Shown: one piece after another, positions 1 to 44,278 of the stretch | Position numbering within the stretch: position 1 is the first letter of the stretch | Layout: the number at the start of each line of letters is the position of its first letter | Source of the DNA: Treponemataceae bacterium | Lineage (GTDB): Bacteria > Spirochaetota > Spirochaetia > Treponematales > Treponemataceae | Direction of reading: 5' to 3' | DNA: 44,278 nt | Assembly (NCBI GenBank): GCA_024680915.1 | Contig: JAILBN010000004.1 | Span: forward strand, 1 to 44,278 | Position numbers and translations under genes: made by a program | The notes under the pieces: generated by a model | Seen by the model: only the letters and a program-made list of their open reading frames with translations | The model's database searches: none | What the model was told of the DNA's origin: nothing

Positions 1-501
1 AAGTACAGCGAATTACGCGACTCCCACGTGATTTTCATCTGTATGGAGGACATCTTCGATAAAGGACTTCCCGTCTACTCCTTCGAGAACATCTGCCGGG
101 AGGATGGAAAGACAATGCTTAATGACAGGGACTACAAGCACTTTTTTATCGCGCCCACCTGTGCTAGAATCATAGAGGATGAGGAAGTCAGAAAATTCTT
201 TCAGTTCCTCATCTCCAACCGCACGGGGGACACTTTCACAGAGAGACTTGAGAATTATGTGACCGATGCAAAGAGGAATATGCAGTACAGGAGGCAGTTC
301 ATGGAATGGGAGCGACAGAGGGTCTATGATTTTGACGCCGGCAAGCAGGAAGGCATAAGAGAAGGAACCCAAGCAAAAGCTGAGGAAGATGCACTAGAAT
401 TACTCAAAGAGAACATTACTGTTGAAACCATAGCGAAGTGTGTCAAGCTTCCTTTGGAGAAAGTCCTTGAGCTTAAAGAGCAGATAATGGCCGAAGCATA
501 A
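1..501 (+). CDS. Rpn family recombination-promoting nuclease / putative transposase, C-terminal part (5' truncated by window edge)
   Basis: The reading frame is open from base 1, so the N-terminal part lies outside the window. What remains matches my memory of the C-terminal half of the PD-(D/E)XK_2/Rpn family common in treponemes: a VIFICMEDIF strand, GLPVYSFENIC, a LNDRDYKHFF segment, a helical part ending in RRQFMEWERQ, then the Gly/Glu-rich tail (AGKQEGIREG) typical of these proteins. The catalytic N-terminal core cannot be judged here. Family members are linked to RecA-independent recombination, and many are annotated as transposases although they lack a transposase fold. A related but internally deleted copy sits at the other end of the window. 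The GTG at 28 is an artefact of the cut and not the real start. Confidence 0.82.
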   Translation, partial: KYSELRDSHVIFICMEDIFDKGLPVYSFENICREDGKTMLNDRDYKHFFIAPTCARIIEDEEVRKFFQFLISNRTGDTFTERLENYVTDAKRNMQYRRQFMEWERQRVYDFDAGKQEGIREGTQAKAEEDALELLKENITVETIAKCVKLPLEKVLELKEQIMAEA

Positions 502-583
502 AAGCATAATAGAGAAGCATTAGCAAAAACTGGAAATATGCTCACGGAGGATTTTAATTAAAAGTTGTCATAAGACTTTGGTT

Positions 584-2005
584 CTATTTGATCAACTTTT
601 CCAGAGTAATCGTCTGACCCAGTGCTGATTTCAGTTCATCGAGCCCTAAGTTTCCTCTGCTTCTGGTGGGCTTGTCACGTTTTACGGCGCGAATCAAAAG
701 GTTTTTCGGCGTGTCTTCCATGTCGATGAACTCCAGTATCTGTGCGGTGTAACCAGAATTTTCAAGGAGTTCCGCCCGCAGTACGTCTGTAGCCAGGGCA
801 GAAAGCCTTTCTCTTATTATGCCATATTTGAACATTGTGGAGAAAGCCCGGTCCGGAACTTGTTTTTTGACAAGACTGTTAAGCTCATGCTGGCAGCAGG
901 GAACTGAAAGTATGCATTTGGCTTTGTTGTTGACGGCATAGGCTAGGGCATAGTCTGTTGCCGTGTCGCAAGCGTGAAGTGTTATCACAAGATCAGGATG
1001 CTCGCCACCTTTGAAATCGGCAACGTCACCGCAGATAAAGTCCATGCCGCTGTACCCACAAGCTTCGGCAAACCTGCGACAGTGTTCGATCACGTCTTTT
1101 TTCAGGTCGATGCCCGTGATATGAGCTTTCAAGCCTTTTATTGCGGTAAGGTAGTAGAAGACTGCGAAGGTCAGGTATGACTTTCCGCAGCCGAAATCCA
1201 CGATTTCAAGGGTGCGGGACTCAGGTGAATCAGATGCGGCGCTTGCACCAGGACCTTGTATGTTTTCGAAAGTCACGGAGCCTTTGGTATCGGAAGCACC
1301 AGGAGCTTCCTCATATACAAGTAACTCCGGCAGTATGTCATCCACAAACTCCAAGAAGCGGTTTATTTGACGGAATTTGCTGTATTTCTGGGCATGGATT
1401 TTGCCATCTTTTGTCATTATTCCCAGCTGAACGAGGAAGTTGACGGGCATGCCTTCTTTGAGGAGATAATTTTTCTGCCTGTTGTGGGCTTCTGAAAGGT
1501 GCAGTCTATTGGCGGCGGCAGTCATTTCTGCGGGTGAAAGCGGGGTGTTCCTTATATCTGCCGCATTTGTCGCACATCCTGCGGATTTCTCGCGAACTTC
1601 AGAAAATGCAGAATCCTCGCTAGGTCCGCGCACAGCTCCGCACTCCGTTTTCTGGGCATTTTTCTTCTTCCGCAGAAGGGTACATTTTCCCTTTTTGTTT
1701 GCAAGAATCGTCATTGTTTCGGTTGTAGTTTCTATGACGGCGTTTTTGAAAGCAGAGGGAATGTTGTCAGCGAGAAACTCATCGAGCTCGGTGCGCTCCA
1801 GTTTTCCATGAAAAACTTGTGTACCTGCAGTCGTTTCGGTGCGGTAAATGTCACCTGCTTTTCGGATTTTTATTTTTGTAGGACAGTCTGCTCTCTTAAC
1901 TTCGTGGTAAGACGTGTTTTCTTTGTTGTTTGTCTCTGCTGGCCGTCCACAAGGTTTTGAGAGGACTATTGAAAGAACATCATCTGTATCTGATAAAAAG
2001 GACAT
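584..2005 (-). CDS. class I SAM-dependent methyltransferase (Methyltransf_32-like)
   Basis: 473 residues. A Rossmann methyltransferase core begins near residue 265 with the SAM-binding motif VDFGCGKSYL. It is followed by an acidic ribose-binding strand (ITGIDLKKDV) and by LHACDTATD then SVPCCQHEL, a pairing I associate with the Methyltransf_32 group. The N-terminal ~200 residues are less conserved, with a low-complexity stretch rich in Ser, Ala and Lys. The substrate is unknown; an RNA or protein target is only a guess. It starts 12 nt after the stop of the upstream DRTGG-like gene and is probably cotranscribed from the promoter at 2357-2368. No good Shine-Dalgarno sequence precedes the ATG. 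The stop codon overlaps the right arm of a long-loop inverted repeat (560-567 with 593-600). Confidence 0.8.
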   Translation of the reverse strand: MSFLSDTDDVLSIVLSKPCGRPAETNNKENTSYHEVKRADCPTKIKIRKAGDIYRTETTAGTQVFHGKLERTELDEFLADNIPSAFKNAVIETTTETMTILANKKGKCTLLRKKKNAQKTECGAVRGPSEDSAFSEVREKSAGCATNAADIRNTPLSPAEMTAAANRLHLSEAHNRQKNYLLKEGMPVNFLVQLGIMTKDGKIHAQKYSKFRQINRFLEFVDDILPELLVYEEAPGASDTKGSVTFENIQGPGASAASDSPESRTLEIVDFGCGKSYLTFAVFYYLTAIKGLKAHITGIDLKKDVIEHCRRFAEACGYSGMDFICGDVADFKGGEHPDLVITLHACDTATDYALAYAVNNKAKCILSVPCCQHELNSLVKKQVPDRAFSTMFKYGIIRERLSALATDVLRAELLENSGYTAQILEFIDMEDTPKNLLIRAVKRDKPTRSRGNLGLDELKSALGQTITLEKLIK

Positions 2006-2017
2006 TTGTCTGCCAGT

Positions 2018-2356
2018 TTATATCCCAAGTTTATTGAGAGCAACGCAAGCTTCGTACATAGGGAGCGGAGTTGCCAGCAGCGTTATTCCGCTTTCTTCGG
2101 CAAGCGTCTTCATGCCGGCAGTAGGAAGCTTGTCATTTACAAGCAGGACGGCAACGGCACAGGCAATGTCGGCTGTCCTGACGGCCTGTTCCGTCGCAAG
2201 GCTTGTTACAAGAAGATAGCCTGAGCTTACAGAGACAAGAATATCGCTCATAAGGTCTCCGGCTACAGCTTTGTTTATCTGGATGTCTTTGTAGTTATCC
2301 GCCGCATACACGATATGGGCAGGAAGTGTCTCTACTATTGCCTGAATATCAGTCAT
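2018..2356 (-). CDS. DRTGG-domain-like small regulatory protein
   Basis: 112 residues. A segment VAGDLMSDILVSV followed by alternating strands and helices resembles the stand-alone DRTGG-like proteins found near hydrogenase and serine-kinase loci. It is a paralogue of the protein at 23788-24126: both have (D/E)-I-x2-A, a D-L-(M/L)-S-D block near residue 35, and end in a Leu-rich helix. Biochemical function is unknown; a ligand-sensing role is inferred from the domain type. It is divergent from parA with only 46 nt between the start codons. The start is supported by a TATATT hexamer 6 nt upstream (leaderless pattern). Cotranscribed with the downstream methyltransferase. Confidence 0.65.
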   Translation of the reverse strand: MTDIQAIVETLPAHIVYAADNYKDIQINKAVAGDLMSDILVSVSSGYLLVTSLATEQAVRTADIACAVAVLLVNDKLPTAGMKTLAEESGITLLATPLPMYEACVALNKLGI

Positions 2357-2402
2357 AAAAATAATATATACTTAAAGGAAAAAAAATGATATACTGAATT
2401 TC
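2357..2402. promoter_or_regulatory. divergent, closely packed promoters for the DRTGG-like gene (-) and parA (+)
   Basis: On the plus strand an extended -10 (TG at 2387-2388, TATACT at 2390-2395) ends 7 nt before the parA ATG. On the minus strand TATATT (complement of 2363-2368) ends 6 nt before the DRTGG ATG. Neither has a convincing -35 and neither gene has a Shine-Dalgarno sequence, so both mRNAs would be leaderless or nearly so. With the two -10 boxes about 21 nt apart, polymerases would compete. Confidence 0.55.
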
Positions 2403-3158
2403 ATGGGTAAGGTCTACGTTTTCGTTAATCAGAAGGGAGGGGTTGGTAAAACAACTTCTGCTATCAATATAGGCGCATATTTGGCTGAAGCCGGAAAAAA
2501 AGTGCTGCTTGTCGATTTTGACTCTCAGGGAAATATGTCTTCCGGTGTAGGTCTTACAAGGAAGAAACCTACAGTCTATGAGCTTATGGCCGGGCAGGCG
2601 TCAGCTGAGCAGGTTATAAGTCATACTGCGGTATCCGGTCTTGATGCGGTTCCTGCTGACATTGATCTTTCGGGAGCTGCCATTGAGCTGGTTGGTCAGG
2701 AAGATAGAGATTTCTTCCTGAAAAAGAGCTTGGAGCCGATAAAAGATAAATACGATTATATACTTATAGATTGTCCCCCTTCCTTGGGTATTCTCACTTT
2801 GAACGGTCTGGCTGCGGCGGATGCCGTTCTTATTCCTATGCAGTGTGAGTATTTTGCTCTTGAAGGAATCTCTCTTCTTCTTCAGACTGTAAAGAAAGTT
2901 CAGAAAACTATAAATCCTAAACTGACTATAGGCGGTATCTTCTTTACCATGTACGATTCCCGTACCCGTCTCGCCCAGGATGTGGTCATGCAGGTGAAAG
3001 CCTATTTCGGGGAGGCGGTCTTCAATACGATTATTCCAAGGAATGTAAGGCTTTCCGAGGCTCCTTCCCATGGAGTACCTATCTGTAAGTACGATCCCAA
3101 TTGTCAGGGAGCAAGAAGTTATAAAAGCCTTGCTGAGGAGGTGATTCTCCGTGGCTAA
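2403..3158 (+). CDS. parA: chromosome-partitioning ATPase ParA (Soj)
   Basis: 251 residues, normal length for chromosomal ParA/Soj without an N-terminal HTH. The deviant Walker A motif KGGVGKTT (residues 11-18) lies at the extreme N-terminus, VDFDSQGNMSSG follows as Walker A', and ILIDCPPSLGILTLN carries the Walker B. The protein should dimerise on ATP, bind DNA non-specifically and be stimulated by ParB to segregate origins. The gene overlaps parB by 8 nt, indicating a translationally coupled operon. The ATG is preceded by an extended -10 instead of a ribosome binding site. No parS-like palindrome (family consensus TGTTTCACGTGAAACA) was recognised nearby. Confidence 0.97.
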   Translation: MGKVYVFVNQKGGVGKTTSAINIGAYLAEAGKKVLLVDFDSQGNMSSGVGLTRKKPTVYELMAGQASAEQVISHTAVSGLDAVPADIDLSGAAIELVGQEDRDFFLKKSLEPIKDKYDYILIDCPPSLGILTLNGLAAADAVLIPMQCEYFALEGISLLLQTVKKVQKTINPKLTIGGIFFTMYDSRTRLAQDVVMQVKAYFGEAVFNTIIPRNVRLSEAPSHGVPICKYDPNCQGARSYKSLAEEVILRG

Positions 3159-4044
3159 AGCATCCTTTGGACTAGGAAAAGGGTTAGAGGCTCTCATGTC
3201 GGAAGCCGAGAAAGAGGTCGGTAAAGAGACAAAAACAGGGACAGAGGTTGTTTCTGGAGAGCTTGAGATAGATGTGGAGAAGCTTCTTCCCAATCCTCAT
3301 CAACCAAGGACAGAGTTCGACAAAGATGCTCTTCAGGAACTTGCCGATTCAATAAAAGAACATGGTGTTATACAGCCTATCCTTGCGGAGAAAGCTGATG
3401 GTGGTAATTACTATATTATCGCGGGAGAGAGACGTACGAGGGCTGCGAAGCTGGCCGGCCTCAAAAAGGTACCCGTTCGTATACAGTCTTTTTCTGAAGA
3501 GAAAAAACTTGAGGTCGCACTTATCGAGAATATTCAGAGAGAAGATCTCAACGCACTTGAAGAAGCCCTTGCTTATCGTAAGCTCATGGATATGTGTAAT
3601 ATAACCCAGGATGAGGTCGCCCGCCGTGTAGGAAAAAACAGATCGACGGTTACGAATTCCCTGAGACTGTTAAAGCTTCCTGAGGATATGCAGACTTCCC
3701 TTGCCAATGATGAGATATCGGCAGGTCATGCCCGGGCTTTGCTTTCAGTAACGAATGCTGCTGACCAACGTATTCTTTTCGCAAGGATTCTTGGGCAGGA
3801 CTTATCCGTCCGTGAAGCTGAGCGACAGGCAACGGAGCTTAATGGCGGAGGTAAAGCTACTGTCAAAAAAACTCCCAAGATGACAGAAAAAAAAGATCCT
3901 GATATATTATCTGTCGAAGAGCAGTTTATCGAAGCCCTTGGTACGAAAGTACAGTTGAGAGGGTCTCTTGAGAAAGGTTCCCTGCAGATTGATTATTTCA
4001 GCCGAGATGATTTGGACAGAATTTTTCAGCTTATCGTAAAATAG
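3151..4044 (+). CDS. parB: chromosome-partitioning protein ParB (Spo0J)
   Basis: 297 residues starting with GTG inside the end of parA. The order is typical: an N-terminal GLGKGLEALM segment, of the kind that stimulates ParA in this family; a ParB/sulfiredoxin-fold CTP-binding domain with LLPNPHQPRTEF and the GERRTRAAKLAGL box; then a central HTH (TQDEVARRVGKNRSTVTNSL) that would read parS; then a Lys-rich linker and a C-terminal dimerisation domain. It forms the sliding clamp at parS and feeds ParA and SMC. The 142 nt after it hold no gene and supply the leader of the next one. Confidence 0.96.
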   Translation: MAKASFGLGKGLEALMSEAEKEVGKETKTGTEVVSGELEIDVEKLLPNPHQPRTEFDKDALQELADSIKEHGVIQPILAEKADGGNYYIIAGERRTRAAKLAGLKKVPVRIQSFSEEKKLEVALIENIQREDLNALEEALAYRKLMDMCNITQDEVARRVGKNRSTVTNSLRLLKLPEDMQTSLANDEISAGHARALLSVTNAADQRILFARILGQDLSVREAERQATELNGGGKATVKKTPKMTEKKDPDILSVEEQFIEALGTKVQLRGSLEKGSLQIDYFSRDDLDRIFQLIVK

Positions 4045-4186
4045 TTTGATTCTTTTTTTATAGAAATCTTCGATACCTTTTTTAGTCTAACTCTTTGTGG
4101 TGGTTTTCTGAGAAAACAGTTTAGAAATTCGTAAATTCAGCCGATAGTAGCAGTGGAATAATTTAAATATTGGAGGTATTGGATTA

Positions 4187-7100
4187 ATGCAAAAAAAAGT
4201 AATTGCGGGGATTTTTCTAGGTATCGCCGTATCAACCTGTGCATTATTTTCTTCCGGCAAAAAAGAATTAGAGGAAATTTCAGTTCAAAATCTTGAAAGC
4301 TGGCAAGAGTCCTTTCCTATAGAAGAAAAAAAACCTGGTGTCTACAATATAATGGTCACTGCAAATGATAAAGGTGGTAATACCACTGTTGTCGGTCCCT
4401 ATAATATTTATATAGATCCGAATTCAGATCTTCCTGTATCTGGTATTACGAATCCTCATAACGGAATGAGGGTTCCGGGTAACCTTAATATAGTTGGAAC
4501 CTGTGTTGATGATGATGAAGTCAGCTATGTTGAGATAGTTCTTGATGGTAATGAGGAGAGGCCTGTAAGGGCTGAGGGAAAAGAGTTCTGGTCCTATTAT
4601 CTTGATACCTCAAAATTGGAGGAAGGAGAGCATACTGTTGCTGTTACGGGTGTCGATATATACGGGACCAGGGGTGAAACCATCTATGCTTCCTGGCATT
4701 TGGACAGAAAGCAGCCTATAACGGAAATAAGCAGTCATGGTATAGGTGAGCTTGTTTCTGGCAAAATAAAACTTGAAGGTGAAGTTAAAGATGGTAATGG
4801 GATAGAGTCCCTTGAGTATTCCTTGGATGGAGGAGTTACTTTTGAGGAGATATCTGTAAAATATAATAAGACGGATTTGAAATGGACTTTTTCACTCACC
4901 GTCGATACCAGGGATTTGGATGATGGACCTCAGGTATGTTGGTTCAGGGCAGAGGATACCCAAGGTTCTATAGGAGTCTCCTCCTATCTTTTCTTCGTTG
5001 ATAATACAAAGCCGGATGTGGATATTATTACTCCGGCAGAAGACGAGAGTGTGAACGGAATCTTTCAGATTGCAGGTTCTGCCTATGATGTCATAGGTCT
5101 TTCTTCTATGACTTGGGAATTTGAAAAAGAGAAAGGGGAATTTGATCTTATACCTGGTAATCCGTATTGGTTCAAGGAATTCGATGTACGTGAAATCAAT
5201 TCAAAAAAAGTGAAATTTTCTATTAATGTCGTTGATAAGGCAGGTAACGTCACAAAAGTCGATAGGACGATTACTATAGACAAAGAATCGGATTTTCCTG
5301 TCGTGGAGATTGTGGAGCCTGAAATTGATCCGACTTCAAAAACAGGTCCTCTCGTGGAGGATGAGTTCTATTTGCGTGGTAATGTAACCGATGATGACTG
5401 CGCTGCGGAATTCCACTGGTATATAGATAAGGACGGTGAGGATCATCTGTTAGAAACAGAGGGTGTTTTCTATGCGGATATTCTTAATTCTCTTCCGGAT
5501 AAGCTTTCGGTGGGAGAGCATACTCTTTTCTGCTATGCGGTCGATATAACCGGAGTAGTTGGTAATACTGTGAGCTTCCCCTTTACAATAAAGGGAGATT
5601 CCCCTGTCATTACTTTGGATACGGTTACTGAGAAAATAGATGGAAAGAACACTGATTCGGATTATATTCCTGGTATGGAGCTTCATCCTGAACGGGATGG
5701 AATCCTTAAAGGTACAGTATCCAGTGAGTGCGGTCTTACAGGAATCTCTTGGAAAATAAATGGTCGTGACAGCGGCTCTGAGATACTGAAGGGGACAAAA
5801 GATTCTGTGTCTTATGAAATTCCTCTTGATTCTGCTCCTTGGGGACTTGTCCAGATAGAGGTCAGTGCGGTTGATGTTTATGATAGGTCCGTTTCTGAGA
5901 AGTTTTTTGTTTACAGGACTAATCTCTCGAAAAACAGGGATTCTTCAGCCGTAGTTTTCTCAGATTCAACATCTGAGAATGGAATAATCAACTTTGCGGA
6001 TACAAAAACAGTCAGTGGTTATTTTACAGGTGGAAAAGCAGTATCCATTGCCTTGGAACCGGATGAGGGCTTTGCAAGAGCAAAGCTTTCTGGCAACAGC
6101 ATCATCCTTACCTCTACAGGAAAAACAGGAAAGTCTTCACCAACAAGAGTTATTGTCACTACTGATAAGGAGCTTGTATATAAGTCCTCTTCTCTTACCT
6201 TTGATGTAGAGCTTGCTGCCCCTGAGCTTATCCTTGATCAGACGACTTTGCTTGATGGCTTCAACAAGGTTTTTGTCAGCGGTCGTGTCGGTGAAGCTGG
6301 CTCCAGACTGAAAAAGCTTACTCTCTCAGCAGAAGAAATAAAGCAGGAAGCTCCGTATGAGGGCAGCATCGTCGCTGAATATCGTATCATAAAATCCGCG
6401 GAGGATATCGGTAACTGGAAAAAGCTTAGTTTATACGGAAGTGGAGATTTCTTTTTGGAGCTGAAGTCATCAGCTTTCGATGAAGGAATAACTATTATTG
6501 AGTTTGCTTCTTATGATTCTGGTAGTAAAAAAACTATAAAAGCGGCCGCGGTAAAAAAAGTATCACCTCTTCCTGCGCCGAATCCAGATGATCCGAAGGC
6601 GAAACCACCTGTAGCTGCGGCTCCTGTAATCCGCTGGATTCAGGGAGAACAACTTTATTTCACTTGTTATTATCAGGATAGTTTGTCTTTTACTTCTCTT
6701 ACGGCGGCAGGACAAAGTTTATTATCAACGGATGTGGATTTCCTTTTCCCTGAGGCCGGGGCTGTTCCTTACAGTTATTTCCCTGCAGGAAAGTCAAACG
6801 CCGAAATAAGGCTTGCTGACGTAAAAAACAAATCAGCTGTATTGAAAACGGATATCATAAGGCCGGGTAATGTTTCTGCAGTCATTGATTCCGTCAACGA
6901 TGTGACATACAGTTCAGGAATGCAGGTGGAGCTTCCGGCTCCTGGCTCAAAAAATCAGACGGCATCCATGAAGGTGAGGATTCATTCGGATCTACCCATA
7001 ACCTCATGCACATATTCTATAGCAGATAAGCCTTCTTCATCAGGTAAGGTTCAGAAGGTCACCGGTTCAGACGGAGTCGTTATTCCTGATGAATTTGAGG

Positions 7101-10100
7101 TTTATATCCCTTTGAAGGATGTGGAAGCTCTTTCTACGGACATAACGGTTTCATTCATAATAGACAAGACAATAAACAAGACCCTTAAGGGAACTATATC
7201 TGTGGTTAGAGCTCTTCCTGAAGCGGGAGTTGACGACAAGGAAAAGATATACTGGATAGAGCCCATGTTTAAGGATAAGTCCTATGGATATCTCCTTGAG
7301 AAGGATGTTCCTTTGTATGGCTTTGTGAATGTCTCTGCTCCTTATACGGTTCTTGTGAAATGTGAGCAGGAAGGTCTTTTTATAGAGCAATTTGGAAAAA
7401 CAGTAGCGGTAAAAGCAAAGAAGGAAGCTTTCTATGAGGATGTTTACCTTGTGGTCAGAGACAGCGAAGGTATCGAATATGAATCAGGAAAGGTTTCTTT
7501 TGCTGCTGATTATTCTGATCCAAGTGTTACTATACTCTCTCCAAAAAACCATGTTTGGATTCAGGAATCTGTTGGAATTTCTGTGGATGCACAGGACTCC
7601 AATGGTATTGGTTCCGTTGAATACTCCATTCATGATGGAAAGAACTGGCGAAAAATGGAGACTGACGAAAATGGTATTTACCAGGCTGAGGTTTCGGTAG
7701 CTGCTTTCAAAGACGGCTTGCTGCCACTTGATGTTCGTGTGACCGATAATACCGGAAAAACTTCTTACAAGCGGCTGACAATGGCTAAAGATACGCAGGC
7801 TCCTGTTGTGACGACTGTTCTTCCGGAGGCTGGGGCTTCTGTCAATGGACGGACTTTGTTTGTTGTAAAAGCGGAAGATAATGGGCGCATTGTGTCTGGA
7901 AAATGTGTACTTCCTGTTGTTTCAGAAAAAGAGAGCCCAGCTTCCGATGAAGAAGTTGAGGGAATTATTGAGGAAGAAGCTGAGGTAGTTATTGAGGAAG
8001 AAGAGCCGGTTGTCATCGATCTTGGTGATAAGAAAATCGTTTCTCTTGTAATCGGTGCAGAAGAGACACCACTATCTTCAGAGCTGTATTTTTCATATAC
8101 CGATGCAGCCGGAAATGTGGCTGATTATAAGGACAAGCCTTATAAAATCGATTTGGAGGCTGATAAACCACGGGTTGAGATTCATCTGCCTGATGATGAT
8201 ACAATATTGATTACGGATTTCACTGTGTCTGGAATAATTTATGACGATGACGGTGATTCCTACGTATGGTTCAGTATAGATGATGCTCCTCCTGTCCGTT
8301 CCAAGGAAGCTGCCTCAAACTGGTCCTTTGATATTAAGCTTGATTCTCTTGATGATAATGAACATACCATAACGGTCTTTGCGGAGGATATTCTGGGGGT
8401 TCGTGGAGATTCCGTACAAAAAATCATAAAAGTGTCACGGGAAGAACCGAAGGGAGAGGTTATTAGTCCTACCCTTGAAGAATCCTTGTCAGGAAGAATA
8501 TCGATTTCTGGAAAAGCGGCGGACGGCAATGGTATAAAATTGGTACAAATATCAATAGATAATGGAAATACATGGCAGGATGCGGTAGGCACAGAGGAAT
8601 GGAGTTATGCACTTGATACCCGGATTATCGAGGATGGAACACATGTCGTCTTCCTCAAAGTTTGGGATAATTATGATATCCAGGGCTTGTACTCCAGCCT
8701 TATAAATATTGATAATACCGCCCCTGATATTAATCTTGAGCTGCCTGTTGATGATATGTGCTTGAAGACAGGCAACTTAAAGCTTTCGGGCCATATGACG
8801 GACAATGTCGGTCTTTCAAAATTGTATGTAAAGATTCGTAATATGGATCCTGCTCAGCCAGAGGTTCCGGAGGAATTCGCATACAGGGAGCTTGATATAG
8901 AACAGATTATCAACTGTGATATCGATATTTCATCCCTTGAGAACGGATTCTATAATGTCGAGGTCACTGGTGAGGATGCAGCAAATAATATTACGAGGGT
9001 TTCAAGGAATATCTTGGTGGATTCCCGTGCCGAGCCTGTCGTTTTGAACCTTCTGTATCCTCTGGACGGAGAGCATATTTGTGGTAACTTCAGTATATAC
9101 GGAAATGCGGAAACAGAAGAAAAGCTGACAAACCTTTCTCTCCTTATGGATGGAAAGGAAATCGGAGGTACCACCGTTACCGAAACTAACCATTTCGTGT
9201 TTCAGCTTACACCCGAGCAGCTCATAGATGGTAATCACACCTATAAGGTAAGGACAACCCTTAATGACGGAAGTGTGATTTATTCGGAGGAGCAATCTTT
9301 CGTCTATGTGTCCACCGGACCTTGGGTTGCTGTTAATGGCTTTATTATGGGTGATTTTGCTATTGACCGCCCCTTTATCACTGGAGAGGCCGGTTACATT
9401 CTTTCTGATGAAGAGATGATGGCTCTTGAGTCGAAGGAAACGTCAAAATACGAAAGGAATCTTATCAAGCAGAAAGCTCTTGATAAGGTAGAGATAAGTC
9501 TGGATAACGGTAAAAGTTTCTTGCTTGTTGGTAATAAACCTGAATGGAAATTCCGTATAGAGAATGATGAGTATACGGAAGGCTCCCATCATGTGATCGT
9601 ACGGGCTACTATGAAAAATGGGGAGACTGCCGTCACCCGTACTATTTTCCAGATAGATAAGACTTCCCCTGTCGTTAAGCTTATAACGCCCAATGAAGCG
9701 GGTCGTTATAATAGTGTCATTTCATTTGCTGGTCTGTCCTCGGATGACGTTTCCCTGAGGGATGTCACACTTTCATTAAGGAGTGGTGATAAGTCGAATT
9801 ATGAGGTACCGTCGTTCATTCAGGGACTTTATCTTGAAGGCCATTTGTGGGGTGTAACATTATTCGATGTTGGTATCGGTCTTACCTTCTTTGATAATAA
9901 CGTAAAGCTGCAATTCCAGTATGGTCAGATGTTCCAGGGGCAGTTCGACTTTATGCATAATGTTATCGGAACGGACACTTCAGGTCTTCGCTATGGTGGT
10001 CACGTTTTCGGGGCAAAGCTTCTTGCGAATATTGCGTCTATCCCCTTCAGCTATTTCTTCGGGCCTGATCTGTCCTGGCTTAGTGCTACCTTCGGACTTG

Positions 10101-10336
10101 GAGCGAATTTCTCCATGTTTACGGAAACACAGAGTAAGAAGCCTCAGATTCTGTCTGCATTCCTAGGACAGATGGAATTCCCCAAGGTTACATTCAAAGA
10201 TAGGACAATGTTCAGTACATTCTCATTTTACACCGAGTTCCAAGTGTGGTTCATTCCGACGGATATAGAATCACAAGTTGATATAAACTCTATTGTCCCG
10301 CAATTAAGCTTCGGCTTACGCTTCAATGTGTTCTGA
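4187..10336 (+). CDS. giant exported Ig-like repeat protein with C-terminal beta-barrel-like domain
   Basis: 2049 residues with a clear Shine-Dalgarno GGAGG (4172-4176), 10 nt before ATG. A signal peptide is visible (residues 1 to about 22). A Cys at 18 does not sit in a convincing lipobox. About eleven Ig-like units of 90-100 residues follow, recognisable by a Pro-x-Val-x-Ile/Ser-Pro opening, an inner V/I-x-G strand, a DGNG(I) turn, YSLDGG- or ISIDNG-type strands and a closing xIDNTxP linker. Openings lie near residues 83, 175, 273, 368, 468, 1108, 1202, 1325, 1420, 1510, 1615 and 1827. Residues 580-1060 are more divergent. A Glu-rich linker lies near 1245-1285. The last ~180 residues are aromatic, alternating-polarity strands ending in FGLRFNVF, as expected of an outer-membrane barrel. 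It is probably a surface or envelope structural/adhesive protein; function is not established. Confidence 0.85.
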   Translation: MQKKVIAGIFLGIAVSTCALFSSGKKELEEISVQNLESWQESFPIEEKKPGVYNIMVTANDKGGNTTVVGPYNIYIDPNSDLPVSGITNPHNGMRVPGNLNIVGTCVDDDEVSYVEIVLDGNEERPVRAEGKEFWSYYLDTSKLEEGEHTVAVTGVDIYGTRGETIYASWHLDRKQPITEISSHGIGELVSGKIKLEGEVKDGNGIESLEYSLDGGVTFEEISVKYNKTDLKWTFSLTVDTRDLDDGPQVCWFRAEDTQGSIGVSSYLFFVDNTKPDVDIITPAEDESVNGIFQIAGSAYDVIGLSSMTWEFEKEKGEFDLIPGNPYWFKEFDVREINSKKVKFSINVVDKAGNVTKVDRTITIDKESDFPVVEIVEPEIDPTSKTGPLVEDEFYLRGNVTDDDCAAEFHWYIDKDGEDHLLETEGVFYADILNSLPDKLSVGEHTLFCYAVDITGVVGNTVSFPFTIKGDSPVITLDTVTEKIDGKNTDSDYIPGMELHPERDGILKGTVSSECGLTGISWKINGRDSGSEILKGTKDSVSYEIPLDSAPWGLVQIEVSAVDVYDRSVSEKFFVYRTNLSKNRDSSAVVFSDSTSENGIINFADTKTVSGYFTGGKAVSIALEPDEGFARAKLSGNSIILTSTGKTGKSSPTRVIVTTDKELVYKSSSLTFDVELAAPELILDQTTLLDGFNKVFVSGRVGEAGSRLKKLTLSAEEIKQEAPYEGSIVAEYRIIKSAEDIGNWKKLSLYGSGDFFLELKSSAFDEGITIIEFASYDSGSKKTIKAAAVKKVSPLPAPNPDDPKAKPPVAAAPVIRWIQGEQLYFTCYYQDSLSFTSLTAAGQSLLSTDVDFLFPEAGAVPYSYFPAGKSNAEIRLADVKNKSAVLKTDIIRPGNVSAVIDSVNDVTYSSGMQVELPAPGSKNQTASMKVRIHSDLPITSCTYSIADKPSSSGKVQKVTGSDGVVIPDEFEVYIPLKDVEALSTDITVSFIIDKTINKTLKGTISVVRALPEAGVDDKEKIYWIEPMFKDKSYGYLLEKDVPLYGFVNVSAPYTVLVKCEQEGLFIEQFGKTVAVKAKKEAFYEDVYLVVRDSEGIEYESGKVSFAADYSDPSVTILSPKNHVWIQESVGISVDAQDSNGIGSVEYSIHDGKNWRKMETDENGIYQAEVSVAAFKDGLLPLDVRVTDNTGKTSYKRLTMAKDTQAPVVTTVLPEAGASVNGRTLFVVKAEDNGRIVSGKCVLPVVSEKESPASDEEVEGIIEEEAEVVIEEEEPVVIDLGDKKIVSLVIGAEETPLSSELYFSYTDAAGNVADYKDKPYKIDLEADKPRVEIHLPDDDTILITDFTVSGIIYDDDGDSYVWFSIDDAPPVRSKEAASNWSFDIKLDSLDDNEHTITVFAEDILGVRGDSVQKIIKVSREEPKGEVISPTLEESLSGRISISGKAADGNGIKLVQISIDNGNTWQDAVGTEEWSYALDTRIIEDGTHVVFLKVWDNYDIQGLYSSLINIDNTAPDINLELPVDDMCLKTGNLKLSGHMTDNVGLSKLYVKIRNMDPAQPEVPEEFAYRELDIEQIINCDIDISSLENGFYNVEVTGEDAANNITRVSRNILVDSRAEPVVLNLLYPLDGEHICGNFSIYGNAETEEKLTNLSLLMDGKEIGGTTVTETNHFVFQLTPEQLIDGNHTYKVRTTLNDGSVIYSEEQSFVYVSTGPWVAVNGFIMGDFAIDRPFITGEAGYILSDEEMMALESKETSKYERNLIKQKALDKVEISLDNGKSFLLVGNKPEWKFRIENDEYTEGSHHVIVRATMKNGETAVTRTIFQIDKTSPVVKLITPNEAGRYNSVISFAGLSSDDVSLRDVTLSLRSGDKSNYEVPSFIQGLYLEGHLWGVTLFDVGIGLTFFDNNVKLQFQYGQMFQGQFDFMHNVIGTDTSGLRYGGHVFGAKLLANIASIPFSYFFGPDLSWLSATFGLGANFSMFTETQSKKPQILSAFLGQMEFPKVTFKDRTMFSTFSFYTEFQVWFIPTDIESQVDINSIVPQLSFGLRFNVF

Positions 10337-10344
10337 TTGAGAAA

Positions 10345-10377
10345 GGCTGTCCGGAAAAAACGGGCAGCCTTTTTTTT
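10345..10377 (+). terminator. intrinsic terminator of the Ig-repeat gene
   Basis: The 9-bp stem GGCTGTCCG / CGGGCAGCC has one G-T pair, a GAAAAAA-type loop and eight T residues (10370-10377). It lies 9 nt after the stop codon. Confidence 0.92.
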
Positions 10378-10384
10378 ACAAAGC

Positions 10385-10420
10385 TTGAAATAAGATGCCT
10401 TATCTTATATATTTTTGGAC
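10385..10420 (+). promoter_or_regulatory. leaderless promoter of apbE with inverted repeat in the spacer
   Basis: -35 TTGAAA (10385-10390), 17-nt spacer, -10 TATATT (10408-10413), then 7 nt to the ATG at 10421. A 7-bp inverted repeat ATAAGAT-5-ATCTTAT (10390-10408) fills the spacer exactly and could be an operator. No Shine-Dalgarno sequence is present. Confidence 0.7.
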
Positions 10421-11446
10421 ATGAAAGATAGTAAGTCCTTTATATTTGTCCTTTTCATCATTTCTTTCCTGTTTTTTTCATGCGAGCAGAAAAAGAGTAC
10501 TGAGTCATTCAATGCAATGAATACCTTCATGACCATACAGGCATACGGATCAAAATCAGACAAAGCCCTTGCAGAAATAAAAAAAAGAGTCGAGAAACTC
10601 GAGGATACTATTTCAACGACTAAAGAAAACAGCGATCTTTTCAAGCTGAACAATAATTCAGGTGAGTATATAAAAGTACAGGAAGATACGGCAGAGCTTT
10701 TTGAATTCACCTTGGGAATGTATAAAGCGACTGAGAAGGCCCTTAACCCGGCTCTTTTCCCCGTGGTATCGGCCTGGGGTTTTACTACTGAAAAATACAG
10801 GATCCCCTCTGATGGGGAGCTTTCAGAGCTTCTTTCCCATACAGATTTCTTGAAAGTCGGGTTTTTGAAAAAGGATACAGGTCCGGAGCTTAAGCTCGAA
10901 GAGGGAATGAAACTTGATTTTGGTGCTGTGGGTAAAGGCTACGCCGCTGATGAATGTGTAACTATCCTTAAGGAATACGGTATAAAATCGGCTCTTATGG
11001 ATTTGGGAGGAAATGTTCAGGTGCTTGGTAAAAAGCCAGACGGCTCCTTGTGGACTGTGGGAATAAAAAATCCTTGGGGAGGAGAGGTGGTCTGCTCAGT
11101 GAAGATTTCTGACTGCGCAGTTGTGACCAGTGGTGGATACGAGCGTTATTTTTTAGGCGAAGATGGAAAAAGATATATACATATCTTTGATCCGGAAACA
11201 GGATATCCTGTGGAAAGTGATTTAGAAAGCGTTTCCATAATTTGTGACAGTGGTCTATATGCAGATTCATTAAGTACATCACTCTTCGTGATGGGAAAAG
11301 ACAAAGCCGTTTCTTGGTGGCAACGTAATGGCGGGTTTGATTTTATATTAATAACGAAAGAGGAAGAATTATTTATATCAGATGGAATAAAGGATCGTGT
11401 TCAGGTATTCTATCCTTTCAAGGCTGTTTATAACGTGAAATCTTGA
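10421..11446 (+). CDS. apbE: FAD:protein FMN transferase, lipoprotein (ApbE family)
   Basis: 341 residues from ATG 10421; the TTG two codons upstream is rejected because it lies between the -10 box and the ATG. A lipoprotein signal peptide ends FLFFSC with lipidation at Cys21, placing the enzyme on the outer face of a membrane. ApbE hallmarks are an early N-T-F-M-T-I strand, LDFGAVGKGYAAD, MDLGGNVQVLG, VTSGGYERYF, HIFDPETGYPV and the metal-binding YADSLSTSLFVMG. The enzyme transfers FMN from FAD to Thr/Ser of flavoproteins such as Rnf/Nqr subunits or exported FMN-binding proteins; none of these acceptors is in the window. It converges (19-nt overlap) on the Gx-transporter/NusG-II pair, a grouping that resembles FmnB with EetB and EetA. 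Confidence 0.95.
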   Translation: MKDSKSFIFVLFIISFLFFSCEQKKSTESFNAMNTFMTIQAYGSKSDKALAEIKKRVEKLEDTISTTKENSDLFKLNNNSGEYIKVQEDTAELFEFTLGMYKATEKALNPALFPVVSAWGFTTEKYRIPSDGELSELLSHTDFLKVGFLKKDTGPELKLEEGMKLDFGAVGKGYAADECVTILKEYGIKSALMDLGGNVQVLGKKPDGSLWTVGIKNPWGGEVVCSVKISDCAVVTSGGYERYFLGEDGKRYIHIFDPETGYPVESDLESVSIICDSGLYADSLSTSLFVMGKDKAVSWWQRNGGFDFILITKEEELFISDGIKDRVQVFYPFKAVYNVKS

Positions 11447-12480
11447 TTGCTGCCCAATGTTGCTTTTAATCTTGTGAAGATATTCCCCTTTGTATCCCTG
11501 AATCTGTCGGAAAGCTTCCTATAATAAGAGAGCGAAAGACCTAGGAGCGACTTCTCCGGAGGTCGTAAAGAAGCCGCGCACTGGCTTAAAGCACTTACCG
11601 CAGAAAGCTTCAGGGCTTTCTCAATACCAGACATTAAAGCTCCTTCTGTTATGGATATAAACTGCATGGAAAAAAGGACTTTTCCATTAGGTGTAAAAAG
11701 GGAGGATATCAATACGAAAAGCCAAAGAGAGATATGGGGAAGGATAAAAAGCTTACGTCCGCTTAATAATTGAAGCAGGATAGATAAAACAAAAGCAGCG
11801 CAAAGTAAAGGGATATTATCTATAAAGAAGATTCCAGCACTTGCTCCGATTATGACAGCTGCAAGAAGAATCTGAGTAATGGCTTTTTTTTGTTTTTTTT
11901 CAGATTTTTCCTCTTTATATAGAGAAGCTGCCTCCAATGCAGTTTTTTCTTCTTGTGGATGGCTTCCTTCTTCCTTTGGGTTCTCAGCTTCATTCAGGCT
12001 CTTCATTTTCTCTGCTATAAAAGCAGTTATTATACCGCTGGCCGTATTGAAAAGCAGCATGGGACCCAATAAGGAGAAGGTTCCTTGTCCTAAGAAAAGA
12101 CTGCATAAAAAGATTTGGACAAATGCGCTCAGGGCAGAGCCAGCAAGAGAGATTCCGTATATACTCATGATTTTTTTATTGCAGGCTTTGTTGAGCTTGA
12201 AAAGCAGTTGCATAAGAAGGGCGCTGGAAACAGACTGAGACAGAGAAATAAGGAAGAAGGGGGAAAAGAGAGTTCCTCCCATCAGGCTGGAGGCCACGGC
12301 TTTGATTACGGAAAGCAGGAAAAAGGCTGGAAAAGGCATTTCGAATGCCAGAAGAATTACGGTGTTTCCCAGTCCTAATCTGAAAAAGGGAATTATTCGG
12401 GGTAAAAGTAGTTCTGCATATGAAAAAAGTAAAGTGAGAGCGGAAAGATAGGCTATCTTTTTTTTATTCTGAAATTGCAT
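11428..12480 (-). CDS. Gx transporter family membrane protein (EetB-like) with EcfT-like C-terminal half
   Basis: 350 residues, highly hydrophobic. Residues 1 to about 165 form a Gx-transporter/heptaprenyl diphosphate synthase component I-type module (FFRLGLGN, helices rich in Gly and Ser, SLMGGTLFSPFFLISLSQS). A charged cytoplasmic linker follows (about 165-200, many Glu/Lys). A second bundle of helices ends in SGIEKALKLSAVSALSQCAASL and a basic amphipathic tail, reminiscent of EcfT/CbiQ transmembrane subunits. The usual Gx proteins are about half this length, so I read it as a fusion. The prenyl-synthase name is historical; no prenyltransferase motif is present. It overlaps the upstream NusG-II gene by 17 nt, implying an operon. 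The EcfT assignment is inference. Confidence 0.75.
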   Translation of the reverse strand: MQFQNKKKIAYLSALTLLFSYAELLLPRIIPFFRLGLGNTVILLAFEMPFPAFFLLSVIKAVASSLMGGTLFSPFFLISLSQSVSSALLMQLLFKLNKACNKKIMSIYGISLAGSALSAFVQIFLCSLFLGQGTFSLLGPMLLFNTASGIITAFIAEKMKSLNEAENPKEEGSHPQEEKTALEAASLYKEEKSEKKQKKAITQILLAAVIIGASAGIFFIDNIPLLCAAFVLSILLQLLSGRKLFILPHISLWLFVLISSLFTPNGKVLFSMQFISITEGALMSGIEKALKLSAVSALSQCAASLRPPEKSLLGLSLSYYRKLSDRFRDTKGNIFTRLKATLGSNQDFTL

Positions 12481-12820
12481 CGTAATCTTCCCCGTCTTCT
12501 ACCCTGATCAATACATTGTTGGGCATACAAATAAGAGGCGAACTCCATCCTTGGTTCACACATATTTTATTTTTACATGGAGAGTCTATTATGTGGACTT
12601 TCCCTTCTTTTATCTCGAATGTGGTTTCGCCTATAGCTCCTGTGACTGAATATGTACCATTGTTTGAAGCAGAGTATTCATATTGCTCTCCGTTGGCGAG
12701 CACAATGACCTTAGAACCTTTTTTTGAAAGAGATTTTATTGTAAGGAATAGACCAGCGGCAAGAAGTAAAGCAAGGATAATGAAGTCTAACGGGCGTAGT
12801 GCTGAAAACTTGAATTTCAT
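12464..12820 (-). CDS. NusG domain II-containing membrane-anchored protein (EetA-like)
   Basis: 118 residues from ATG 12820, with a further in-frame ATG at 12838. One N-terminal membrane anchor (FIILALLLAAGLFLTIKSL) is followed by an extracytoplasmic NusG-II beta domain with the signature SPCKNKICVNQGW...ICMPNNVLIRV. Two Cys surround the KNKI loop and a third lies in ICMP. Despite the name, it is unrelated to transcription. In Gram-positive flavin-based electron-transfer loci a protein of this class (EetA) pairs with a Gx-transporter protein (EetB), as here. The start choice is uncertain: a GGAGG abuts the upstream ATG too closely to serve it, whereas TATAAT ends 6 nt before ATG 12820. Confidence 0.8.
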   Translation of the reverse strand: MKFKFSALRPLDFIILALLLAAGLFLTIKSLSKKGSKVIVLANGEQYEYSASNNGTYSVTGAIGETTFEIKEGKVHIIDSPCKNKICVNQGWSSPLICMPNNVLIRVEDGEDYDAISE

Positions 12821-12855
12821 GGACAGATTATAATACATCCTCCGTTTTAAATGAA
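12821..12855 (-). promoter_or_regulatory. leaderless promoter of the NusG-II/Gx-transporter operon
   Basis: A perfect TATAAT on the minus strand (complement of 12827-12832) ends 6 nt before the ATG at 12820. The -35 at 17-nt spacing is weak (TTCATT). If real, it excludes the ATG at 12838 as the start from this promoter. Confidence 0.5.
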
Positions 12856-13042
12856 GCTATCTATATGTTTTTATTCAATTATTATTTATCTTCATTTATC
12901 AGCCAAAAGTTCCGATAATATTGAAAAACAGGTATAACTGTGTAATACTCTATTGTATAATATTCATGATTTGCGTAAGCATCAGTTATAAGCGGTTTTG
13001 TCTGTATTCCTTGTATATATTCTGAGGAGAAAGTTTTTTTTT

Positions 13043-14524
13043 ATGAGAAGATATTCTATAGTAACTGTTTTTTTGTGTATTATTTTTTCTCTTTCATTAT
13101 TTTCCAGCTGTGATCAGTTGTTTGAGACGACAGAAGCAGAAGCTGTGGGGCCTTTTTCTGTGACTTTCGTTACCAACGGAGGTACAGAAGTCACTGCTCT
13201 GTCTGTTGAGAATAATCAGGCTGCTACGAAACCGAGGGATCCGACAAAAATTAAATATACCTTTGATAGGGATAATCCTGGTGCATCAGGTGAGACTAAA
13301 TATGTCTTTATCGGCTGGTACAGTGACGTAGAGTTGACTAAACGCTTTGACTTCGCAACGAAAATCACTGAGAACAAGACTCTTTATGCCAAATGGAGGC
13401 CCATAGCTAAATCTAAAATATCTTTGACACCTTCAGGCGGTTCTTTGACTGAATATGAGAAAACTGAAGAAATCTATGCAATAGACAGAGAGAAGGTGGG
13501 TAGTAATTTAACTAGAATACCTGGTGGAATTCCTTCCTTTATAAGTGAGAGCGCAGATTCGGAAGACAAGGGTATTTTCATGTATTGGGCTGAGAGGACT
13601 GTCGGGTTGAGCCCCTTTATAATGAGCCGTTATGAAGTGACACGGGAACTTTATTCTGCAGTTATGACGGGTAATTCTTTTACTAGCAGTACTCCTGGGG
13701 TTACTATAAGAAATAGTGAAGGAAATGTCGTAAGCCCTGGTGATACCACTTATTCTATTGACCCTGCTCCATCCATTTGTGCAGGTGACGATTATCCTAT
13801 ACCAGAAGGTGAGAATGTTGCTAAAAGACCTGTGGATAACGTAACCTGGTATGATGCTGTTTATTTCTGTAACCGTCTTTCTGAAAGTCAAAACCTTACA
13901 GCTGCTTATACCGTAACCAATATGACATTGACATTGAATCCTGCTACTCAGGGGGGTGACACTCCTACAATCGGACATATTACGAATGCTTCTGTAAGCC
14001 AAGTTTCAGAAGCCACGGGATATAGGCTTCCGACAGAACTGGAATGGGAATTCGCCGCCCGTGGAGGAGATTCCTCTATTGATCCATGGAATTATATGTT
14101 CAGTGGTGCTGATACTGAAAATAGCAAAGCTTATAGCGATGTAAACAACTCCGGTCTTGATTCGGTGGGATGGTATGCGTTTAATGTAGCTAATGCAAAT
14201 GGAAAAACAGCCTTGATTATTCCTCCTGTCGGGGATGAGGCAAGAGTTGCCTGGGGTGCTCGTGAGGTTGGAAAAAAAGGATACAACGAGCTTGGCTTAT
14301 ATGATATGAGTGGAAATGTCGCGGAATGGTGCTTTGATACTCCTATATTTCTAGCAGATAAGGATCCTGCCGGGGCGACTGCAAGCAATGATAGGGTTGT
14401 CCGTGGTGGTTCATGGCATACCTCTGCTTCTGATTGTGTCGTTTCGCATCGTGATTTTGTAAATCCGAACACGAAAGCATCAGATATCGGCTTCCGTCTT
14501 GCCCGGAGTCTTCCTGCGAACTAA
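13043..14524 (+). CDS. lipoprotein with InlB B-repeat-like and SUMF1 (formylglycine-enzyme-like) domains
   Basis: 493 residues. The start at 13043 is chosen for the Shine-Dalgarno GAGGAG (13024-13029) and because a lipoprotein signal peptide then begins at residue 1 (LSLFSSC, Cys23); upstream in-frame codons would bury it. Residues ~36-115 resemble a Listeria-Bacteroides/InlB B-repeat: VTFVTNGGTEV...FIGWYSD...LYAKWRP. The rest is an SUMF1/FGE-sulfatase domain with MSRYEVTRELYSAVM, PVDNVTWYDAVYFCNRLS, GYRLPTELEWEFAARGG, YDMSGNVAEW and the closing RGGSW...IGFRLAR. The Cys pair used by true formylglycine-generating enzymes is not evident, so it is more likely a surface ligand-binding version. 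Treponemes carry many such lipoproteins. Confidence 0.88.
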   Translation: MRRYSIVTVFLCIIFSLSLFSSCDQLFETTEAEAVGPFSVTFVTNGGTEVTALSVENNQAATKPRDPTKIKYTFDRDNPGASGETKYVFIGWYSDVELTKRFDFATKITENKTLYAKWRPIAKSKISLTPSGGSLTEYEKTEEIYAIDREKVGSNLTRIPGGIPSFISESADSEDKGIFMYWAERTVGLSPFIMSRYEVTRELYSAVMTGNSFTSSTPGVTIRNSEGNVVSPGDTTYSIDPAPSICAGDDYPIPEGENVAKRPVDNVTWYDAVYFCNRLSESQNLTAAYTVTNMTLTLNPATQGGDTPTIGHITNASVSQVSEATGYRLPTELEWEFAARGGDSSIDPWNYMFSGADTENSKAYSDVNNSGLDSVGWYAFNVANANGKTALIIPPVGDEARVAWGAREVGKKGYNELGLYDMSGNVAEWCFDTPIFLADKDPAGATASNDRVVRGGSWHTSASDCVVSHRDFVNPNTKASDIGFRLARSLPAN

Positions 14525-14526
14525 GG

Positions 14527-14615
14527 TAGTCGGTTCAAGTTAAACCTGAGTTTAAAATAAAAAAGGCTTCTGAGAACAGAAGCCTTTTTTATGGAGATGA
14601 TCGGACTTGAACCGA
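14527..14615. repeat. direct repeat copy 1: terminator plus tRNA-Ala 3' tail
   Basis: 89 nt nearly identical to 14739-14828; the only difference I see is 6 versus 7 T after the hairpin. It carries TAGTCGGTTCAAGT, a TTAAAC-CTGA-GTTTAA hairpin, the GGCTTCTG terminator, and the 3' end of tRNA-Ala up to ACTTGAACCGA. There it breaks off and continues into the 123-nt insert. Confidence 0.9.
14565..14590. terminator. intrinsic terminator, copy 1, after the SUMF1 lipoprotein
   Basis: The 8-bp stem GGCTTCTG / CAGAAGCC has an AGAA loop, an A-run on the left and six T on the right, so it can act on both strands. It lies about 40 nt after the lipoprotein stop. Confidence 0.88.
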
Positions 14616-14738
14616 GGCTTCAGGTCGCAACTTCTTGTTGCTCCCTTCAGCCCCGCCTACGGTCGCTAGCGGCGGCATTCATGCCGCCTTATCGCAAAAA
14701 CGCTCCGCTCCGCTCGCCTTTTTGCGCGCTCCCTCCGT
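14616..14738. other. 123-nt GC-rich, hairpin-rich insert between the two direct repeats
   Basis: No gene is visible. It contains a near-perfect palindrome GGCGGCATTCATGCCGCC (14671-14688), an 8-bp stem CGCAAAAA (14693-14700) / TTTTTGCG (14719-14726) around a CGCTC-repeat loop, and a GCAAC/GTTGC stem near the left end. Composition is far more GC-rich than the flanks. It resembles in style the GC-rich elements after the stops at 27427 and 41215. Confidence 0.7.
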
Positions 14739-14828
14739 TAGTCGGTTCAAGTTAAACCTGAGTTTAAAATAAAAAAGGCTTCTGAGAACAGAAGCCTTTT
14801 TTTATGGAGATGATCGGACTTGAACCGA
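14739..14828. repeat. direct repeat copy 2: terminator plus tRNA-Ala 3' tail (continuous with the intact tRNA)
   Basis: 90-nt copy whose right end is the real 3' part of the tRNA-Ala gene. Its left end TAGTCGGTTCAAGT is the exact inverted copy of ACTTGAACCGACTA (14818-14831), the tRNA T-arm, giving a 14-bp perfect inverted repeat around the terminator. Confidence 0.9.
14777..14803. terminator. intrinsic terminator, copy 2, immediately downstream of tRNA-Ala
   Basis: Same GGCTTCTG / CAGAAGCC stem as copy 1, with six A on the left that read as T-run for the minus-strand tRNA transcript and seven T on the right. It sits directly after the tRNA 3' end. Confidence 0.88.
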
Positions 14829-14878
14829 CTACCTTTTGAATGCCATTCAAACGCTCTAGCCAGGTGAGCTACACCCCC
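14805..14878 (-). tRNA. tRNA-Ala (anticodon GGC)
   Basis: 74 nt fold cleanly: acceptor GGGGGTG / CATCTCC with the G3-U70 wobble that marks alanine tRNAs, D-arm GCTC/GAGC, anticodon stem TTTGA/TCAAA with loop ATGGCAT (GGC), variable loop AGGTA, T-arm GTCGG-TTCAAGT-CCGAT, discriminator A. The 3' CCA is not encoded. A strong promoter and a terminator flank it. Confidence 0.96.
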
Positions 14879-14918
14879 AAGTTGTGATTATTCTAATATA
14901 TTTTTTTAAGTTCATCAA
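14879..14918 (-). promoter_or_regulatory. promoter of tRNA-Ala
   Basis: On the minus strand TTGATG (complement of 14913-14918), a 17-nt spacer, then TAGAAT (complement of 14890-14895), 11 nt before the mature 5' end. It supports the same -10 types (TAGAAT, TATAAT, TATATT) seen at the leaderless genes. Confidence 0.75.
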
Positions 14919-14936
14919 GAGGGGGAAGAATTCTTC

Positions 14937-15836
14937 TCATAAGTTGTTGTTGTCATCACTGATACCACCCCTGCATGAGACGATAAATTTACGAGCTGCG
15001 TTCGATATATAGCCTTTTTCGACTGCAAGGGAAATATATCTTTCATCAAGCTTTTCCTGAATCTTTATGATTTTTAGTTCCTTCTTCCTCAGTTCATCTT
15101 CTATATATTGCTTGGCAACACAAATAATACCCATGTTTTTTTTGCAGAACTCAATCAAAAGATCAAGGGAAGCAAGCTCGAATTTGGGTTTAAGCTTTAC
15201 ACCATACTTCATAAGATTTATATCAAGCATCCTGCGGGAATAGCTGGATTCTTCAAGAAGAAGAGTCCTGTATGCCGTAAGGTCTGAGAAATGTTTTATA
15301 TTGGAATCATCGAAATCATAGGCACAGACAAAGTAATCATTTAAGGTAAGGCATTCCGAAAAATCGAAGTCAGAATCAGGAAGGGGTGTGTGAACGAATG
15401 AGATATCCACCTTTTTTTGCTTCAGAAGCTCCAAGGATTCCTGGGTGGTGCAATTGGTGACCCGGTAGCGGATTTTGGGATAAAGCTTCTCGAACTCTTT
15501 AAGCTTATCAATAAGGTAGTATTTACAGATTGTGTCAGAGGCTCCAATGTTAAGAATTCCTGTATCAAGCGTTGATAAATCTTGCAAAGTCTGGTTCATT
15601 GTTTCTATTTGCTTAAAAATAGACTTGCAGTGATTATACATTTCCACTGCTTCCGTAGTAAGCTTTACGCCTTTTTGTTCTCTTATGAAGAGCTGAAAAC
15701 CTGTTTCATACTCAAGATTCTTTATATGCTGGCTCACAGCAGGTTGTGATATATGGAGCTTGCCTGCCGCACGGGAGATGTTTCCTTCCTCGGCCACAAA
15801 ATAAAAAATTCTAAGCAGATTAAGGTCATTTATCAT
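14937..15836 (-). CDS. LysR family transcriptional regulator
   Basis: 299 residues, standard LysR length. The N-terminal winged HTH is clear (LNLLRIFYFVAEEGNISRAA, LHISQPAVSQHIKNLE, FIREQKGVKLT), followed by a linker helix and a periplasmic-binding-protein-like effector domain. The ATG follows AAGGG at 6-nt spacing. It is divergent from the CofE-like gene, with a LysR-box-like palindrome between them, so it probably controls that gene and itself. The effector is unknown. Confidence 0.94.
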   Translation of the reverse strand: MINDLNLLRIFYFVAEEGNISRAAGKLHISQPAVSQHIKNLEYETGFQLFIREQKGVKLTTEAVEMYNHCKSIFKQIETMNQTLQDLSTLDTGILNIGASDTICKYYLIDKLKEFEKLYPKIRYRVTNCTTQESLELLKQKKVDISFVHTPLPDSDFDFSECLTLNDYFVCAYDFDDSNIKHFSDLTAYRTLLLEESSYSRRMLDINLMKYGVKLKPKFELASLDLLIEFCKKNMGIICVAKQYIEDELRKKELKIIKIQEKLDERYISLAVEKGYISNAARKFIVSCRGGISDDNNNL

Positions 15837-15861
15837 ATGTTACCCTTCTTTTTTTATGAGC

Positions 15862-15876
15862 ATAAGTATAACTTAT
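15862..15876. promoter_or_regulatory. putative LysR operator
   Basis: ATAAGTATAACTTAT is a perfect 6-bp inverted repeat around ATA with the T-N11-A form of LysR boxes. It lies 26 nt upstream of the lysR start and 115 nt from the CofE-like start. Related half-sites (ACTTAT, CAAGT) occur at 15902-15914. Confidence 0.55.
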
Positions 15877-15990
15877 CAACAGTATAATAAATATATATTT
15901 TACTTATATCAAGTCTTCTGATAGTATTCCCCTGTCTTAAAACATTTTTTGCCATCTGCATAAAGCAGCAAGGCTTAAGAAGGAGCCACA

Positions 15991-17172
15991 ATGAAATTCA
16001 GCGGTACAATATCAAGAGGAGTAAGAACTCCTATCATAAAGAAGGGGGATGATTTACCCTCAATCGTAGTCGAGTCTATTGGAAATTGTGTGAAAGAAGC
16101 GGGAATAGAGCTTAATGACAGGGATGTGGTTGCCGTTACAGAGGCTGTCGTTGGTATCTCCCAGGGAAATTATGCTACGGCTGATCAAATAGGAAAGGAC
16201 GTTAAAAACAAATTCGGTGATGCTACAGTAGGTCTTATATTCCCTATAATGAGCCGGAATCGTTTCTCCATGCTTTTGAAGGGTATTTCCAGGGGCTGTA
16301 AAAAGCTTATAGTAATGCTTTCCTATCCTGGGGATGAAGTGGGAAATAAGCTTATTTCTCCAGATTTACTTATGGATTCTGGAATTAACCCCTATTCTGA
16401 TGTTTTCACTGCAGAGGAGTTTCATAAGATTTTCCCCAATACTGTACACCAGTTCACAGGTGTGGATTATATCCAGTATTACAAAGATGCCTGCGAGTGC
16501 GAATGTGAGATTATCCTTGCCAATGACCCCAGGGCAATCCTGAAATATACAGACAACGTGATTGTAGCTTCTATCCATGAAAGAAAGCGCAACAAGAAAA
16601 TCCTTGAGAAAGCGGGGGTAAAGAAGTGCTACTGCTTGGACGAGCTTCTTACTGAAAGTGTGGATGGTTCGGGCTTCAACGAGAAATTCGGTCTTCTCGG
16701 CTCAAATCTGGCCACAGAAAATTCCGTGAAGCTTTTCCCCCGTAACTGTCAGGCTCTGGTAGAAGATATCCAGGCAAGACTGAAGAAAATCTATAACAAG
16801 AATATTGAGGTTATGGTATATGGCGACGGCGCCTTCAAGGACCCTCAGGGAGGAATCTGGGAGCTTGCCGATCCTGTAGTTTCCCCCGGTTTCACCAGTG
16901 GTCTTGTGGGAACTCCGAATGAGCTTAAGCTTAAATATCTTTCTGATAATGAATTCAAGGGGCTTAAGGGAGAAGAGCTGAAAGATGCCATGATCAAGAG
17001 AATCAAGGCGAAGGATGCCAATCTTAAGGGCCGTATGGAGACACAGGGAACGACACCCCGTCAGCTTACTGACCTTCTTGGAAGTCTTTCTGACCTTACC
17101 TCCGGTTCCGGTGACAAGGGAACTCCTGTTATTCTGATTCAGAATTACTTCAGCAACTACGCTGACCAATAA
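15991..17172 (+). CDS. CofE-like (coenzyme F420-0:L-glutamate ligase family) protein
   Basis: 393 residues preceded by GAAGGAG at good spacing. Conserved features are an N-terminal RGVRTPIIKKGDDL, DVVAVTEAVVGISQGNY, GLIFPIMSRNRFSMLLKGI, an internal Cys-rich CECECE patch, MVYGDGAFKDPQGGIWELADPVV, and a C-terminal TPRQLTDLLGSLSDL plus PVILIQN. CofE adds gamma-linked glutamates to F420-0, yet no other F420 biosynthesis gene is in the window and treponemes are not known to make F420. Relatives in non-F420 bacteria have been proposed to glutamylate other acceptors; a chlamydial homologue acts on folate. The substrate here is therefore open. The protein is longer than archaeal CofE. Regulation by the divergent LysR is likely. 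Confidence 0.85.
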   Translation: MKFSGTISRGVRTPIIKKGDDLPSIVVESIGNCVKEAGIELNDRDVVAVTEAVVGISQGNYATADQIGKDVKNKFGDATVGLIFPIMSRNRFSMLLKGISRGCKKLIVMLSYPGDEVGNKLISPDLLMDSGINPYSDVFTAEEFHKIFPNTVHQFTGVDYIQYYKDACECECEIILANDPRAILKYTDNVIVASIHERKRNKKILEKAGVKKCYCLDELLTESVDGSGFNEKFGLLGSNLATENSVKLFPRNCQALVEDIQARLKKIYNKNIEVMVYGDGAFKDPQGGIWELADPVVSPGFTSGLVGTPNELKLKYLSDNEFKGLKGEELKDAMIKRIKAKDANLKGRMETQGTTPRQLTDLLGSLSDLTSGSGDKGTPVILIQNYFSNYADQ

Positions 17173-17179
17173 AAAGAAA

Positions 17180-17207
17180 GGACGCACCTTTATTGAGAGG
17201 TGCGTCC
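17180..17207 (+). terminator. terminator-like hairpin after the CofE-like gene
   Basis: A perfect 10-bp stem GGACGCACCT / AGGTGCGTCC with an 8-nt loop lies 8 nt after the stop. The plus-strand side lacks a T-run (TAAATAC follows); the minus-strand side has TTTCTTTTT. The stem is certain, efficiency on the plus strand uncertain. Confidence 0.6.
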
Positions 17208-17280
17208 TAAATACTTATAGCTGACTCCGTGGATTCAGTTGCAAATTCCGTCACCGCTTCTAAAGTATTTAAAAATAATG

Positions 17281-17293
17281 TATTATATGTAGT
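17281..17293 (+). promoter_or_regulatory. leaderless -10 element of the HExxH protein gene
   Basis: TATTAT (17281-17286) ends 7 nt before ATG 17294; no Shine-Dalgarno sequence is present. The -35 at 17-nt spacing (TTCTAA) is poor. Confidence 0.4.
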
Positions 17294-18100
17294 ATGAACA
17301 ATGATGCCATAAAAGAGCTTCTTCTTAGGCTTGAAGAGACTTCTATAGATTTTACAGTTACTCTTTCTGGAAAAGAAAGCAAAAAAGTCAACGGCTTGTA
17401 TAAGCCGGAGACCCATGAGATTATCCTTCACAACAAAAACTTCAAATCTGATAATCAGCTTGTGTATACTGCTATCCACGAGTATACCCACCATCTGATC
17501 ACCGAGAAAAAACTTGATGAGACGGGCGGCTTGGGAAACTGCGGTAAGGCAAGGGCTCATACGAACGAGTTCTGGGCTAAATTCCACAGCCTGCTGGAGA
17601 TAGCAGAGCAGCAGGGTGTCTATGTCATAGGCTTGGAGGATTCTCCGGAGCTGGCCGCGCTGACTGATGACATAAAAAAGAATTATCTTGAGAAAAACGG
17701 AAGCTTGATGCTGGAGTTCGGAAAGAAGCTGGCGGAAGCCCATAAGCTTTGTGAGCAGGCGAATATCCGCTACGAGGATTATATAGACAGAGTTCTTCAA
17801 CTGCCAAGGACGACAGCGAAAACCATAACAAAAATCAGTACGGAAAACTTGAATCCTACCATGGGTTTCGAGAATATGAAAATGATTTCAAAAATCTCGG
17901 ATGCCCAGAAGAGGAACGAGGCGGAACAACAGCTTCTTTCAGGCAAAAGTCCGGATACGGTCCGCTCCCTGATGGTGAAAAAAGCCGAAGAAGTGGATGT
18001 CAAGACAAGGCTCGAGAAAGAAAAAAACAGACTTGAGAAAACGATATCCCAGCTGACTTCACGATTGGAAATGGTTAATGAAAGCCTTTCGAATCTTTAG
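17294..18100 (+). CDS. conserved-type protein with HExxH zinc-metallopeptidase motif and C-terminal coiled coil
   Basis: 268 residues. I do not recognise the family by name. Residues ~56-66 hold TAIHEYTHHLI, a canonical HExxH zinc motif, preceded by GLYKPETHEIILHNKNF, which resembles the strand before the active-site helix in minimal gluzincin folds. A candidate third ligand (RAHTNEFWAKFH) follows about 35 residues later. The C-terminal third contains NEAEQQLLSGKSPDTVRSLM and ends in a predicted coiled coil (about 230-268, heptad Leu/Lys/Glu). There is no signal peptide, so it should act in the cytoplasm. The next gene starts inside its last 23 nt, indicating coupling with an exported protein. 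Confidence 0.75.
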   Translation: MNNDAIKELLLRLEETSIDFTVTLSGKESKKVNGLYKPETHEIILHNKNFKSDNQLVYTAIHEYTHHLITEKKLDETGGLGNCGKARAHTNEFWAKFHSLLEIAEQQGVYVIGLEDSPELAALTDDIKKNYLEKNGSLMLEFGKKLAEAHKLCEQANIRYEDYIDRVLQLPRTTAKTITKISTENLNPTMGFENMKMISKISDAQKRNEAEQQLLSGKSPDTVRSLMVKKAEEVDVKTRLEKEKNRLEKTISQLTSRLEMVNESLSNL

Positions 18101-19022
18101 TCTACTTGTCTGTATTTTTCTTACAGGAACTGTTTTTTCCCAGGTAAGCATGCCCTCTGTCTCCATGCCGGAACTATCGTCTCCTTCTATGCCTTCTGTC
18201 ACTATGCCCTCGCTTTCAACGTCGGCAACATCGGATGATAATACGGACTCCAATAATAAGAGTGACAAAAGTTCAGACAGCTTGCTCGGGACAGGACTTA
18301 CAGCCACGGCTCTATTAGGACTCTCCAATACTACAGGACTGGATACTCTTTCTGGACTGCTGGGAAGTGCCGACGGAATTGCCGGTTCTACGACAGATGC
18401 TTCTTCTGCTTCCTCTTTGTCAGCCCTTTCTTCTTTGATTTCTGGTGAAGGTTCTCTTTCTCCCTTGTCCCTGACCCAGGGGAACACTGGCAGTACGAAT
18501 TATATCCTGCTTTCCCAGATTATCGATAAGCTTAATGATATTTCTTCAAAGCTGGAGGGAGAAACCGCCAACTCAGACTCATCAAAAGATCCTGCCACCA
18601 GCACTGCATCCTCGTCCGCTTCTGCATCAAGCAGTGCCTCTGGTCTGGCGAGCGGCGGCAGCAAGACTTCCCCTCAGATGGAAATAATGCGTTTTCGAGT
18701 AAATGGCATGAATATCCTTTCATCAATTACGGATATATATATTTCAAAACCCGAAGAGGACGGGGCTTTTCTTGTGGTAGGAGACCGCACCTATACAGCG
18801 GACTATAAAAAACGCACCGAGACTTTCTATATGTTTTTCACAGTGGAAAAGGGAGATATGAGAGTGACGGTTAAAGTCCTTCAGGATTACGAGAATACGA
18901 ACTCTTTTTTATACCGTTTGTCAGAGCTTACTTCCCTGAATGCAAAAAAGACGGGTAATCTTGTTTCCATTTTGGTGAACAACCCGTCTTTTAAATTAGA
19001 TTTCCTTCTTTCCCTGGATTAG
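18078..19022 (+). CDS. exported Ser-rich protein of unknown function
   Basis: 314 residues, no family recognised. The N-terminal signal peptide (FRIFSLLVCIFLTGTVFS) is followed by Met-Pro-Ser repeats (SVSMPELSSPSMPSVTMPS), then a low-complexity Ser/Thr/Gly/Ala region to about residue 205. A folded C-terminal domain follows (MEIMRFRVNGMNILSSITDIYISKPE...FLLSLD). The composition suggests a long flexible periplasmic or surface tether carrying a small beta domain. It overlaps the preceding metallopeptidase-like gene by 23 nt and converges on the lipoprotein gene with 3 nt between stop codons. Confidence 0.72.
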   Translation: MKAFRIFSLLVCIFLTGTVFSQVSMPSVSMPELSSPSMPSVTMPSLSTSATSDDNTDSNNKSDKSSDSLLGTGLTATALLGLSNTTGLDTLSGLLGSADGIAGSTTDASSASSLSALSSLISGEGSLSPLSLTQGNTGSTNYILLSQIIDKLNDISSKLEGETANSDSSKDPATSTASSSASASSSASGLASGGSKTSPQMEIMRFRVNGMNILSSITDIYISKPEEDGAFLVVGDRTYTADYKKRTETFYMFFTVEKGDMRVTVKVLQDYENTNSFLYRLSELTSLNAKKTGNLVSILVNNPSFKLDFLLSLD

Positions 19023-19025
19023 TTT

Positions 19026-19766
19026 TTATTTCCACTCAACTGAATAGACAGCATTTTTGTAGTCGGAAAGAAAAGCTGCCATTGTGGCCGTGATTTCTGC
19101 TGTTTTACCTTTGAAGGTGCCTTTTGCATAATCAGGAACAGAGACTGAAGTGATTGTTCCTGGTGTGGAAATCTGGAACATGAATTTAAAAGTGTTGGCC
19201 TCATCAGCAAGTTTTCTTCCGTAAACAACCGCAACTGTGTCAACGTATTCTTCCTTGTCCATTTCCTCTCCTGTAAAAAGAGGTGCCATCAGAAGATCTG
19301 CATATCCGGTATTATCTTCCGGCAGGTAGGTAAGAAGATGCTGCATGAATTCTGGGGTAAGTTTTAAAGAAAAGCTTTTCTTTCCGTTTTTTTCTGTAAT
19401 TGAGAACATTTCTGGAACATCAGGCAGAATTTTGTCTATTGAGTCAGGACCAGTGACACAATCAATTGAGACTCCGTATCCTGTGCAGCTTTTTACTGAG
19501 AATCCAGCTTTTGTAAGTCCATCAGACATGAGTTTCTCATCAGCGGAAGTCATTTCCGGGGATGCATTCGTCGTTGAATAAAAAACATCTGCTACGGTCT
19601 CACCAGTATTACTTGCGAAGTCGACAGCCATTTTATCATCTTTGGCATTTGTCGTTATATTAATCTTGACAACTGGCGAACAGCCTGAAATAACCAGTAT
19701 GACGGCAAAAAGACAGGCTGTGAATAATACTTTCAATACAGATTTTGAAGAATAAGGTCTTTTCAT
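19026..19766 (-). CDS. lipoprotein, LppM/DUF3153-like
   Basis: 246 residues. The lipobox VISGC gives lipidation at Cys29. The mature part begins SPVVKINITTNAKDDKMAVDF, and with its later strand pattern recalls the LppM/DUF3153 type of small alpha/beta lipoproteins; this resemblance is by eye only. Two Cys (SCTGYGVSIDC) could form a disulfide. It begins 13 nt after the stop of the NlpC/P60 gene with neither a Shine-Dalgarno nor its own clear -10 box, so it is probably the second gene of that operon. Confidence 0.7.
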   Translation of the reverse strand: MKRPYSSKSVLKVLFTACLFAVILVISGCSPVVKINITTNAKDDKMAVDFASNTGETVADVFYSTTNASPEMTSADEKLMSDGLTKAGFSVKSCTGYGVSIDCVTGPDSIDKILPDVPEMFSITEKNGKKSFSLKLTPEFMQHLLTYLPEDNTGYADLLMAPLFTGEEMDKEEYVDTVAVVYGRKLADEANTFKFMFQISTPGTITSVSVPDYAKGTFKGKTAEITATMAAFLSDYKNAVYSVEWK

Positions 19767-19779
19767 ACTTTATAAATGC

Positions 19780-21093
19780 CTATAGATGTGGAATTGTTAC
19801 ACGAAGTCCTGTCTGAAACTTTATGCTTGAAGCTGCTGTGTCGAGTATGGAAAGAGCGGCTCCGTCTGCCTTATTAAATACAGTGACCGATATATCCTGA
19901 TACAAACTGAATCTAAGATTTCCTATGTTTAAGGAAGGAGTCTGGAAAGAAGCTCCAAGGATTCCTGGGAATATTGAGGCTCCGATTTTTTTTGAAGTAT
20001 TTGGCAGTACAGGAGTTCCTATGGTAAATACCGGACCTGCGTATATCCTGATATAATCATTGAGCGTGGCTGAAACCAGAAGCTTTATCTGACATATACT
20101 CATGGAGGGGTCGTAATCGACAGCTAATCCTAATCCAGGTTTCATGTCACTTGCCAAGTATGAAGCAGCTGCCTCTATATCCACACCCCTGAAAATAAGA
20201 CCGAATTTTTTTGTGTTGAATAAAGTCCATCCCCCTGACAGAGAAAAATCAACGCCGATATTATTCAGGAAATTGCTGGCATTTATCCATTGAGTGGAGT
20301 CTGAGGATTGACTAGCCGTCTCTTCTTCGGGTTTTGCGTTTTGTATGATTTCTTCTGTCCTGTTGGGAGTTGTTATTTTCGTTTCTTTGTCTTCTTTGTT
20401 TATAGAGGCGATTATTATACCAGAGGAGGGAATGGACTGAGTGTTCCCGGTGCTTGAAGTCTGGTTGTTGCTGGAAGCAGTAGGTTGAGTGTTGCTTATG
20501 CTTGGAGTCTGTGTACTGCCGGAGCCTGTTGGCTGAGTACTTCCGGTGCCGGGCGTTTGAATGTTTCCTGAGCTTGCAGATTGTCCTGCATTGTTTGTTG
20601 TTGAAGCAGCATCGCTAACTGGATCCAATATACGTCCTGTACAATAATAAGTCCTTTTCCAGTATGATTCGGTGAGCTTTGAAATGATAACTCCCGTTCT
20701 TGTACCTGCACTGGCGGCATGAATCATTTGTCCGTCACCGATATATATAGCCACATGAGAGACATTTTTTCCGTCCTCGCTGAAAAAAAGCAGGTCACCC
20801 GCCTGTTTTCCAGAATCTTCTATTATTCTTGAATATGAACAGATCTGACTAGCTGTACGGGGCAATGATAATCCTATACCTTTAGCTGCTAAAAAAATAA
20901 GTCCGGAACAGTCTATTCCATTTTTTGAGGTTCCACCATACACATATGGGGTACCTAACAACTGTTTTGCATTTTCAATAAGTTGATTACGTTTGTTAAG
21001 AGCTGCCGAATCAGAACTCTCTGCATAAATGGAAAAGCTGGAAACTAACAGGACTAATAACAAAAAAAATATAAAGCCTCTCTTTTCAGTCAT
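19780..21093 (-). CDS. NlpC/P60 (C40) peptidase with repeat linker and C-terminal beta-barrel-like domain
   Basis: 437 residues from ATG 21093, chosen because it begins a proper signal peptide (FIFFLLLVLLVSSFSIYA) and has a -10 element 7 nt upstream; longer upstream starts add an unlikely second hydrophobic leader. The NlpC/P60 domain spans about 33-155 with catalytic Cys62 (GIDCSG), His113 (VSHVAIYIGDG) and His125 (MIHAAS), so it should cut peptidoglycan stem peptides. A Ser/Thr/Gln/Gly linker (about 160-265) consists of degenerate repeats such as TGSTQPTGSGSTQTPSISN. The last ~140 residues (VDFSLSGGWTLFN...GLRVTIPHL) are alternating amphipathic strands typical of an outer-membrane barrel. 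The fusion would hold the hydrolase at the outer membrane. Confidence 0.85.
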   Translation of the reverse strand: MTEKRGFIFFLLLVLLVSSFSIYAESSDSAALNKRNQLIENAKQLLGTPYVYGGTSKNGIDCSGLIFLAAKGIGLSLPRTASQICSYSRIIEDSGKQAGDLLFFSEDGKNVSHVAIYIGDGQMIHAASAGTRTGVIISKLTESYWKRTYYCTGRILDPVSDAASTTNNAGQSASSGNIQTPGTGSTQPTGSGSTQTPSISNTQPTASSNNQTSSTGNTQSIPSSGIIIASINKEDKETKITTPNRTEEIIQNAKPEEETASQSSDSTQWINASNFLNNIGVDFSLSGGWTLFNTKKFGLIFRGVDIEAAASYLASDMKPGLGLAVDYDPSMSICQIKLLVSATLNDYIRIYAGPVFTIGTPVLPNTSKKIGASIFPGILGASFQTPSLNIGNLRFSLYQDISVTVFNKADGAALSILDTAASSIKFQTGLRVTIPHL

Positions 21094-21129
21094 AGGGTTT
21101 AATATAGCACAAAAAAACAAGAAAAACAA
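21094..21129 (-). promoter_or_regulatory. leaderless promoter of the NlpC/P60 operon
   Basis: Minus strand: TTGTTT (complement of 21124-21129), 17-nt spacer, extended -10 TGC-TATATT (TATATT complement of 21101-21106), then 7 nt to ATG. Confidence 0.6.
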
Positions 21130-21219
21130 TAAAATAGGAATAGGAGACAACATTACAAAAAAACAAAAATTATTATATTGTCGTGCAACTTTTTTCAACT
21201 TTACATAGTCTATATTAAT

Positions 21220-21238
21220 AAGACAGGAGAACTGTCTT
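21220..21238 (+). other. hairpin in the leader of the acyl-CoA synthetase gene
   Basis: AAGACAG / CTGTCTT is a 7-bp perfect stem with loop GAGAA, followed by TTTCTT, 32 nt before the start codon. It could be a weak attenuator or an mRNA-stabilising hairpin; nothing else supports either. Confidence 0.4.
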
Positions 21239-21270
21239 TTCTTGAAATTCGAATTAAATAGGAAAGGAAA

Positions 21271-22995
21271 ATGACACAGCAGAAAGAACTTCCATGGGCA
21301 TTTCTTGATTCATGGAGAGGAAAGACATTCCAAGGGGAATGGCCAACCTTACCAGAAATGTTCAGAATCACGGTGGAACGCTACCCGGAGAGAAATTGTT
21401 TTACAGTTTTTGAACCAGACAGGAATACTCTTACTTATAAACAGGTTCTTGCCAATGTGGAAAAACTCAGTTACTGGCTTTATGAGCAGGGTATAAGAGC
21501 TGGAGACAGAGTAGCCGTTACCGGAAAGAATTCTCCTGAGTGGGCTACAGTTTTTCTTGCCACCCATTTTTGTGGTGGTGTAATTGTCCCTATAGATCAT
21601 GGTCTCCATGAGAACGAGGTTGAGAATCTTTTGAATACGGCAAAGCCAAAGATTTTCTTCCTTGATGAGGAAAAATATCCTTATTTTAAGGAACATGCCG
21701 GTGATATGAAAATCATGTCCCTGTCAAAACAGTACGAGGACAAATACGTATACAATCTTGAAGCCTCCAAGGCCTTTGAGACAGATAAGCCTAAAGAAAC
21801 TGACCTGGCCGCTATCCTCTTTACCTCAGGAACAACAGGAAATCCTAAGGGTGCTATGCTGTCTCACAGAAACCTGGTTTCTGACTGCTATATAGCCCAG
21901 CTTCATCTTACCATTCTTCCCACAGATGTTTTCTATGCATTGTTGCCAATACATCACTCCTATACAATGCAGGCCGTATTCATTGAGTCTATATCAGTAG
22001 GTGCTGAGATTGTCTTCGGTAAGTCTATGGCTGTTTCCCGTATGCTCAAGGAGCTTCGTGAAGGAAAGATAACCATGCTTTTGGGAGTTCCTCTCCTCTT
22101 CAACAAGCTGCTTGCAGGTATAATGAAGGGAATAAAAGAGAAGGGGCCTATTGTTTACGGTATACTCCGCTTTATGATGGGTATTTCCTATCTAATAAAG
22201 AAGATTTTCAATGTCAATGTCGGTAAGAAAATGTTCGGTGCTGTGCTCAAGAAGGCCAGTATTGATAATCTTCGTATAGCTATCTGTGGTGGAGGACCTC
22301 TTGCTGCCAGCGTATTCAAGGTATACAACGAGATGGGTATAGACTTCATTCAGGGATACGGACTTACAGAGACTTCTCCTATTATTGCCCTTAATCCTAA
22401 GGAGCATTTCAAGATTGAGAGTGTAGGAAAGTATTTCACTCCATGGATGGAGATGCGTATCGATAATCCTGATGAGAATGGCATCGGTGAGGTTCAGGTA
22501 AAAGGTCCTATGGTTATGCAAGGATACTACAATATGCCTGAGGAAACTGCCGCAGTCTTTACTGAGGACGGATGGTTTAAGACAGGAGATCTTGGAAAGC
22601 TTGATTCAGAGGATTATCTTTACCTTTCTGGCCGCGCTAAGAACATGATTGTTACAGAGGGCGGTAAGAATGTTTTCCCAGAGGAAATTGAGAACGCATT
22701 CCAGCTCTTTGATGATATCGAGCAGATAACAGTCCAGGGGTATATAATGGACGCAGCTGCCAAGTCTGAGGGAATTGAGGCTCTTGTATATGCATCTGAT
22801 GCAGCCTATAGCAGATTGGGTGGTGAACGTGGAAATGCAGATTCAGACGCCAAGGTCAAGGCTTGTGTAGAAGAAATCGTCGCAAAAGTAAACAAGACAG
22901 AGCAGCCTTATGCAAGGATCTCAAAGATTACAATGCTGGACAAGCCTCTTGAAATGACTACCACAAAGAAAGTTAAGAGAAACTACAACAAATAA
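21271..22995 (+). CDS. AMP-dependent acyl-CoA synthetase (long-chain fatty acid--CoA ligase)
   Basis: 574 residues preceded by AAAGGAAA. The adenylate-forming motifs are in order: A3 P-loop FTSGTTGNPKG (about 185), LLPIHHSYTM, GGGPLAASV, A5 QGYGLTETSP, A7 GWFKTGDLG, A8 SGRAKNMIVTEGGKNVFPEEIE, and a terminal TTTKKVKRNYNK carrying the A10 lysine. It activates a carboxylic acid, probably a long-chain fatty acid, with ATP and CoA. Treponemes depend on exogenous fatty acids, which fits scavenging. It is monocistronic, bounded by a leader hairpin and a bidirectional terminator. Confidence 0.92.
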   Translation: MTQQKELPWAFLDSWRGKTFQGEWPTLPEMFRITVERYPERNCFTVFEPDRNTLTYKQVLANVEKLSYWLYEQGIRAGDRVAVTGKNSPEWATVFLATHFCGGVIVPIDHGLHENEVENLLNTAKPKIFFLDEEKYPYFKEHAGDMKIMSLSKQYEDKYVYNLEASKAFETDKPKETDLAAILFTSGTTGNPKGAMLSHRNLVSDCYIAQLHLTILPTDVFYALLPIHHSYTMQAVFIESISVGAEIVFGKSMAVSRMLKELREGKITMLLGVPLLFNKLLAGIMKGIKEKGPIVYGILRFMMGISYLIKKIFNVNVGKKMFGAVLKKASIDNLRIAICGGGPLAASVFKVYNEMGIDFIQGYGLTETSPIIALNPKEHFKIESVGKYFTPWMEMRIDNPDENGIGEVQVKGPMVMQGYYNMPEETAAVFTEDGWFKTGDLGKLDSEDYLYLSGRAKNMIVTEGGKNVFPEEIENAFQLFDDIEQITVQGYIMDAAAKSEGIEALVYASDAAYSRLGGERGNADSDAKVKACVEEIVAKVNKTEQPYARISKITMLDKPLEMTTTKKVKRNYNK

Positions 22996-23002
22996 GCTGA
23001 AA

Positions 23003-23040
23003 AAACGACGGCCTCAAAAATCTGCTGAGGTCGGGCGTTT
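23003..23040. terminator. bidirectional terminator between acyl-CoA synthetase and PHP genes
   Basis: Inner stem CGGCCTC (23009-23015) / GAGGTCG (23027-23033) extends to AAACG / CGTTT outside it. T-runs exist in both directions (TTTTAA on plus, six T on minus). It overlaps the last codons of the PHP gene. Confidence 0.75.
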
Positions 23041-23781
23041 TAACAGCCCTGCACGGACGGTATCGAGGTTTACGGTACCGTCTTTTTTTATAAGAGTAAG
23101 ATCTCCTATATCCAGATCAAAGGGGCGGCGGGCTATGTGCTCCGGATAATGGGAATCACTGGAGGTGGTCAGATGGTAGCCCAGAGTATCCAAGGGCACT
23201 TGCTTGCCGGTGAAGGGATCTGCGATTAAGGGGGGAATCCTTGTGACTTCAAGGGCATCGTAATTGCCCTCGGGGATAAAGCCCAGCTGACTGGAAAGGG
23301 AGAAAGCCGGCCTGTCCGCATGGGCAGGAATACATAGTCCCCCCAGCTGATGGATGCGTTCCTCCAGATCATCCACAGAAAAAGCTGTTGAGGTAATAAG
23401 GTATTTGTCCACCTCTCCCAGAATATCTTCGTTTTCGTCCACATATACCTGATCACCCGTTTTTTCCGGGTCATTCATTATGGGTGGCAGCTGATTATAT
23501 ACTTCTTCACTAAAATCCAGAGCAGTCTGTAGGTCAGAGAAAAGGCTGAGTACATGTACCTCTTCCTGAGTCTGGACTTCCATTCCATAAAGAGCCGCTA
23601 TTCCATGCTTTTTGCAGGCGACAGCGAAGGCGGGGCAATTGAGGGCTGTGTTGTGATCCGTAAGTGCCGCAAGCTGTACACCCTTCTCAGCAAGAAGCTC
23701 TGCTATGTAAGAGGGAGACATGGAAAGGTCTCCGCAGGGTGAAACGCAGGAATGGATATGGAAGTCACATTTTATTATCAA
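23014..23781 (-). CDS. PHP-domain metal-dependent phosphoesterase
   Basis: 255 residues starting with TTG, preceded by GAAGGAG. PHP metal ligands are all present: DFHIHSC (His8, His10), LTDHNT (Asp42, His43), a central H near CIPAHADRP and the terminal SSDSHYPEHI. The family hydrolyses phosphoesters or nucleotides with a multinuclear metal site. It overlaps neither neighbour but starts 6 nt beyond the DRTGG stop, as the third gene of a minus-strand operon with DRTGG and CBS-ATPase. In clostridia and other fermenters I recall PHP proteins of this length near [FeFe]-hydrogenase genes, but no hydrogenase is in the window. Confidence 0.9.
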   Translation of the reverse strand: MIIKCDFHIHSCVSPCGDLSMSPSYIAELLAEKGVQLAALTDHNTALNCPAFAVACKKHGIAALYGMEVQTQEEVHVLSLFSDLQTALDFSEEVYNQLPPIMNDPEKTGDQVYVDENEDILGEVDKYLITSTAFSVDDLEERIHQLGGLCIPAHADRPAFSLSSQLGFIPEGNYDALEVTRIPPLIADPFTGKQVPLDTLGYHLTTSSDSHYPEHIARRPFDLDIGDLTLIKKDGTVNLDTVRAGLLKRPTSADF

Positions 23782-23787
23782 TTCTTA

Positions 23788-24126
23788 TTACTGCTCCTTC
23801 AAAATTTCATAGAGTTTACCTGAGACTGAGAACTGGTTCTCTGCCGTACGCAGAAGAGCTACCCCCTCTTCCTTTGCAGCCTCAAGAAAGTCGTCTGGAA
23901 CGGGACGGTTGTTGCATATTATGATCGCAGGGGAATCCTTCAAAGATGCCACAGCCATAGTGTTCTTATGAGACTGTATGGTTATAAGGACGCTCTCATC
24001 CGGGGCATTCCCCATCACATCGCTCAAAAGGTCCGATGTATATGCGGTTGTTATCTCCCTGTCCTGGAAAGAATCATGAAGAACTTCCAGCTTCAGTAAA
24101 TTAATCAAATCTTTTGTTTTCATCAT
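23788..24126 (-). CDS. DRTGG-domain-like protein
   Basis: 112 residues (111 if the second of two consecutive ATGs is used), preceded by AAGGAA. The YTSDLLSDVMGNAP block followed by ILITIQSHKN, AIIICNNRPVPDDF and EEGVALLRT matches the DRTGG-like fold that binds nucleotide-type ligands in some proteins. It is paralogous to 2018-2356. Position between a CBS-ATPase and a PHP enzyme suggests it is the sensor or adaptor of a three-protein signalling unit; the signal is unknown. Confidence 0.75.
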   Translation of the reverse strand: MMKTKDLINLLKLEVLHDSFQDREITTAYTSDLLSDVMGNAPDESVLITIQSHKNTMAVASLKDSPAIIICNNRPVPDDFLEAAKEEGVALLRTAENQFSVSGKLYEILKEQ

Positions 24127-24199
24127 TTTATTCCTTATTAGAAGTACGGAGGAAAGGTCTATCTGAAAGGAGTACCTGGGAGGCGCTCTCCTGATCCGT

Positions 24200-25228
24200 C
24201 TAGACTTCTCTTTTTTCCTGAGGATTAAAGAAAAACCAGGAATGAACGGTGGTCCCTTTTCCTACCTCAGATTGTATCTTGAAACCATCAGAAACCCGTC
24301 TGGTATTCGGGAGCCCCATTCCAGCTCCGAAGCCCAGGGCCCGAACCCTGTCAGAGGCGGTGGAGAAGCCTTCTGTCAGGGCTTTTTCCACATCCTTTAT
24401 ACCTGGACCTATATCAGTGGCTTCTATCGTCAGCTTTTCTGGTGTTATGTAATAGCGCATTATGCCACCTTGGGAGTGGACGACTTGGTTTATCTCCAGC
24501 TCGTAGCTTGCGATTCCGATGCGGCGGGACAAAGCCGGATCAACATTCATACCCCTCAGTATTTTTTTGACTTCAGTGGAGGCTTGCCCTGCCGTCTCAA
24601 AATTGAAGGGCTCAGTTTTGAATTCAATGACCCTGTTGGGCATTTTCTTCAAATCCTCCACCTTTTGAAGCAGAGAGCTTCTTTCCGTGGAGTTTGAGGC
24701 AAGCTGAGAACCGTTTTCCAAAGCAGCCTGAGCCTGCATTGCCTCTCTTTCAAGGCGCTCCACCTCTTTGTTCATGGCCACAAGAAGGGCAGAAATGACA
24801 TCGGAGGTCGTCACGATTCCCACCAGTTCGTTTGTCGTGTTAAGGACTGGGAATCGGCCATATTTGAATTTGTTGAAATATGAGACAGCGAAGGAAAGGG
24901 GCATGTTGTCCTGGAGCACGATGATGTTACGAGTCATCTTTTTGTCGCAGCTTTCATCGATTGTGCCTGTATCAAAAGCACTTACGATATTGTCCATGGA
25001 GACAAGCCCGGCAAGATTCTTTCCGACAACGACAGGAACTCCTGTTATATGGTGTTCTTTCATAACCTGCTGTGCCGTCCTGAATGTGTCAGTAGGAGCG
25101 ATTGTGACCACATCTGTTGTCATTACGTCCTTTACTTTCAGTTTGAAAAGCAGTTCTATTACAGCTTCCGGAGAAGAGTCCTGGTTAAGAGGAATAGTCT
25201 GGGGATTTTGCTTGTTGATATTGTCCAT
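24200..25228 (-). CDS. tandem-CBS protein with anti-sigma-type (GHKL) ATPase domain
   Basis: 342 residues from ATG 25228; the longer frame from 25264 is rejected because the -10 box lies inside it. Two CBS motifs (about 33-85 and 97-150; ITGVPVVVGKNLAGLVSMDN and GRFPVLNTTNELVGIVTTSD) form a Bateman module that usually binds adenosyl ligands. A coiled coil (about 152-197) leads to an RsbW/RsbT-like GHKL ATPase with N-box ELEINQ (244-248), G1 DIGPG (272-276) and G2 GAGMGLP (301-307). There is no His-phosphotransfer motif, so it is more likely a serine-kinase or anti-sigma type than a sensor histidine kinase. It heads the operon with DRTGG and PHP genes. Confidence 0.88.
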   Translation of the reverse strand: MDNINKQNPQTIPLNQDSSPEAVIELLFKLKVKDVMTTDVVTIAPTDTFRTAQQVMKEHHITGVPVVVGKNLAGLVSMDNIVSAFDTGTIDESCDKKMTRNIIVLQDNMPLSFAVSYFNKFKYGRFPVLNTTNELVGIVTTSDVISALLVAMNKEVERLEREAMQAQAALENGSQLASNSTERSSLLQKVEDLKKMPNRVIEFKTEPFNFETAGQASTEVKKILRGMNVDPALSRRIGIASYELEINQVVHSQGGIMRYYITPEKLTIEATDIGPGIKDVEKALTEGFSTASDRVRALGFGAGMGLPNTRRVSDGFKIQSEVGKGTTVHSWFFFNPQEKREV

Positions 25229-25264
25229 GAAGATAATTATACAGCCTGAATGAGACCCTGTCAT
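25229..25264 (-). promoter_or_regulatory. leaderless promoter of the CBS-ATPase/DRTGG/PHP operon
   Basis: Minus strand: ATGACA (complement of 25259-25264, 5/6 to TTGACA), 17-nt spacer, perfect TATAAT (complement of 25236-25241), then 7 nt to ATG 25228. Confidence 0.75.
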
Positions 25265-25279
25265 GAATAAAATAACAAT

Positions 25280-26101
25280 TTATAGTACGTATTTATCTAT
25301 AAATCTGGCCACCCCGTCCTGATCATTTGTTTTTTCCGTGACATGAGCCGCAATTTCTTTTATTTCATCAAGGCCGTTTATCATGGCGACACTGTGGTGA
25401 GCATATCTTATAAGTGATTCATCATTCATACTGTCACCGAAAGCCATGGTTTCGGACTGTTTTATTCCCAATCGTTGGCAAAGCCAGCTGAGGGCTTCTC
25501 CTTTACCGCAATTGGCCGGCAGAATTTCAAGGAAATAGGGCTTACTGATGAAGAAAACTGCTTTATCCTCAAAGGTTTCGCGGAGTTTTTTCAGAACAAT
25601 CTGAAGATGGGCAGGTTCTCCAGGAATCACCATTTTAGGCCAGCCCTTGGAAAGAAAAGCAGAATAATCCTTGACGACCCCCTGCTTAAGGCCGCTCAGA
25701 CGCAAGTCCACATCAGTCCATTTATTGGGCTGAGGCACATAGATGGTGGCTGCGTCATAAACCTCCGGGAAGAGTCCCTCTTTTGAAACCATTTCATAGG
25801 CACCCATAAGGACATCAGGGTTCACATGCTGTTCGAATATTGTTTTCCTTTCATGAAGATCAGTTATTGAGGCTCCGTTCTGGGCTATTATGTAGCGACC
25901 TTGCTGGAAGCCGGCTATATCAAGGCGGCTTACGTAATTTAGTATAGCATTATCCGTCCTGCCAGAAGCGATTACCACGAAAATTCCAGAGGCTGCTGCC
26001 TTTTGCAATACGGAGACTGTGTAGTCCGATATGGTAAGATCATCTTTCAAGAGAGTATCGTCAAGATCTATGGCTATGATTTGTACAGGATATTTGGTCA
26101 T
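25280..26101 (-). CDS. Cof-type HAD-IIB family phosphatase
   Basis: 273 residues, the normal length. Motif I AIDLDDTLLKDD with nucleophile Asp12, motif II VIASGRT, a C2B cap, then KGEALSWLCQRLGI and motif IV MAFGDSMNDESLI. These enzymes dephosphorylate sugar phosphates, FMN or pyridoxal phosphate; the substrate cannot be told from sequence. It is monocistronic with its own strong leaderless promoter. Confidence 0.93.
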   Translation of the reverse strand: MTKYPVQIIAIDLDDTLLKDDLTISDYTVSVLQKAAASGIFVVIASGRTDNAILNYVSRLDIAGFQQGRYIIAQNGASITDLHERKTIFEQHVNPDVLMGAYEMVSKEGLFPEVYDAATIYVPQPNKWTDVDLRLSGLKQGVVKDYSAFLSKGWPKMVIPGEPAHLQIVLKKLRETFEDKAVFFISKPYFLEILPANCGKGEALSWLCQRLGIKQSETMAFGDSMNDESLIRYAHHSVAMINGLDEIKEIAAHVTEKTNDQDGVARFIDKYVL

Positions 26102-26136
26102 GGGGTGATACTATCCCCCGGGGCAAGTAAAGTCAA
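26102..26136 (-). promoter_or_regulatory. leaderless promoter of the HAD phosphatase gene
   Basis: Minus strand: TTGACT (complement of 26131-26136), 17-nt spacer, TAGTAT (complement of 26108-26113), then CACCCC and the ATG: 6 nt only. Confidence 0.75.
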
Positions 26137-26177
26137 GGCAGGGCAAAATTCAAAACTGCATTTAACAATTTTTATGA

Positions 26178-26205
26178 TTTTTTGTTAACTCGACTTAACA
26201 AAAAA
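26178..26205. repeat. 11-bp perfect inverted repeat at the AAA ATPase promoter
   Basis: TTTTTTGTTAA - CTCGAC - TTAACAAAAAA. The right arm contains the -35 hexamer TTAACA of the ATPase gene, so a dimeric repressor bound here would block transcription. The T-runs also allow a weak terminator reading. Confidence 0.65.
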
Positions 26206-26230
26206 TGATATTTTGATTTATAATTTAACC
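26195..26230 (+). promoter_or_regulatory. leaderless promoter of the AAA/DUF4143 ATPase gene
   Basis: TTAACA (26195-26200), 18-nt spacer, TATAAT (26219-26224), 6 nt (TTAACC), ATG 26231. Confidence 0.7.
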
Positions 26231-27427
26231 ATGGAAAAGCTCATAGAAACATTTCGTAAGAAAATCAACTCAATAGAAATGGCTTTTATCCGTAGTCTTG
26301 AAAGCAAAATCAACTGGAATGCGCGCCTTATCTGTATACGCGGTTCAAGAGGTACTGGAAAAACTACGCTTTTACTGCAGCACATAAAAAAAACTTTTGT
26401 AGAAAACCTTGATAAAGTCATCTATGTTAGTTTAGACAATCTATATTTTTCGGATAACTCATTGATAGATTTTGTAGATAGGTTTGTAAAACATGGTGGA
26501 ACACATCTTTTTTTTGATGAAGTTCACAAATACCCAGACTGGTCACGTGTAATAAAAAATATTTATGATGATTATCCAGAATTACATGTTGTATTCACTG
26601 GTTCTTCTCTTCTTGAAATAGTAAATGCTCGGTCAGATTTAAGCCGTCGTGCTCTTGTTTATAATTTACAGGGACTTTCATTCCGTGAGTATTTGAATCT
26701 TTGCGCAAAAACAGATTTTCCAATTCTGACCCTAGAGGGGATCATCTCTGAAAATGAAAAACTGTCTTCTGATATTGCGACAAAAATCAAGCCTTTTGAG
26801 TACTTCGATGATTATCTTAAGTTCGGTTACTACCCCTATTTTTTGGAAGGAATAGATGATTATTATACTCGCCTTAACGAAACTGTTAACTTGATTTTGG
26901 AAATTGAACTTCCTTTGTTAAGAAAAATTGATGTTTCCTACATAACAAAAATAAAGAAGTTGCTTGCCCTAATCGGAAAATCAGCTCCCTTTATTCCCAA
27001 TGTTACCGAACTTGCTTCGACTGTTCAAATTGCGCGACAAACACTTTTGCAGTATTTCCAATATCTTGAAGAATCCAAACTGATATATCAGGTATTTAAA
27101 CAGTCACGAGGACTTGGAGTATTCGAAAAACCCGACAAGATTTTTCTTGAGAATACCAACCTTATGTTTATGCTAAGTAATACTGAAACAAATGTAGGAA
27201 ATATCCGTGAGACATTTGCATTCAACCAGCTTTCCCATAGTCATGAAGTGTTTTTTTCCGAACAAAGTGATTTTTTTGTTGATAAAAAGTTCACGTTTGA
27301 AATCGGTGGTAAAAACAAAAAACGCAAGCAGATTTCTAATATTCCTGATTCGTATATTCTTGCGGACAACATTGAATTCGGAACAGAACGCAGAATCCCT
27401 ATCTGGCTGTTAGGTTTTCTGTATTGA
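26231..27427 (+). CDS. AAA family ATPase with DUF4143-type C-terminus (probable horizontally acquired gene)
   Basis: 398 residues from ATG 26231. Walker [11 protein letters not shown] (about 37-46), Walker [12 protein letters not shown] (91-101) and sensor VVFTGSS (120-126) form an AAA_14 module, followed by LSFREYLNL. The second half (winged-helix-like region near [20 protein letters not shown], then [11 protein letters not shown]) is DUF4143-like with a degenerate nuclease-like end. Function of the family is unclear; a toxin/antitoxin-like or DNA-associated role has been suggested. Base composition is noticeably AT-richer than guaA, proS and the upstream HAD gene, and the gene sits alone between an inverted repeat and a GC-rich element, which suggests transfer. 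No toxin or antitoxin partner is visible. Confidence 0.85.
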
Positions 27428-27545
27428 AGGGCGTTCCCTGCGGTCAGCAAAGCTGCCCACAGATCGCTACGTCCAGGATTTCATTCTGGCACAACTTCGT
27501 TATGCCAGAACGCTTCGCACCCCTACCATCCCACAACAGGGGTTT
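27428..27545. other. GC-rich hairpin-bearing intergenic element after the ATPase stop
   Basis: Starts AAGGGCGTTCCC at the stop codon, as does the element at 41216. It contains the stem TTCTGGCA (27484-27491) / TGCCAGAA (27503-27510) and a CAGC/GCTG stem. An open frame across it has no coding character. It separates the ATPase from guaA. Confidence 0.55.
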
Positions 27546-27602
27546 GAACAAGAAGGCCAAAAAGTGTATTCTATTGCATACCGTTCACACCTGGAGGATA
27601 TG

Positions 27603-29273
27603 GTGACTAACGAACTTGTATTGGTGATTGATTTTGGCGGACAATATAATCAGCTTGTGGCGCGCCGTGTCCGTGAATGCAACGTTTACTGTGAGATTTA
27701 TTCCTATAAAACAGACATTGAGAAAATAAAAGCCATGAAGCCAAAGGGCATCATCCTTACAGGTGGTCCCAGCAGCTGCTATGAGGAAAATGCGGCGACC
27801 TGCTCTCCTGAGCTTTTCCAGCTGGGGGTTCCTGTCCTGGGTCTTTGTTACGGGGCTCAGCTTATGCAGCACGTCCTGGGTGGCAAGGTGGAACGGGCCG
27901 ATGACAGGGAATACGGTAAAACCGCTCTTTCTGTGGATCCTTCTTCAGCTCTTTTTGAAGGCGTACCCTCAGAGACCACCTGCTGGATGAGTCACTTCGA
28001 TTACATAAGCCGTATGGCTCCCGGCTTTAAGAGCATAGCCCACACAAAAAACTGTCCTGTCGCCGCCGCTGAAAACCCGGCTGCCGGACTTTACGCCATC
28101 CAATTCCACCCGGAAGTTCTGCATACTCCCCAGGGAACTAAGATGCTCTACAACTTCGTCCGTAAAATCTGCGGTTGCTCTGGTGACTGGAAGATGGACG
28201 CCTTTGTTGAGGAGAGCATAAAGAAAATCCGTGCAAAAGTCGGCAAAGGTAAAGTTCTTTGCGCCCTTTCCGGCGGTGTGGATTCCTCCGTTGCCGCAGT
28301 CCTTCTTTCCAAGGCTATAGGCCAGCAGCTGACCTGTGTTTTCGTTGACCACGGACTTCTCCGTAAGAACGAAGGCGATGAGGTTGAGGCTGTTTTTGGG
28401 CCGAAGGGTTCTTATAAACTGAATTTTATCCGGGTGAATGCCCAGGAGCGTTTTTATATAAAGCTTGCTGGAGTCTCAGAGCCTGAGCGCAAAAGAAAAA
28501 TCATCGGCAGTGAATTCATCCGTGTTTTCGAGGAAGAAGCCAAGAAAATAGGCTCCGTAGACTTCCTGGTTCAGGGAACGATTTATCCCGATGTGGTGGA
28601 AAGCGGGCTGGGGGGAGAATCTGCCGTAATTAAGTCTCACCACAATGTAGGTGGACTTCCTGACTGCGTAGACTTCAAGGAAATAATAGAGCCTCTCCGG
28701 GATCTCTTCAAGGACGAGGTGAGAAAAGTCGGTCTTGAGCTTGGTATTCCAGAGAATCTGGTTTTCCGTCAGCCCTTCCCCGGCCCCGGACTCGGAATCC
28801 GTATAATAGGAGATATAACAGCAGAGAAGGTCCGCATGGTTCAGGATGCGGATGCCATTTACCGGGAAGAGATTCAAAATGCTGCGGAAAAATGGAAAAA
28901 AGAAAATGGCATGAAGCTTGGGAAAGCCGATGATGGAGCCGCTGGAATGTTTGATGGCTGCGGTGGAAAAGCAAGTCCTGCGGAAAGATTCAAATATGCC
29001 ATGGAGATGAATCCACCCTGGATGCCCGACCAGTATTTCGCAGCTCTTACAAATATGCGTTCCGTGGGGGTTATGGGTGACGAGCGCACCTATGATTATG
29101 CCGTGGCTTTACGTGCAGTAAAGACAATTGACTTTATGACAGCAGAAGCCGCACAAATCCCCTGGGAGGTGACCCAGTTAGTCATGAGCCGCATAATAAA
29201 CGAGGTGAGGGGAGTCAACCGCTGTATGCTTGATATCACCAGTAAACCACCGGGAACTATAGAATTAGAATAA
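27603..29273 (+). CDS. guaA: GMP synthase (glutamine-hydrolysing)
   Basis: 556 residues from GTG 27603, preceded by GGAGG at 5-nt spacing (an ATG one codon upstream is too close to it). The class I amidotransferase domain has GGPSS, catalytic Cys82 (GLCYGAQ) and [10 protein letters not shown]. The ATP-pyrophosphatase domain has the PP-loop [21 protein letters not shown] and [10 protein letters not shown]. The C-terminal dimerisation domain ends [17 protein letters not shown]. It converts XMP to GMP with glutamine and ATP. An insertion relative to shorter homologues lies around [20 protein letters not shown] (near residue 435). Confidence 0.97.
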
Positions 29274-29294
29274 GCTGGATTGAGGGCATCTTTC

Positions 29295-29331
29295 TTGCAT
29301 AATAAGTAGTTTTTATATAGAATCATGTCCT
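29295..29331 (+). promoter_or_regulatory. possible leaderless promoter of proS
   Basis: TTGCAT (29295-29300), 17-nt spacer, TAGAAT (29318-29323), then 8 nt to ATG 29332. No Shine-Dalgarno sequence. Confidence 0.5.
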
Positions 29332-31149
29332 ATGAAAGCGTCACAAACATTATTATCTACACTGAGAGATTCTCCTTCAGATGCAGTTATCGCAAGCCAT
29401 CAGCTTATGATGCGCGCAGGCCTGATCCGCAAGCTTGGAAACGGCCTTTATTCATATATGCCCCTGGGACTCAGGGCATTCCGAAAAGTTGAGAATATAA
29501 TCAGGGAAGAGCTGGATAAAGCAGGCCTTCTTGAGATGAAACCCACTGTTGTCGTTCCCGGTGATATCTGGAAAGAAAGCGGCCGTTGGAACACTATGGG
29601 TGAGGAGATGCTCAAGCCGGTTACCCGCGGCGGTCAGGACATGGTTGTTAGCCCCACTGCGGAAGAGGCCTTTACTGCCCTTATCCGGGATGGACTTACA
29701 AGCTACAAGCAGCTTCCTATAATTGCATATCAGATAAATACTAAATACCGTGATGAGATCCGCCCCCGCTACGGCGTTATGCGCGGCCGTGAGTTCACCA
29801 TGATGGATGCATACTCCTTCGATGCGAATCAGGCTTCCCTTGATGAGTCATACGAAAAATGCGCCCAGGCCTACAGACGTATTTTCAAGCGCATGGGTCT
29901 TTCTACGATCTCTGTGAAGGCAGATACCGGTGCTATGGGTGGCTCCGGCTCGGAAGAGTTCATGGTAGAAAGCGAGGTGGGTGACGATACCCTTATCCTT
30001 TGCCCTAAATGTGGTTATGCAGCCAATGTGGAGAAGGCTTCCTGCAAGGATGATATAGCCCTTGATAAGGATGGAAATCCACAGAAGCCCACAAATCTTG
30101 CAGTGGAGGAAATCCCCACACCTGATGTAAAGACCATAGATGACTTGGCAAAGTTCCTTAATACCACATCCCAGGCCTTTATAAAGACGCTTATCTATAA
30201 GGTAGAGAATTGTGCCATCGATCTGTCTTCTGTCGAATGCTGCAAGCAGCTGAAAAAAGAGAAGACGGAGGCCGGTGCCTTCTACTATCCAGAAGCCTTT
30301 GTCGCTGTTTGTATCCGAGGAGATTTGGATGTGAACGAGGCAAAGCTTGCCGCTGCTCTTAAAGCAAGCAGTGTTGAGCTTGCCGCTGACCAGGATGTGG
30401 AGCGTATAACAGATGCTCCGGTTGGTTTCGCAGGCCCTGTGAAAATGGTAAAGGCACCTGTTATTGCTGATAAATCTGTTATGACTATGCACGACACAGT
30501 AACTGGCGGTCTTAAGAAGGATGTGCACTTTATCCATGTGGAGCCCAACAGGGATTTTACTCCCTTTATGGTGACAGATGTACGCACGGTTGTTCCGGGA
30601 GATAAATGTCCTGACTGCGGTGCAGACTTCTATTCAAAGAAAGGAAACGAGCTTGGCCATATTTTCAAGCTTGGCGATAAATACACAAAGTCAATGAACG
30701 TGACTTATCTGGACGAGAACGGTAAGCTTCAGACTCCGGTCATGGGCTGCTACGGTATCGGTGTGGACAGAACCCTGGCCTCAATCATCGAGGAGCACCA
30801 CGATAAGGACGGCATCTGCTGGACGATGAGTACAGCTCCCTATCAGGTTGCCATTGTGCCTGTCAAATACGAAGGCGTGATGAAGGAAAAGGCTGATAAG
30901 ATCTACGAAGAGCTGACCTCAAAGGGAATAGAGGTTCTTCTTGATGACAGGAATGAGCGCCCCGGCGTCAAATTCAAGGATGCAGACCTTATAGGCTTCC
31001 CTGTAAGAATCGTTGTGGGTGAGAAAAATCTTCCCAATGTGGAGCTCAAGCTCAGGAAAGAAAGTGATTCAAGTCTTGTAGCTGCTGACGAAGTGGCAGA
31101 CAAGGTTGCGGCAATCGTAAAAAAGGAGCTTGAGGAGCTTTCGAAATAG
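29332..31149 (+). CDS. proS: prolyl-tRNA synthetase, bacterial type with editing insertion
   Basis: 605 residues, class II ProRS of the bacterial (ProS1) architecture. Motif 1 region LYSYMPLGLRAFRKVENIIREEL, motif 2 YRDEIRPRYGVMRGREFTMMDAYSF, an inserted YbaK-like editing domain (about 225-430), motif 3 GCYGIGVDRTLASIIEEHHD, then the anticodon-binding domain (APYQVAIVPVKY ... LDDRNERPGVKFKDADLIG). Two CxxC pairs (CPKCGY near 224, CPDCGAD near 426) flank the editing insertion and could bind zinc. The next gene starts 27 nt after its stop. Confidence 0.97.
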   Translation: MKASQTLLSTLRDSPSDAVIASHQLMMRAGLIRKLGNGLYSYMPLGLRAFRKVENIIREELDKAGLLEMKPTVVVPGDIWKESGRWNTMGEEMLKPVTRGGQDMVVSPTAEEAFTALIRDGLTSYKQLPIIAYQINTKYRDEIRPRYGVMRGREFTMMDAYSFDANQASLDESYEKCAQAYRRIFKRMGLSTISVKADTGAMGGSGSEEFMVESEVGDDTLILCPKCGYAANVEKASCKDDIALDKDGNPQKPTNLAVEEIPTPDVKTIDDLAKFLNTTSQAFIKTLIYKVENCAIDLSSVECCKQLKKEKTEAGAFYYPEAFVAVCIRGDLDVNEAKLAAALKASSVELAADQDVERITDAPVGFAGPVKMVKAPVIADKSVMTMHDTVTGGLKKDVHFIHVEPNRDFTPFMVTDVRTVVPGDKCPDCGADFYSKKGNELGHIFKLGDKYTKSMNVTYLDENGKLQTPVMGCYGIGVDRTLASIIEEHHDKDGICWTMSTAPYQVAIVPVKYEGVMKEKADKIYEELTSKGIEVLLDDRNERPGVKFKDADLIGFPVRIVVGEKNLPNVELKLRKESDSSLVAADEVADKVAAIVKKELEELSK

Positions 31150-31176
31150 TATTCGGTTCTAGTGGCGGGGAAAGAT

Positions 31177-32214
31177 ATGCGGAAAAGAATAAGTGTTTTT
31201 ATACTGGTTTTTATTTGTGCGGGGCTTTTTGCCGTACCTGGTGTCAAAGCTCTTATTCCTGATCTTCCCGGACAATATGTCTATTATCGGGATTATACAT
31301 TCCCTGAGGAGGCATATTTGGGCTTTCTCCGCTACGATGAAGAAACTTATGCCGCAAGATTGATTACTTGTAAAGACGGTAATATACTTAAAGATGTCAC
31401 CAGCTATATTTCTATGGATAGTTCTGCTGATCATATCGAATTGACAGGGGAAAAAATCGTAGGTGCGGCTTTGGGAACTGGTGATGTTGATATCCTCAAT
31501 TACCTGCATGATTTTATATACGAATTCGCAGGTCGTAGGAAAAAGCTTAACGACAGGGATTTTTCCACGACTCTTGTGATCAGTGACGATTATCCCCAGT
31601 TCGGTGGTTCAGTAAAAATAGAATATGATTTTTACATACCTCTTTTCAATGTCTCTAATATCCGTTCTTCAAATGGAAAGACTCTTTTTGAGATCGTCTG
31701 TACGGGCTCTATAACTGCTGACAGTGATGCGGCTTTCTCCAGCTTTAAGGGGATTCCCAAGATAGAATCATCTTCTGTTTATTCCGATGAACTGCCTGAG
31801 GAAGAATGGGTGGAGCAGAGTGATTATCTTTGGACTTTAGGTGAGAAAGCCATTTATACCACAGACTATATAGCCTGCGATGATGAGACCTTTTCGGCTG
31901 AGAATGGCTATACCTTGTTGCAATACTATGCAAGAATGCTGACATCTTCCACAAATTACTATTACGTTCTGCTTGATGATGCAGATATCCTTATAGATGA
32001 TGATTCCTTGTTTTTTGTGTATGAGATTTATGATATTGAGACTGGTACAAGACAGAAAACAATTAAACGTCTGTATAGAATGGATTCCAGCTTATTTGAG
32101 GCGACAGAAGAAAACTACAATTATTATGCATTTTCTGAGATAATAGCAGATTCAGAATTTTATAACAAATACGAGGATTACTTATTCTCTGTTATTAATG
32201 GAATGATGCAATAG
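31177..32214 (+). CDS. exported protein of unknown function
   Basis: 345 residues from ATG 31177, preceded by GGGGAAAG; the GTG five codons upstream would overlap this site. A signal peptide (RISVFILVFICAGLFAVPG) precedes an acidic, Tyr-rich mature protein with repeated beta strands (LPGQYVYYRDYTFPEEAYLGF..., LTSSTNYYYVLLDDADILIDD). I do not recognise a family. It follows proS closely and converges on the GerMN gene with a 20-nt overlap. Tyr/Asp richness and lack of Cys suit a periplasmic protein. Confidence 0.72.
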   Translation: MRKRISVFILVFICAGLFAVPGVKALIPDLPGQYVYYRDYTFPEEAYLGFLRYDEETYAARLITCKDGNILKDVTSYISMDSSADHIELTGEKIVGAALGTGDVDILNYLHDFIYEFAGRRKKLNDRDFSTTLVISDDYPQFGGSVKIEYDFYIPLFNVSNIRSSNGKTLFEIVCTGSITADSDAAFSSFKGIPKIESSSVYSDELPEEEWVEQSDYLWTLGEKAIYTTDYIACDDETFSAENGYTLLQYYARMLTSSTNYYYVLLDDADILIDDDSLFFVYEIYDIETGTRQKTIKRLYRMDSSLFEATEENYNYYAFSEIIADSEFYNKYEDYLFSVINGMMQ

Positions 32215-33136
32215 AAAGCGGAGCTCCTATAAAAACTCCTTCCAATCCGAGATAGTCCATTTTTTCCCCTTCTATTAAGAACTGCACGTTATTGATGTTG
32301 CTGAAAGCAGAGGCTGTGTAGACAATCTGCATAAGTTGGCCGTAGTAGCCTTCGACTCCATACTGATTGTATCTGAAGGCATCGCTGAAGTTTATCGTGG
32401 CTGTGCCGTTTTTAACGGAGGCGCCGAGAAGCTTTGTTCCCTGGGGAATCAGTGTTATATAGCCTTTCTCCACTTCATTTAAATCTGGTCCTTCAAGAAG
32501 GGCCGTTATTGCGGCTGTAAGAGGTGTGGTGGTTTTTGCTATGGAACGGACAGTTTCTTTCCTGAGCACTGAGCCTTCACTGTCAATTTCTATAAAGAAT
32601 AGATGCTGCTTCATTTGCGCAGTAGTGGCAGGAGCTTCCGAACCGGAGGAATCAACAACAGAGGAAGCTGTCTCCTTTTTTTCAGCATCGGTTGTGCTTT
32701 CTTTCAGGGCTGCAGGAGTATTTGTCGTAGAAGAGCCGGCGGTCGTTGACGATGCGGGCTGAGCATCCTTTGCTGCTGTCTGCTCCTGGGAGGAGGCTTT
32801 GTTATCAACGGGTTTTGCGGAACTGCTTGCAGAGCTGCCATCACCGGCAATTGCATTCAGTACTATCGGGGCCTGACTTGTCTCTATTTCTGCAGTTATG
32901 TTTTTATCTTGTATGCTTTCAAGCTCTGCTACAGGTTCATTTTCTTCATCTGATGTATGATTCACTATGAATTCTGGCTCTGTTCCGAATACTTTGGAAA
33001 AGAAGCCTGTTGTCTGAAGAACGGAAAAAATACGGTTTTTGTTTACGAGAAAAAGAATAAGTAGAATTAATGCGAAGATAATCCAAAATATAGCGGATAC
33101 TCCAGGATATTTCTTTTTTTTGTTTTTTTCGAACAT
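32195..33136 (-). CDS. membrane-anchored GerMN-domain protein
   Basis: 313 residues from ATG 33136, chosen for the -10 element 7 nt upstream and because it places a single membrane anchor (SAIFWIIFALILLILFLVN) near the N-terminus. A long Ala/Ser/Thr/Glu low-complexity spacer (about 70-185) leads to a GerMN domain (about 190-305: LFFIEIDSEGSVLRKETVRSI, TAAITALLEGPDLNEVEKG, TATINFSDAF, QIVYTASAFSNINNVQFLI). GerMN modules in sporulation proteins and LpqB-type lipoproteins bind partner proteins or wall; this spirochaete version would sit in the periplasm on a flexible stalk. Confidence 0.86.
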   Translation of the reverse strand: MFEKNKKKKYPGVSAIFWIIFALILLILFLVNKNRIFSVLQTTGFFSKVFGTEPEFIVNHTSDEENEPVAELESIQDKNITAEIETSQAPIVLNAIAGDGSSASSSAKPVDNKASSQEQTAAKDAQPASSTTAGSSTTNTPAALKESTTDAEKKETASSVVDSSGSEAPATTAQMKQHLFFIEIDSEGSVLRKETVRSIAKTTTPLTAAITALLEGPDLNEVEKGYITLIPQGTKLLGASVKNGTATINFSDAFRYNQYGVEGYYGQLMQIVYTASAFSNINNVQFLIEGEKMDYLGLEGVFIGAPLSIASFH

Positions 33137-33172
33137 GTGAAGAAGTATAAAACAAGAAAACATATTTGTACA
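33137..33172 (-). promoter_or_regulatory. leaderless promoter of the GerMN gene
   Basis: Minus strand: TGTACA (complement of 33167-33172), 17-nt spacer, TATACT (complement of 33144-33149), 7 nt to ATG. Confidence 0.6.
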
Positions 33173-33199
33173 GGTATAAGCCTTGGCCCTTTTTACCAT

Positions 33200-33234
33200 T
33201 TGACAGCTTCTTACTGCCCTGTTATAGTTCATTT
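33200..33234 (+). promoter_or_regulatory. consensus leaderless promoter of ptsI
   Basis: Perfect TTGACA (33200-33205), 17-nt spacer, TATAGT (33223-33228), then TCATTT and the GTG start at 33235. A start site 7 nt after the -10 coincides with the G of the start codon. Confidence 0.85.
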
Positions 33235-34968
33235 GTGAAAACTTATTCAGGAATTCCTGTTTCATCAGGAATAGGAATTGGCAATGTCCAAATAGTCGAA
33301 AATGAAGAAATCGTGGTTCCCGATTATAAGGTAGCTGTCTCCGAGAAACAAGAGAATTGGGAAAAATTTGAGCAATCCTGCAGTAAATCGATAAATTATC
33401 TTTCCGAGCAGATGACCAAGGCAGATAAGGAACAGTCTGATATTTTCCAGACACATCTCATGATGCTCTCTGACCCTGAATTCATAAAAGAAGTAAAAGC
33501 TGCATTCGATGAGGATGAATACTGTATAGAGTTTATCCTGAATAAAAAAGTAAAAGAGTTTGCGGAGCGTTTAAAGACATCTGGAAACGATTATCTTGTG
33601 GAGAGAGCCGATGATATTATCGATGCTTATGATTGGGTTTTTCGTGATATGCAGGGAATCCCCTTCGATAAGCTTGATTCAGTTCTTGAAGGTTCTGTTG
33701 TCGCGGCTCTTTCTTTGAAACCTTCCGATGCTCTTGCTCTTTCTAAGAAAAAAATCGCGGCAATCGTCACTCATGAAGGCGGTTCTACAAGCCATCTTGC
33801 CATACTGGCCCGTGCCTATGGTATTCCTTATGTCTCCGGAATAGAAGGTATAAATACACTTTTTAACGATAATTCTCTTCTTATTGTAGATGGAAATAGC
33901 GGAAGCATCATTTGTGGTCCTGACGAAGAAACGGTGACCGTTTACAAGAAAAAGCTTCAGGAGGAAAGGGAAGAGAAAGAGAAACTTCTTCTTTTGTCCG
34001 AAAAGCAGGCAGAAACCAAGGATGGCTGCCGTATCCAGCTGCTGGCGAATATAAGTGATCCCAGCGAGGCTGAGTATGCATTGAAATCCGGTGCGGATGG
34101 AATTGGCCTTTTCCGCACAGAATTTTTCTTCATGAACAAGAAAAAGCTTTCAGAGCAAGAACAATACCAGGCATATTCTAAAGTTCTTGATGATATGAAA
34201 GGAAAGCCTGTCGTTATAAGAACCCTTGATGCTGGCGGGGACAAAGTTTTGACAGGAGAAGGTTTTGATGCTATGGAAGCCGAAAGTGGAATTGAGAAGA
34301 ATCCACTTCTTGGGTGGCGGGCAGTTCGTTATTGCCTTGATATTACGGATATTTTCAAAGATCAGCTGAAAGCCTTGTTCCGTGCAGGGGTAAAAAGAAA
34401 CCTGAGCATAATGATACCAATGATTTCTGGCAGCGAGGAGCTTGAGAAAGTTTTTTCTGTGATTGATGAAGTAAAAAGAGAACTCACAGCTTCATCCTGT
34501 GAATATGCGGCTGATACTCCTGTTGGCATAATGGTGGAGACTCCTGCCGCCGCTATTACTGCCGAGGATTTAGCTGGTCAAAGCCGCTTTTTCTCTATAG
34601 GCACCAACGATTTGACTCAGTACACTATATGTGTGGACAGGGAAAATGCAAAGGTTTCTGCCCTCTATAATGAATTTCATCCGGCTGTAATTGCCTTGAT
34701 AAAGAAAACCGTTGAGGCGGCGGAAAAAGCCGGAATCCCTGTGTCCGTTTGCGGCGAGCTTGCAGGGAAGCTGCAAGGGGCCTTCCTCTTGTATGGCCTC
34801 GGGGTCAGGAAGCTGAGCGCATCGGTGTCTGTCCTGAATAAGCTGAAAGAGATGTTTTCTTTATTCACTGACAAGGAGTTGAAAGAAATAACGGCAAGGG
34901 CTGTGGAGCTTAAAAACGCCGGGAAAACAGAGGAATATATCCTGAAAACTATAAAAGAGCGTTTGTAG
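33235..34968 (+). CDS. ptsI: phosphoenolpyruvate-protein phosphotransferase (PTS enzyme I)
   Basis: 577 residues from GTG 33235, which gives the expected N-terminus (KTYSGIPVSSGIGIGN); upstream frames lie in the promoter. The HPr-binding helical domain is followed by the phosphohistidine site GGSTSHLAILAR (His187, equivalent to E. coli His189), then the PEP-binding TIM barrel with GADGIGLFRTEFFFM, TLDAGGDK, GWRAVRYCL, MIPMISG, GIMVETPAA, FSIGTNDLTQY and VCGELAG. It phosphorylates HPr from PEP. No HPr or EII gene is in the window, so it may feed a regulatory PTS (HPr kinase type) as proposed for other treponemes. It heads the operon ptsI-der-merR-rsm22. Confidence 0.96.
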   Translation: MKTYSGIPVSSGIGIGNVQIVENEEIVVPDYKVAVSEKQENWEKFEQSCSKSINYLSEQMTKADKEQSDIFQTHLMMLSDPEFIKEVKAAFDEDEYCIEFILNKKVKEFAERLKTSGNDYLVERADDIIDAYDWVFRDMQGIPFDKLDSVLEGSVVAALSLKPSDALALSKKKIAAIVTHEGGSTSHLAILARAYGIPYVSGIEGINTLFNDNSLLIVDGNSGSIICGPDEETVTVYKKKLQEEREEKEKLLLLSEKQAETKDGCRIQLLANISDPSEAEYALKSGADGIGLFRTEFFFMNKKKLSEQEQYQAYSKVLDDMKGKPVVIRTLDAGGDKVLTGEGFDAMEAESGIEKNPLLGWRAVRYCLDITDIFKDQLKALFRAGVKRNLSIMIPMISGSEELEKVFSVIDEVKRELTASSCEYAADTPVGIMVETPAAAITAEDLAGQSRFFSIGTNDLTQYTICVDRENAKVSALYNEFHPAVIALIKKTVEAAEKAGIPVSVCGELAGKLQGAFLLYGLGVRKLSASVSVLNKLKEMFSLFTDKELKEITARAVELKNAGKTEEYILKTIKERL

Positions 34969-36414
34969 ATGAAAAAAAAGTTTAAAGATGACGAGTTTGA
35001 AGAAATGATAGAAGAAAATGTCGCAGAAGAAGGTAAATTCGATTCATCGAAGAAATATAAGAATCTTCCTTTAGTGGTAATAGCAGGACGGCCTAATGTG
35101 GGAAAATCCACGCTTTTTAATAGGTTCCTTCATAAGCGACGGGCAATCACAGATCCGACTCCAGGTGTTACACGGGATCCCATAAAAGAACAGGCTTTCA
35201 TAAACGGAATGCCTGTTATGCTTATGGATACAGGAGGTTTTAAGCTGGAAAGAGAGCCGGGTTCCATTGAAGCGGAGCTTGATGAGCTTGTAGTCCAGAA
35301 AACCATAGATACCTTTAAAAAGGCTGATCTTATATTACTCCTTTTTGATGCTGAGAAGATAACGGGAGAGGATGAGGAGCTTGTCGCCCTTCTCCGGCCT
35401 GTCTGGAATAAGGTTATGGCCGTGATAAATAAGACAGAAGGTGGAAGAAGGGAAGAAGAAGCCTGGAACTACTTACAGTTCGGTTTTGAGAAGCTTATAA
35501 TGATTTCTGCCGAGCACGGGGATCATCTGCCAGAGCTGATGGATGAGATAACCAGCCGCCTTGATTTCTCAAAGGTTGAGGAAGGTGAGGAAATCCAGCA
35601 GATAAAAATAGCCATCATGGGAAAACCGAATACAGGAAAATCGACTCTGTCAAACCTTTTGACCCATAGTGAAGCTTCTATTGTCAGTGATTATGCCGGA
35701 ACGACAAGAGATGTGGTTGAAGGTAGCTTTACTTACAAGAACAGGCATTTCCAAGTACTGGATACTGCTGGAATAAGGCGTAAGACTAAGGTCAAAGAGG
35801 ATGTGGAGTATTATTCTGTTACCCGTGCCATAAAGACTTTGGATCGTACGGATATCGTTTTTTATATGATAGATGCCAACGATGGTCTTACAGAACAGGA
35901 TAAAAAGCTTATCGGCCTTGCCCATGAGAGGGGAAGGGGAATTATTTTTATCCTTAATAAGTGGGATACTCAGAATCAAGAGAAGAAAACCTTCAGAAAA
36001 GCCGAAAATGATATAAAGATAATGTTCGGTCATATGGAATATGCTCCTGTTGTGGCGATATCAGCAAAAGAAAATACGGGAATCGCGGTTCTTATGAATA
36101 CTGCCATGGAGATATACAATCAGCTGACAAGAAAAATAGATACGGGAGCTCTTAATAATGCATTAAAAAGTTGGATCAGTGCCTATCCTCCGCCTGCAAG
36201 CCGCAGTGCGAATTTCAAGATGCGCTATATTGTACAGACGGGCACTAATCCTGTTTCTTTCCTTATTTTTGCCACGCGACCTGAAGTAGTACAGTCAAGT
36301 TATCTTTCATATTTAAAAAATAAAGTCAGAAGTGATTTAGGCTTTGATAAAATACCGGTTATCGTTGAGATGAAAGCGAGCCGGAAAAAATGGGAGCAAA
36401 GAGAGAGATCATAG
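34969..36414 (+). CDS. der: ribosome-associated double GTPase Der (EngA)
   Basis: 481 residues, starting directly after the ptsI stop codon with no Shine-Dalgarno, so translation is probably coupled. An extra acidic N-terminus (about 30 residues) precedes G-domain 1: G1 GRPNVGKST (40-48), G2 DPTPGVTRD, G3 DTGG (87-90). G4 is NKTE (154-157) instead of the usual NKxD. G-domain 2: GKPNTGKST (218-226), GTTRD, DTAGI, NKWD (330-333). A KH-like C-terminal domain follows. Der is needed for 50S assembly. The Glu in the first G4 motif could alter guanine recognition. Confidence 0.96.
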   Translation: MKKKFKDDEFEEMIEENVAEEGKFDSSKKYKNLPLVVIAGRPNVGKSTLFNRFLHKRRAITDPTPGVTRDPIKEQAFINGMPVMLMDTGGFKLEREPGSIEAELDELVVQKTIDTFKKADLILLLFDAEKITGEDEELVALLRPVWNKVMAVINKTEGGRREEEAWNYLQFGFEKLIMISAEHGDHLPELMDEITSRLDFSKVEEGEEIQQIKIAIMGKPNTGKSTLSNLLTHSEASIVSDYAGTTRDVVEGSFTYKNRHFQVLDTAGIRRKTKVKEDVEYYSVTRAIKTLDRTDIVFYMIDANDGLTEQDKKLIGLAHERGRGIIFILNKWDTQNQEKKTFRKAENDIKIMFGHMEYAPVVAISAKENTGIAVLMNTAMEIYNQLTRKIDTGALNNALKSWISAYPPPASRSANFKMRYIVQTGTNPVSFLIFATRPEVVQSSYLSYLKNKVRSDLGFDKIPVIVEMKASRKKWEQRERS

Positions 36415-36426
36415 GACAAAAAGAAA

Positions 36427-36750
36427 ATGGCATTATTCAGTATCGGTGAAGTTGAGAAAATCACAGGGGTAAAGGCTCATATCCTCAGGTATTGGGAAGA
36501 GGTCGTTCCTTCTATAACTCCTCAGAAGGATATAGGAGGGAGAAGGACCTATTCTATCAGAGAAGTCCAGATAATAATGAGACTTAAATACCTTATACAA
36601 AAAAAGAAATTCTCAATAGAGGGGGCCAGAAACCAGATAATAGCCGAGATTGATAAGCCGGAAGAGGTCGTGGGCATGCTTCAGCAAATAAACGAGATAC
36701 GCTCGGAATTGTTGTATATGTTCAAAGCCGTGCAGAACACAAAAAAATGA
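36427..36750 (+). CDS. MerR family transcriptional regulator
   Basis: 107 residues, AGGA upstream. The winged HTH (LFSIGEVEKITGVKAHILRYWEE, GGRRTYSIREVQIIMRLKYLI) is of MerR type, followed by a short dimerisation helix (EVVGMLQQINEIRSELLYMF). There is no C-terminal effector domain and no Cys, so it is not a metal sensor. Small MerR proteins of this form are common next to housekeeping genes in spirochaetes and some Bacteroidota. Cotranscribed with der (12-nt gap). Confidence 0.9.
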   Translation: MALFSIGEVEKITGVKAHILRYWEEVVPSITPQKDIGGRRTYSIREVQIIMRLKYLIQKKKFSIEGARNQIIAEIDKPEEVVGMLQQINEIRSELLYMFKAVQNTKK

Positions 36751-36771
36751 CCGGAAGGTAAATACTTACTG

Positions 36772-38010
36772 ATGAAAAATTGTCTTTTTGAGAAAATTCC
36801 TGATGAATCCTGGAAAATACTGAATGAATTCGACTCTCTGCTGCAGGATATAAAACCCTTGAACAGCAAGCAGCTTGCTCAGCTTCCCGAGAATATAAGG
36901 GAACTGTCCCATCTTCTTACGGACGATAGAAGCTCCAGACGTATGGGCTATATGAATTCCACTGTATTCCTTGCCGCCTATACACGTTATTTCATGTGGT
37001 GGAACTTAGTCCGGCTGACACCTGTTTTCAGCGGTTTTAGTGTTGATGAGAATATCCGGGCTCTTTTCTCTGCTTTTACCGACGATTCTGTATTGCTCGA
37101 TATAGGCTCCGGGCCTTTGACTGTTCCTGTGGCTTTATGGTTGGCATCACCGGAGCTGCGCAAGAAGAAACTGACCTTTTATTGCCTTGATTATTCCCAG
37201 ACTGCTCTTGCTTTTGGAGAGGAGATTCTTCTTTCCGTAGCGGCAAAAACCTCCCTTTCCACTCCGGATCAAAAGCTATGGCAGATAGTGCGTGTGAAGG
37301 GTGCCATGGGAACATCAATCAAGCGTAAGGCAGATATGGTTTTTTGTGCGAATATGTTCAATGAGCTTTTCTGGGATACTCCCCAACCCTTGGAGCAGGT
37401 ATCAAAAAAGTATTGCAGCCAGCTTTTACCCTATCTGAAAGAAAAATCCTCTGTTTTTGTAGTAGAACCCGGTGTTCCTCGGGCGGCTCGTTTCGTATCC
37501 TTGCTCAGGGACAGTCTTATGCGCAAAAGCTTTATGCCCTTGGCGCCCTGTCCTCATGCTGATATATGTCCCATGGACGGGAGAAAAGGCGGTAAATGGT
37601 GTCACTTCACTCTTCTTACCGATGATGCCCCTGCAAGGCTCATGAAGCTGTCAGCAGCAGCTGGAATCCCAAAGGACAGGGCATCATTATCTTTCATATT
37701 CTCATCCTCCACGCTTGACACTGGAGGAAGGGGAGAGCCATCGGATTCAATGGCTGCCCGGAGAAAGGGAAGTAAGCCTGAGTCCGATATAGAAAAATTA
37801 CAGCTTAGAGTTGTGTCCGATTCCATAAGGCTTAATGACGGCAGCTCCGGCCGTTATGCCTGCTGTGAAAAAGGCCTTGCCCTAGCCATAGCTCCAGAAA
37901 AGGCTTTTTCTTCCGGAGATTTGATTATGGCGGATATTCCGTCTGGAAAAGCCGCCCGGCTTCCTGTGGATAAGAAAAGTGGTGCTATTAAAATTACCCT
38001 TGCACAATAG
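36772..38010 (+). CDS. Rsm22/METTL17-like small-ribosomal-subunit methyltransferase family protein
   Basis: 412 residues. Class I methyltransferase motif LLDIGSGPLTVPVAL (about 104-118), YCLDYSQTAL, MVFCANMFNELFW and SVFVVEPGVPRAARF are followed by an Rsm22-type Cys patch: CPHADIC (260-266) and WCHF (Cys277). Cys364-Cys365 (YACCEKG) lie where family members have another conserved Cys. Mitochondrial relatives bind a [4Fe-4S] cluster with such cysteines and assist small-subunit assembly. The spirochaete protein is therefore probably a ribosome biogenesis factor; whether it methylates is unknown. Last gene of the ptsI-der operon, before a strong terminator. Confidence 0.87.
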   Translation: MKNCLFEKIPDESWKILNEFDSLLQDIKPLNSKQLAQLPENIRELSHLLTDDRSSRRMGYMNSTVFLAAYTRYFMWWNLVRLTPVFSGFSVDENIRALFSAFTDDSVLLDIGSGPLTVPVALWLASPELRKKKLTFYCLDYSQTALAFGEEILLSVAAKTSLSTPDQKLWQIVRVKGAMGTSIKRKADMVFCANMFNELFWDTPQPLEQVSKKYCSQLLPYLKEKSSVFVVEPGVPRAARFVSLLRDSLMRKSFMPLAPCPHADICPMDGRKGGKWCHFTLLTDDAPARLMKLSAAAGIPKDRASLSFIFSSSTLDTGGRGEPSDSMAARRKGSKPESDIEKLQLRVVSDSIRLNDGSSGRYACCEKGLALAIAPEKAFSSGDLIMADIPSGKAARLPVDKKSGAIKITLAQ

Positions 38011-38086
38011 AATAAAGCTTCCATTATTTCACATAAAATGATATACTTATATTTGTAAACCACAGGCAACTTGTGTATACATATAA

Positions 38087-38122
38087 GAGCCGTTTTCGGG
38101 AGGGGAAACGGCTCTTTTTTTT
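38087..38122 (+). terminator. intrinsic terminator of the ptsI-der-merR-rsm22 operon
   Basis: Perfect 9-bp stem GAGCCGTTT / AAACGGCTC, loop TCGGGAGGGG, eight T. An extended -10 (TGATATACT, 38039-38047) lies between the stop codon and this hairpin, see findings. Confidence 0.93.
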
Positions 38123-38142
38123 CGTCTGCTTGTGGCTTCCTC

Positions 38143-38177
38143 TGGAAAACAAGGAATTCCTGTAGTAGAATATTCCT
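38143..38177 (+). promoter_or_regulatory. leaderless promoter of the exported helical-repeat protein
   Basis: TGGAAA (38143-38148, 4/6), 17-nt spacer, TAGAAT (38166-38171), then ATTCCT and ATG 38178. Confidence 0.6.
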
Positions 38178-38909
38178 ATGAGCTTTAGACAGATAAAAAC
38201 TATTTTCCCTATTTTTGTTTTTCTTTTGCTTCCTGCCCTGCTTTTAAGCCTGGAGCCTCCTGCCCGTAAGGAGCTTCATGATGCTTTCTATAATGATACA
38301 TTAACAAGTATGGAAGAAAGCGAGGTTCTTTTTCAGGCTGCCCTTAAGGAAGCTGAGAGAACCCCGGAAGGAAGCTTGAAAAAAGTGAACCTTGCTTGGT
38401 GCTACTATTTGATGAGTCGTATCTGTGGAAATGCAGGAGATAAAAAAAGAGCGGAAAAGCTTTGTGATACAGCCTTTGATTATGCGGAAGAAGCTCTTGA
38501 TGAGAATGAGAATGCGGAGACTCTGCTGATTTATACCAACAGCATAGCTCAGAATTGTACAGTAAAGTCATTCTTTTATGTGATAACACAAGGAATTCGT
38601 GTGAACGGACTTGCAAAAGATATCCTTGAATATAACCCCCGCTGTGCAAGTGCCATGTATCTGCGTGACGCCCAGACAATTTATGCTCCGGCTCCATTTT
38701 ATAACTACAAGGATGGTATAGAGTGCATGAAAGCTATTCTGGCGGACTCCTCCGCGGAATTCGAGCCTTATGATTATTTCGATGTATATACTTCTCTTGC
38801 CTATGCACTTATCAATTCTGATAAAAAGGATGAGGCGGCTCCCTATCTTGCCGCGGCGGCAAAGATTTATCCAGGAAACAGCACTTTATTACAGCTTATG
38901 AAGCAGTAG
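38178..38909 (+). CDS. exported helical-repeat (TPR-like) protein
   Basis: 243 residues with a signal peptide (IFPIFVFLLLPALLLSLE). The mature part is alpha-helical with TPR-like pairs: SLKKVNLAWCYYLMSRICGNAGDKKRA..., AETLLIYTNSIAQ, and a final pair YTSLAYALINSDKKDEAAPYLAAAAKIYP that matches TPR spacing. It resembles small periplasmic TPR proteins of treponemes; partner unknown. It converges on the MATE gene with a 14-nt overlap. Confidence 0.78.
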   Translation: MSFRQIKTIFPIFVFLLLPALLLSLEPPARKELHDAFYNDTLTSMEESEVLFQAALKEAERTPEGSLKKVNLAWCYYLMSRICGNAGDKKRAEKLCDTAFDYAEEALDENENAETLLIYTNSIAQNCTVKSFFYVITQGIRVNGLAKDILEYNPRCASAMYLRDAQTIYAPAPFYNYKDGIECMKAILADSSAEFEPYDYFDVYTSLAYALINSDKKDEAAPYLAAAAKIYPGNSTLLQLMKQ

Positions 38910-40251
38910 CTCCTGCAGAAGAGATCTCTTTCCACTTTTTCGAGCGGTAGAAGAAGAGCATGCAAATCATTCCGAATATGAAGCTTATGCTGATTCCTGC
39001 CATAATGTAAGTTCCTCCTATATACTGCTTTATAAGAAAAGCAGCAGGAAGGCGGACTGCCCATAGCATAAGTATGTTGACTACGGTGGAATAACGTACG
39101 GCTCCCATTCCGTTGGCAATGTTTATGATTCCGTTGAAAATTGCATAAGTCCATGTGGCAGGCAGCACGATTCTTATATATAAGACCGCGAAGCTTAAAA
39201 CTGCCTCGTCTTTATTGAAGATTCTGAGAATCGGATAACACCATATAGTTAATATTATTCCGAATGTAAGTGATATAGCTCCAGAAAGAAGGGGGATGTA
39301 AATCCCACCTTTTTTTAGACGCTGGTAGTTTTTTGCTCCGTAATTCTGACCGGCGAAAGTAAGTCCGGATGATGACAGGGCGTTTATGGCGACGTTGGCG
39401 ATTCCTGTTATTCTTGTGGCCACAGAACAGGCAGCCATGAAAACCGCTCCCTGAGTGTTTATAAGAGATTGCATCATAAGATGACCGAAGGAATAGAGGG
39501 AGTGGTTCAAGCCTAAAGGAAGCCCCAGCTTTATTATCTCCCCTAAAACTTTGCCCTCTGCTTTTTTTGGAAAAAAAGGGAATTTCAGTTCTGGGTAACG
39601 TTTTTTTATGTAGACAATAGTGAGGAGCCAGGAAAAAAACTGTGCTATCGTTGTTGCCCAGGCCACTCCAGATACATCCATCTTGAAAAAGACGACGAAG
39701 AGCAAGTCCAGTATGATGTTCATCAGGCAGGATGCTATAAGGAAATACAAGGAGGAGTTGCTGTCTCCCAGGCCCCGGAGTATGCCTGCATTCATGTTAT
39801 AGCCCATAAGACCAAGGGTTCCGAAGAGGACGATTCGTATGTACTGGGTGGCAAGGTCCAGGGTCTCTTCTGGGACTTGCATAAGCTTTAATATGTAAGG
39901 CCCTGCGAAAAAACCAATGATTGTAAGGGGAATTGCAGTTATATATAGAAAGAAAATTGCCGTAGAGGCAAGCTTATGAATCCTCTCATTGTTCTTCTGA
40001 CCGGCGGCTTGTGAAACCAGAATGGAGACACCTCCTCCTATTCCCATGAAAATGCATAGCAGGACTTCTATAGGTTGAGAGCTTGTTCCTACTGCGGCCA
40101 TGGAATTGGTACCACAGTAATTGCCGACCACGAGAGTGTCCACTGTTGTGTACAGCTGCTGCAGGATGTTCCCCAGTACAAGAGGTAAAGAGAAAAGAAA
40201 AGCCAGCTTCGTTATGGAGCCTTTAGTCATGTCCAGTTTTCTGCTAAGCAT
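38896..40251 (-). CDS. MATE family multidrug/Na+ efflux transporter
   Basis: 451 residues, 12 predicted membrane helices. Typical MATE elements: KLAFLFSLPLVLGNILQQLYTTVDTLVVGNYCGTNSMAAVG, GGGVSILVSQAAGQKN, the mid-protein repeat with FMAACSVATRITGIANVAINALSSSGLTFAGQNYGAKN. It exports cationic compounds or metabolites using Na+ or H+; no specific substrate can be assigned. No clear Shine-Dalgarno; a TAAACT hexamer lies 8 nt before the ATG. Confidence 0.93.
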   Translation of the reverse strand: MLSRKLDMTKGSITKLAFLFSLPLVLGNILQQLYTTVDTLVVGNYCGTNSMAAVGTSSQPIEVLLCIFMGIGGGVSILVSQAAGQKNNERIHKLASTAIFFLYITAIPLTIIGFFAGPYILKLMQVPEETLDLATQYIRIVLFGTLGLMGYNMNAGILRGLGDSNSSLYFLIASCLMNIILDLLFVVFFKMDVSGVAWATTIAQFFSWLLTIVYIKKRYPELKFPFFPKKAEGKVLGEIIKLGLPLGLNHSLYSFGHLMMQSLINTQGAVFMAACSVATRITGIANVAINALSSSGLTFAGQNYGAKNYQRLKKGGIYIPLLSGAISLTFGIILTIWCYPILRIFNKDEAVLSFAVLYIRIVLPATWTYAIFNGIINIANGMGAVRYSTVVNILMLWAVRLPAAFLIKQYIGGTYIMAGISISFIFGMICMLFFYRSKKWKEISSAGATAS

Positions 40252-40366
40252 AGTTTTTAAGTTTATTATCCTTCTGTTTTTTAGGCTATATGCGATTCAA
40301 TCCTTTTTTAGTAGTTTTCTGTCTTTTTTTCTTCCGGATTTTTATCTTTTAGTCCCTTTTGTGGTG

Positions 40367-40402
40367 TTTACGCTTTTTCCATAAGCCTATAGAATTAATT
40401 CT
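40367..40402 (+). promoter_or_regulatory. leaderless promoter of the discoidin-like protein gene
   Basis: TTTACG (40367-40372, 4/6), 17-nt spacer, TAGAAT (40390-40395), 7 nt to ATG 40403. Confidence 0.6.
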
Positions 40403-41215
40403 ATGAGTAATATTTCTATAGCGATAAATGATAAAAATGGAAAACTCCTTGCCACAGACAATGGAAATCAGTTCGTTAACTTGGTTTATGCCGCGGAATA
40501 TAATGAGGGAGATACTATAACCCTCACAGCAAAGCCAGGTTCCTTTCTTGTAATCCAGCTGGATGATGTGCTGGAGCCTTCTTTCGTCTATATGAAGGGC
40601 AGCAATTATACTATGCCCATTCCCTTTGGAGAGAAACGCTTCTCCTATAATCCCAAGACCTTCTCCGGTGAGCTTCATCTTCTTAAAGCACGCCTGGCGG
40701 AGGAATGTGAGATAGCTTGCCGCAAAAACCTTGCGCTTAACTGTCACGACACCACATCCGCAAAGGATGTGTGCTATCCCCACGTATCAGCGAACATTGA
40801 AACCAGAGGAGAGTCGGTATTCGCCGCCAGGAACGCGATAAACGGAAACACAGAGAACCGTTCCCATGGAAACTGGCCCTATGAGTCCTGGGGTATAAAC
40901 CGTGATCCAGAGGCAGAGCTTACCTTGGATTTCGGCCGGCCTGTAAAGATGGACAAGCTGGTCCTTGTCACCCGGGCAGATTTTCCCCACGATAATTACT
41001 GGCAGCATGCTACCATAACCTTTATAGCCCCTGATGGGTCGGTGGAAAGCCGCGTTTTTGACATGGAGAAAAGCTATGCTCCCCACGAGTGGAACTTTGC
41101 GACAGCACCAAAAACGATAACCGCACTGAAGCTGGGCAAGCTGCTCAAGGATGAGACCGATCCATCTCCCTTCCCGGCCCTGACCCAGATAGAGGTTTGG
41201 GGCACAGAAGCTTAA
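40403..41215 (+). CDS. cytoplasmic discoidin (F5/8 type C)-like carbohydrate-binding protein
   Basis: 270 residues, no signal peptide. The N-terminal ~105 residues form a small beta domain (SISIAINDKNGKLLATDNG...) and the rest reads as a jelly-roll: NLALNCHDTTSA, FAARNAINGNTENRSHGNWPYESWG, AELTLDFGRPVKMDKLVLVTRADFPHDNYW, FPALTQIEVWG. The ARNAINGN start and the buried LDFG strand are typical of F5/8C carbohydrate binding. It converges on the GH95 gene across a GC-rich element and may bind the same fucosylated glycans. Absence of a signal peptide is odd for a discoidin protein. Confidence 0.75.
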   Translation: MSNISIAINDKNGKLLATDNGNQFVNLVYAAEYNEGDTITLTAKPGSFLVIQLDDVLEPSFVYMKGSNYTMPIPFGEKRFSYNPKTFSGELHLLKARLAEECEIACRKNLALNCHDTTSAKDVCYPHVSANIETRGESVFAARNAINGNTENRSHGNWPYESWGINRDPEAELTLDFGRPVKMDKLVLVTRADFPHDNYWQHATITFIAPDGSVESRVFDMEKSYAPHEWNFATAPKTITALKLGKLLKDETDPSPFPALTQIEVWGTEA

Positions 41216-41341
41216 AAGGGCGTTCCCGTAAGTTGGGTCGCAAGCTCCCAAACTTACGGTCGGCGCTTCCGGGGTTCGCCGTCTTGCGCGTCTCATTCCT
41301 TCGGAACTTGCCCGAAGGGCAGCCCCTGCAGTGCCTAACGC
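41216..41341. other. GC-rich hairpin element bridging two convergent stop codons
   Basis: Begins AAGGGCGTTCCC right after the TAA at 41213-41215 and ends GCCTAACGC, within which the GH95 stop TAG lies on the minus strand. Inside is the near-perfect hairpin CCGTAAGTTGGG (41226-41237) / CCCAAACTTACGG (41247-41259) and TGCCC-GAA-GGGCA. It could serve as a bidirectional terminator although it lacks T-runs. No gene. Confidence 0.6.
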
Positions 41342-43770
41342 ACTTGGTATTTTAGCTTTTTCCCCGGCATTATAAGCTCAATCTCCGAGGCATGGTTTTT
41401 GCATGGTTTTCCGTCCCCGCCACATTTGGCCCCAACGTTCCAATCGGTGACTTTTCCATTTTTCCAGGCCAAGTCTGCCTGTAAGTTTCCGCAAAGGGCT
41501 ACACCCCGCAAAGAGCCTTCCTTCCATGCTTCAGGAAGAGCAGGCAAAAATTCTACGACTACCTTACCGTCTTGAAGTCTGCTCTGCACCAGCATTCTTG
41601 TGATTCCTGCAAGACCGCCGAAATTACCGTCAATCTGGAAGGGGGGATGGTTGTCGAAGAGATTTCCCAGGGTGGATTTTGAAAGAAGAGCCTGGACATT
41701 TTCCCAAGCTTTCTCCCCGTCACCAAGTGAAGAATAGAAGTTTATGATCCAAGCCCGGCTCCAGCCGGTATGGCCGCCGCCGTGGGCAAGCCGGTGCTCC
41801 AAGGTTTTCCTTGCGGCTTCTGCCCATTCCGGTGTGCCATCCTTTGTTATGGTGCAGCCAGGGAAAAGACCATACAGATGGGATATATGCCTGTGTCCCG
41901 GCTCAACCTCCTGGAATTCCCCGTTCCATTCTCGTATAGTTCCGTTTGATTGTATGACCGGGGGCAGAAGGCGGGAAAGTATGTCAGCAAATAGAGGCAG
42001 ATCTTTTTCCACGGCGGCGGAATAAGCGGTCGGAATTTCTTCTCCCAGCTGTGCCGCTGCGTAAAGAGTGCCCTTGAAAAGCTGCTCCAGTATACGGTTG
42101 TCCATTTCGCAGCCCGGGCAAAGGGAACCAGTCTGTCCGTTGGGAAGGCGGTAGGTGTTCTCCGGTGAGGCAGATGGGCTTACTGTAAGATTCCGCCGGC
42201 CAGCTGCGACTTTAGAGCTTTCTTCGTCCTTGCTTTCTGCCTGGGCAGGAATAGTCTCCGTTCCTTCAGTCAAGAAATCTGCGAAGAAAAGGCATGATTC
42301 ATGGAGTAGGGGGTACATTCGTCGTAGAAAGACCTTATCCTGAGTATACTCGTAGTGAGAAACTATATGAGTGGCAAGCCAGGCTCCTCCCAAAACCCAC
42401 CAGCTGGCAGGCATCCATAAATCCTGTGGTGCGCAGTCTCCCCATATATCGGTGTTGTGGTGGGCCACAAAGCCTTTACAGCCGTACATCTTTTGGGCTG
42501 TAATCTTGCCGTTGGGCAGCATCCTCTCCATCAGGTCGAAAAGAGGCTCCTCCAGCTCTGAAAGGTTACAGCAGTTGACCGGCCAGTAGTTCATCTCCGT
42601 ATTGATGTTTATTGTGAACTTGCTGCCCCAGTTGGGCTCAATCTTCCAGCACCATATTCCCTGAAGGTTTGCCGGAAGTGTTCCCGGTCTGCTGCTGGAT
42701 ATAAGCAGATAGCGGCCGAAATCGGCGTATAGCCTTACCAGATCCAAGTCCTGTGGTCTTTCTTTGAAGAGCTCCAGCAGTTTGTCTGTGGGCAGAGACT
42801 CCGCTGGGGTGTCAGGTCCGGCCTTAGCTGCGCTGCCAAGCTCCAGGCTCATCCTGTTGAAATAGCTTTGGTAGTCGGCTATATGCCGGGCTTTTATTGC
42901 TTGGTAAGCAGCCTCGAAAGCCTTTGAATCCACCGAAGCAGAGGCTGCATCAAAGAAAGCTGATATCTCATCCAGCTTTTTCAGGCAGGCTTCCTTGAAA
43001 TCCTTCTCCCTGAAGGCAGTACGTATATCCACAAAAAGAATGGCTTGGTCAGCCTCCTCCACTATGAGGGAGTGCCCGGCGGTGCGTACCCTGCCACCGA
43101 CAACGACAGCACGGGCCATGGCGCAGAAGGGAATTCCGTGGGCATCATCCATGAAGACTGTGCGATTGTCGATTTTGCCCTTGCCGTCCTCCCAGATGGT
43201 CCTGTCAAAATCAGCGGCGAAGTTTATAGAGCCCTTCTTGTCAGCAGAAGCCTTTATAATCATAAGCTCTTCCGGGGCAGATATGAAATATTCCCGGAAA
43301 TAATGGATGCCCTTTGAATCAAACTCCACAGTGGCAACTGCGGTGGAAATATCAAGCTGTCTTTTATAGGAGCTTATATGGGTTGCTTCTTGTCCACCCA
43401 CAGGACTTTCTGTGACTGGGAAGTCCCCGCAATATCCGGATTGGCTGTCCGAGCTGAAAGATATATTGAGATATCCTGCGGTCTGGAAGGCTCTTTCGTT
43501 GCAGGGCAGGGAACTGAAGGATTCAAGCACTTTCCTTTGGGCCTTTCTTATTTCACCTTCTGCAAGAAGCCTGCGGACCTCTGGAAGGGCTTCCTTTGCC
43601 TCAGGATTGTTCCTGTCCCTGAAAAAACCGGACCAGACAGAGTCCTCGTTTATCTGGAGCTTCTCAAAAGCAGGCTGTCCGAACATCATCATGCCCAGCC
43701 GGCCGTTTCCTAAAGGTAATGCTTCATTCCAATCAGAAGCAGGCTTATCATACCAAAGTGAATAATTCAT
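41335..43770 (-). CDS. GH95 family alpha-L-fucosidase (intracellular)
   Basis: 811 residues from ATG 43770, chosen because MNYSLWYDKPASDWNEALPLGNGRLG is the usual start of the family and a -10 lies 7 nt upstream. The N-terminal beta-sandwich is followed by the (alpha/alpha)6 barrel with NLQGIWCWKIEPNWGSKFTIN, INTEMNYWPVN, HHNTDIWGD (Asn region), EWNGEFQEVEPGHRHISHLYG (catalytic Glu region), GGHTGWSRAW and FQIDGNFGG (Asp region). GH95 enzymes cleave alpha-1,2-linked fucose or galactose from glycans by inversion. No signal peptide, so imported oligosaccharides are degraded inside the cell. No fucose transporter or catabolic gene is in the window. Confidence 0.94.
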   Translation of the reverse strand: MNYSLWYDKPASDWNEALPLGNGRLGMMMFGQPAFEKLQINEDSVWSGFFRDRNNPEAKEALPEVRRLLAEGEIRKAQRKVLESFSSLPCNERAFQTAGYLNISFSSDSQSGYCGDFPVTESPVGGQEATHISSYKRQLDISTAVATVEFDSKGIHYFREYFISAPEELMIIKASADKKGSINFAADFDRTIWEDGKGKIDNRTVFMDDAHGIPFCAMARAVVVGGRVRTAGHSLIVEEADQAILFVDIRTAFREKDFKEACLKKLDEISAFFDAASASVDSKAFEAAYQAIKARHIADYQSYFNRMSLELGSAAKAGPDTPAESLPTDKLLELFKERPQDLDLVRLYADFGRYLLISSSRPGTLPANLQGIWCWKIEPNWGSKFTININTEMNYWPVNCCNLSELEEPLFDLMERMLPNGKITAQKMYGCKGFVAHHNTDIWGDCAPQDLWMPASWWVLGGAWLATHIVSHYEYTQDKVFLRRMYPLLHESCLFFADFLTEGTETIPAQAESKDEESSKVAAGRRNLTVSPSASPENTYRLPNGQTGSLCPGCEMDNRILEQLFKGTLYAAAQLGEEIPTAYSAAVEKDLPLFADILSRLLPPVIQSNGTIREWNGEFQEVEPGHRHISHLYGLFPGCTITKDGTPEWAEAARKTLEHRLAHGGGHTGWSRAWIINFYSSLGDGEKAWENVQALLSKSTLGNLFDNHPPFQIDGNFGGLAGITRMLVQSRLQDGKVVVEFLPALPEAWKEGSLRGVALCGNLQADLAWKNGKVTDWNVGAKCGGDGKPCKNHASEIELIMPGKKLKYQVR

Positions 43771-43806
43771 AAGAGAAAATATGGCATAATCACGTATAAA
43801 CATCAA
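43771..43806 (-). promoter_or_regulatory. leaderless promoter of the GH95 gene
   Basis: Minus strand: TTGATG (complement of 43801-43806), 17-nt spacer, extended -10 TGC-CATATT (hexamer complement of 43778-43783), 7 nt to ATG. Confidence 0.55.
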
Positions 43807-44069
43807 TTATTAATGATAAAGGAGGGGGAAGCCCCCTGCGCTCCAGCCTCCTCGTCCGCGGCCTGCGGTGTCTTCCGCTACCCCCTGGGTAACGGCTCAG
43901 AGTATAGCGGATGTACATTTCGTAGAATACTTCATTATATGAATAATTTTTTTCCCGGAAAAATCATTTTTTTTCCATGTTCTGTCAAATAATGATATGA
44001 GAGCTGCTTGCATAAAAAACATGACCGCATACATTACTCTCAAAAATCATTCTCACAAGGACAACCGAC
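43807..44069. other. non-coding stretch with GC-rich element (43821-43895)
   Basis: The left part is GC-rich with nested stems (GGGGGAAGCCCCC; CCGCGGCCTGCGG) and ends GGGTAACGG. The right part is AT-rich with TTCAT-TAT-ATGAA, runs of T and a loose promoter candidate (TTGCAT near 44009 with TACATT). I see no gene between 43807 and 44069. Confidence 0.6.
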
Positions 44070-44278
44070 ATGGACTACCAAAACATGACTCCAGAAGAGA
44101 AGTGGGAGACAGCCACACTGGCCAACAAGTTCTTCTTCTACAAAATCTTTTTCAACGCCAGAATGTATGATACAATGGGCTCAGAAGAGGAGAAGAGCTT
44201 TTTCGGCTATCTCTGCAATGGCACAGCATACTCAGATTTCACCAGGCGGCTTGAGAAGCTGATGAGCCAGGCCAGACA
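44070..44278 (+). CDS. Rpn family protein with in-frame internal deletion of the nuclease core (3' end beyond window)
   Basis: 69 complete codons are visible. AAGG lies 9 nt before ATG 44070. Residues 1-27 (MTPEEKWETATLANKFFFYK) are the family N-terminus, which normally runs on for about 140 residues through the PD-(D/E)XK nuclease core. Here it passes directly into the C-terminal region: FFNARMYDTMGSEEEKSFF ... YSDFTRRLEKLMSQAR aligns with FFIAPTCARIIEDEEVRKFF ... GDTFTERLENYVTDAK of the gene at 1-501. The core is missing and the frame is kept. The join falls at Tyr-Lys, found at both ends of the lost segment in relatives I remember, which suggests short-homology deletion. It cannot be an active nuclease. 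The gene continues past the window, so its end is unknown. Confidence 0.75.
   Translation, partial: MDYQNMTPEEKWETATLANKFFFYKIFFNARMYDTMGSEEEKSFFGYLCNGTAYSDFTRRLEKLMSQAR

Follow-up and report, generated by a model that had tools for sequence, protein, structure and literature searches.

Predicted leaderless gene starts beside Shine-Dalgarno-led starts in a Treponemataceae genome and related spirochaetes

Promoter-like hexamers adjacent to start codons

The window is the whole stretch of DNA analysed, 44,278 nucleotides of a Treponemataceae contig, and contains fifteen genes that a sequence-only reading had listed as having a TAnnnT-type hexamer 6–8 nt upstream of the start codon and no Shine-Dalgarno (SD) site. 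In 14 of the 15 a TAnnnT hexamer does end 6, 7 or 8 nt upstream of the start, and an SD core is present within −20 to −4 in none. Two of these genes are divergently transcribed with 46 nt between their start codons; parA (ATG at 2403) has a rightwards-facing TATACT (2390–2395) at 7 nt and the leftwards-transcribed 112-aa gene starting at 2356 has TATATT (2363–2368) at 6 nt.

The other rightwards-transcribed members are apbE (start 10421; TATATT, 10408–10413, at 7 nt; −35 TTGAAA, 10385–10390, spacer 17), gene 17294 (TATTAT, 17281–17286, at 7 nt), an AAA_14/DUF4143 ATPase gene (start 26231; TATAAT, 26219–26224, at 6 nt; −35 TTAACA, 26195–26200, spacer 18), proS (start 29332; TAGAAT, 29318–29323, at 8 nt; −35 TTGCAT, 29295–29300), ptsI (GTG at 33235; TATAGT, 33223–33228, at 6 nt; −35 TTGACA, 33200–33205, spacer 17), gene 38178 (TAGAAT, 38166–38171, at 6 nt) and gene 40403 (TAGAAT, 40390–40395, at 7 nt; −35 TTTACG, 40367–40372). 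Those transcribed leftwards are a gene with a NusG_II domain by Pfam (start 12820; TATAAT, 12827–12832, at 6 nt), an NlpC/P60 gene (start 21093; TATATT, 21101–21106, at 7 nt), a CBS-ATPase gene (start 25228; TATAAT, 25236–25241, at 7 nt; −35 ATGACA, 25259–25264, spacer 17), a Cof-type HAD gene (start 26101; TAGTAT, 26108–26113, at 6 nt; −35 TTGACT, 26131–26136, spacer 17) and a Germane-domain gene (start 33136; TATACT, 33144–33149, at 7 nt; −35 TGTACA, 33167–33172). The one exception is the leftwards-transcribed GH95 gene at 43770, an ambiguous start whose sole TAnnnT ends at 5 nt; it has a weak −10, CATATT (43778–43783), at 7 nt, the hexamer that had been noted, with TTGATG (43801–43806) at spacer 17.

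The −35 boxes quoted earlier for ptsI, apbE, and the HAD, CBS-ATPase and ATPase genes are thus all present, and the leftwards-facing tRNA-Ala promoter taken as a consensus reference reads exactly as reported (TTGATG, 14913–14918; TAGAAT, 14890–14895; spacer 17). The seven genes named as having normal ribosome binding sites contain no TAnnnT at 5–10 nt. When the same 15 upstream regions were shuffled for composition 5000 times, a mean of 2.4 matches and a maximum of 9 were obtained.

Start-site model and a larger gene sample

Because the 15 genes had been picked by eye, a larger sample provides the fairer test. It comprises 681 kb, or 22% of the genome (GC 45%; the MAG's own 16S was not found), with 533 scored genes whose starts are the calls of our own gene caller, a first version based on codon weights having proved too weak and been replaced. 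With coding-only starts there is no clear peak in the class with same-strand gaps over 70 nt (24 versus 19.9 shuffled), and because such starts blurred the peak a start-site model with decoys was added; it has a flat spacing prior, sets TA-led against SD-led starts, allows one promoter per gene and does not include −35 boxes. Decoys given a fit of their own converge on a T-rich motif that lacks a 6–8 nt peak and label 190–224 of 533 genes, so decoys scored with the real parameters are the useful control. Scored in this way, a TATAAT-type motif lies 6–8 nt upstream of 123 of the 533 genes and of four of the 533 shuffled decoys. The fitted motif (T.80, A.84, T.66, A.68, A.48, T.94) is placed at 6, 7, 8 and 9 nt with frequencies of 0.36, 0.28, 0.16 and 0.08, and 113 genes (21%) are led by it at their chosen start (hereafter TA-led), 110 with ATG and three with GTG.

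The spacing can also be seen in genes with a single candidate start. TAnnnT occurs at 6–8 nt in 13 of 49 such genes heading transcription units (4.7 expected) and in none of 22 internal ones. For the strict pattern, 13 of 19 matches at 6–8 nt and none of seven at 26–28 nt precede called gene starts, a tally that uses starts called with the model's help. Ungated scans give a modest peak (31 and 34 at 6 and 7 nt versus 16.1 per position); in the lenient scan the flanks of 80 relatives contain the proS promoter, which inflates the peak, and it is not relied on.

TA-led genes are denser in the window, at 14 of 34 scored, than in the remaining 40 stretches, which have 99 of 499. The TA posterior exceeds 0.5 for 12 of the 15 listed genes; the model prefers 29407 to 29332 and 43803 to 43770, and finds 21093 ambiguous (0.41). 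It adds two weak starts absent from the earlier list, both leftwards, at 2005 (0.67) and at 40251 (0.74). The latter belongs to a MatE gene, a possible further case with TAAACT (40260–40265) at 8 nt and no −35.

Promoter character and gene context

The TA-led hexamers are real promoters, as judged by −35 boxes at the correct spacing: at least four of six matches to TTGACA are found at spacer 17 in 48 of 112 TA-led genes, and in 0–7 at each other spacer from 10 to 25. The base at −1 is a pyrimidine in 84% of TA-led and 58% of SD-led genes. TA-led genes head transcription units and are rare inside operons in this genome. They make up 57 of 164 divergent genes but only 6 of 142 lying less than 25 nt behind a co-directional gene, with 9 of 45, 16 of 55 and 21 of 106 at same-strand gaps of 25–69, 70–119 and at least 120 nt, and 4 of 21 at contig ends. 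Back-to-back TA pairs, which would be divergent leaderless pairs, are not enriched (13 versus 9.9 expected). The coding score per codon rises at both kinds of start, from −0.40 to +0.08 where they are TA-led and from −0.36 to +0.07 where they are SD-led.

Conservation at proS, ptsI and parA

The leaderless-type layout is kept in the orthologues examined of all three genes. Among 80 proS relatives, which include the culturable T. bryantii, T. porcinum and T. parvum, 73 have TAnnnT at 6–10 nt and the remaining seven, read by eye, have AGG-containing purine runs instead. ProS starting at 29332 aligns to position 1 of its family, and matches start at residue 1 in 80 of 80 relatives, so that the profile and the relatives back this start against the model's 29407. 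For ptsI the layout is present in all 30 loci examined, consisting of the gene described here and 29 relatives at 41–69% identity. For parA, TAnnnT is at 6–9 nt in 49 of 50 orthologues, including this one and that of T. pallidum, and the exception has a GTG start with GGAGG upstream, an SD-led arrangement as read by eye. Matches begin at residues 1–4 in 30 parA and 30 ptsI loci, with the start codon exactly at residue 1. In 7 of 30 parA loci, this one included, the partner ORF has its own TAnnnT at 5–9 nt.

Spacing bias across genomes

Counts of the strict pattern at 6–8 nt were compared with those 20 nt further out, at 26–28 nt. The numbers are 95 and 39 in this genome, 4399 and 1996 in its family (excess in 49 of 49 genomes), 851 and 320 in the rest of the order (10 of 10), and 2845 and 1751 in the rest of the class (58 of 59), such that 117 of 118 genomes of the class show the bias. 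It is present in all 16 Spirochaetia families sampled. Read backwards, the pattern shows no excess in the family (1031 and 1126). Outside the class the counts are 11275 and 10493 (excess in 118 of 178 genomes), and several families lean to 6–8 nt (f26, f27, f31, f35, f40, f41, f42, f51 and f52; ratios 1.36–2.67), so the class boundary of the bias is not absolute. Twelve named genomes overlap the phylum set, several with identical counts, and are not independent of it.

T. pallidum shows no excess of the strict pattern (8 versus 7), yet is tallied within the 49 of 49, and the model finds a degenerate TA motif in it; in T. parvum the excess is clear with the strict pattern (83 versus 21) but only slight in the lenient scan. 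The bias is weakest in family f6, which we take to be Borrelia-like and whose genomes are 0.9–1.9 Mb. In one of these (G101, 29% GC) the model places TA at 7–9 nt but there is no −35 peak, and promoters are therefore not claimed for f6. The restriction to unit heads is weaker in other genomes than in this one, with TA calls at gaps under 25 nt in 21 of 114 cases in T. pallidum, 8 of 55 in T. parvum and 18 of 77 in G101.

Interpretation

The data are best read as widespread leaderless initiation operating alongside SD initiation, given the −35 boxes at exactly 17 nt, which played no part in the model, the pyrimidine at −1, the onset of coding signal and the conservation across species, and the two initiation modes proposed earlier are supported in the same way. 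The TA-led genes are very probably genuinely leaderless, with sigma70-like promoters set at the start codon as a second mode of initiation. Judging from promoter spacing, which would also set the exact transcription start and hence leader length, housekeeping-type promoters would have RNA polymerase start at or within ~3 bases of the start-codon A, and the mRNA would be translated by direct recognition of its 5′-terminal AUG, rarely GUG, presumably by a 70S/IF2-type route. SD sites would serve most operon-internal genes and, among transcription-unit heads, roughly one half to two thirds.

That the hexamers, picked by eye, are chance matches, or arise because the DNA ahead of start codons is AT-rich and unstructured (S1-type initiation), is scarcely credible and largely refuted. 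The list was drawn up after the fact, shuffling still gives 2.4 of 15 and the ungated peak is modest, but neither the sharp −35 peak at spacer 17, nor four decoys against 123, nor the 6 of 142 at internal genes fits this account, and an AT-rich genome of family f24 (G022) has neither the 6–8 nt peak nor the −35. It is very unlikely that the promoters are real and the start codons wrong, with transcripts initiated at an ATG-like site upstream and proteins at an SD-led codon further on; starts were partly chosen by the model, which preferred others at 29332 and 43770, but the onset of coding signal coincides with the start in TA-led and SD-led genes alike, the peak is also seen in genes with one candidate start, and the proS, parA and ptsI alignments begin at or near residue 1. 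Somewhat less improbable, though still unlikely, is that some RNA is leaderless while the main transcripts come from promoters farther upstream, with leaders entered by ribosomes in a structure- or S1-dependent manner. Several promoters per gene are common in general and the model allowed one, but the close promoter is strongly conserved, the 15 listed starts have no SD core, and it is the seven proS relatives without a close promoter that carry the purine runs.

Returning to leaderless initiation, treponemes probably start many proteins by this route, because related spirochaetes share the layout and individual genes have retained it. A broader version seems to us reasonably likely, namely that this is an ancestral, class-wide second mode of Spirochaetia, used by about one fifth of genes and one third of unit heads in the treponemes sampled and fixed at promoters such as those of ptsI and parA from the ancestor of the family onwards (with the syphilis agent included in the case of parA), in which case treponemal ribosomes must routinely initiate on 5′-terminal AUG.

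Relationship to known leaderless systems

Leptospira interrogans belongs to another class of the phylum. About 440 leaderless mRNAs, with leaders under 10 nt and in half of the cases under 2 nt, have been mapped in it, and sigma54 elements are described whereas other motifs were not identified according to the authors (PMC5243855); the likeness lies in a spirochaete with many leaderless mRNAs, mapped there and predicted here, and the difference in the clear sigma70-like promoter here. TA-led genes with TANNNT ~12 bp upstream of the start, coexisting with SD-led genes, are described by Zheng et al. 2011 (PMC3160421), where distance is counted from the first T; at 6 nt the first T here is at −12. 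Of 18 Spirochaetes genomes, that survey predicts six to have leaderless genes, making up 1.8–6.9% of genes (mean 3.9), as against 113 of 533 (21%) here and a class-wide spacing bias. It gives averages of 19% in Actinobacteria and 39% in Deinococcus-Thermus, which likewise have a −10 box against the start codon in a second initiation mode but are GC-rich and have a box whose central positions carry little information, unlike the 45% GC treponeme, where TATAAT is paired with TTGACA at 17 nt.

The earlier statement that widespread leaderless translation had not been described thus holds for treponemes, for which no report was found in the open-licence library searched, and does not hold for spirochaetes, in which this kind of gene is already known (PMC3160421, PMC5243855). 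What is new is the extent of such starts in treponemes and their conservation gene by gene. Three reported treponemal 5′ ends do have leaders, of 14 nt at TDE1716 and 124 nt at flaB2 in T. denticola (PMC9481697) and, with a proposed RBS, at tprL in T. pallidum (PMC7864442); none of them is among the genes here.

If leaderless initiation is as common as predicted, a large share of treponemal proteins would be made without an SD site, and start-codon annotation and the design of reporter and expression constructs would change, since an added leader would alter the initiation mode. The two gene sets could then also respond differently to drugs or stresses that target SD-dependent 30S initiation. 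Spirochaetia would be a further class where the history of leaderless starts, both lost and gained, could be followed at single genes; proS, whose seven exceptions have SD-like purine runs, is an example.

Close promoters at listed genes

The window, contig C20, belongs to a 3.15-Mb draft genome (134 contigs, 95.7% complete). Its proS product has 94% identity to proS of the Spirochaetaceae MAG RGIG8125 (buffalo rumen), and the best 80 of 264 proS matches are all named as Treponema or other spirochaetes, which bears out a treponeme as the source. The sequence-only reading listed 15 genes, including parA (2403), proS (29332) and ptsI (33235), with a -10-like hexamer ending 6–8 nt before the start codon and no Shine-Dalgarno (SD) site. 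Checking each start finds TAnnnT at 6, 7 or 8 nt in 14 of the 15 (mean 2.4/15 in shuffled versions of the same upstreams) and an SD core at positions -20 to -4 in none; the remaining gene, 43770, has CATATT, with TTGATG at a spacer of 17. The -35 boxes and the tRNA-Ala promoter of that reading are all correct, and none of its seven SD-led genes has TAnnnT at 5–10 nt. Because the list was picked by eye, the test was extended to larger samples; genes led by a close TAnnnT box (TA-led) make up 14/34 scored genes in the window and 99/499 in other stretches, so the window overstates their rate. Downstream of parA, an SD-led gene (4187–10336) encodes a protein of 2049 aa that carries Ig-like (Big_7) repeats.

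Start signals in the genome

Genes were called in 681 kb, comprising the window and 40 other stretches of its genome. With starts chosen by coding signal only, 34 TAnnnT hexamers lie at 6–7 nt in 164 divergent genes (~5 at each position further out), and the 124 internal genes, those on the same strand with a gap <25, have one at 5–8 nt. Same-strand genes with gaps >70 have little excess (24 vs 19.9 shuffled), attributed to wrongly chosen starts. A mixture model assigning each gene a TA box, an SD box or neither, with a flat spacing prior, converged on TATAAT at 6–8 nt and AGGAGG; it classes 123 of 533 genes as TA-led and 374 as SD-led, and identical parameters give 4 TA calls in shuffled upstreams. 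Counting only TA boxes placed at the chosen start codon leaves 113 TA-led genes: 57/164 divergent genes, 16/55 same-strand genes with gaps of 70–119, 21/106 with gaps of at least 120, 9/45 with gaps of 25–69, 6/142 with gaps <25, and 4/21 at contig ends. By extrapolation from 113 per 681 kb, the whole genome would have ~500.

The -35 boxes are outside what the model sees, and at least 4/6 matches to TTGACA occur at spacer 17 in 48/112 TA-led genes (0–7 at any other spacer between 10 and 25). A pyrimidine directly precedes the start codon in 84% of TA-led genes, compared with 58% of SD-led genes, a bias that would be expected were transcription to begin at the A of the codon. Among 87 genes with one possible start, 13 of 49 unit heads have TAnnnT at 6–8 nt (4.7 expected) and none of 22 internal genes does. 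Like SD-led starts, TA-led starts coincide with a rise in coding score. The strict pattern (TTGA-N19-TANNNT) stands 6–8 nt before an ATG 19 times in the sample, 13 being called gene starts, and at the control distance of 26–28 nt seven times, none a called start, a check not fully independent because the model helped call starts.

Conservation in orthologues

TAnnnT lies 6–10 nt before the proS ATG in 73 of 80 named relatives; the other seven (loci L068, L088, L099, L101, L108, L109 and L110), read by eye, have AGG-containing purine runs in its place. ptsI has a match in 58/60 family genomes, and its best 30 loci (the window gene and 29 relatives at 41–69% identity) all have TAnnnT at 6–9 nt, with TTGACA in 20 of the 30 upstreams by our own count. 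parA has a match in 60/60 family genomes and TAnnnT at 6–9 nt at 49 of 50 loci (the best 30 and 20 more chosen by hand), including T. pallidum (L256; TACACT at 8 nt). With proteins this divergent, the layout would hardly have persisted in upstream DNA free of selection.

Spread across the class and phylum

Strict-pattern counts at 6–8 and 26–28 nt were compared in 296 whole genomes. They are 95 and 39 in the window's own genome, 4399 and 1996 in its family (higher at 6–8 nt in 49/49 genomes), 851 and 320 in the rest of the order (10/10), 2845 and 1751 in the rest of the class (58/59), and 11275 and 10493 in the rest of the phylum (118/178). In the family no such excess appears when the pattern is read backwards (1031 and 1126). 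The ratio is at least 1.31 in every one of the 16 families of the class, six of which (f4, f8, f13–f16) are represented by one genome each; f6 is the weakest in the rest of the class (1377 vs 1050). Outside the class, f26 (2.67; one genome) and f27, f31, f35, f40, f41, f42, f51 and f52 (1.36–1.48) lean the same way and f29 and f46 (0.55) and f39, f47 and f49 (0.71–0.79), all five with 2–4 genomes each, the opposite way, so the class boundary is a tendency. In these last five families promoters at 26–28 nt exceed those at 6–8 nt, as if ~20-nt leaders were favoured.

The 6–8 nt count is higher in all 12 named genomes, several identical with genomes in the phylum set: T. parvum (83/21), T. porcinum (85/38), T. 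bryantii XBD1002 (85/39), B25 (76/50), NK4A124 (92/39), JC4 (53/35), C6A8 (49/36), RGIG8125 (99/35), Ca. T. merdequi (112/49), UBA4873 (87/30), BRZ_GE bin34 (65/35) and SZUA-475 (71/20). Separate models peak at 6–9 nt, with a -35 at 17, in T. parvum (10/41) and genomes G138 (9/22) and G063 (4/21; few cases). T. pallidum has no strict-pattern excess (8 vs 7); its model finds a degenerate TA motif (TACGCT-like) 7–9 nt before many starts (L121–L130, L141–L150) and a broader -35 excess (5, 9 and 8 of 91 at 16, 17 and 18; 1–4 elsewhere in 12–22). The model of f6 genome G101 finds the TA motif and no -35 peak, and that of the AT-rich outside-class negative control G022 neither peak. TA calls at gaps <25 are commoner than in the window's genome in T. 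pallidum (21/114), T. parvum (8/55) and G101 (18/77), an excess inside operons that may point to false calls.

Probable leaderless initiation and paired promoters

In this genome, sigma70-like promoters therefore lie close to the starts of many unit-head genes; they are kept in orthologues, and the same spacing bias runs throughout the class. This much of the widespread leaderless initiation proposed from the sequence stands; that RNA begins at the start codon, and that ribosomes start there, we infer. Our searches of an open-licence library likewise found no description of widespread leaderless initiation in treponemes. Leaderless genes are predicted in 6 of 18 Spirochaetes genomes (1.8–6.9%; PMC3160421), and ~440 leaderless mRNAs are mapped in Leptospira interrogans (PMC5243855). 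Treponemal starts are mapped with leaders of 14 and 124 nt (PMC9481697) or with a leader and a proposed ribosome binding site (PMC7864442), in genes other than the TA-led ones here. PMC5397173 gives six Spirochaetes a mean of -3.25 on a component that its authors associate with leaderless or S1 signals; this speaks against a phylum-wide signal and agrees with the mixed picture found across the phylum here.

In some back-to-back gene pairs 39–49 nt separate the two start codons, and each gene has a -10 box of its own at leaderless spacing (window 2356–2403; L039, 18016–18056; L019, 8402–8452), so that <50 bases hold two promoters. A partner ORF carrying such a box is present at 7/30 parA loci, the window's own included.

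Follow-up and report, generated by a model that had tools for sequence, protein, structure and literature searches.

An EetB-EcfT fusion grouped with EetA and ApbE: a probable FAD-supply module for periplasmic flavinylation in a spirochaete

A probable locus for flavin supply

Three neighbouring genes of a spirochaete that belongs to the Treponema family, encoding an ApbE lipoprotein, EetA and an EetB-EcfT fusion (EetB-T), quite probably make up a periplasmic flavinylation supply module, in which FAD would be exported via EetB-T and FMN attached to client proteins by ApbE. The genes lie in the window, the whole 44,278-nt stretch of DNA that was analysed, which is contig C20 of a 3.15-Mb, 134-contig genome, 95.7% complete. 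Because the assembly holds no UbiA, NDH-2-like or PplA-type protein, and because in Listeria eetA is dispensable and EetB is the FAD-export subunit, the locus is most likely only the flavin-supply half of the Listeria electron-transfer system, in rearranged form, and not an electron wire. The module is of a known kind in variant form, and fusions of the EetB-ECF-T type had been described before, by Rivera-Lugo and colleagues (PMC9973259).

Gene organization

The features of the locus are as follows.

apbE, 10415..11446, plus strand: ApbE/Ftp FAD:protein FMN transferase, a 343-aa lipoprotein (Pfam PF02424, E=1.6e-81)
eetB-T, 11428..12480, minus strand: EetB-EcfT fusion, 350 aa (PF07456, Hpre_diP_synt_I, 2.9e-20; CbiQ, 0.0012)
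EetB S-component domain, residues 1-170, 11971..12480, minus strand: structural match to TmRibU 5kc0
EcfT-like domain, residues 200-350, 11428..11883, minus strand: truncated as modelled, with structural matches to EcfT/CbiQ
eetA, 12464..12838, minus strand: one TM helix and an extracytosolic NusG_II domain (PF07009, 4.2e-19)
eetB/apbE 3'-end overlap, 11428..11446: 19 nt, convergent genes

With 17 nt shared between their reading frames, eetA and eetB (12838-11428, minus strand) form an operon, which converges on apbE; there the overlap is 19 nt, at the 3' end of either gene. The original prediction, of an ApbE lipoprotein facing an operon of a NusG-II protein and a Gx-transporter protein, is borne out by the matches to PF02424, PF07009 and PF07456; the HMM searches that it proposed for NusG_II and Hpre_diP_synt_I both returned hits (4e-19 and 3e-20, respectively). 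'Gx transporter' is also the annotation of the Treponema saccharophilum counterpart of the fusion. No Rfam riboswitch was found in the window.

The surrounding DNA has features of its own. The gene immediately before apbE, in the same orientation (4187-10336), encodes a 2049-aa exported protein with bacterial Ig repeats. The exported protein encoded at 12998-14524 combines Listeria-Bacteroides repeats with a formylglycine-generating-enzyme-like domain, and a LysR-type regulator gene (14937-15836) is divergent to a gene (15991-17172) for a 393-aa protein that, in its N-terminal part, weakly matches F420-0:glutamate ligase (CofE).

EetB as an S-component fused to an EcfT-like domain

EetB is the only PF07456 protein in the genome and, at 350 aa, is about twice the length of the PF07456 domain because it carries a fused EcfT-like domain. 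Its C-terminal half gives a weak match to CbiQ (EcfT; E=0.0012), and in several spirochaete relatives the T region is a separate ORF adjoining EetB. In an AlphaFold2 model of EetB-T, built with 86 spirochaete sequences (mean pLDDT 89), residues 1-170 superpose on TmRibU (5kc0) with a VIA-align Z of 14.3 and an rmsd of 2.9 Å over 155 residues, and residues 200-350 on EcfT (7nnu_D) with a Z of 9.9 and an rmsd of 4.1 Å. None of the Foldseek E-values for the model is significant, and the fold claim therefore rests on S-component and EcfT rows that stand well above unrelated folds. When the C-terminal domain was predicted alone, all of the top ten structural matches were EcfT/CbiQ (Z 10.9-6.7), the next, unrelated row scoring 4.9. 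Nine of these ten matches span the membrane part only (model residues about 10-117); with 8bms_C, 152 residues of the T-domain model align to EcfT residues 17-222 of 263. As modelled, the window's EetB is an S-component fused to a truncated EcfT-like domain. In two genomes from one spirochaete family (L013:1970-3432 and L018:1-1466), an EcfT-like ORF beside EetB continues into phosphoglucomutase/phosphomannomutase-like sequence, an odd fusion.

Of the features of an EetB-type exporter, the PF07456 S-component with ECF-S fold is present, as is the ECF-T partner, fused; conserved X-Arg-X anchors for ECF-A/A' on the T subunit are lacking in the spirochaete EetB-linked T domains. Such motifs, on the coupling helices of EcfT, anchor ECF-A/A' (PMC10368641). 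Among 64 spirochaete EetB-linked T domains, Arg does not exceed 34% in any alignment column beyond the last membrane helix that all have in common. Of the five canonical EcfTs that the window's genome encodes, three have two motifs by a simple X-Arg-X pattern, one has a single motif and one has none. One weak profile alignment places a conserved Asp, replaced by Lys in the window protein, near the expected first anchor position. An A/S-R-G/S/A triplet occurs somewhere in the C-terminal part of 14 of the 86 fusions, so individual exceptions to anchor loss may exist.

These properties bear on how export is powered. FAD export in Listeria requires EcfA/EcfA' (PMC9973259), and with a T domain that has no conserved ATPase anchors this mechanism may not carry over to spirochaete EetB-T. 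Listeria FmnA can, according to published work, replace EcfT in import and by implication would carry the anchors. Two canonical ECF ATPase sets are encoded elsewhere in the window's genome (contigs C78 and C16). Hypothetically, EetB-T could draw on shared ECF ATPases through an unusual contact, or work ATPase-free with ApbE as FAD sink. The latter idea, in which the anchor-less T domain would do no more than offer the S-component a scaffold on which to dock and topple, and irreversible consumption of periplasmic FAD by ApbE would pull export, is a tentative one that we hold to be rather less probable than its negation. The idea that small Treponema genomes are devoid of any ECF module, which would oblige EetB-T to be ATPase-free, is not supported, as the 1.1-Mb genome G056 has a BioY-EcfA-EcfT set. 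TIGR04520 was not discriminating, having no match over cut-off in five genomes, some with clear ECF modules.

FAD as substrate and the outward direction of transport are taken by analogy from Listeria, where EetB is a FAD-exporting ECF S-component that binds FAD and is required for export (PMC9973259); an S-component fold alone gives neither substrate nor direction. EetB-T might instead be a vitamin importer that takes up riboflavin or another precursor, its proximity to ApbE reflecting nothing beyond a shared flavin theme, as could be argued from the S half being best matched by RibU, a riboflavin importer subunit. This reading is improbable, given that Listeria EetB is unable to replace RibU in flavin uptake yet is required for flavinylation, and that EetB is repeatedly paired with ApbE and FMN_bind reductases.

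EetA and ApbE

EetA consists of one N-terminal hydrophobic helix followed by the NusG_II domain, for which the solved relatives are 4esn and 2kpp. In an alignment of 23 sequences, the extracytosolic domain has an invariant S-x-C-x4-C ... C-x-P-N pattern with three cysteines. Deletion of eetA in Listeria leaves electron transfer unimpaired (PMC9973259) and EetB exports FAD, from which it follows that the EetA/EetB pair marks the FAD supply for flavinylation and not an electron path.

The translation of 10415-11446 (plus strand) contains the lipobox LFFSC, and the protein is the sole ApbE match in the genome. The nearest solved structures are 7esa and T. pallidum Ftp (4ifu). At a position occupied by Tyr in 4xdt and by Asn in 4ifu, the window's ApbE has Thr, a residue from which we predict that it falls, with the Ftp proteins of T. 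pallidum and T. denticola, into the class of non-yellow, FAD-hydrolysing enzymes.

Likely flavinylation targets and redox setting

The genome encodes four FMN_bind (PF04205) domains in three proteins.

RnfG, contig C5, within the Rnf operon: FMN_bind
598-aa lipoprotein, contig C76: one FMN_bind and FAD_binding_2
863-aa lipoprotein, contig C14: two FMN_bind and FAD_binding_2

Both lipoproteins score as flavocytochrome c/fumarate-reductase-like proteins. SGAT-type acceptor motifs can be read from the translations of RnfG, RnfD and the two lipoproteins, and the likely ApbE clients are RnfG, RnfD and these two lipoprotein flavin reductases with their three FMN_bind domains. Flavin-reductase genes adjoin EetAB in several spirochaetes, FMN_bind being confirmed by Pfam in two (L079 and L088). 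One genome of the same genus (G309, 93% complete) is without any FMN_bind domain. In three others of the genus (G320:C99, G329:C246 and G215:C22) there are FMN_bind frames of 123-162 aa, possibly stand-alone PplA-like carriers.

ApbE, EetA and EetB all belong to the Listeria EET cluster, as the original prediction had stated, and from this likeness it had proposed that the locus is the core of a FLEET-like chain running from NADH through Ndh2, demethylmenaquinone and PplA to the outside. What it remarked of the window, the lack of genes like those for PplA, Ndh2 and Dmk, is true of the whole assembled genome as well, and the chain itself does not hold up. No match to UbiA (PF01040) occurs in the window's genome, whereas 14 of 14 control genomes match; UbiA is over cut-off in 8 of 60 genomes of the family, none of the eight in the same genus. 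On inspection of their sequences, the Pyr_redox_2 proteins look like TrxB, GltD-type, MnmG and glycerol-metabolism-type enzymes and not NDH-2, and none is in the window's cluster. The search for PplA-type proteins led only to RnfG and the flavin reductases, and a lipoprotein of FMN_bind domains alone was not found in the assembly. Since the operational definition of such electron transfer asks that the flavinylation cluster include an NDH-2 that bears a TM helix (PMC8238504), the absence of UbiA, NDH-2-like and PplA-type proteins means that this is not an EET system by that definition. A FLEET-like chain is thus largely refuted and very unlikely, the more so with eetA dispensable in Listeria and EetB a FAD exporter there. 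A genome lacking both a quinone and any FMN-binding lipoprotein had been named in advance as evidence against such a chain: quinone synthesis is indeed absent, and FMN-binding lipoproteins are present, as flavin reductases and not as PplA. A component of heptaprenyl diphosphate synthase for quinone side chains, which the Pfam family name alone suggests, is highly improbable, as EetB has the ECF S-component fold and, without UbiA, a prenyl chain would not find its way into quinones.

NapH-like proteins (PF12801) were considered as electron feeders and rejected, since neither of the two has a flavinylated protein as its neighbour in the short sequences examined. The stronger of the two, a membrane iron-sulphur protein, is encoded next to a TlpA-like thioredoxin gene (L161, G000:C39), and together they may serve periplasmic thiol reduction.

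The supply module would operate in the following steps. EetB-T, an S-component on an EcfT-like scaffold, would move FAD from cytosol to periplasm, and the membrane-anchored NusG_II domain of EetA, hypothetically, would help to hand it on. The lipoprotein ApbE would split FAD and transfer FMN to Thr residues within SGAT motifs, both in the Rnf subunits G and D and in the two periplasmic lipoprotein flavin reductases, which are fumarate/urocanate-reductase-like. Because the quinone pathway was not found, electrons would reach the flavinylated targets via Rnf (ferredoxin or flavodoxin/NADH) rather than from quinol; the electron donor of the reductases is hypothetical.

Comparison with known systems

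The closest comparison is with EetB-FmnA-EcfA-EcfA' and FmnB of Listeria monocytogenes (PMC9973259), which shares with the window the PF07456 S-component, an ECF-T partner, the EetA neighbour and the ApbE lipoprotein. The Listeria exporter supplies FAD for flavinylation, and by analogy the same role is proposed here. Unlike in Listeria, S and T are in one chain, with T truncated and devoid of conserved ATPase anchors; ECF-A genes are not found beside EetB-T in the window, the host is a diderm, and its genome is without PplA, Ndh2 and DmkA/B. The gene eetB is widely co-localised with apbE and Rnf, and EetA-EetB of Clostridia serve Rnf flavinylation (PMC9973259), whereas the Rnf genes of the window's genome are on another contig, C5. 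The Ftp proteins of T. pallidum and T. denticola are, like the window's ApbE, lipoproteins, and they serve an Rnf metabolism that is based on flavins and does without quinones (PMC4767422, PMC7512555); in the sections available, the Ftp pathway comes with no mention of a FAD exporter, a step for which EetB-T is a candidate.

Distribution and history in Spirochaetota

Fused EetB-T proteins are widespread in Spirochaetota. A sample of 296 genomes from the phylum contains 138 with PF07456, among them most of those of the same family and the single-contig, 1.1-Mb G056. In a tree of EetB sequences, the window's EetB falls among other spirochaete EetB proteins, many of them with EetA.

Among the 38 spirochaete EetB loci that have 5 kb or more of downstream sequence, 8 have ApbE in the flanking DNA, and in five of these it directly adjoins EetB in convergent orientation. 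The order of eetA and eetB-T converging on apbE recurs in L025, L060, L061, L064, L065, L074, L090 and L095, with the T part a separate ORF in L025 and L064. Plasmid pTS2 of T. saccharophilum (NZ_AP025290) has a three-gene layout identical to the window's, with an EetB 50% identical; there the module is on a 382-kb plasmid, and here on an unassigned contig. Because ApbE is near 8 of 38 EetB loci and the layout is repeated on pTS2, the three-gene order is not due to chance. In classic Treponema (T. putidum, Brucepastera and G056), EetB-T adjoins a SlyD-like gene or follows closely after it, and neither EetA nor ApbE is adjacent, as at locus L008 of G056, a member of the same family; this absence counts against the supply-module reading.

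In a maximum-likelihood tree, the EetB proteins of the window and T. saccharophilum join those of Sphaerochaetaceae type in a clade of 16 rows (100/100), and both sit apart from most Treponemataceae copies. This grouping suggests that EetB was transferred within the phylum, which is, given the arbitrary root, an inference.

Implications

Treponemes are thought to use flavin-based, quinone-free redox chemistry, with flavins on periplasmic proteins, and the treponeme literature, in the portions at hand, gives no route for FAD across the inner membrane. The EetB-EcfT fusion, present across Spirochaetota, is a concrete candidate for this crossing. If the T domain is truly without ATPase coupling, it would bear on the question, regarded as unsettled by the Listeria authors (PMC9973259), of how proteins of the ECF type can export in the first place, and an ATPase-free EetB-T would be the flavin-delivery step of the quinone-less, Rnf-based energy metabolism of treponemes.
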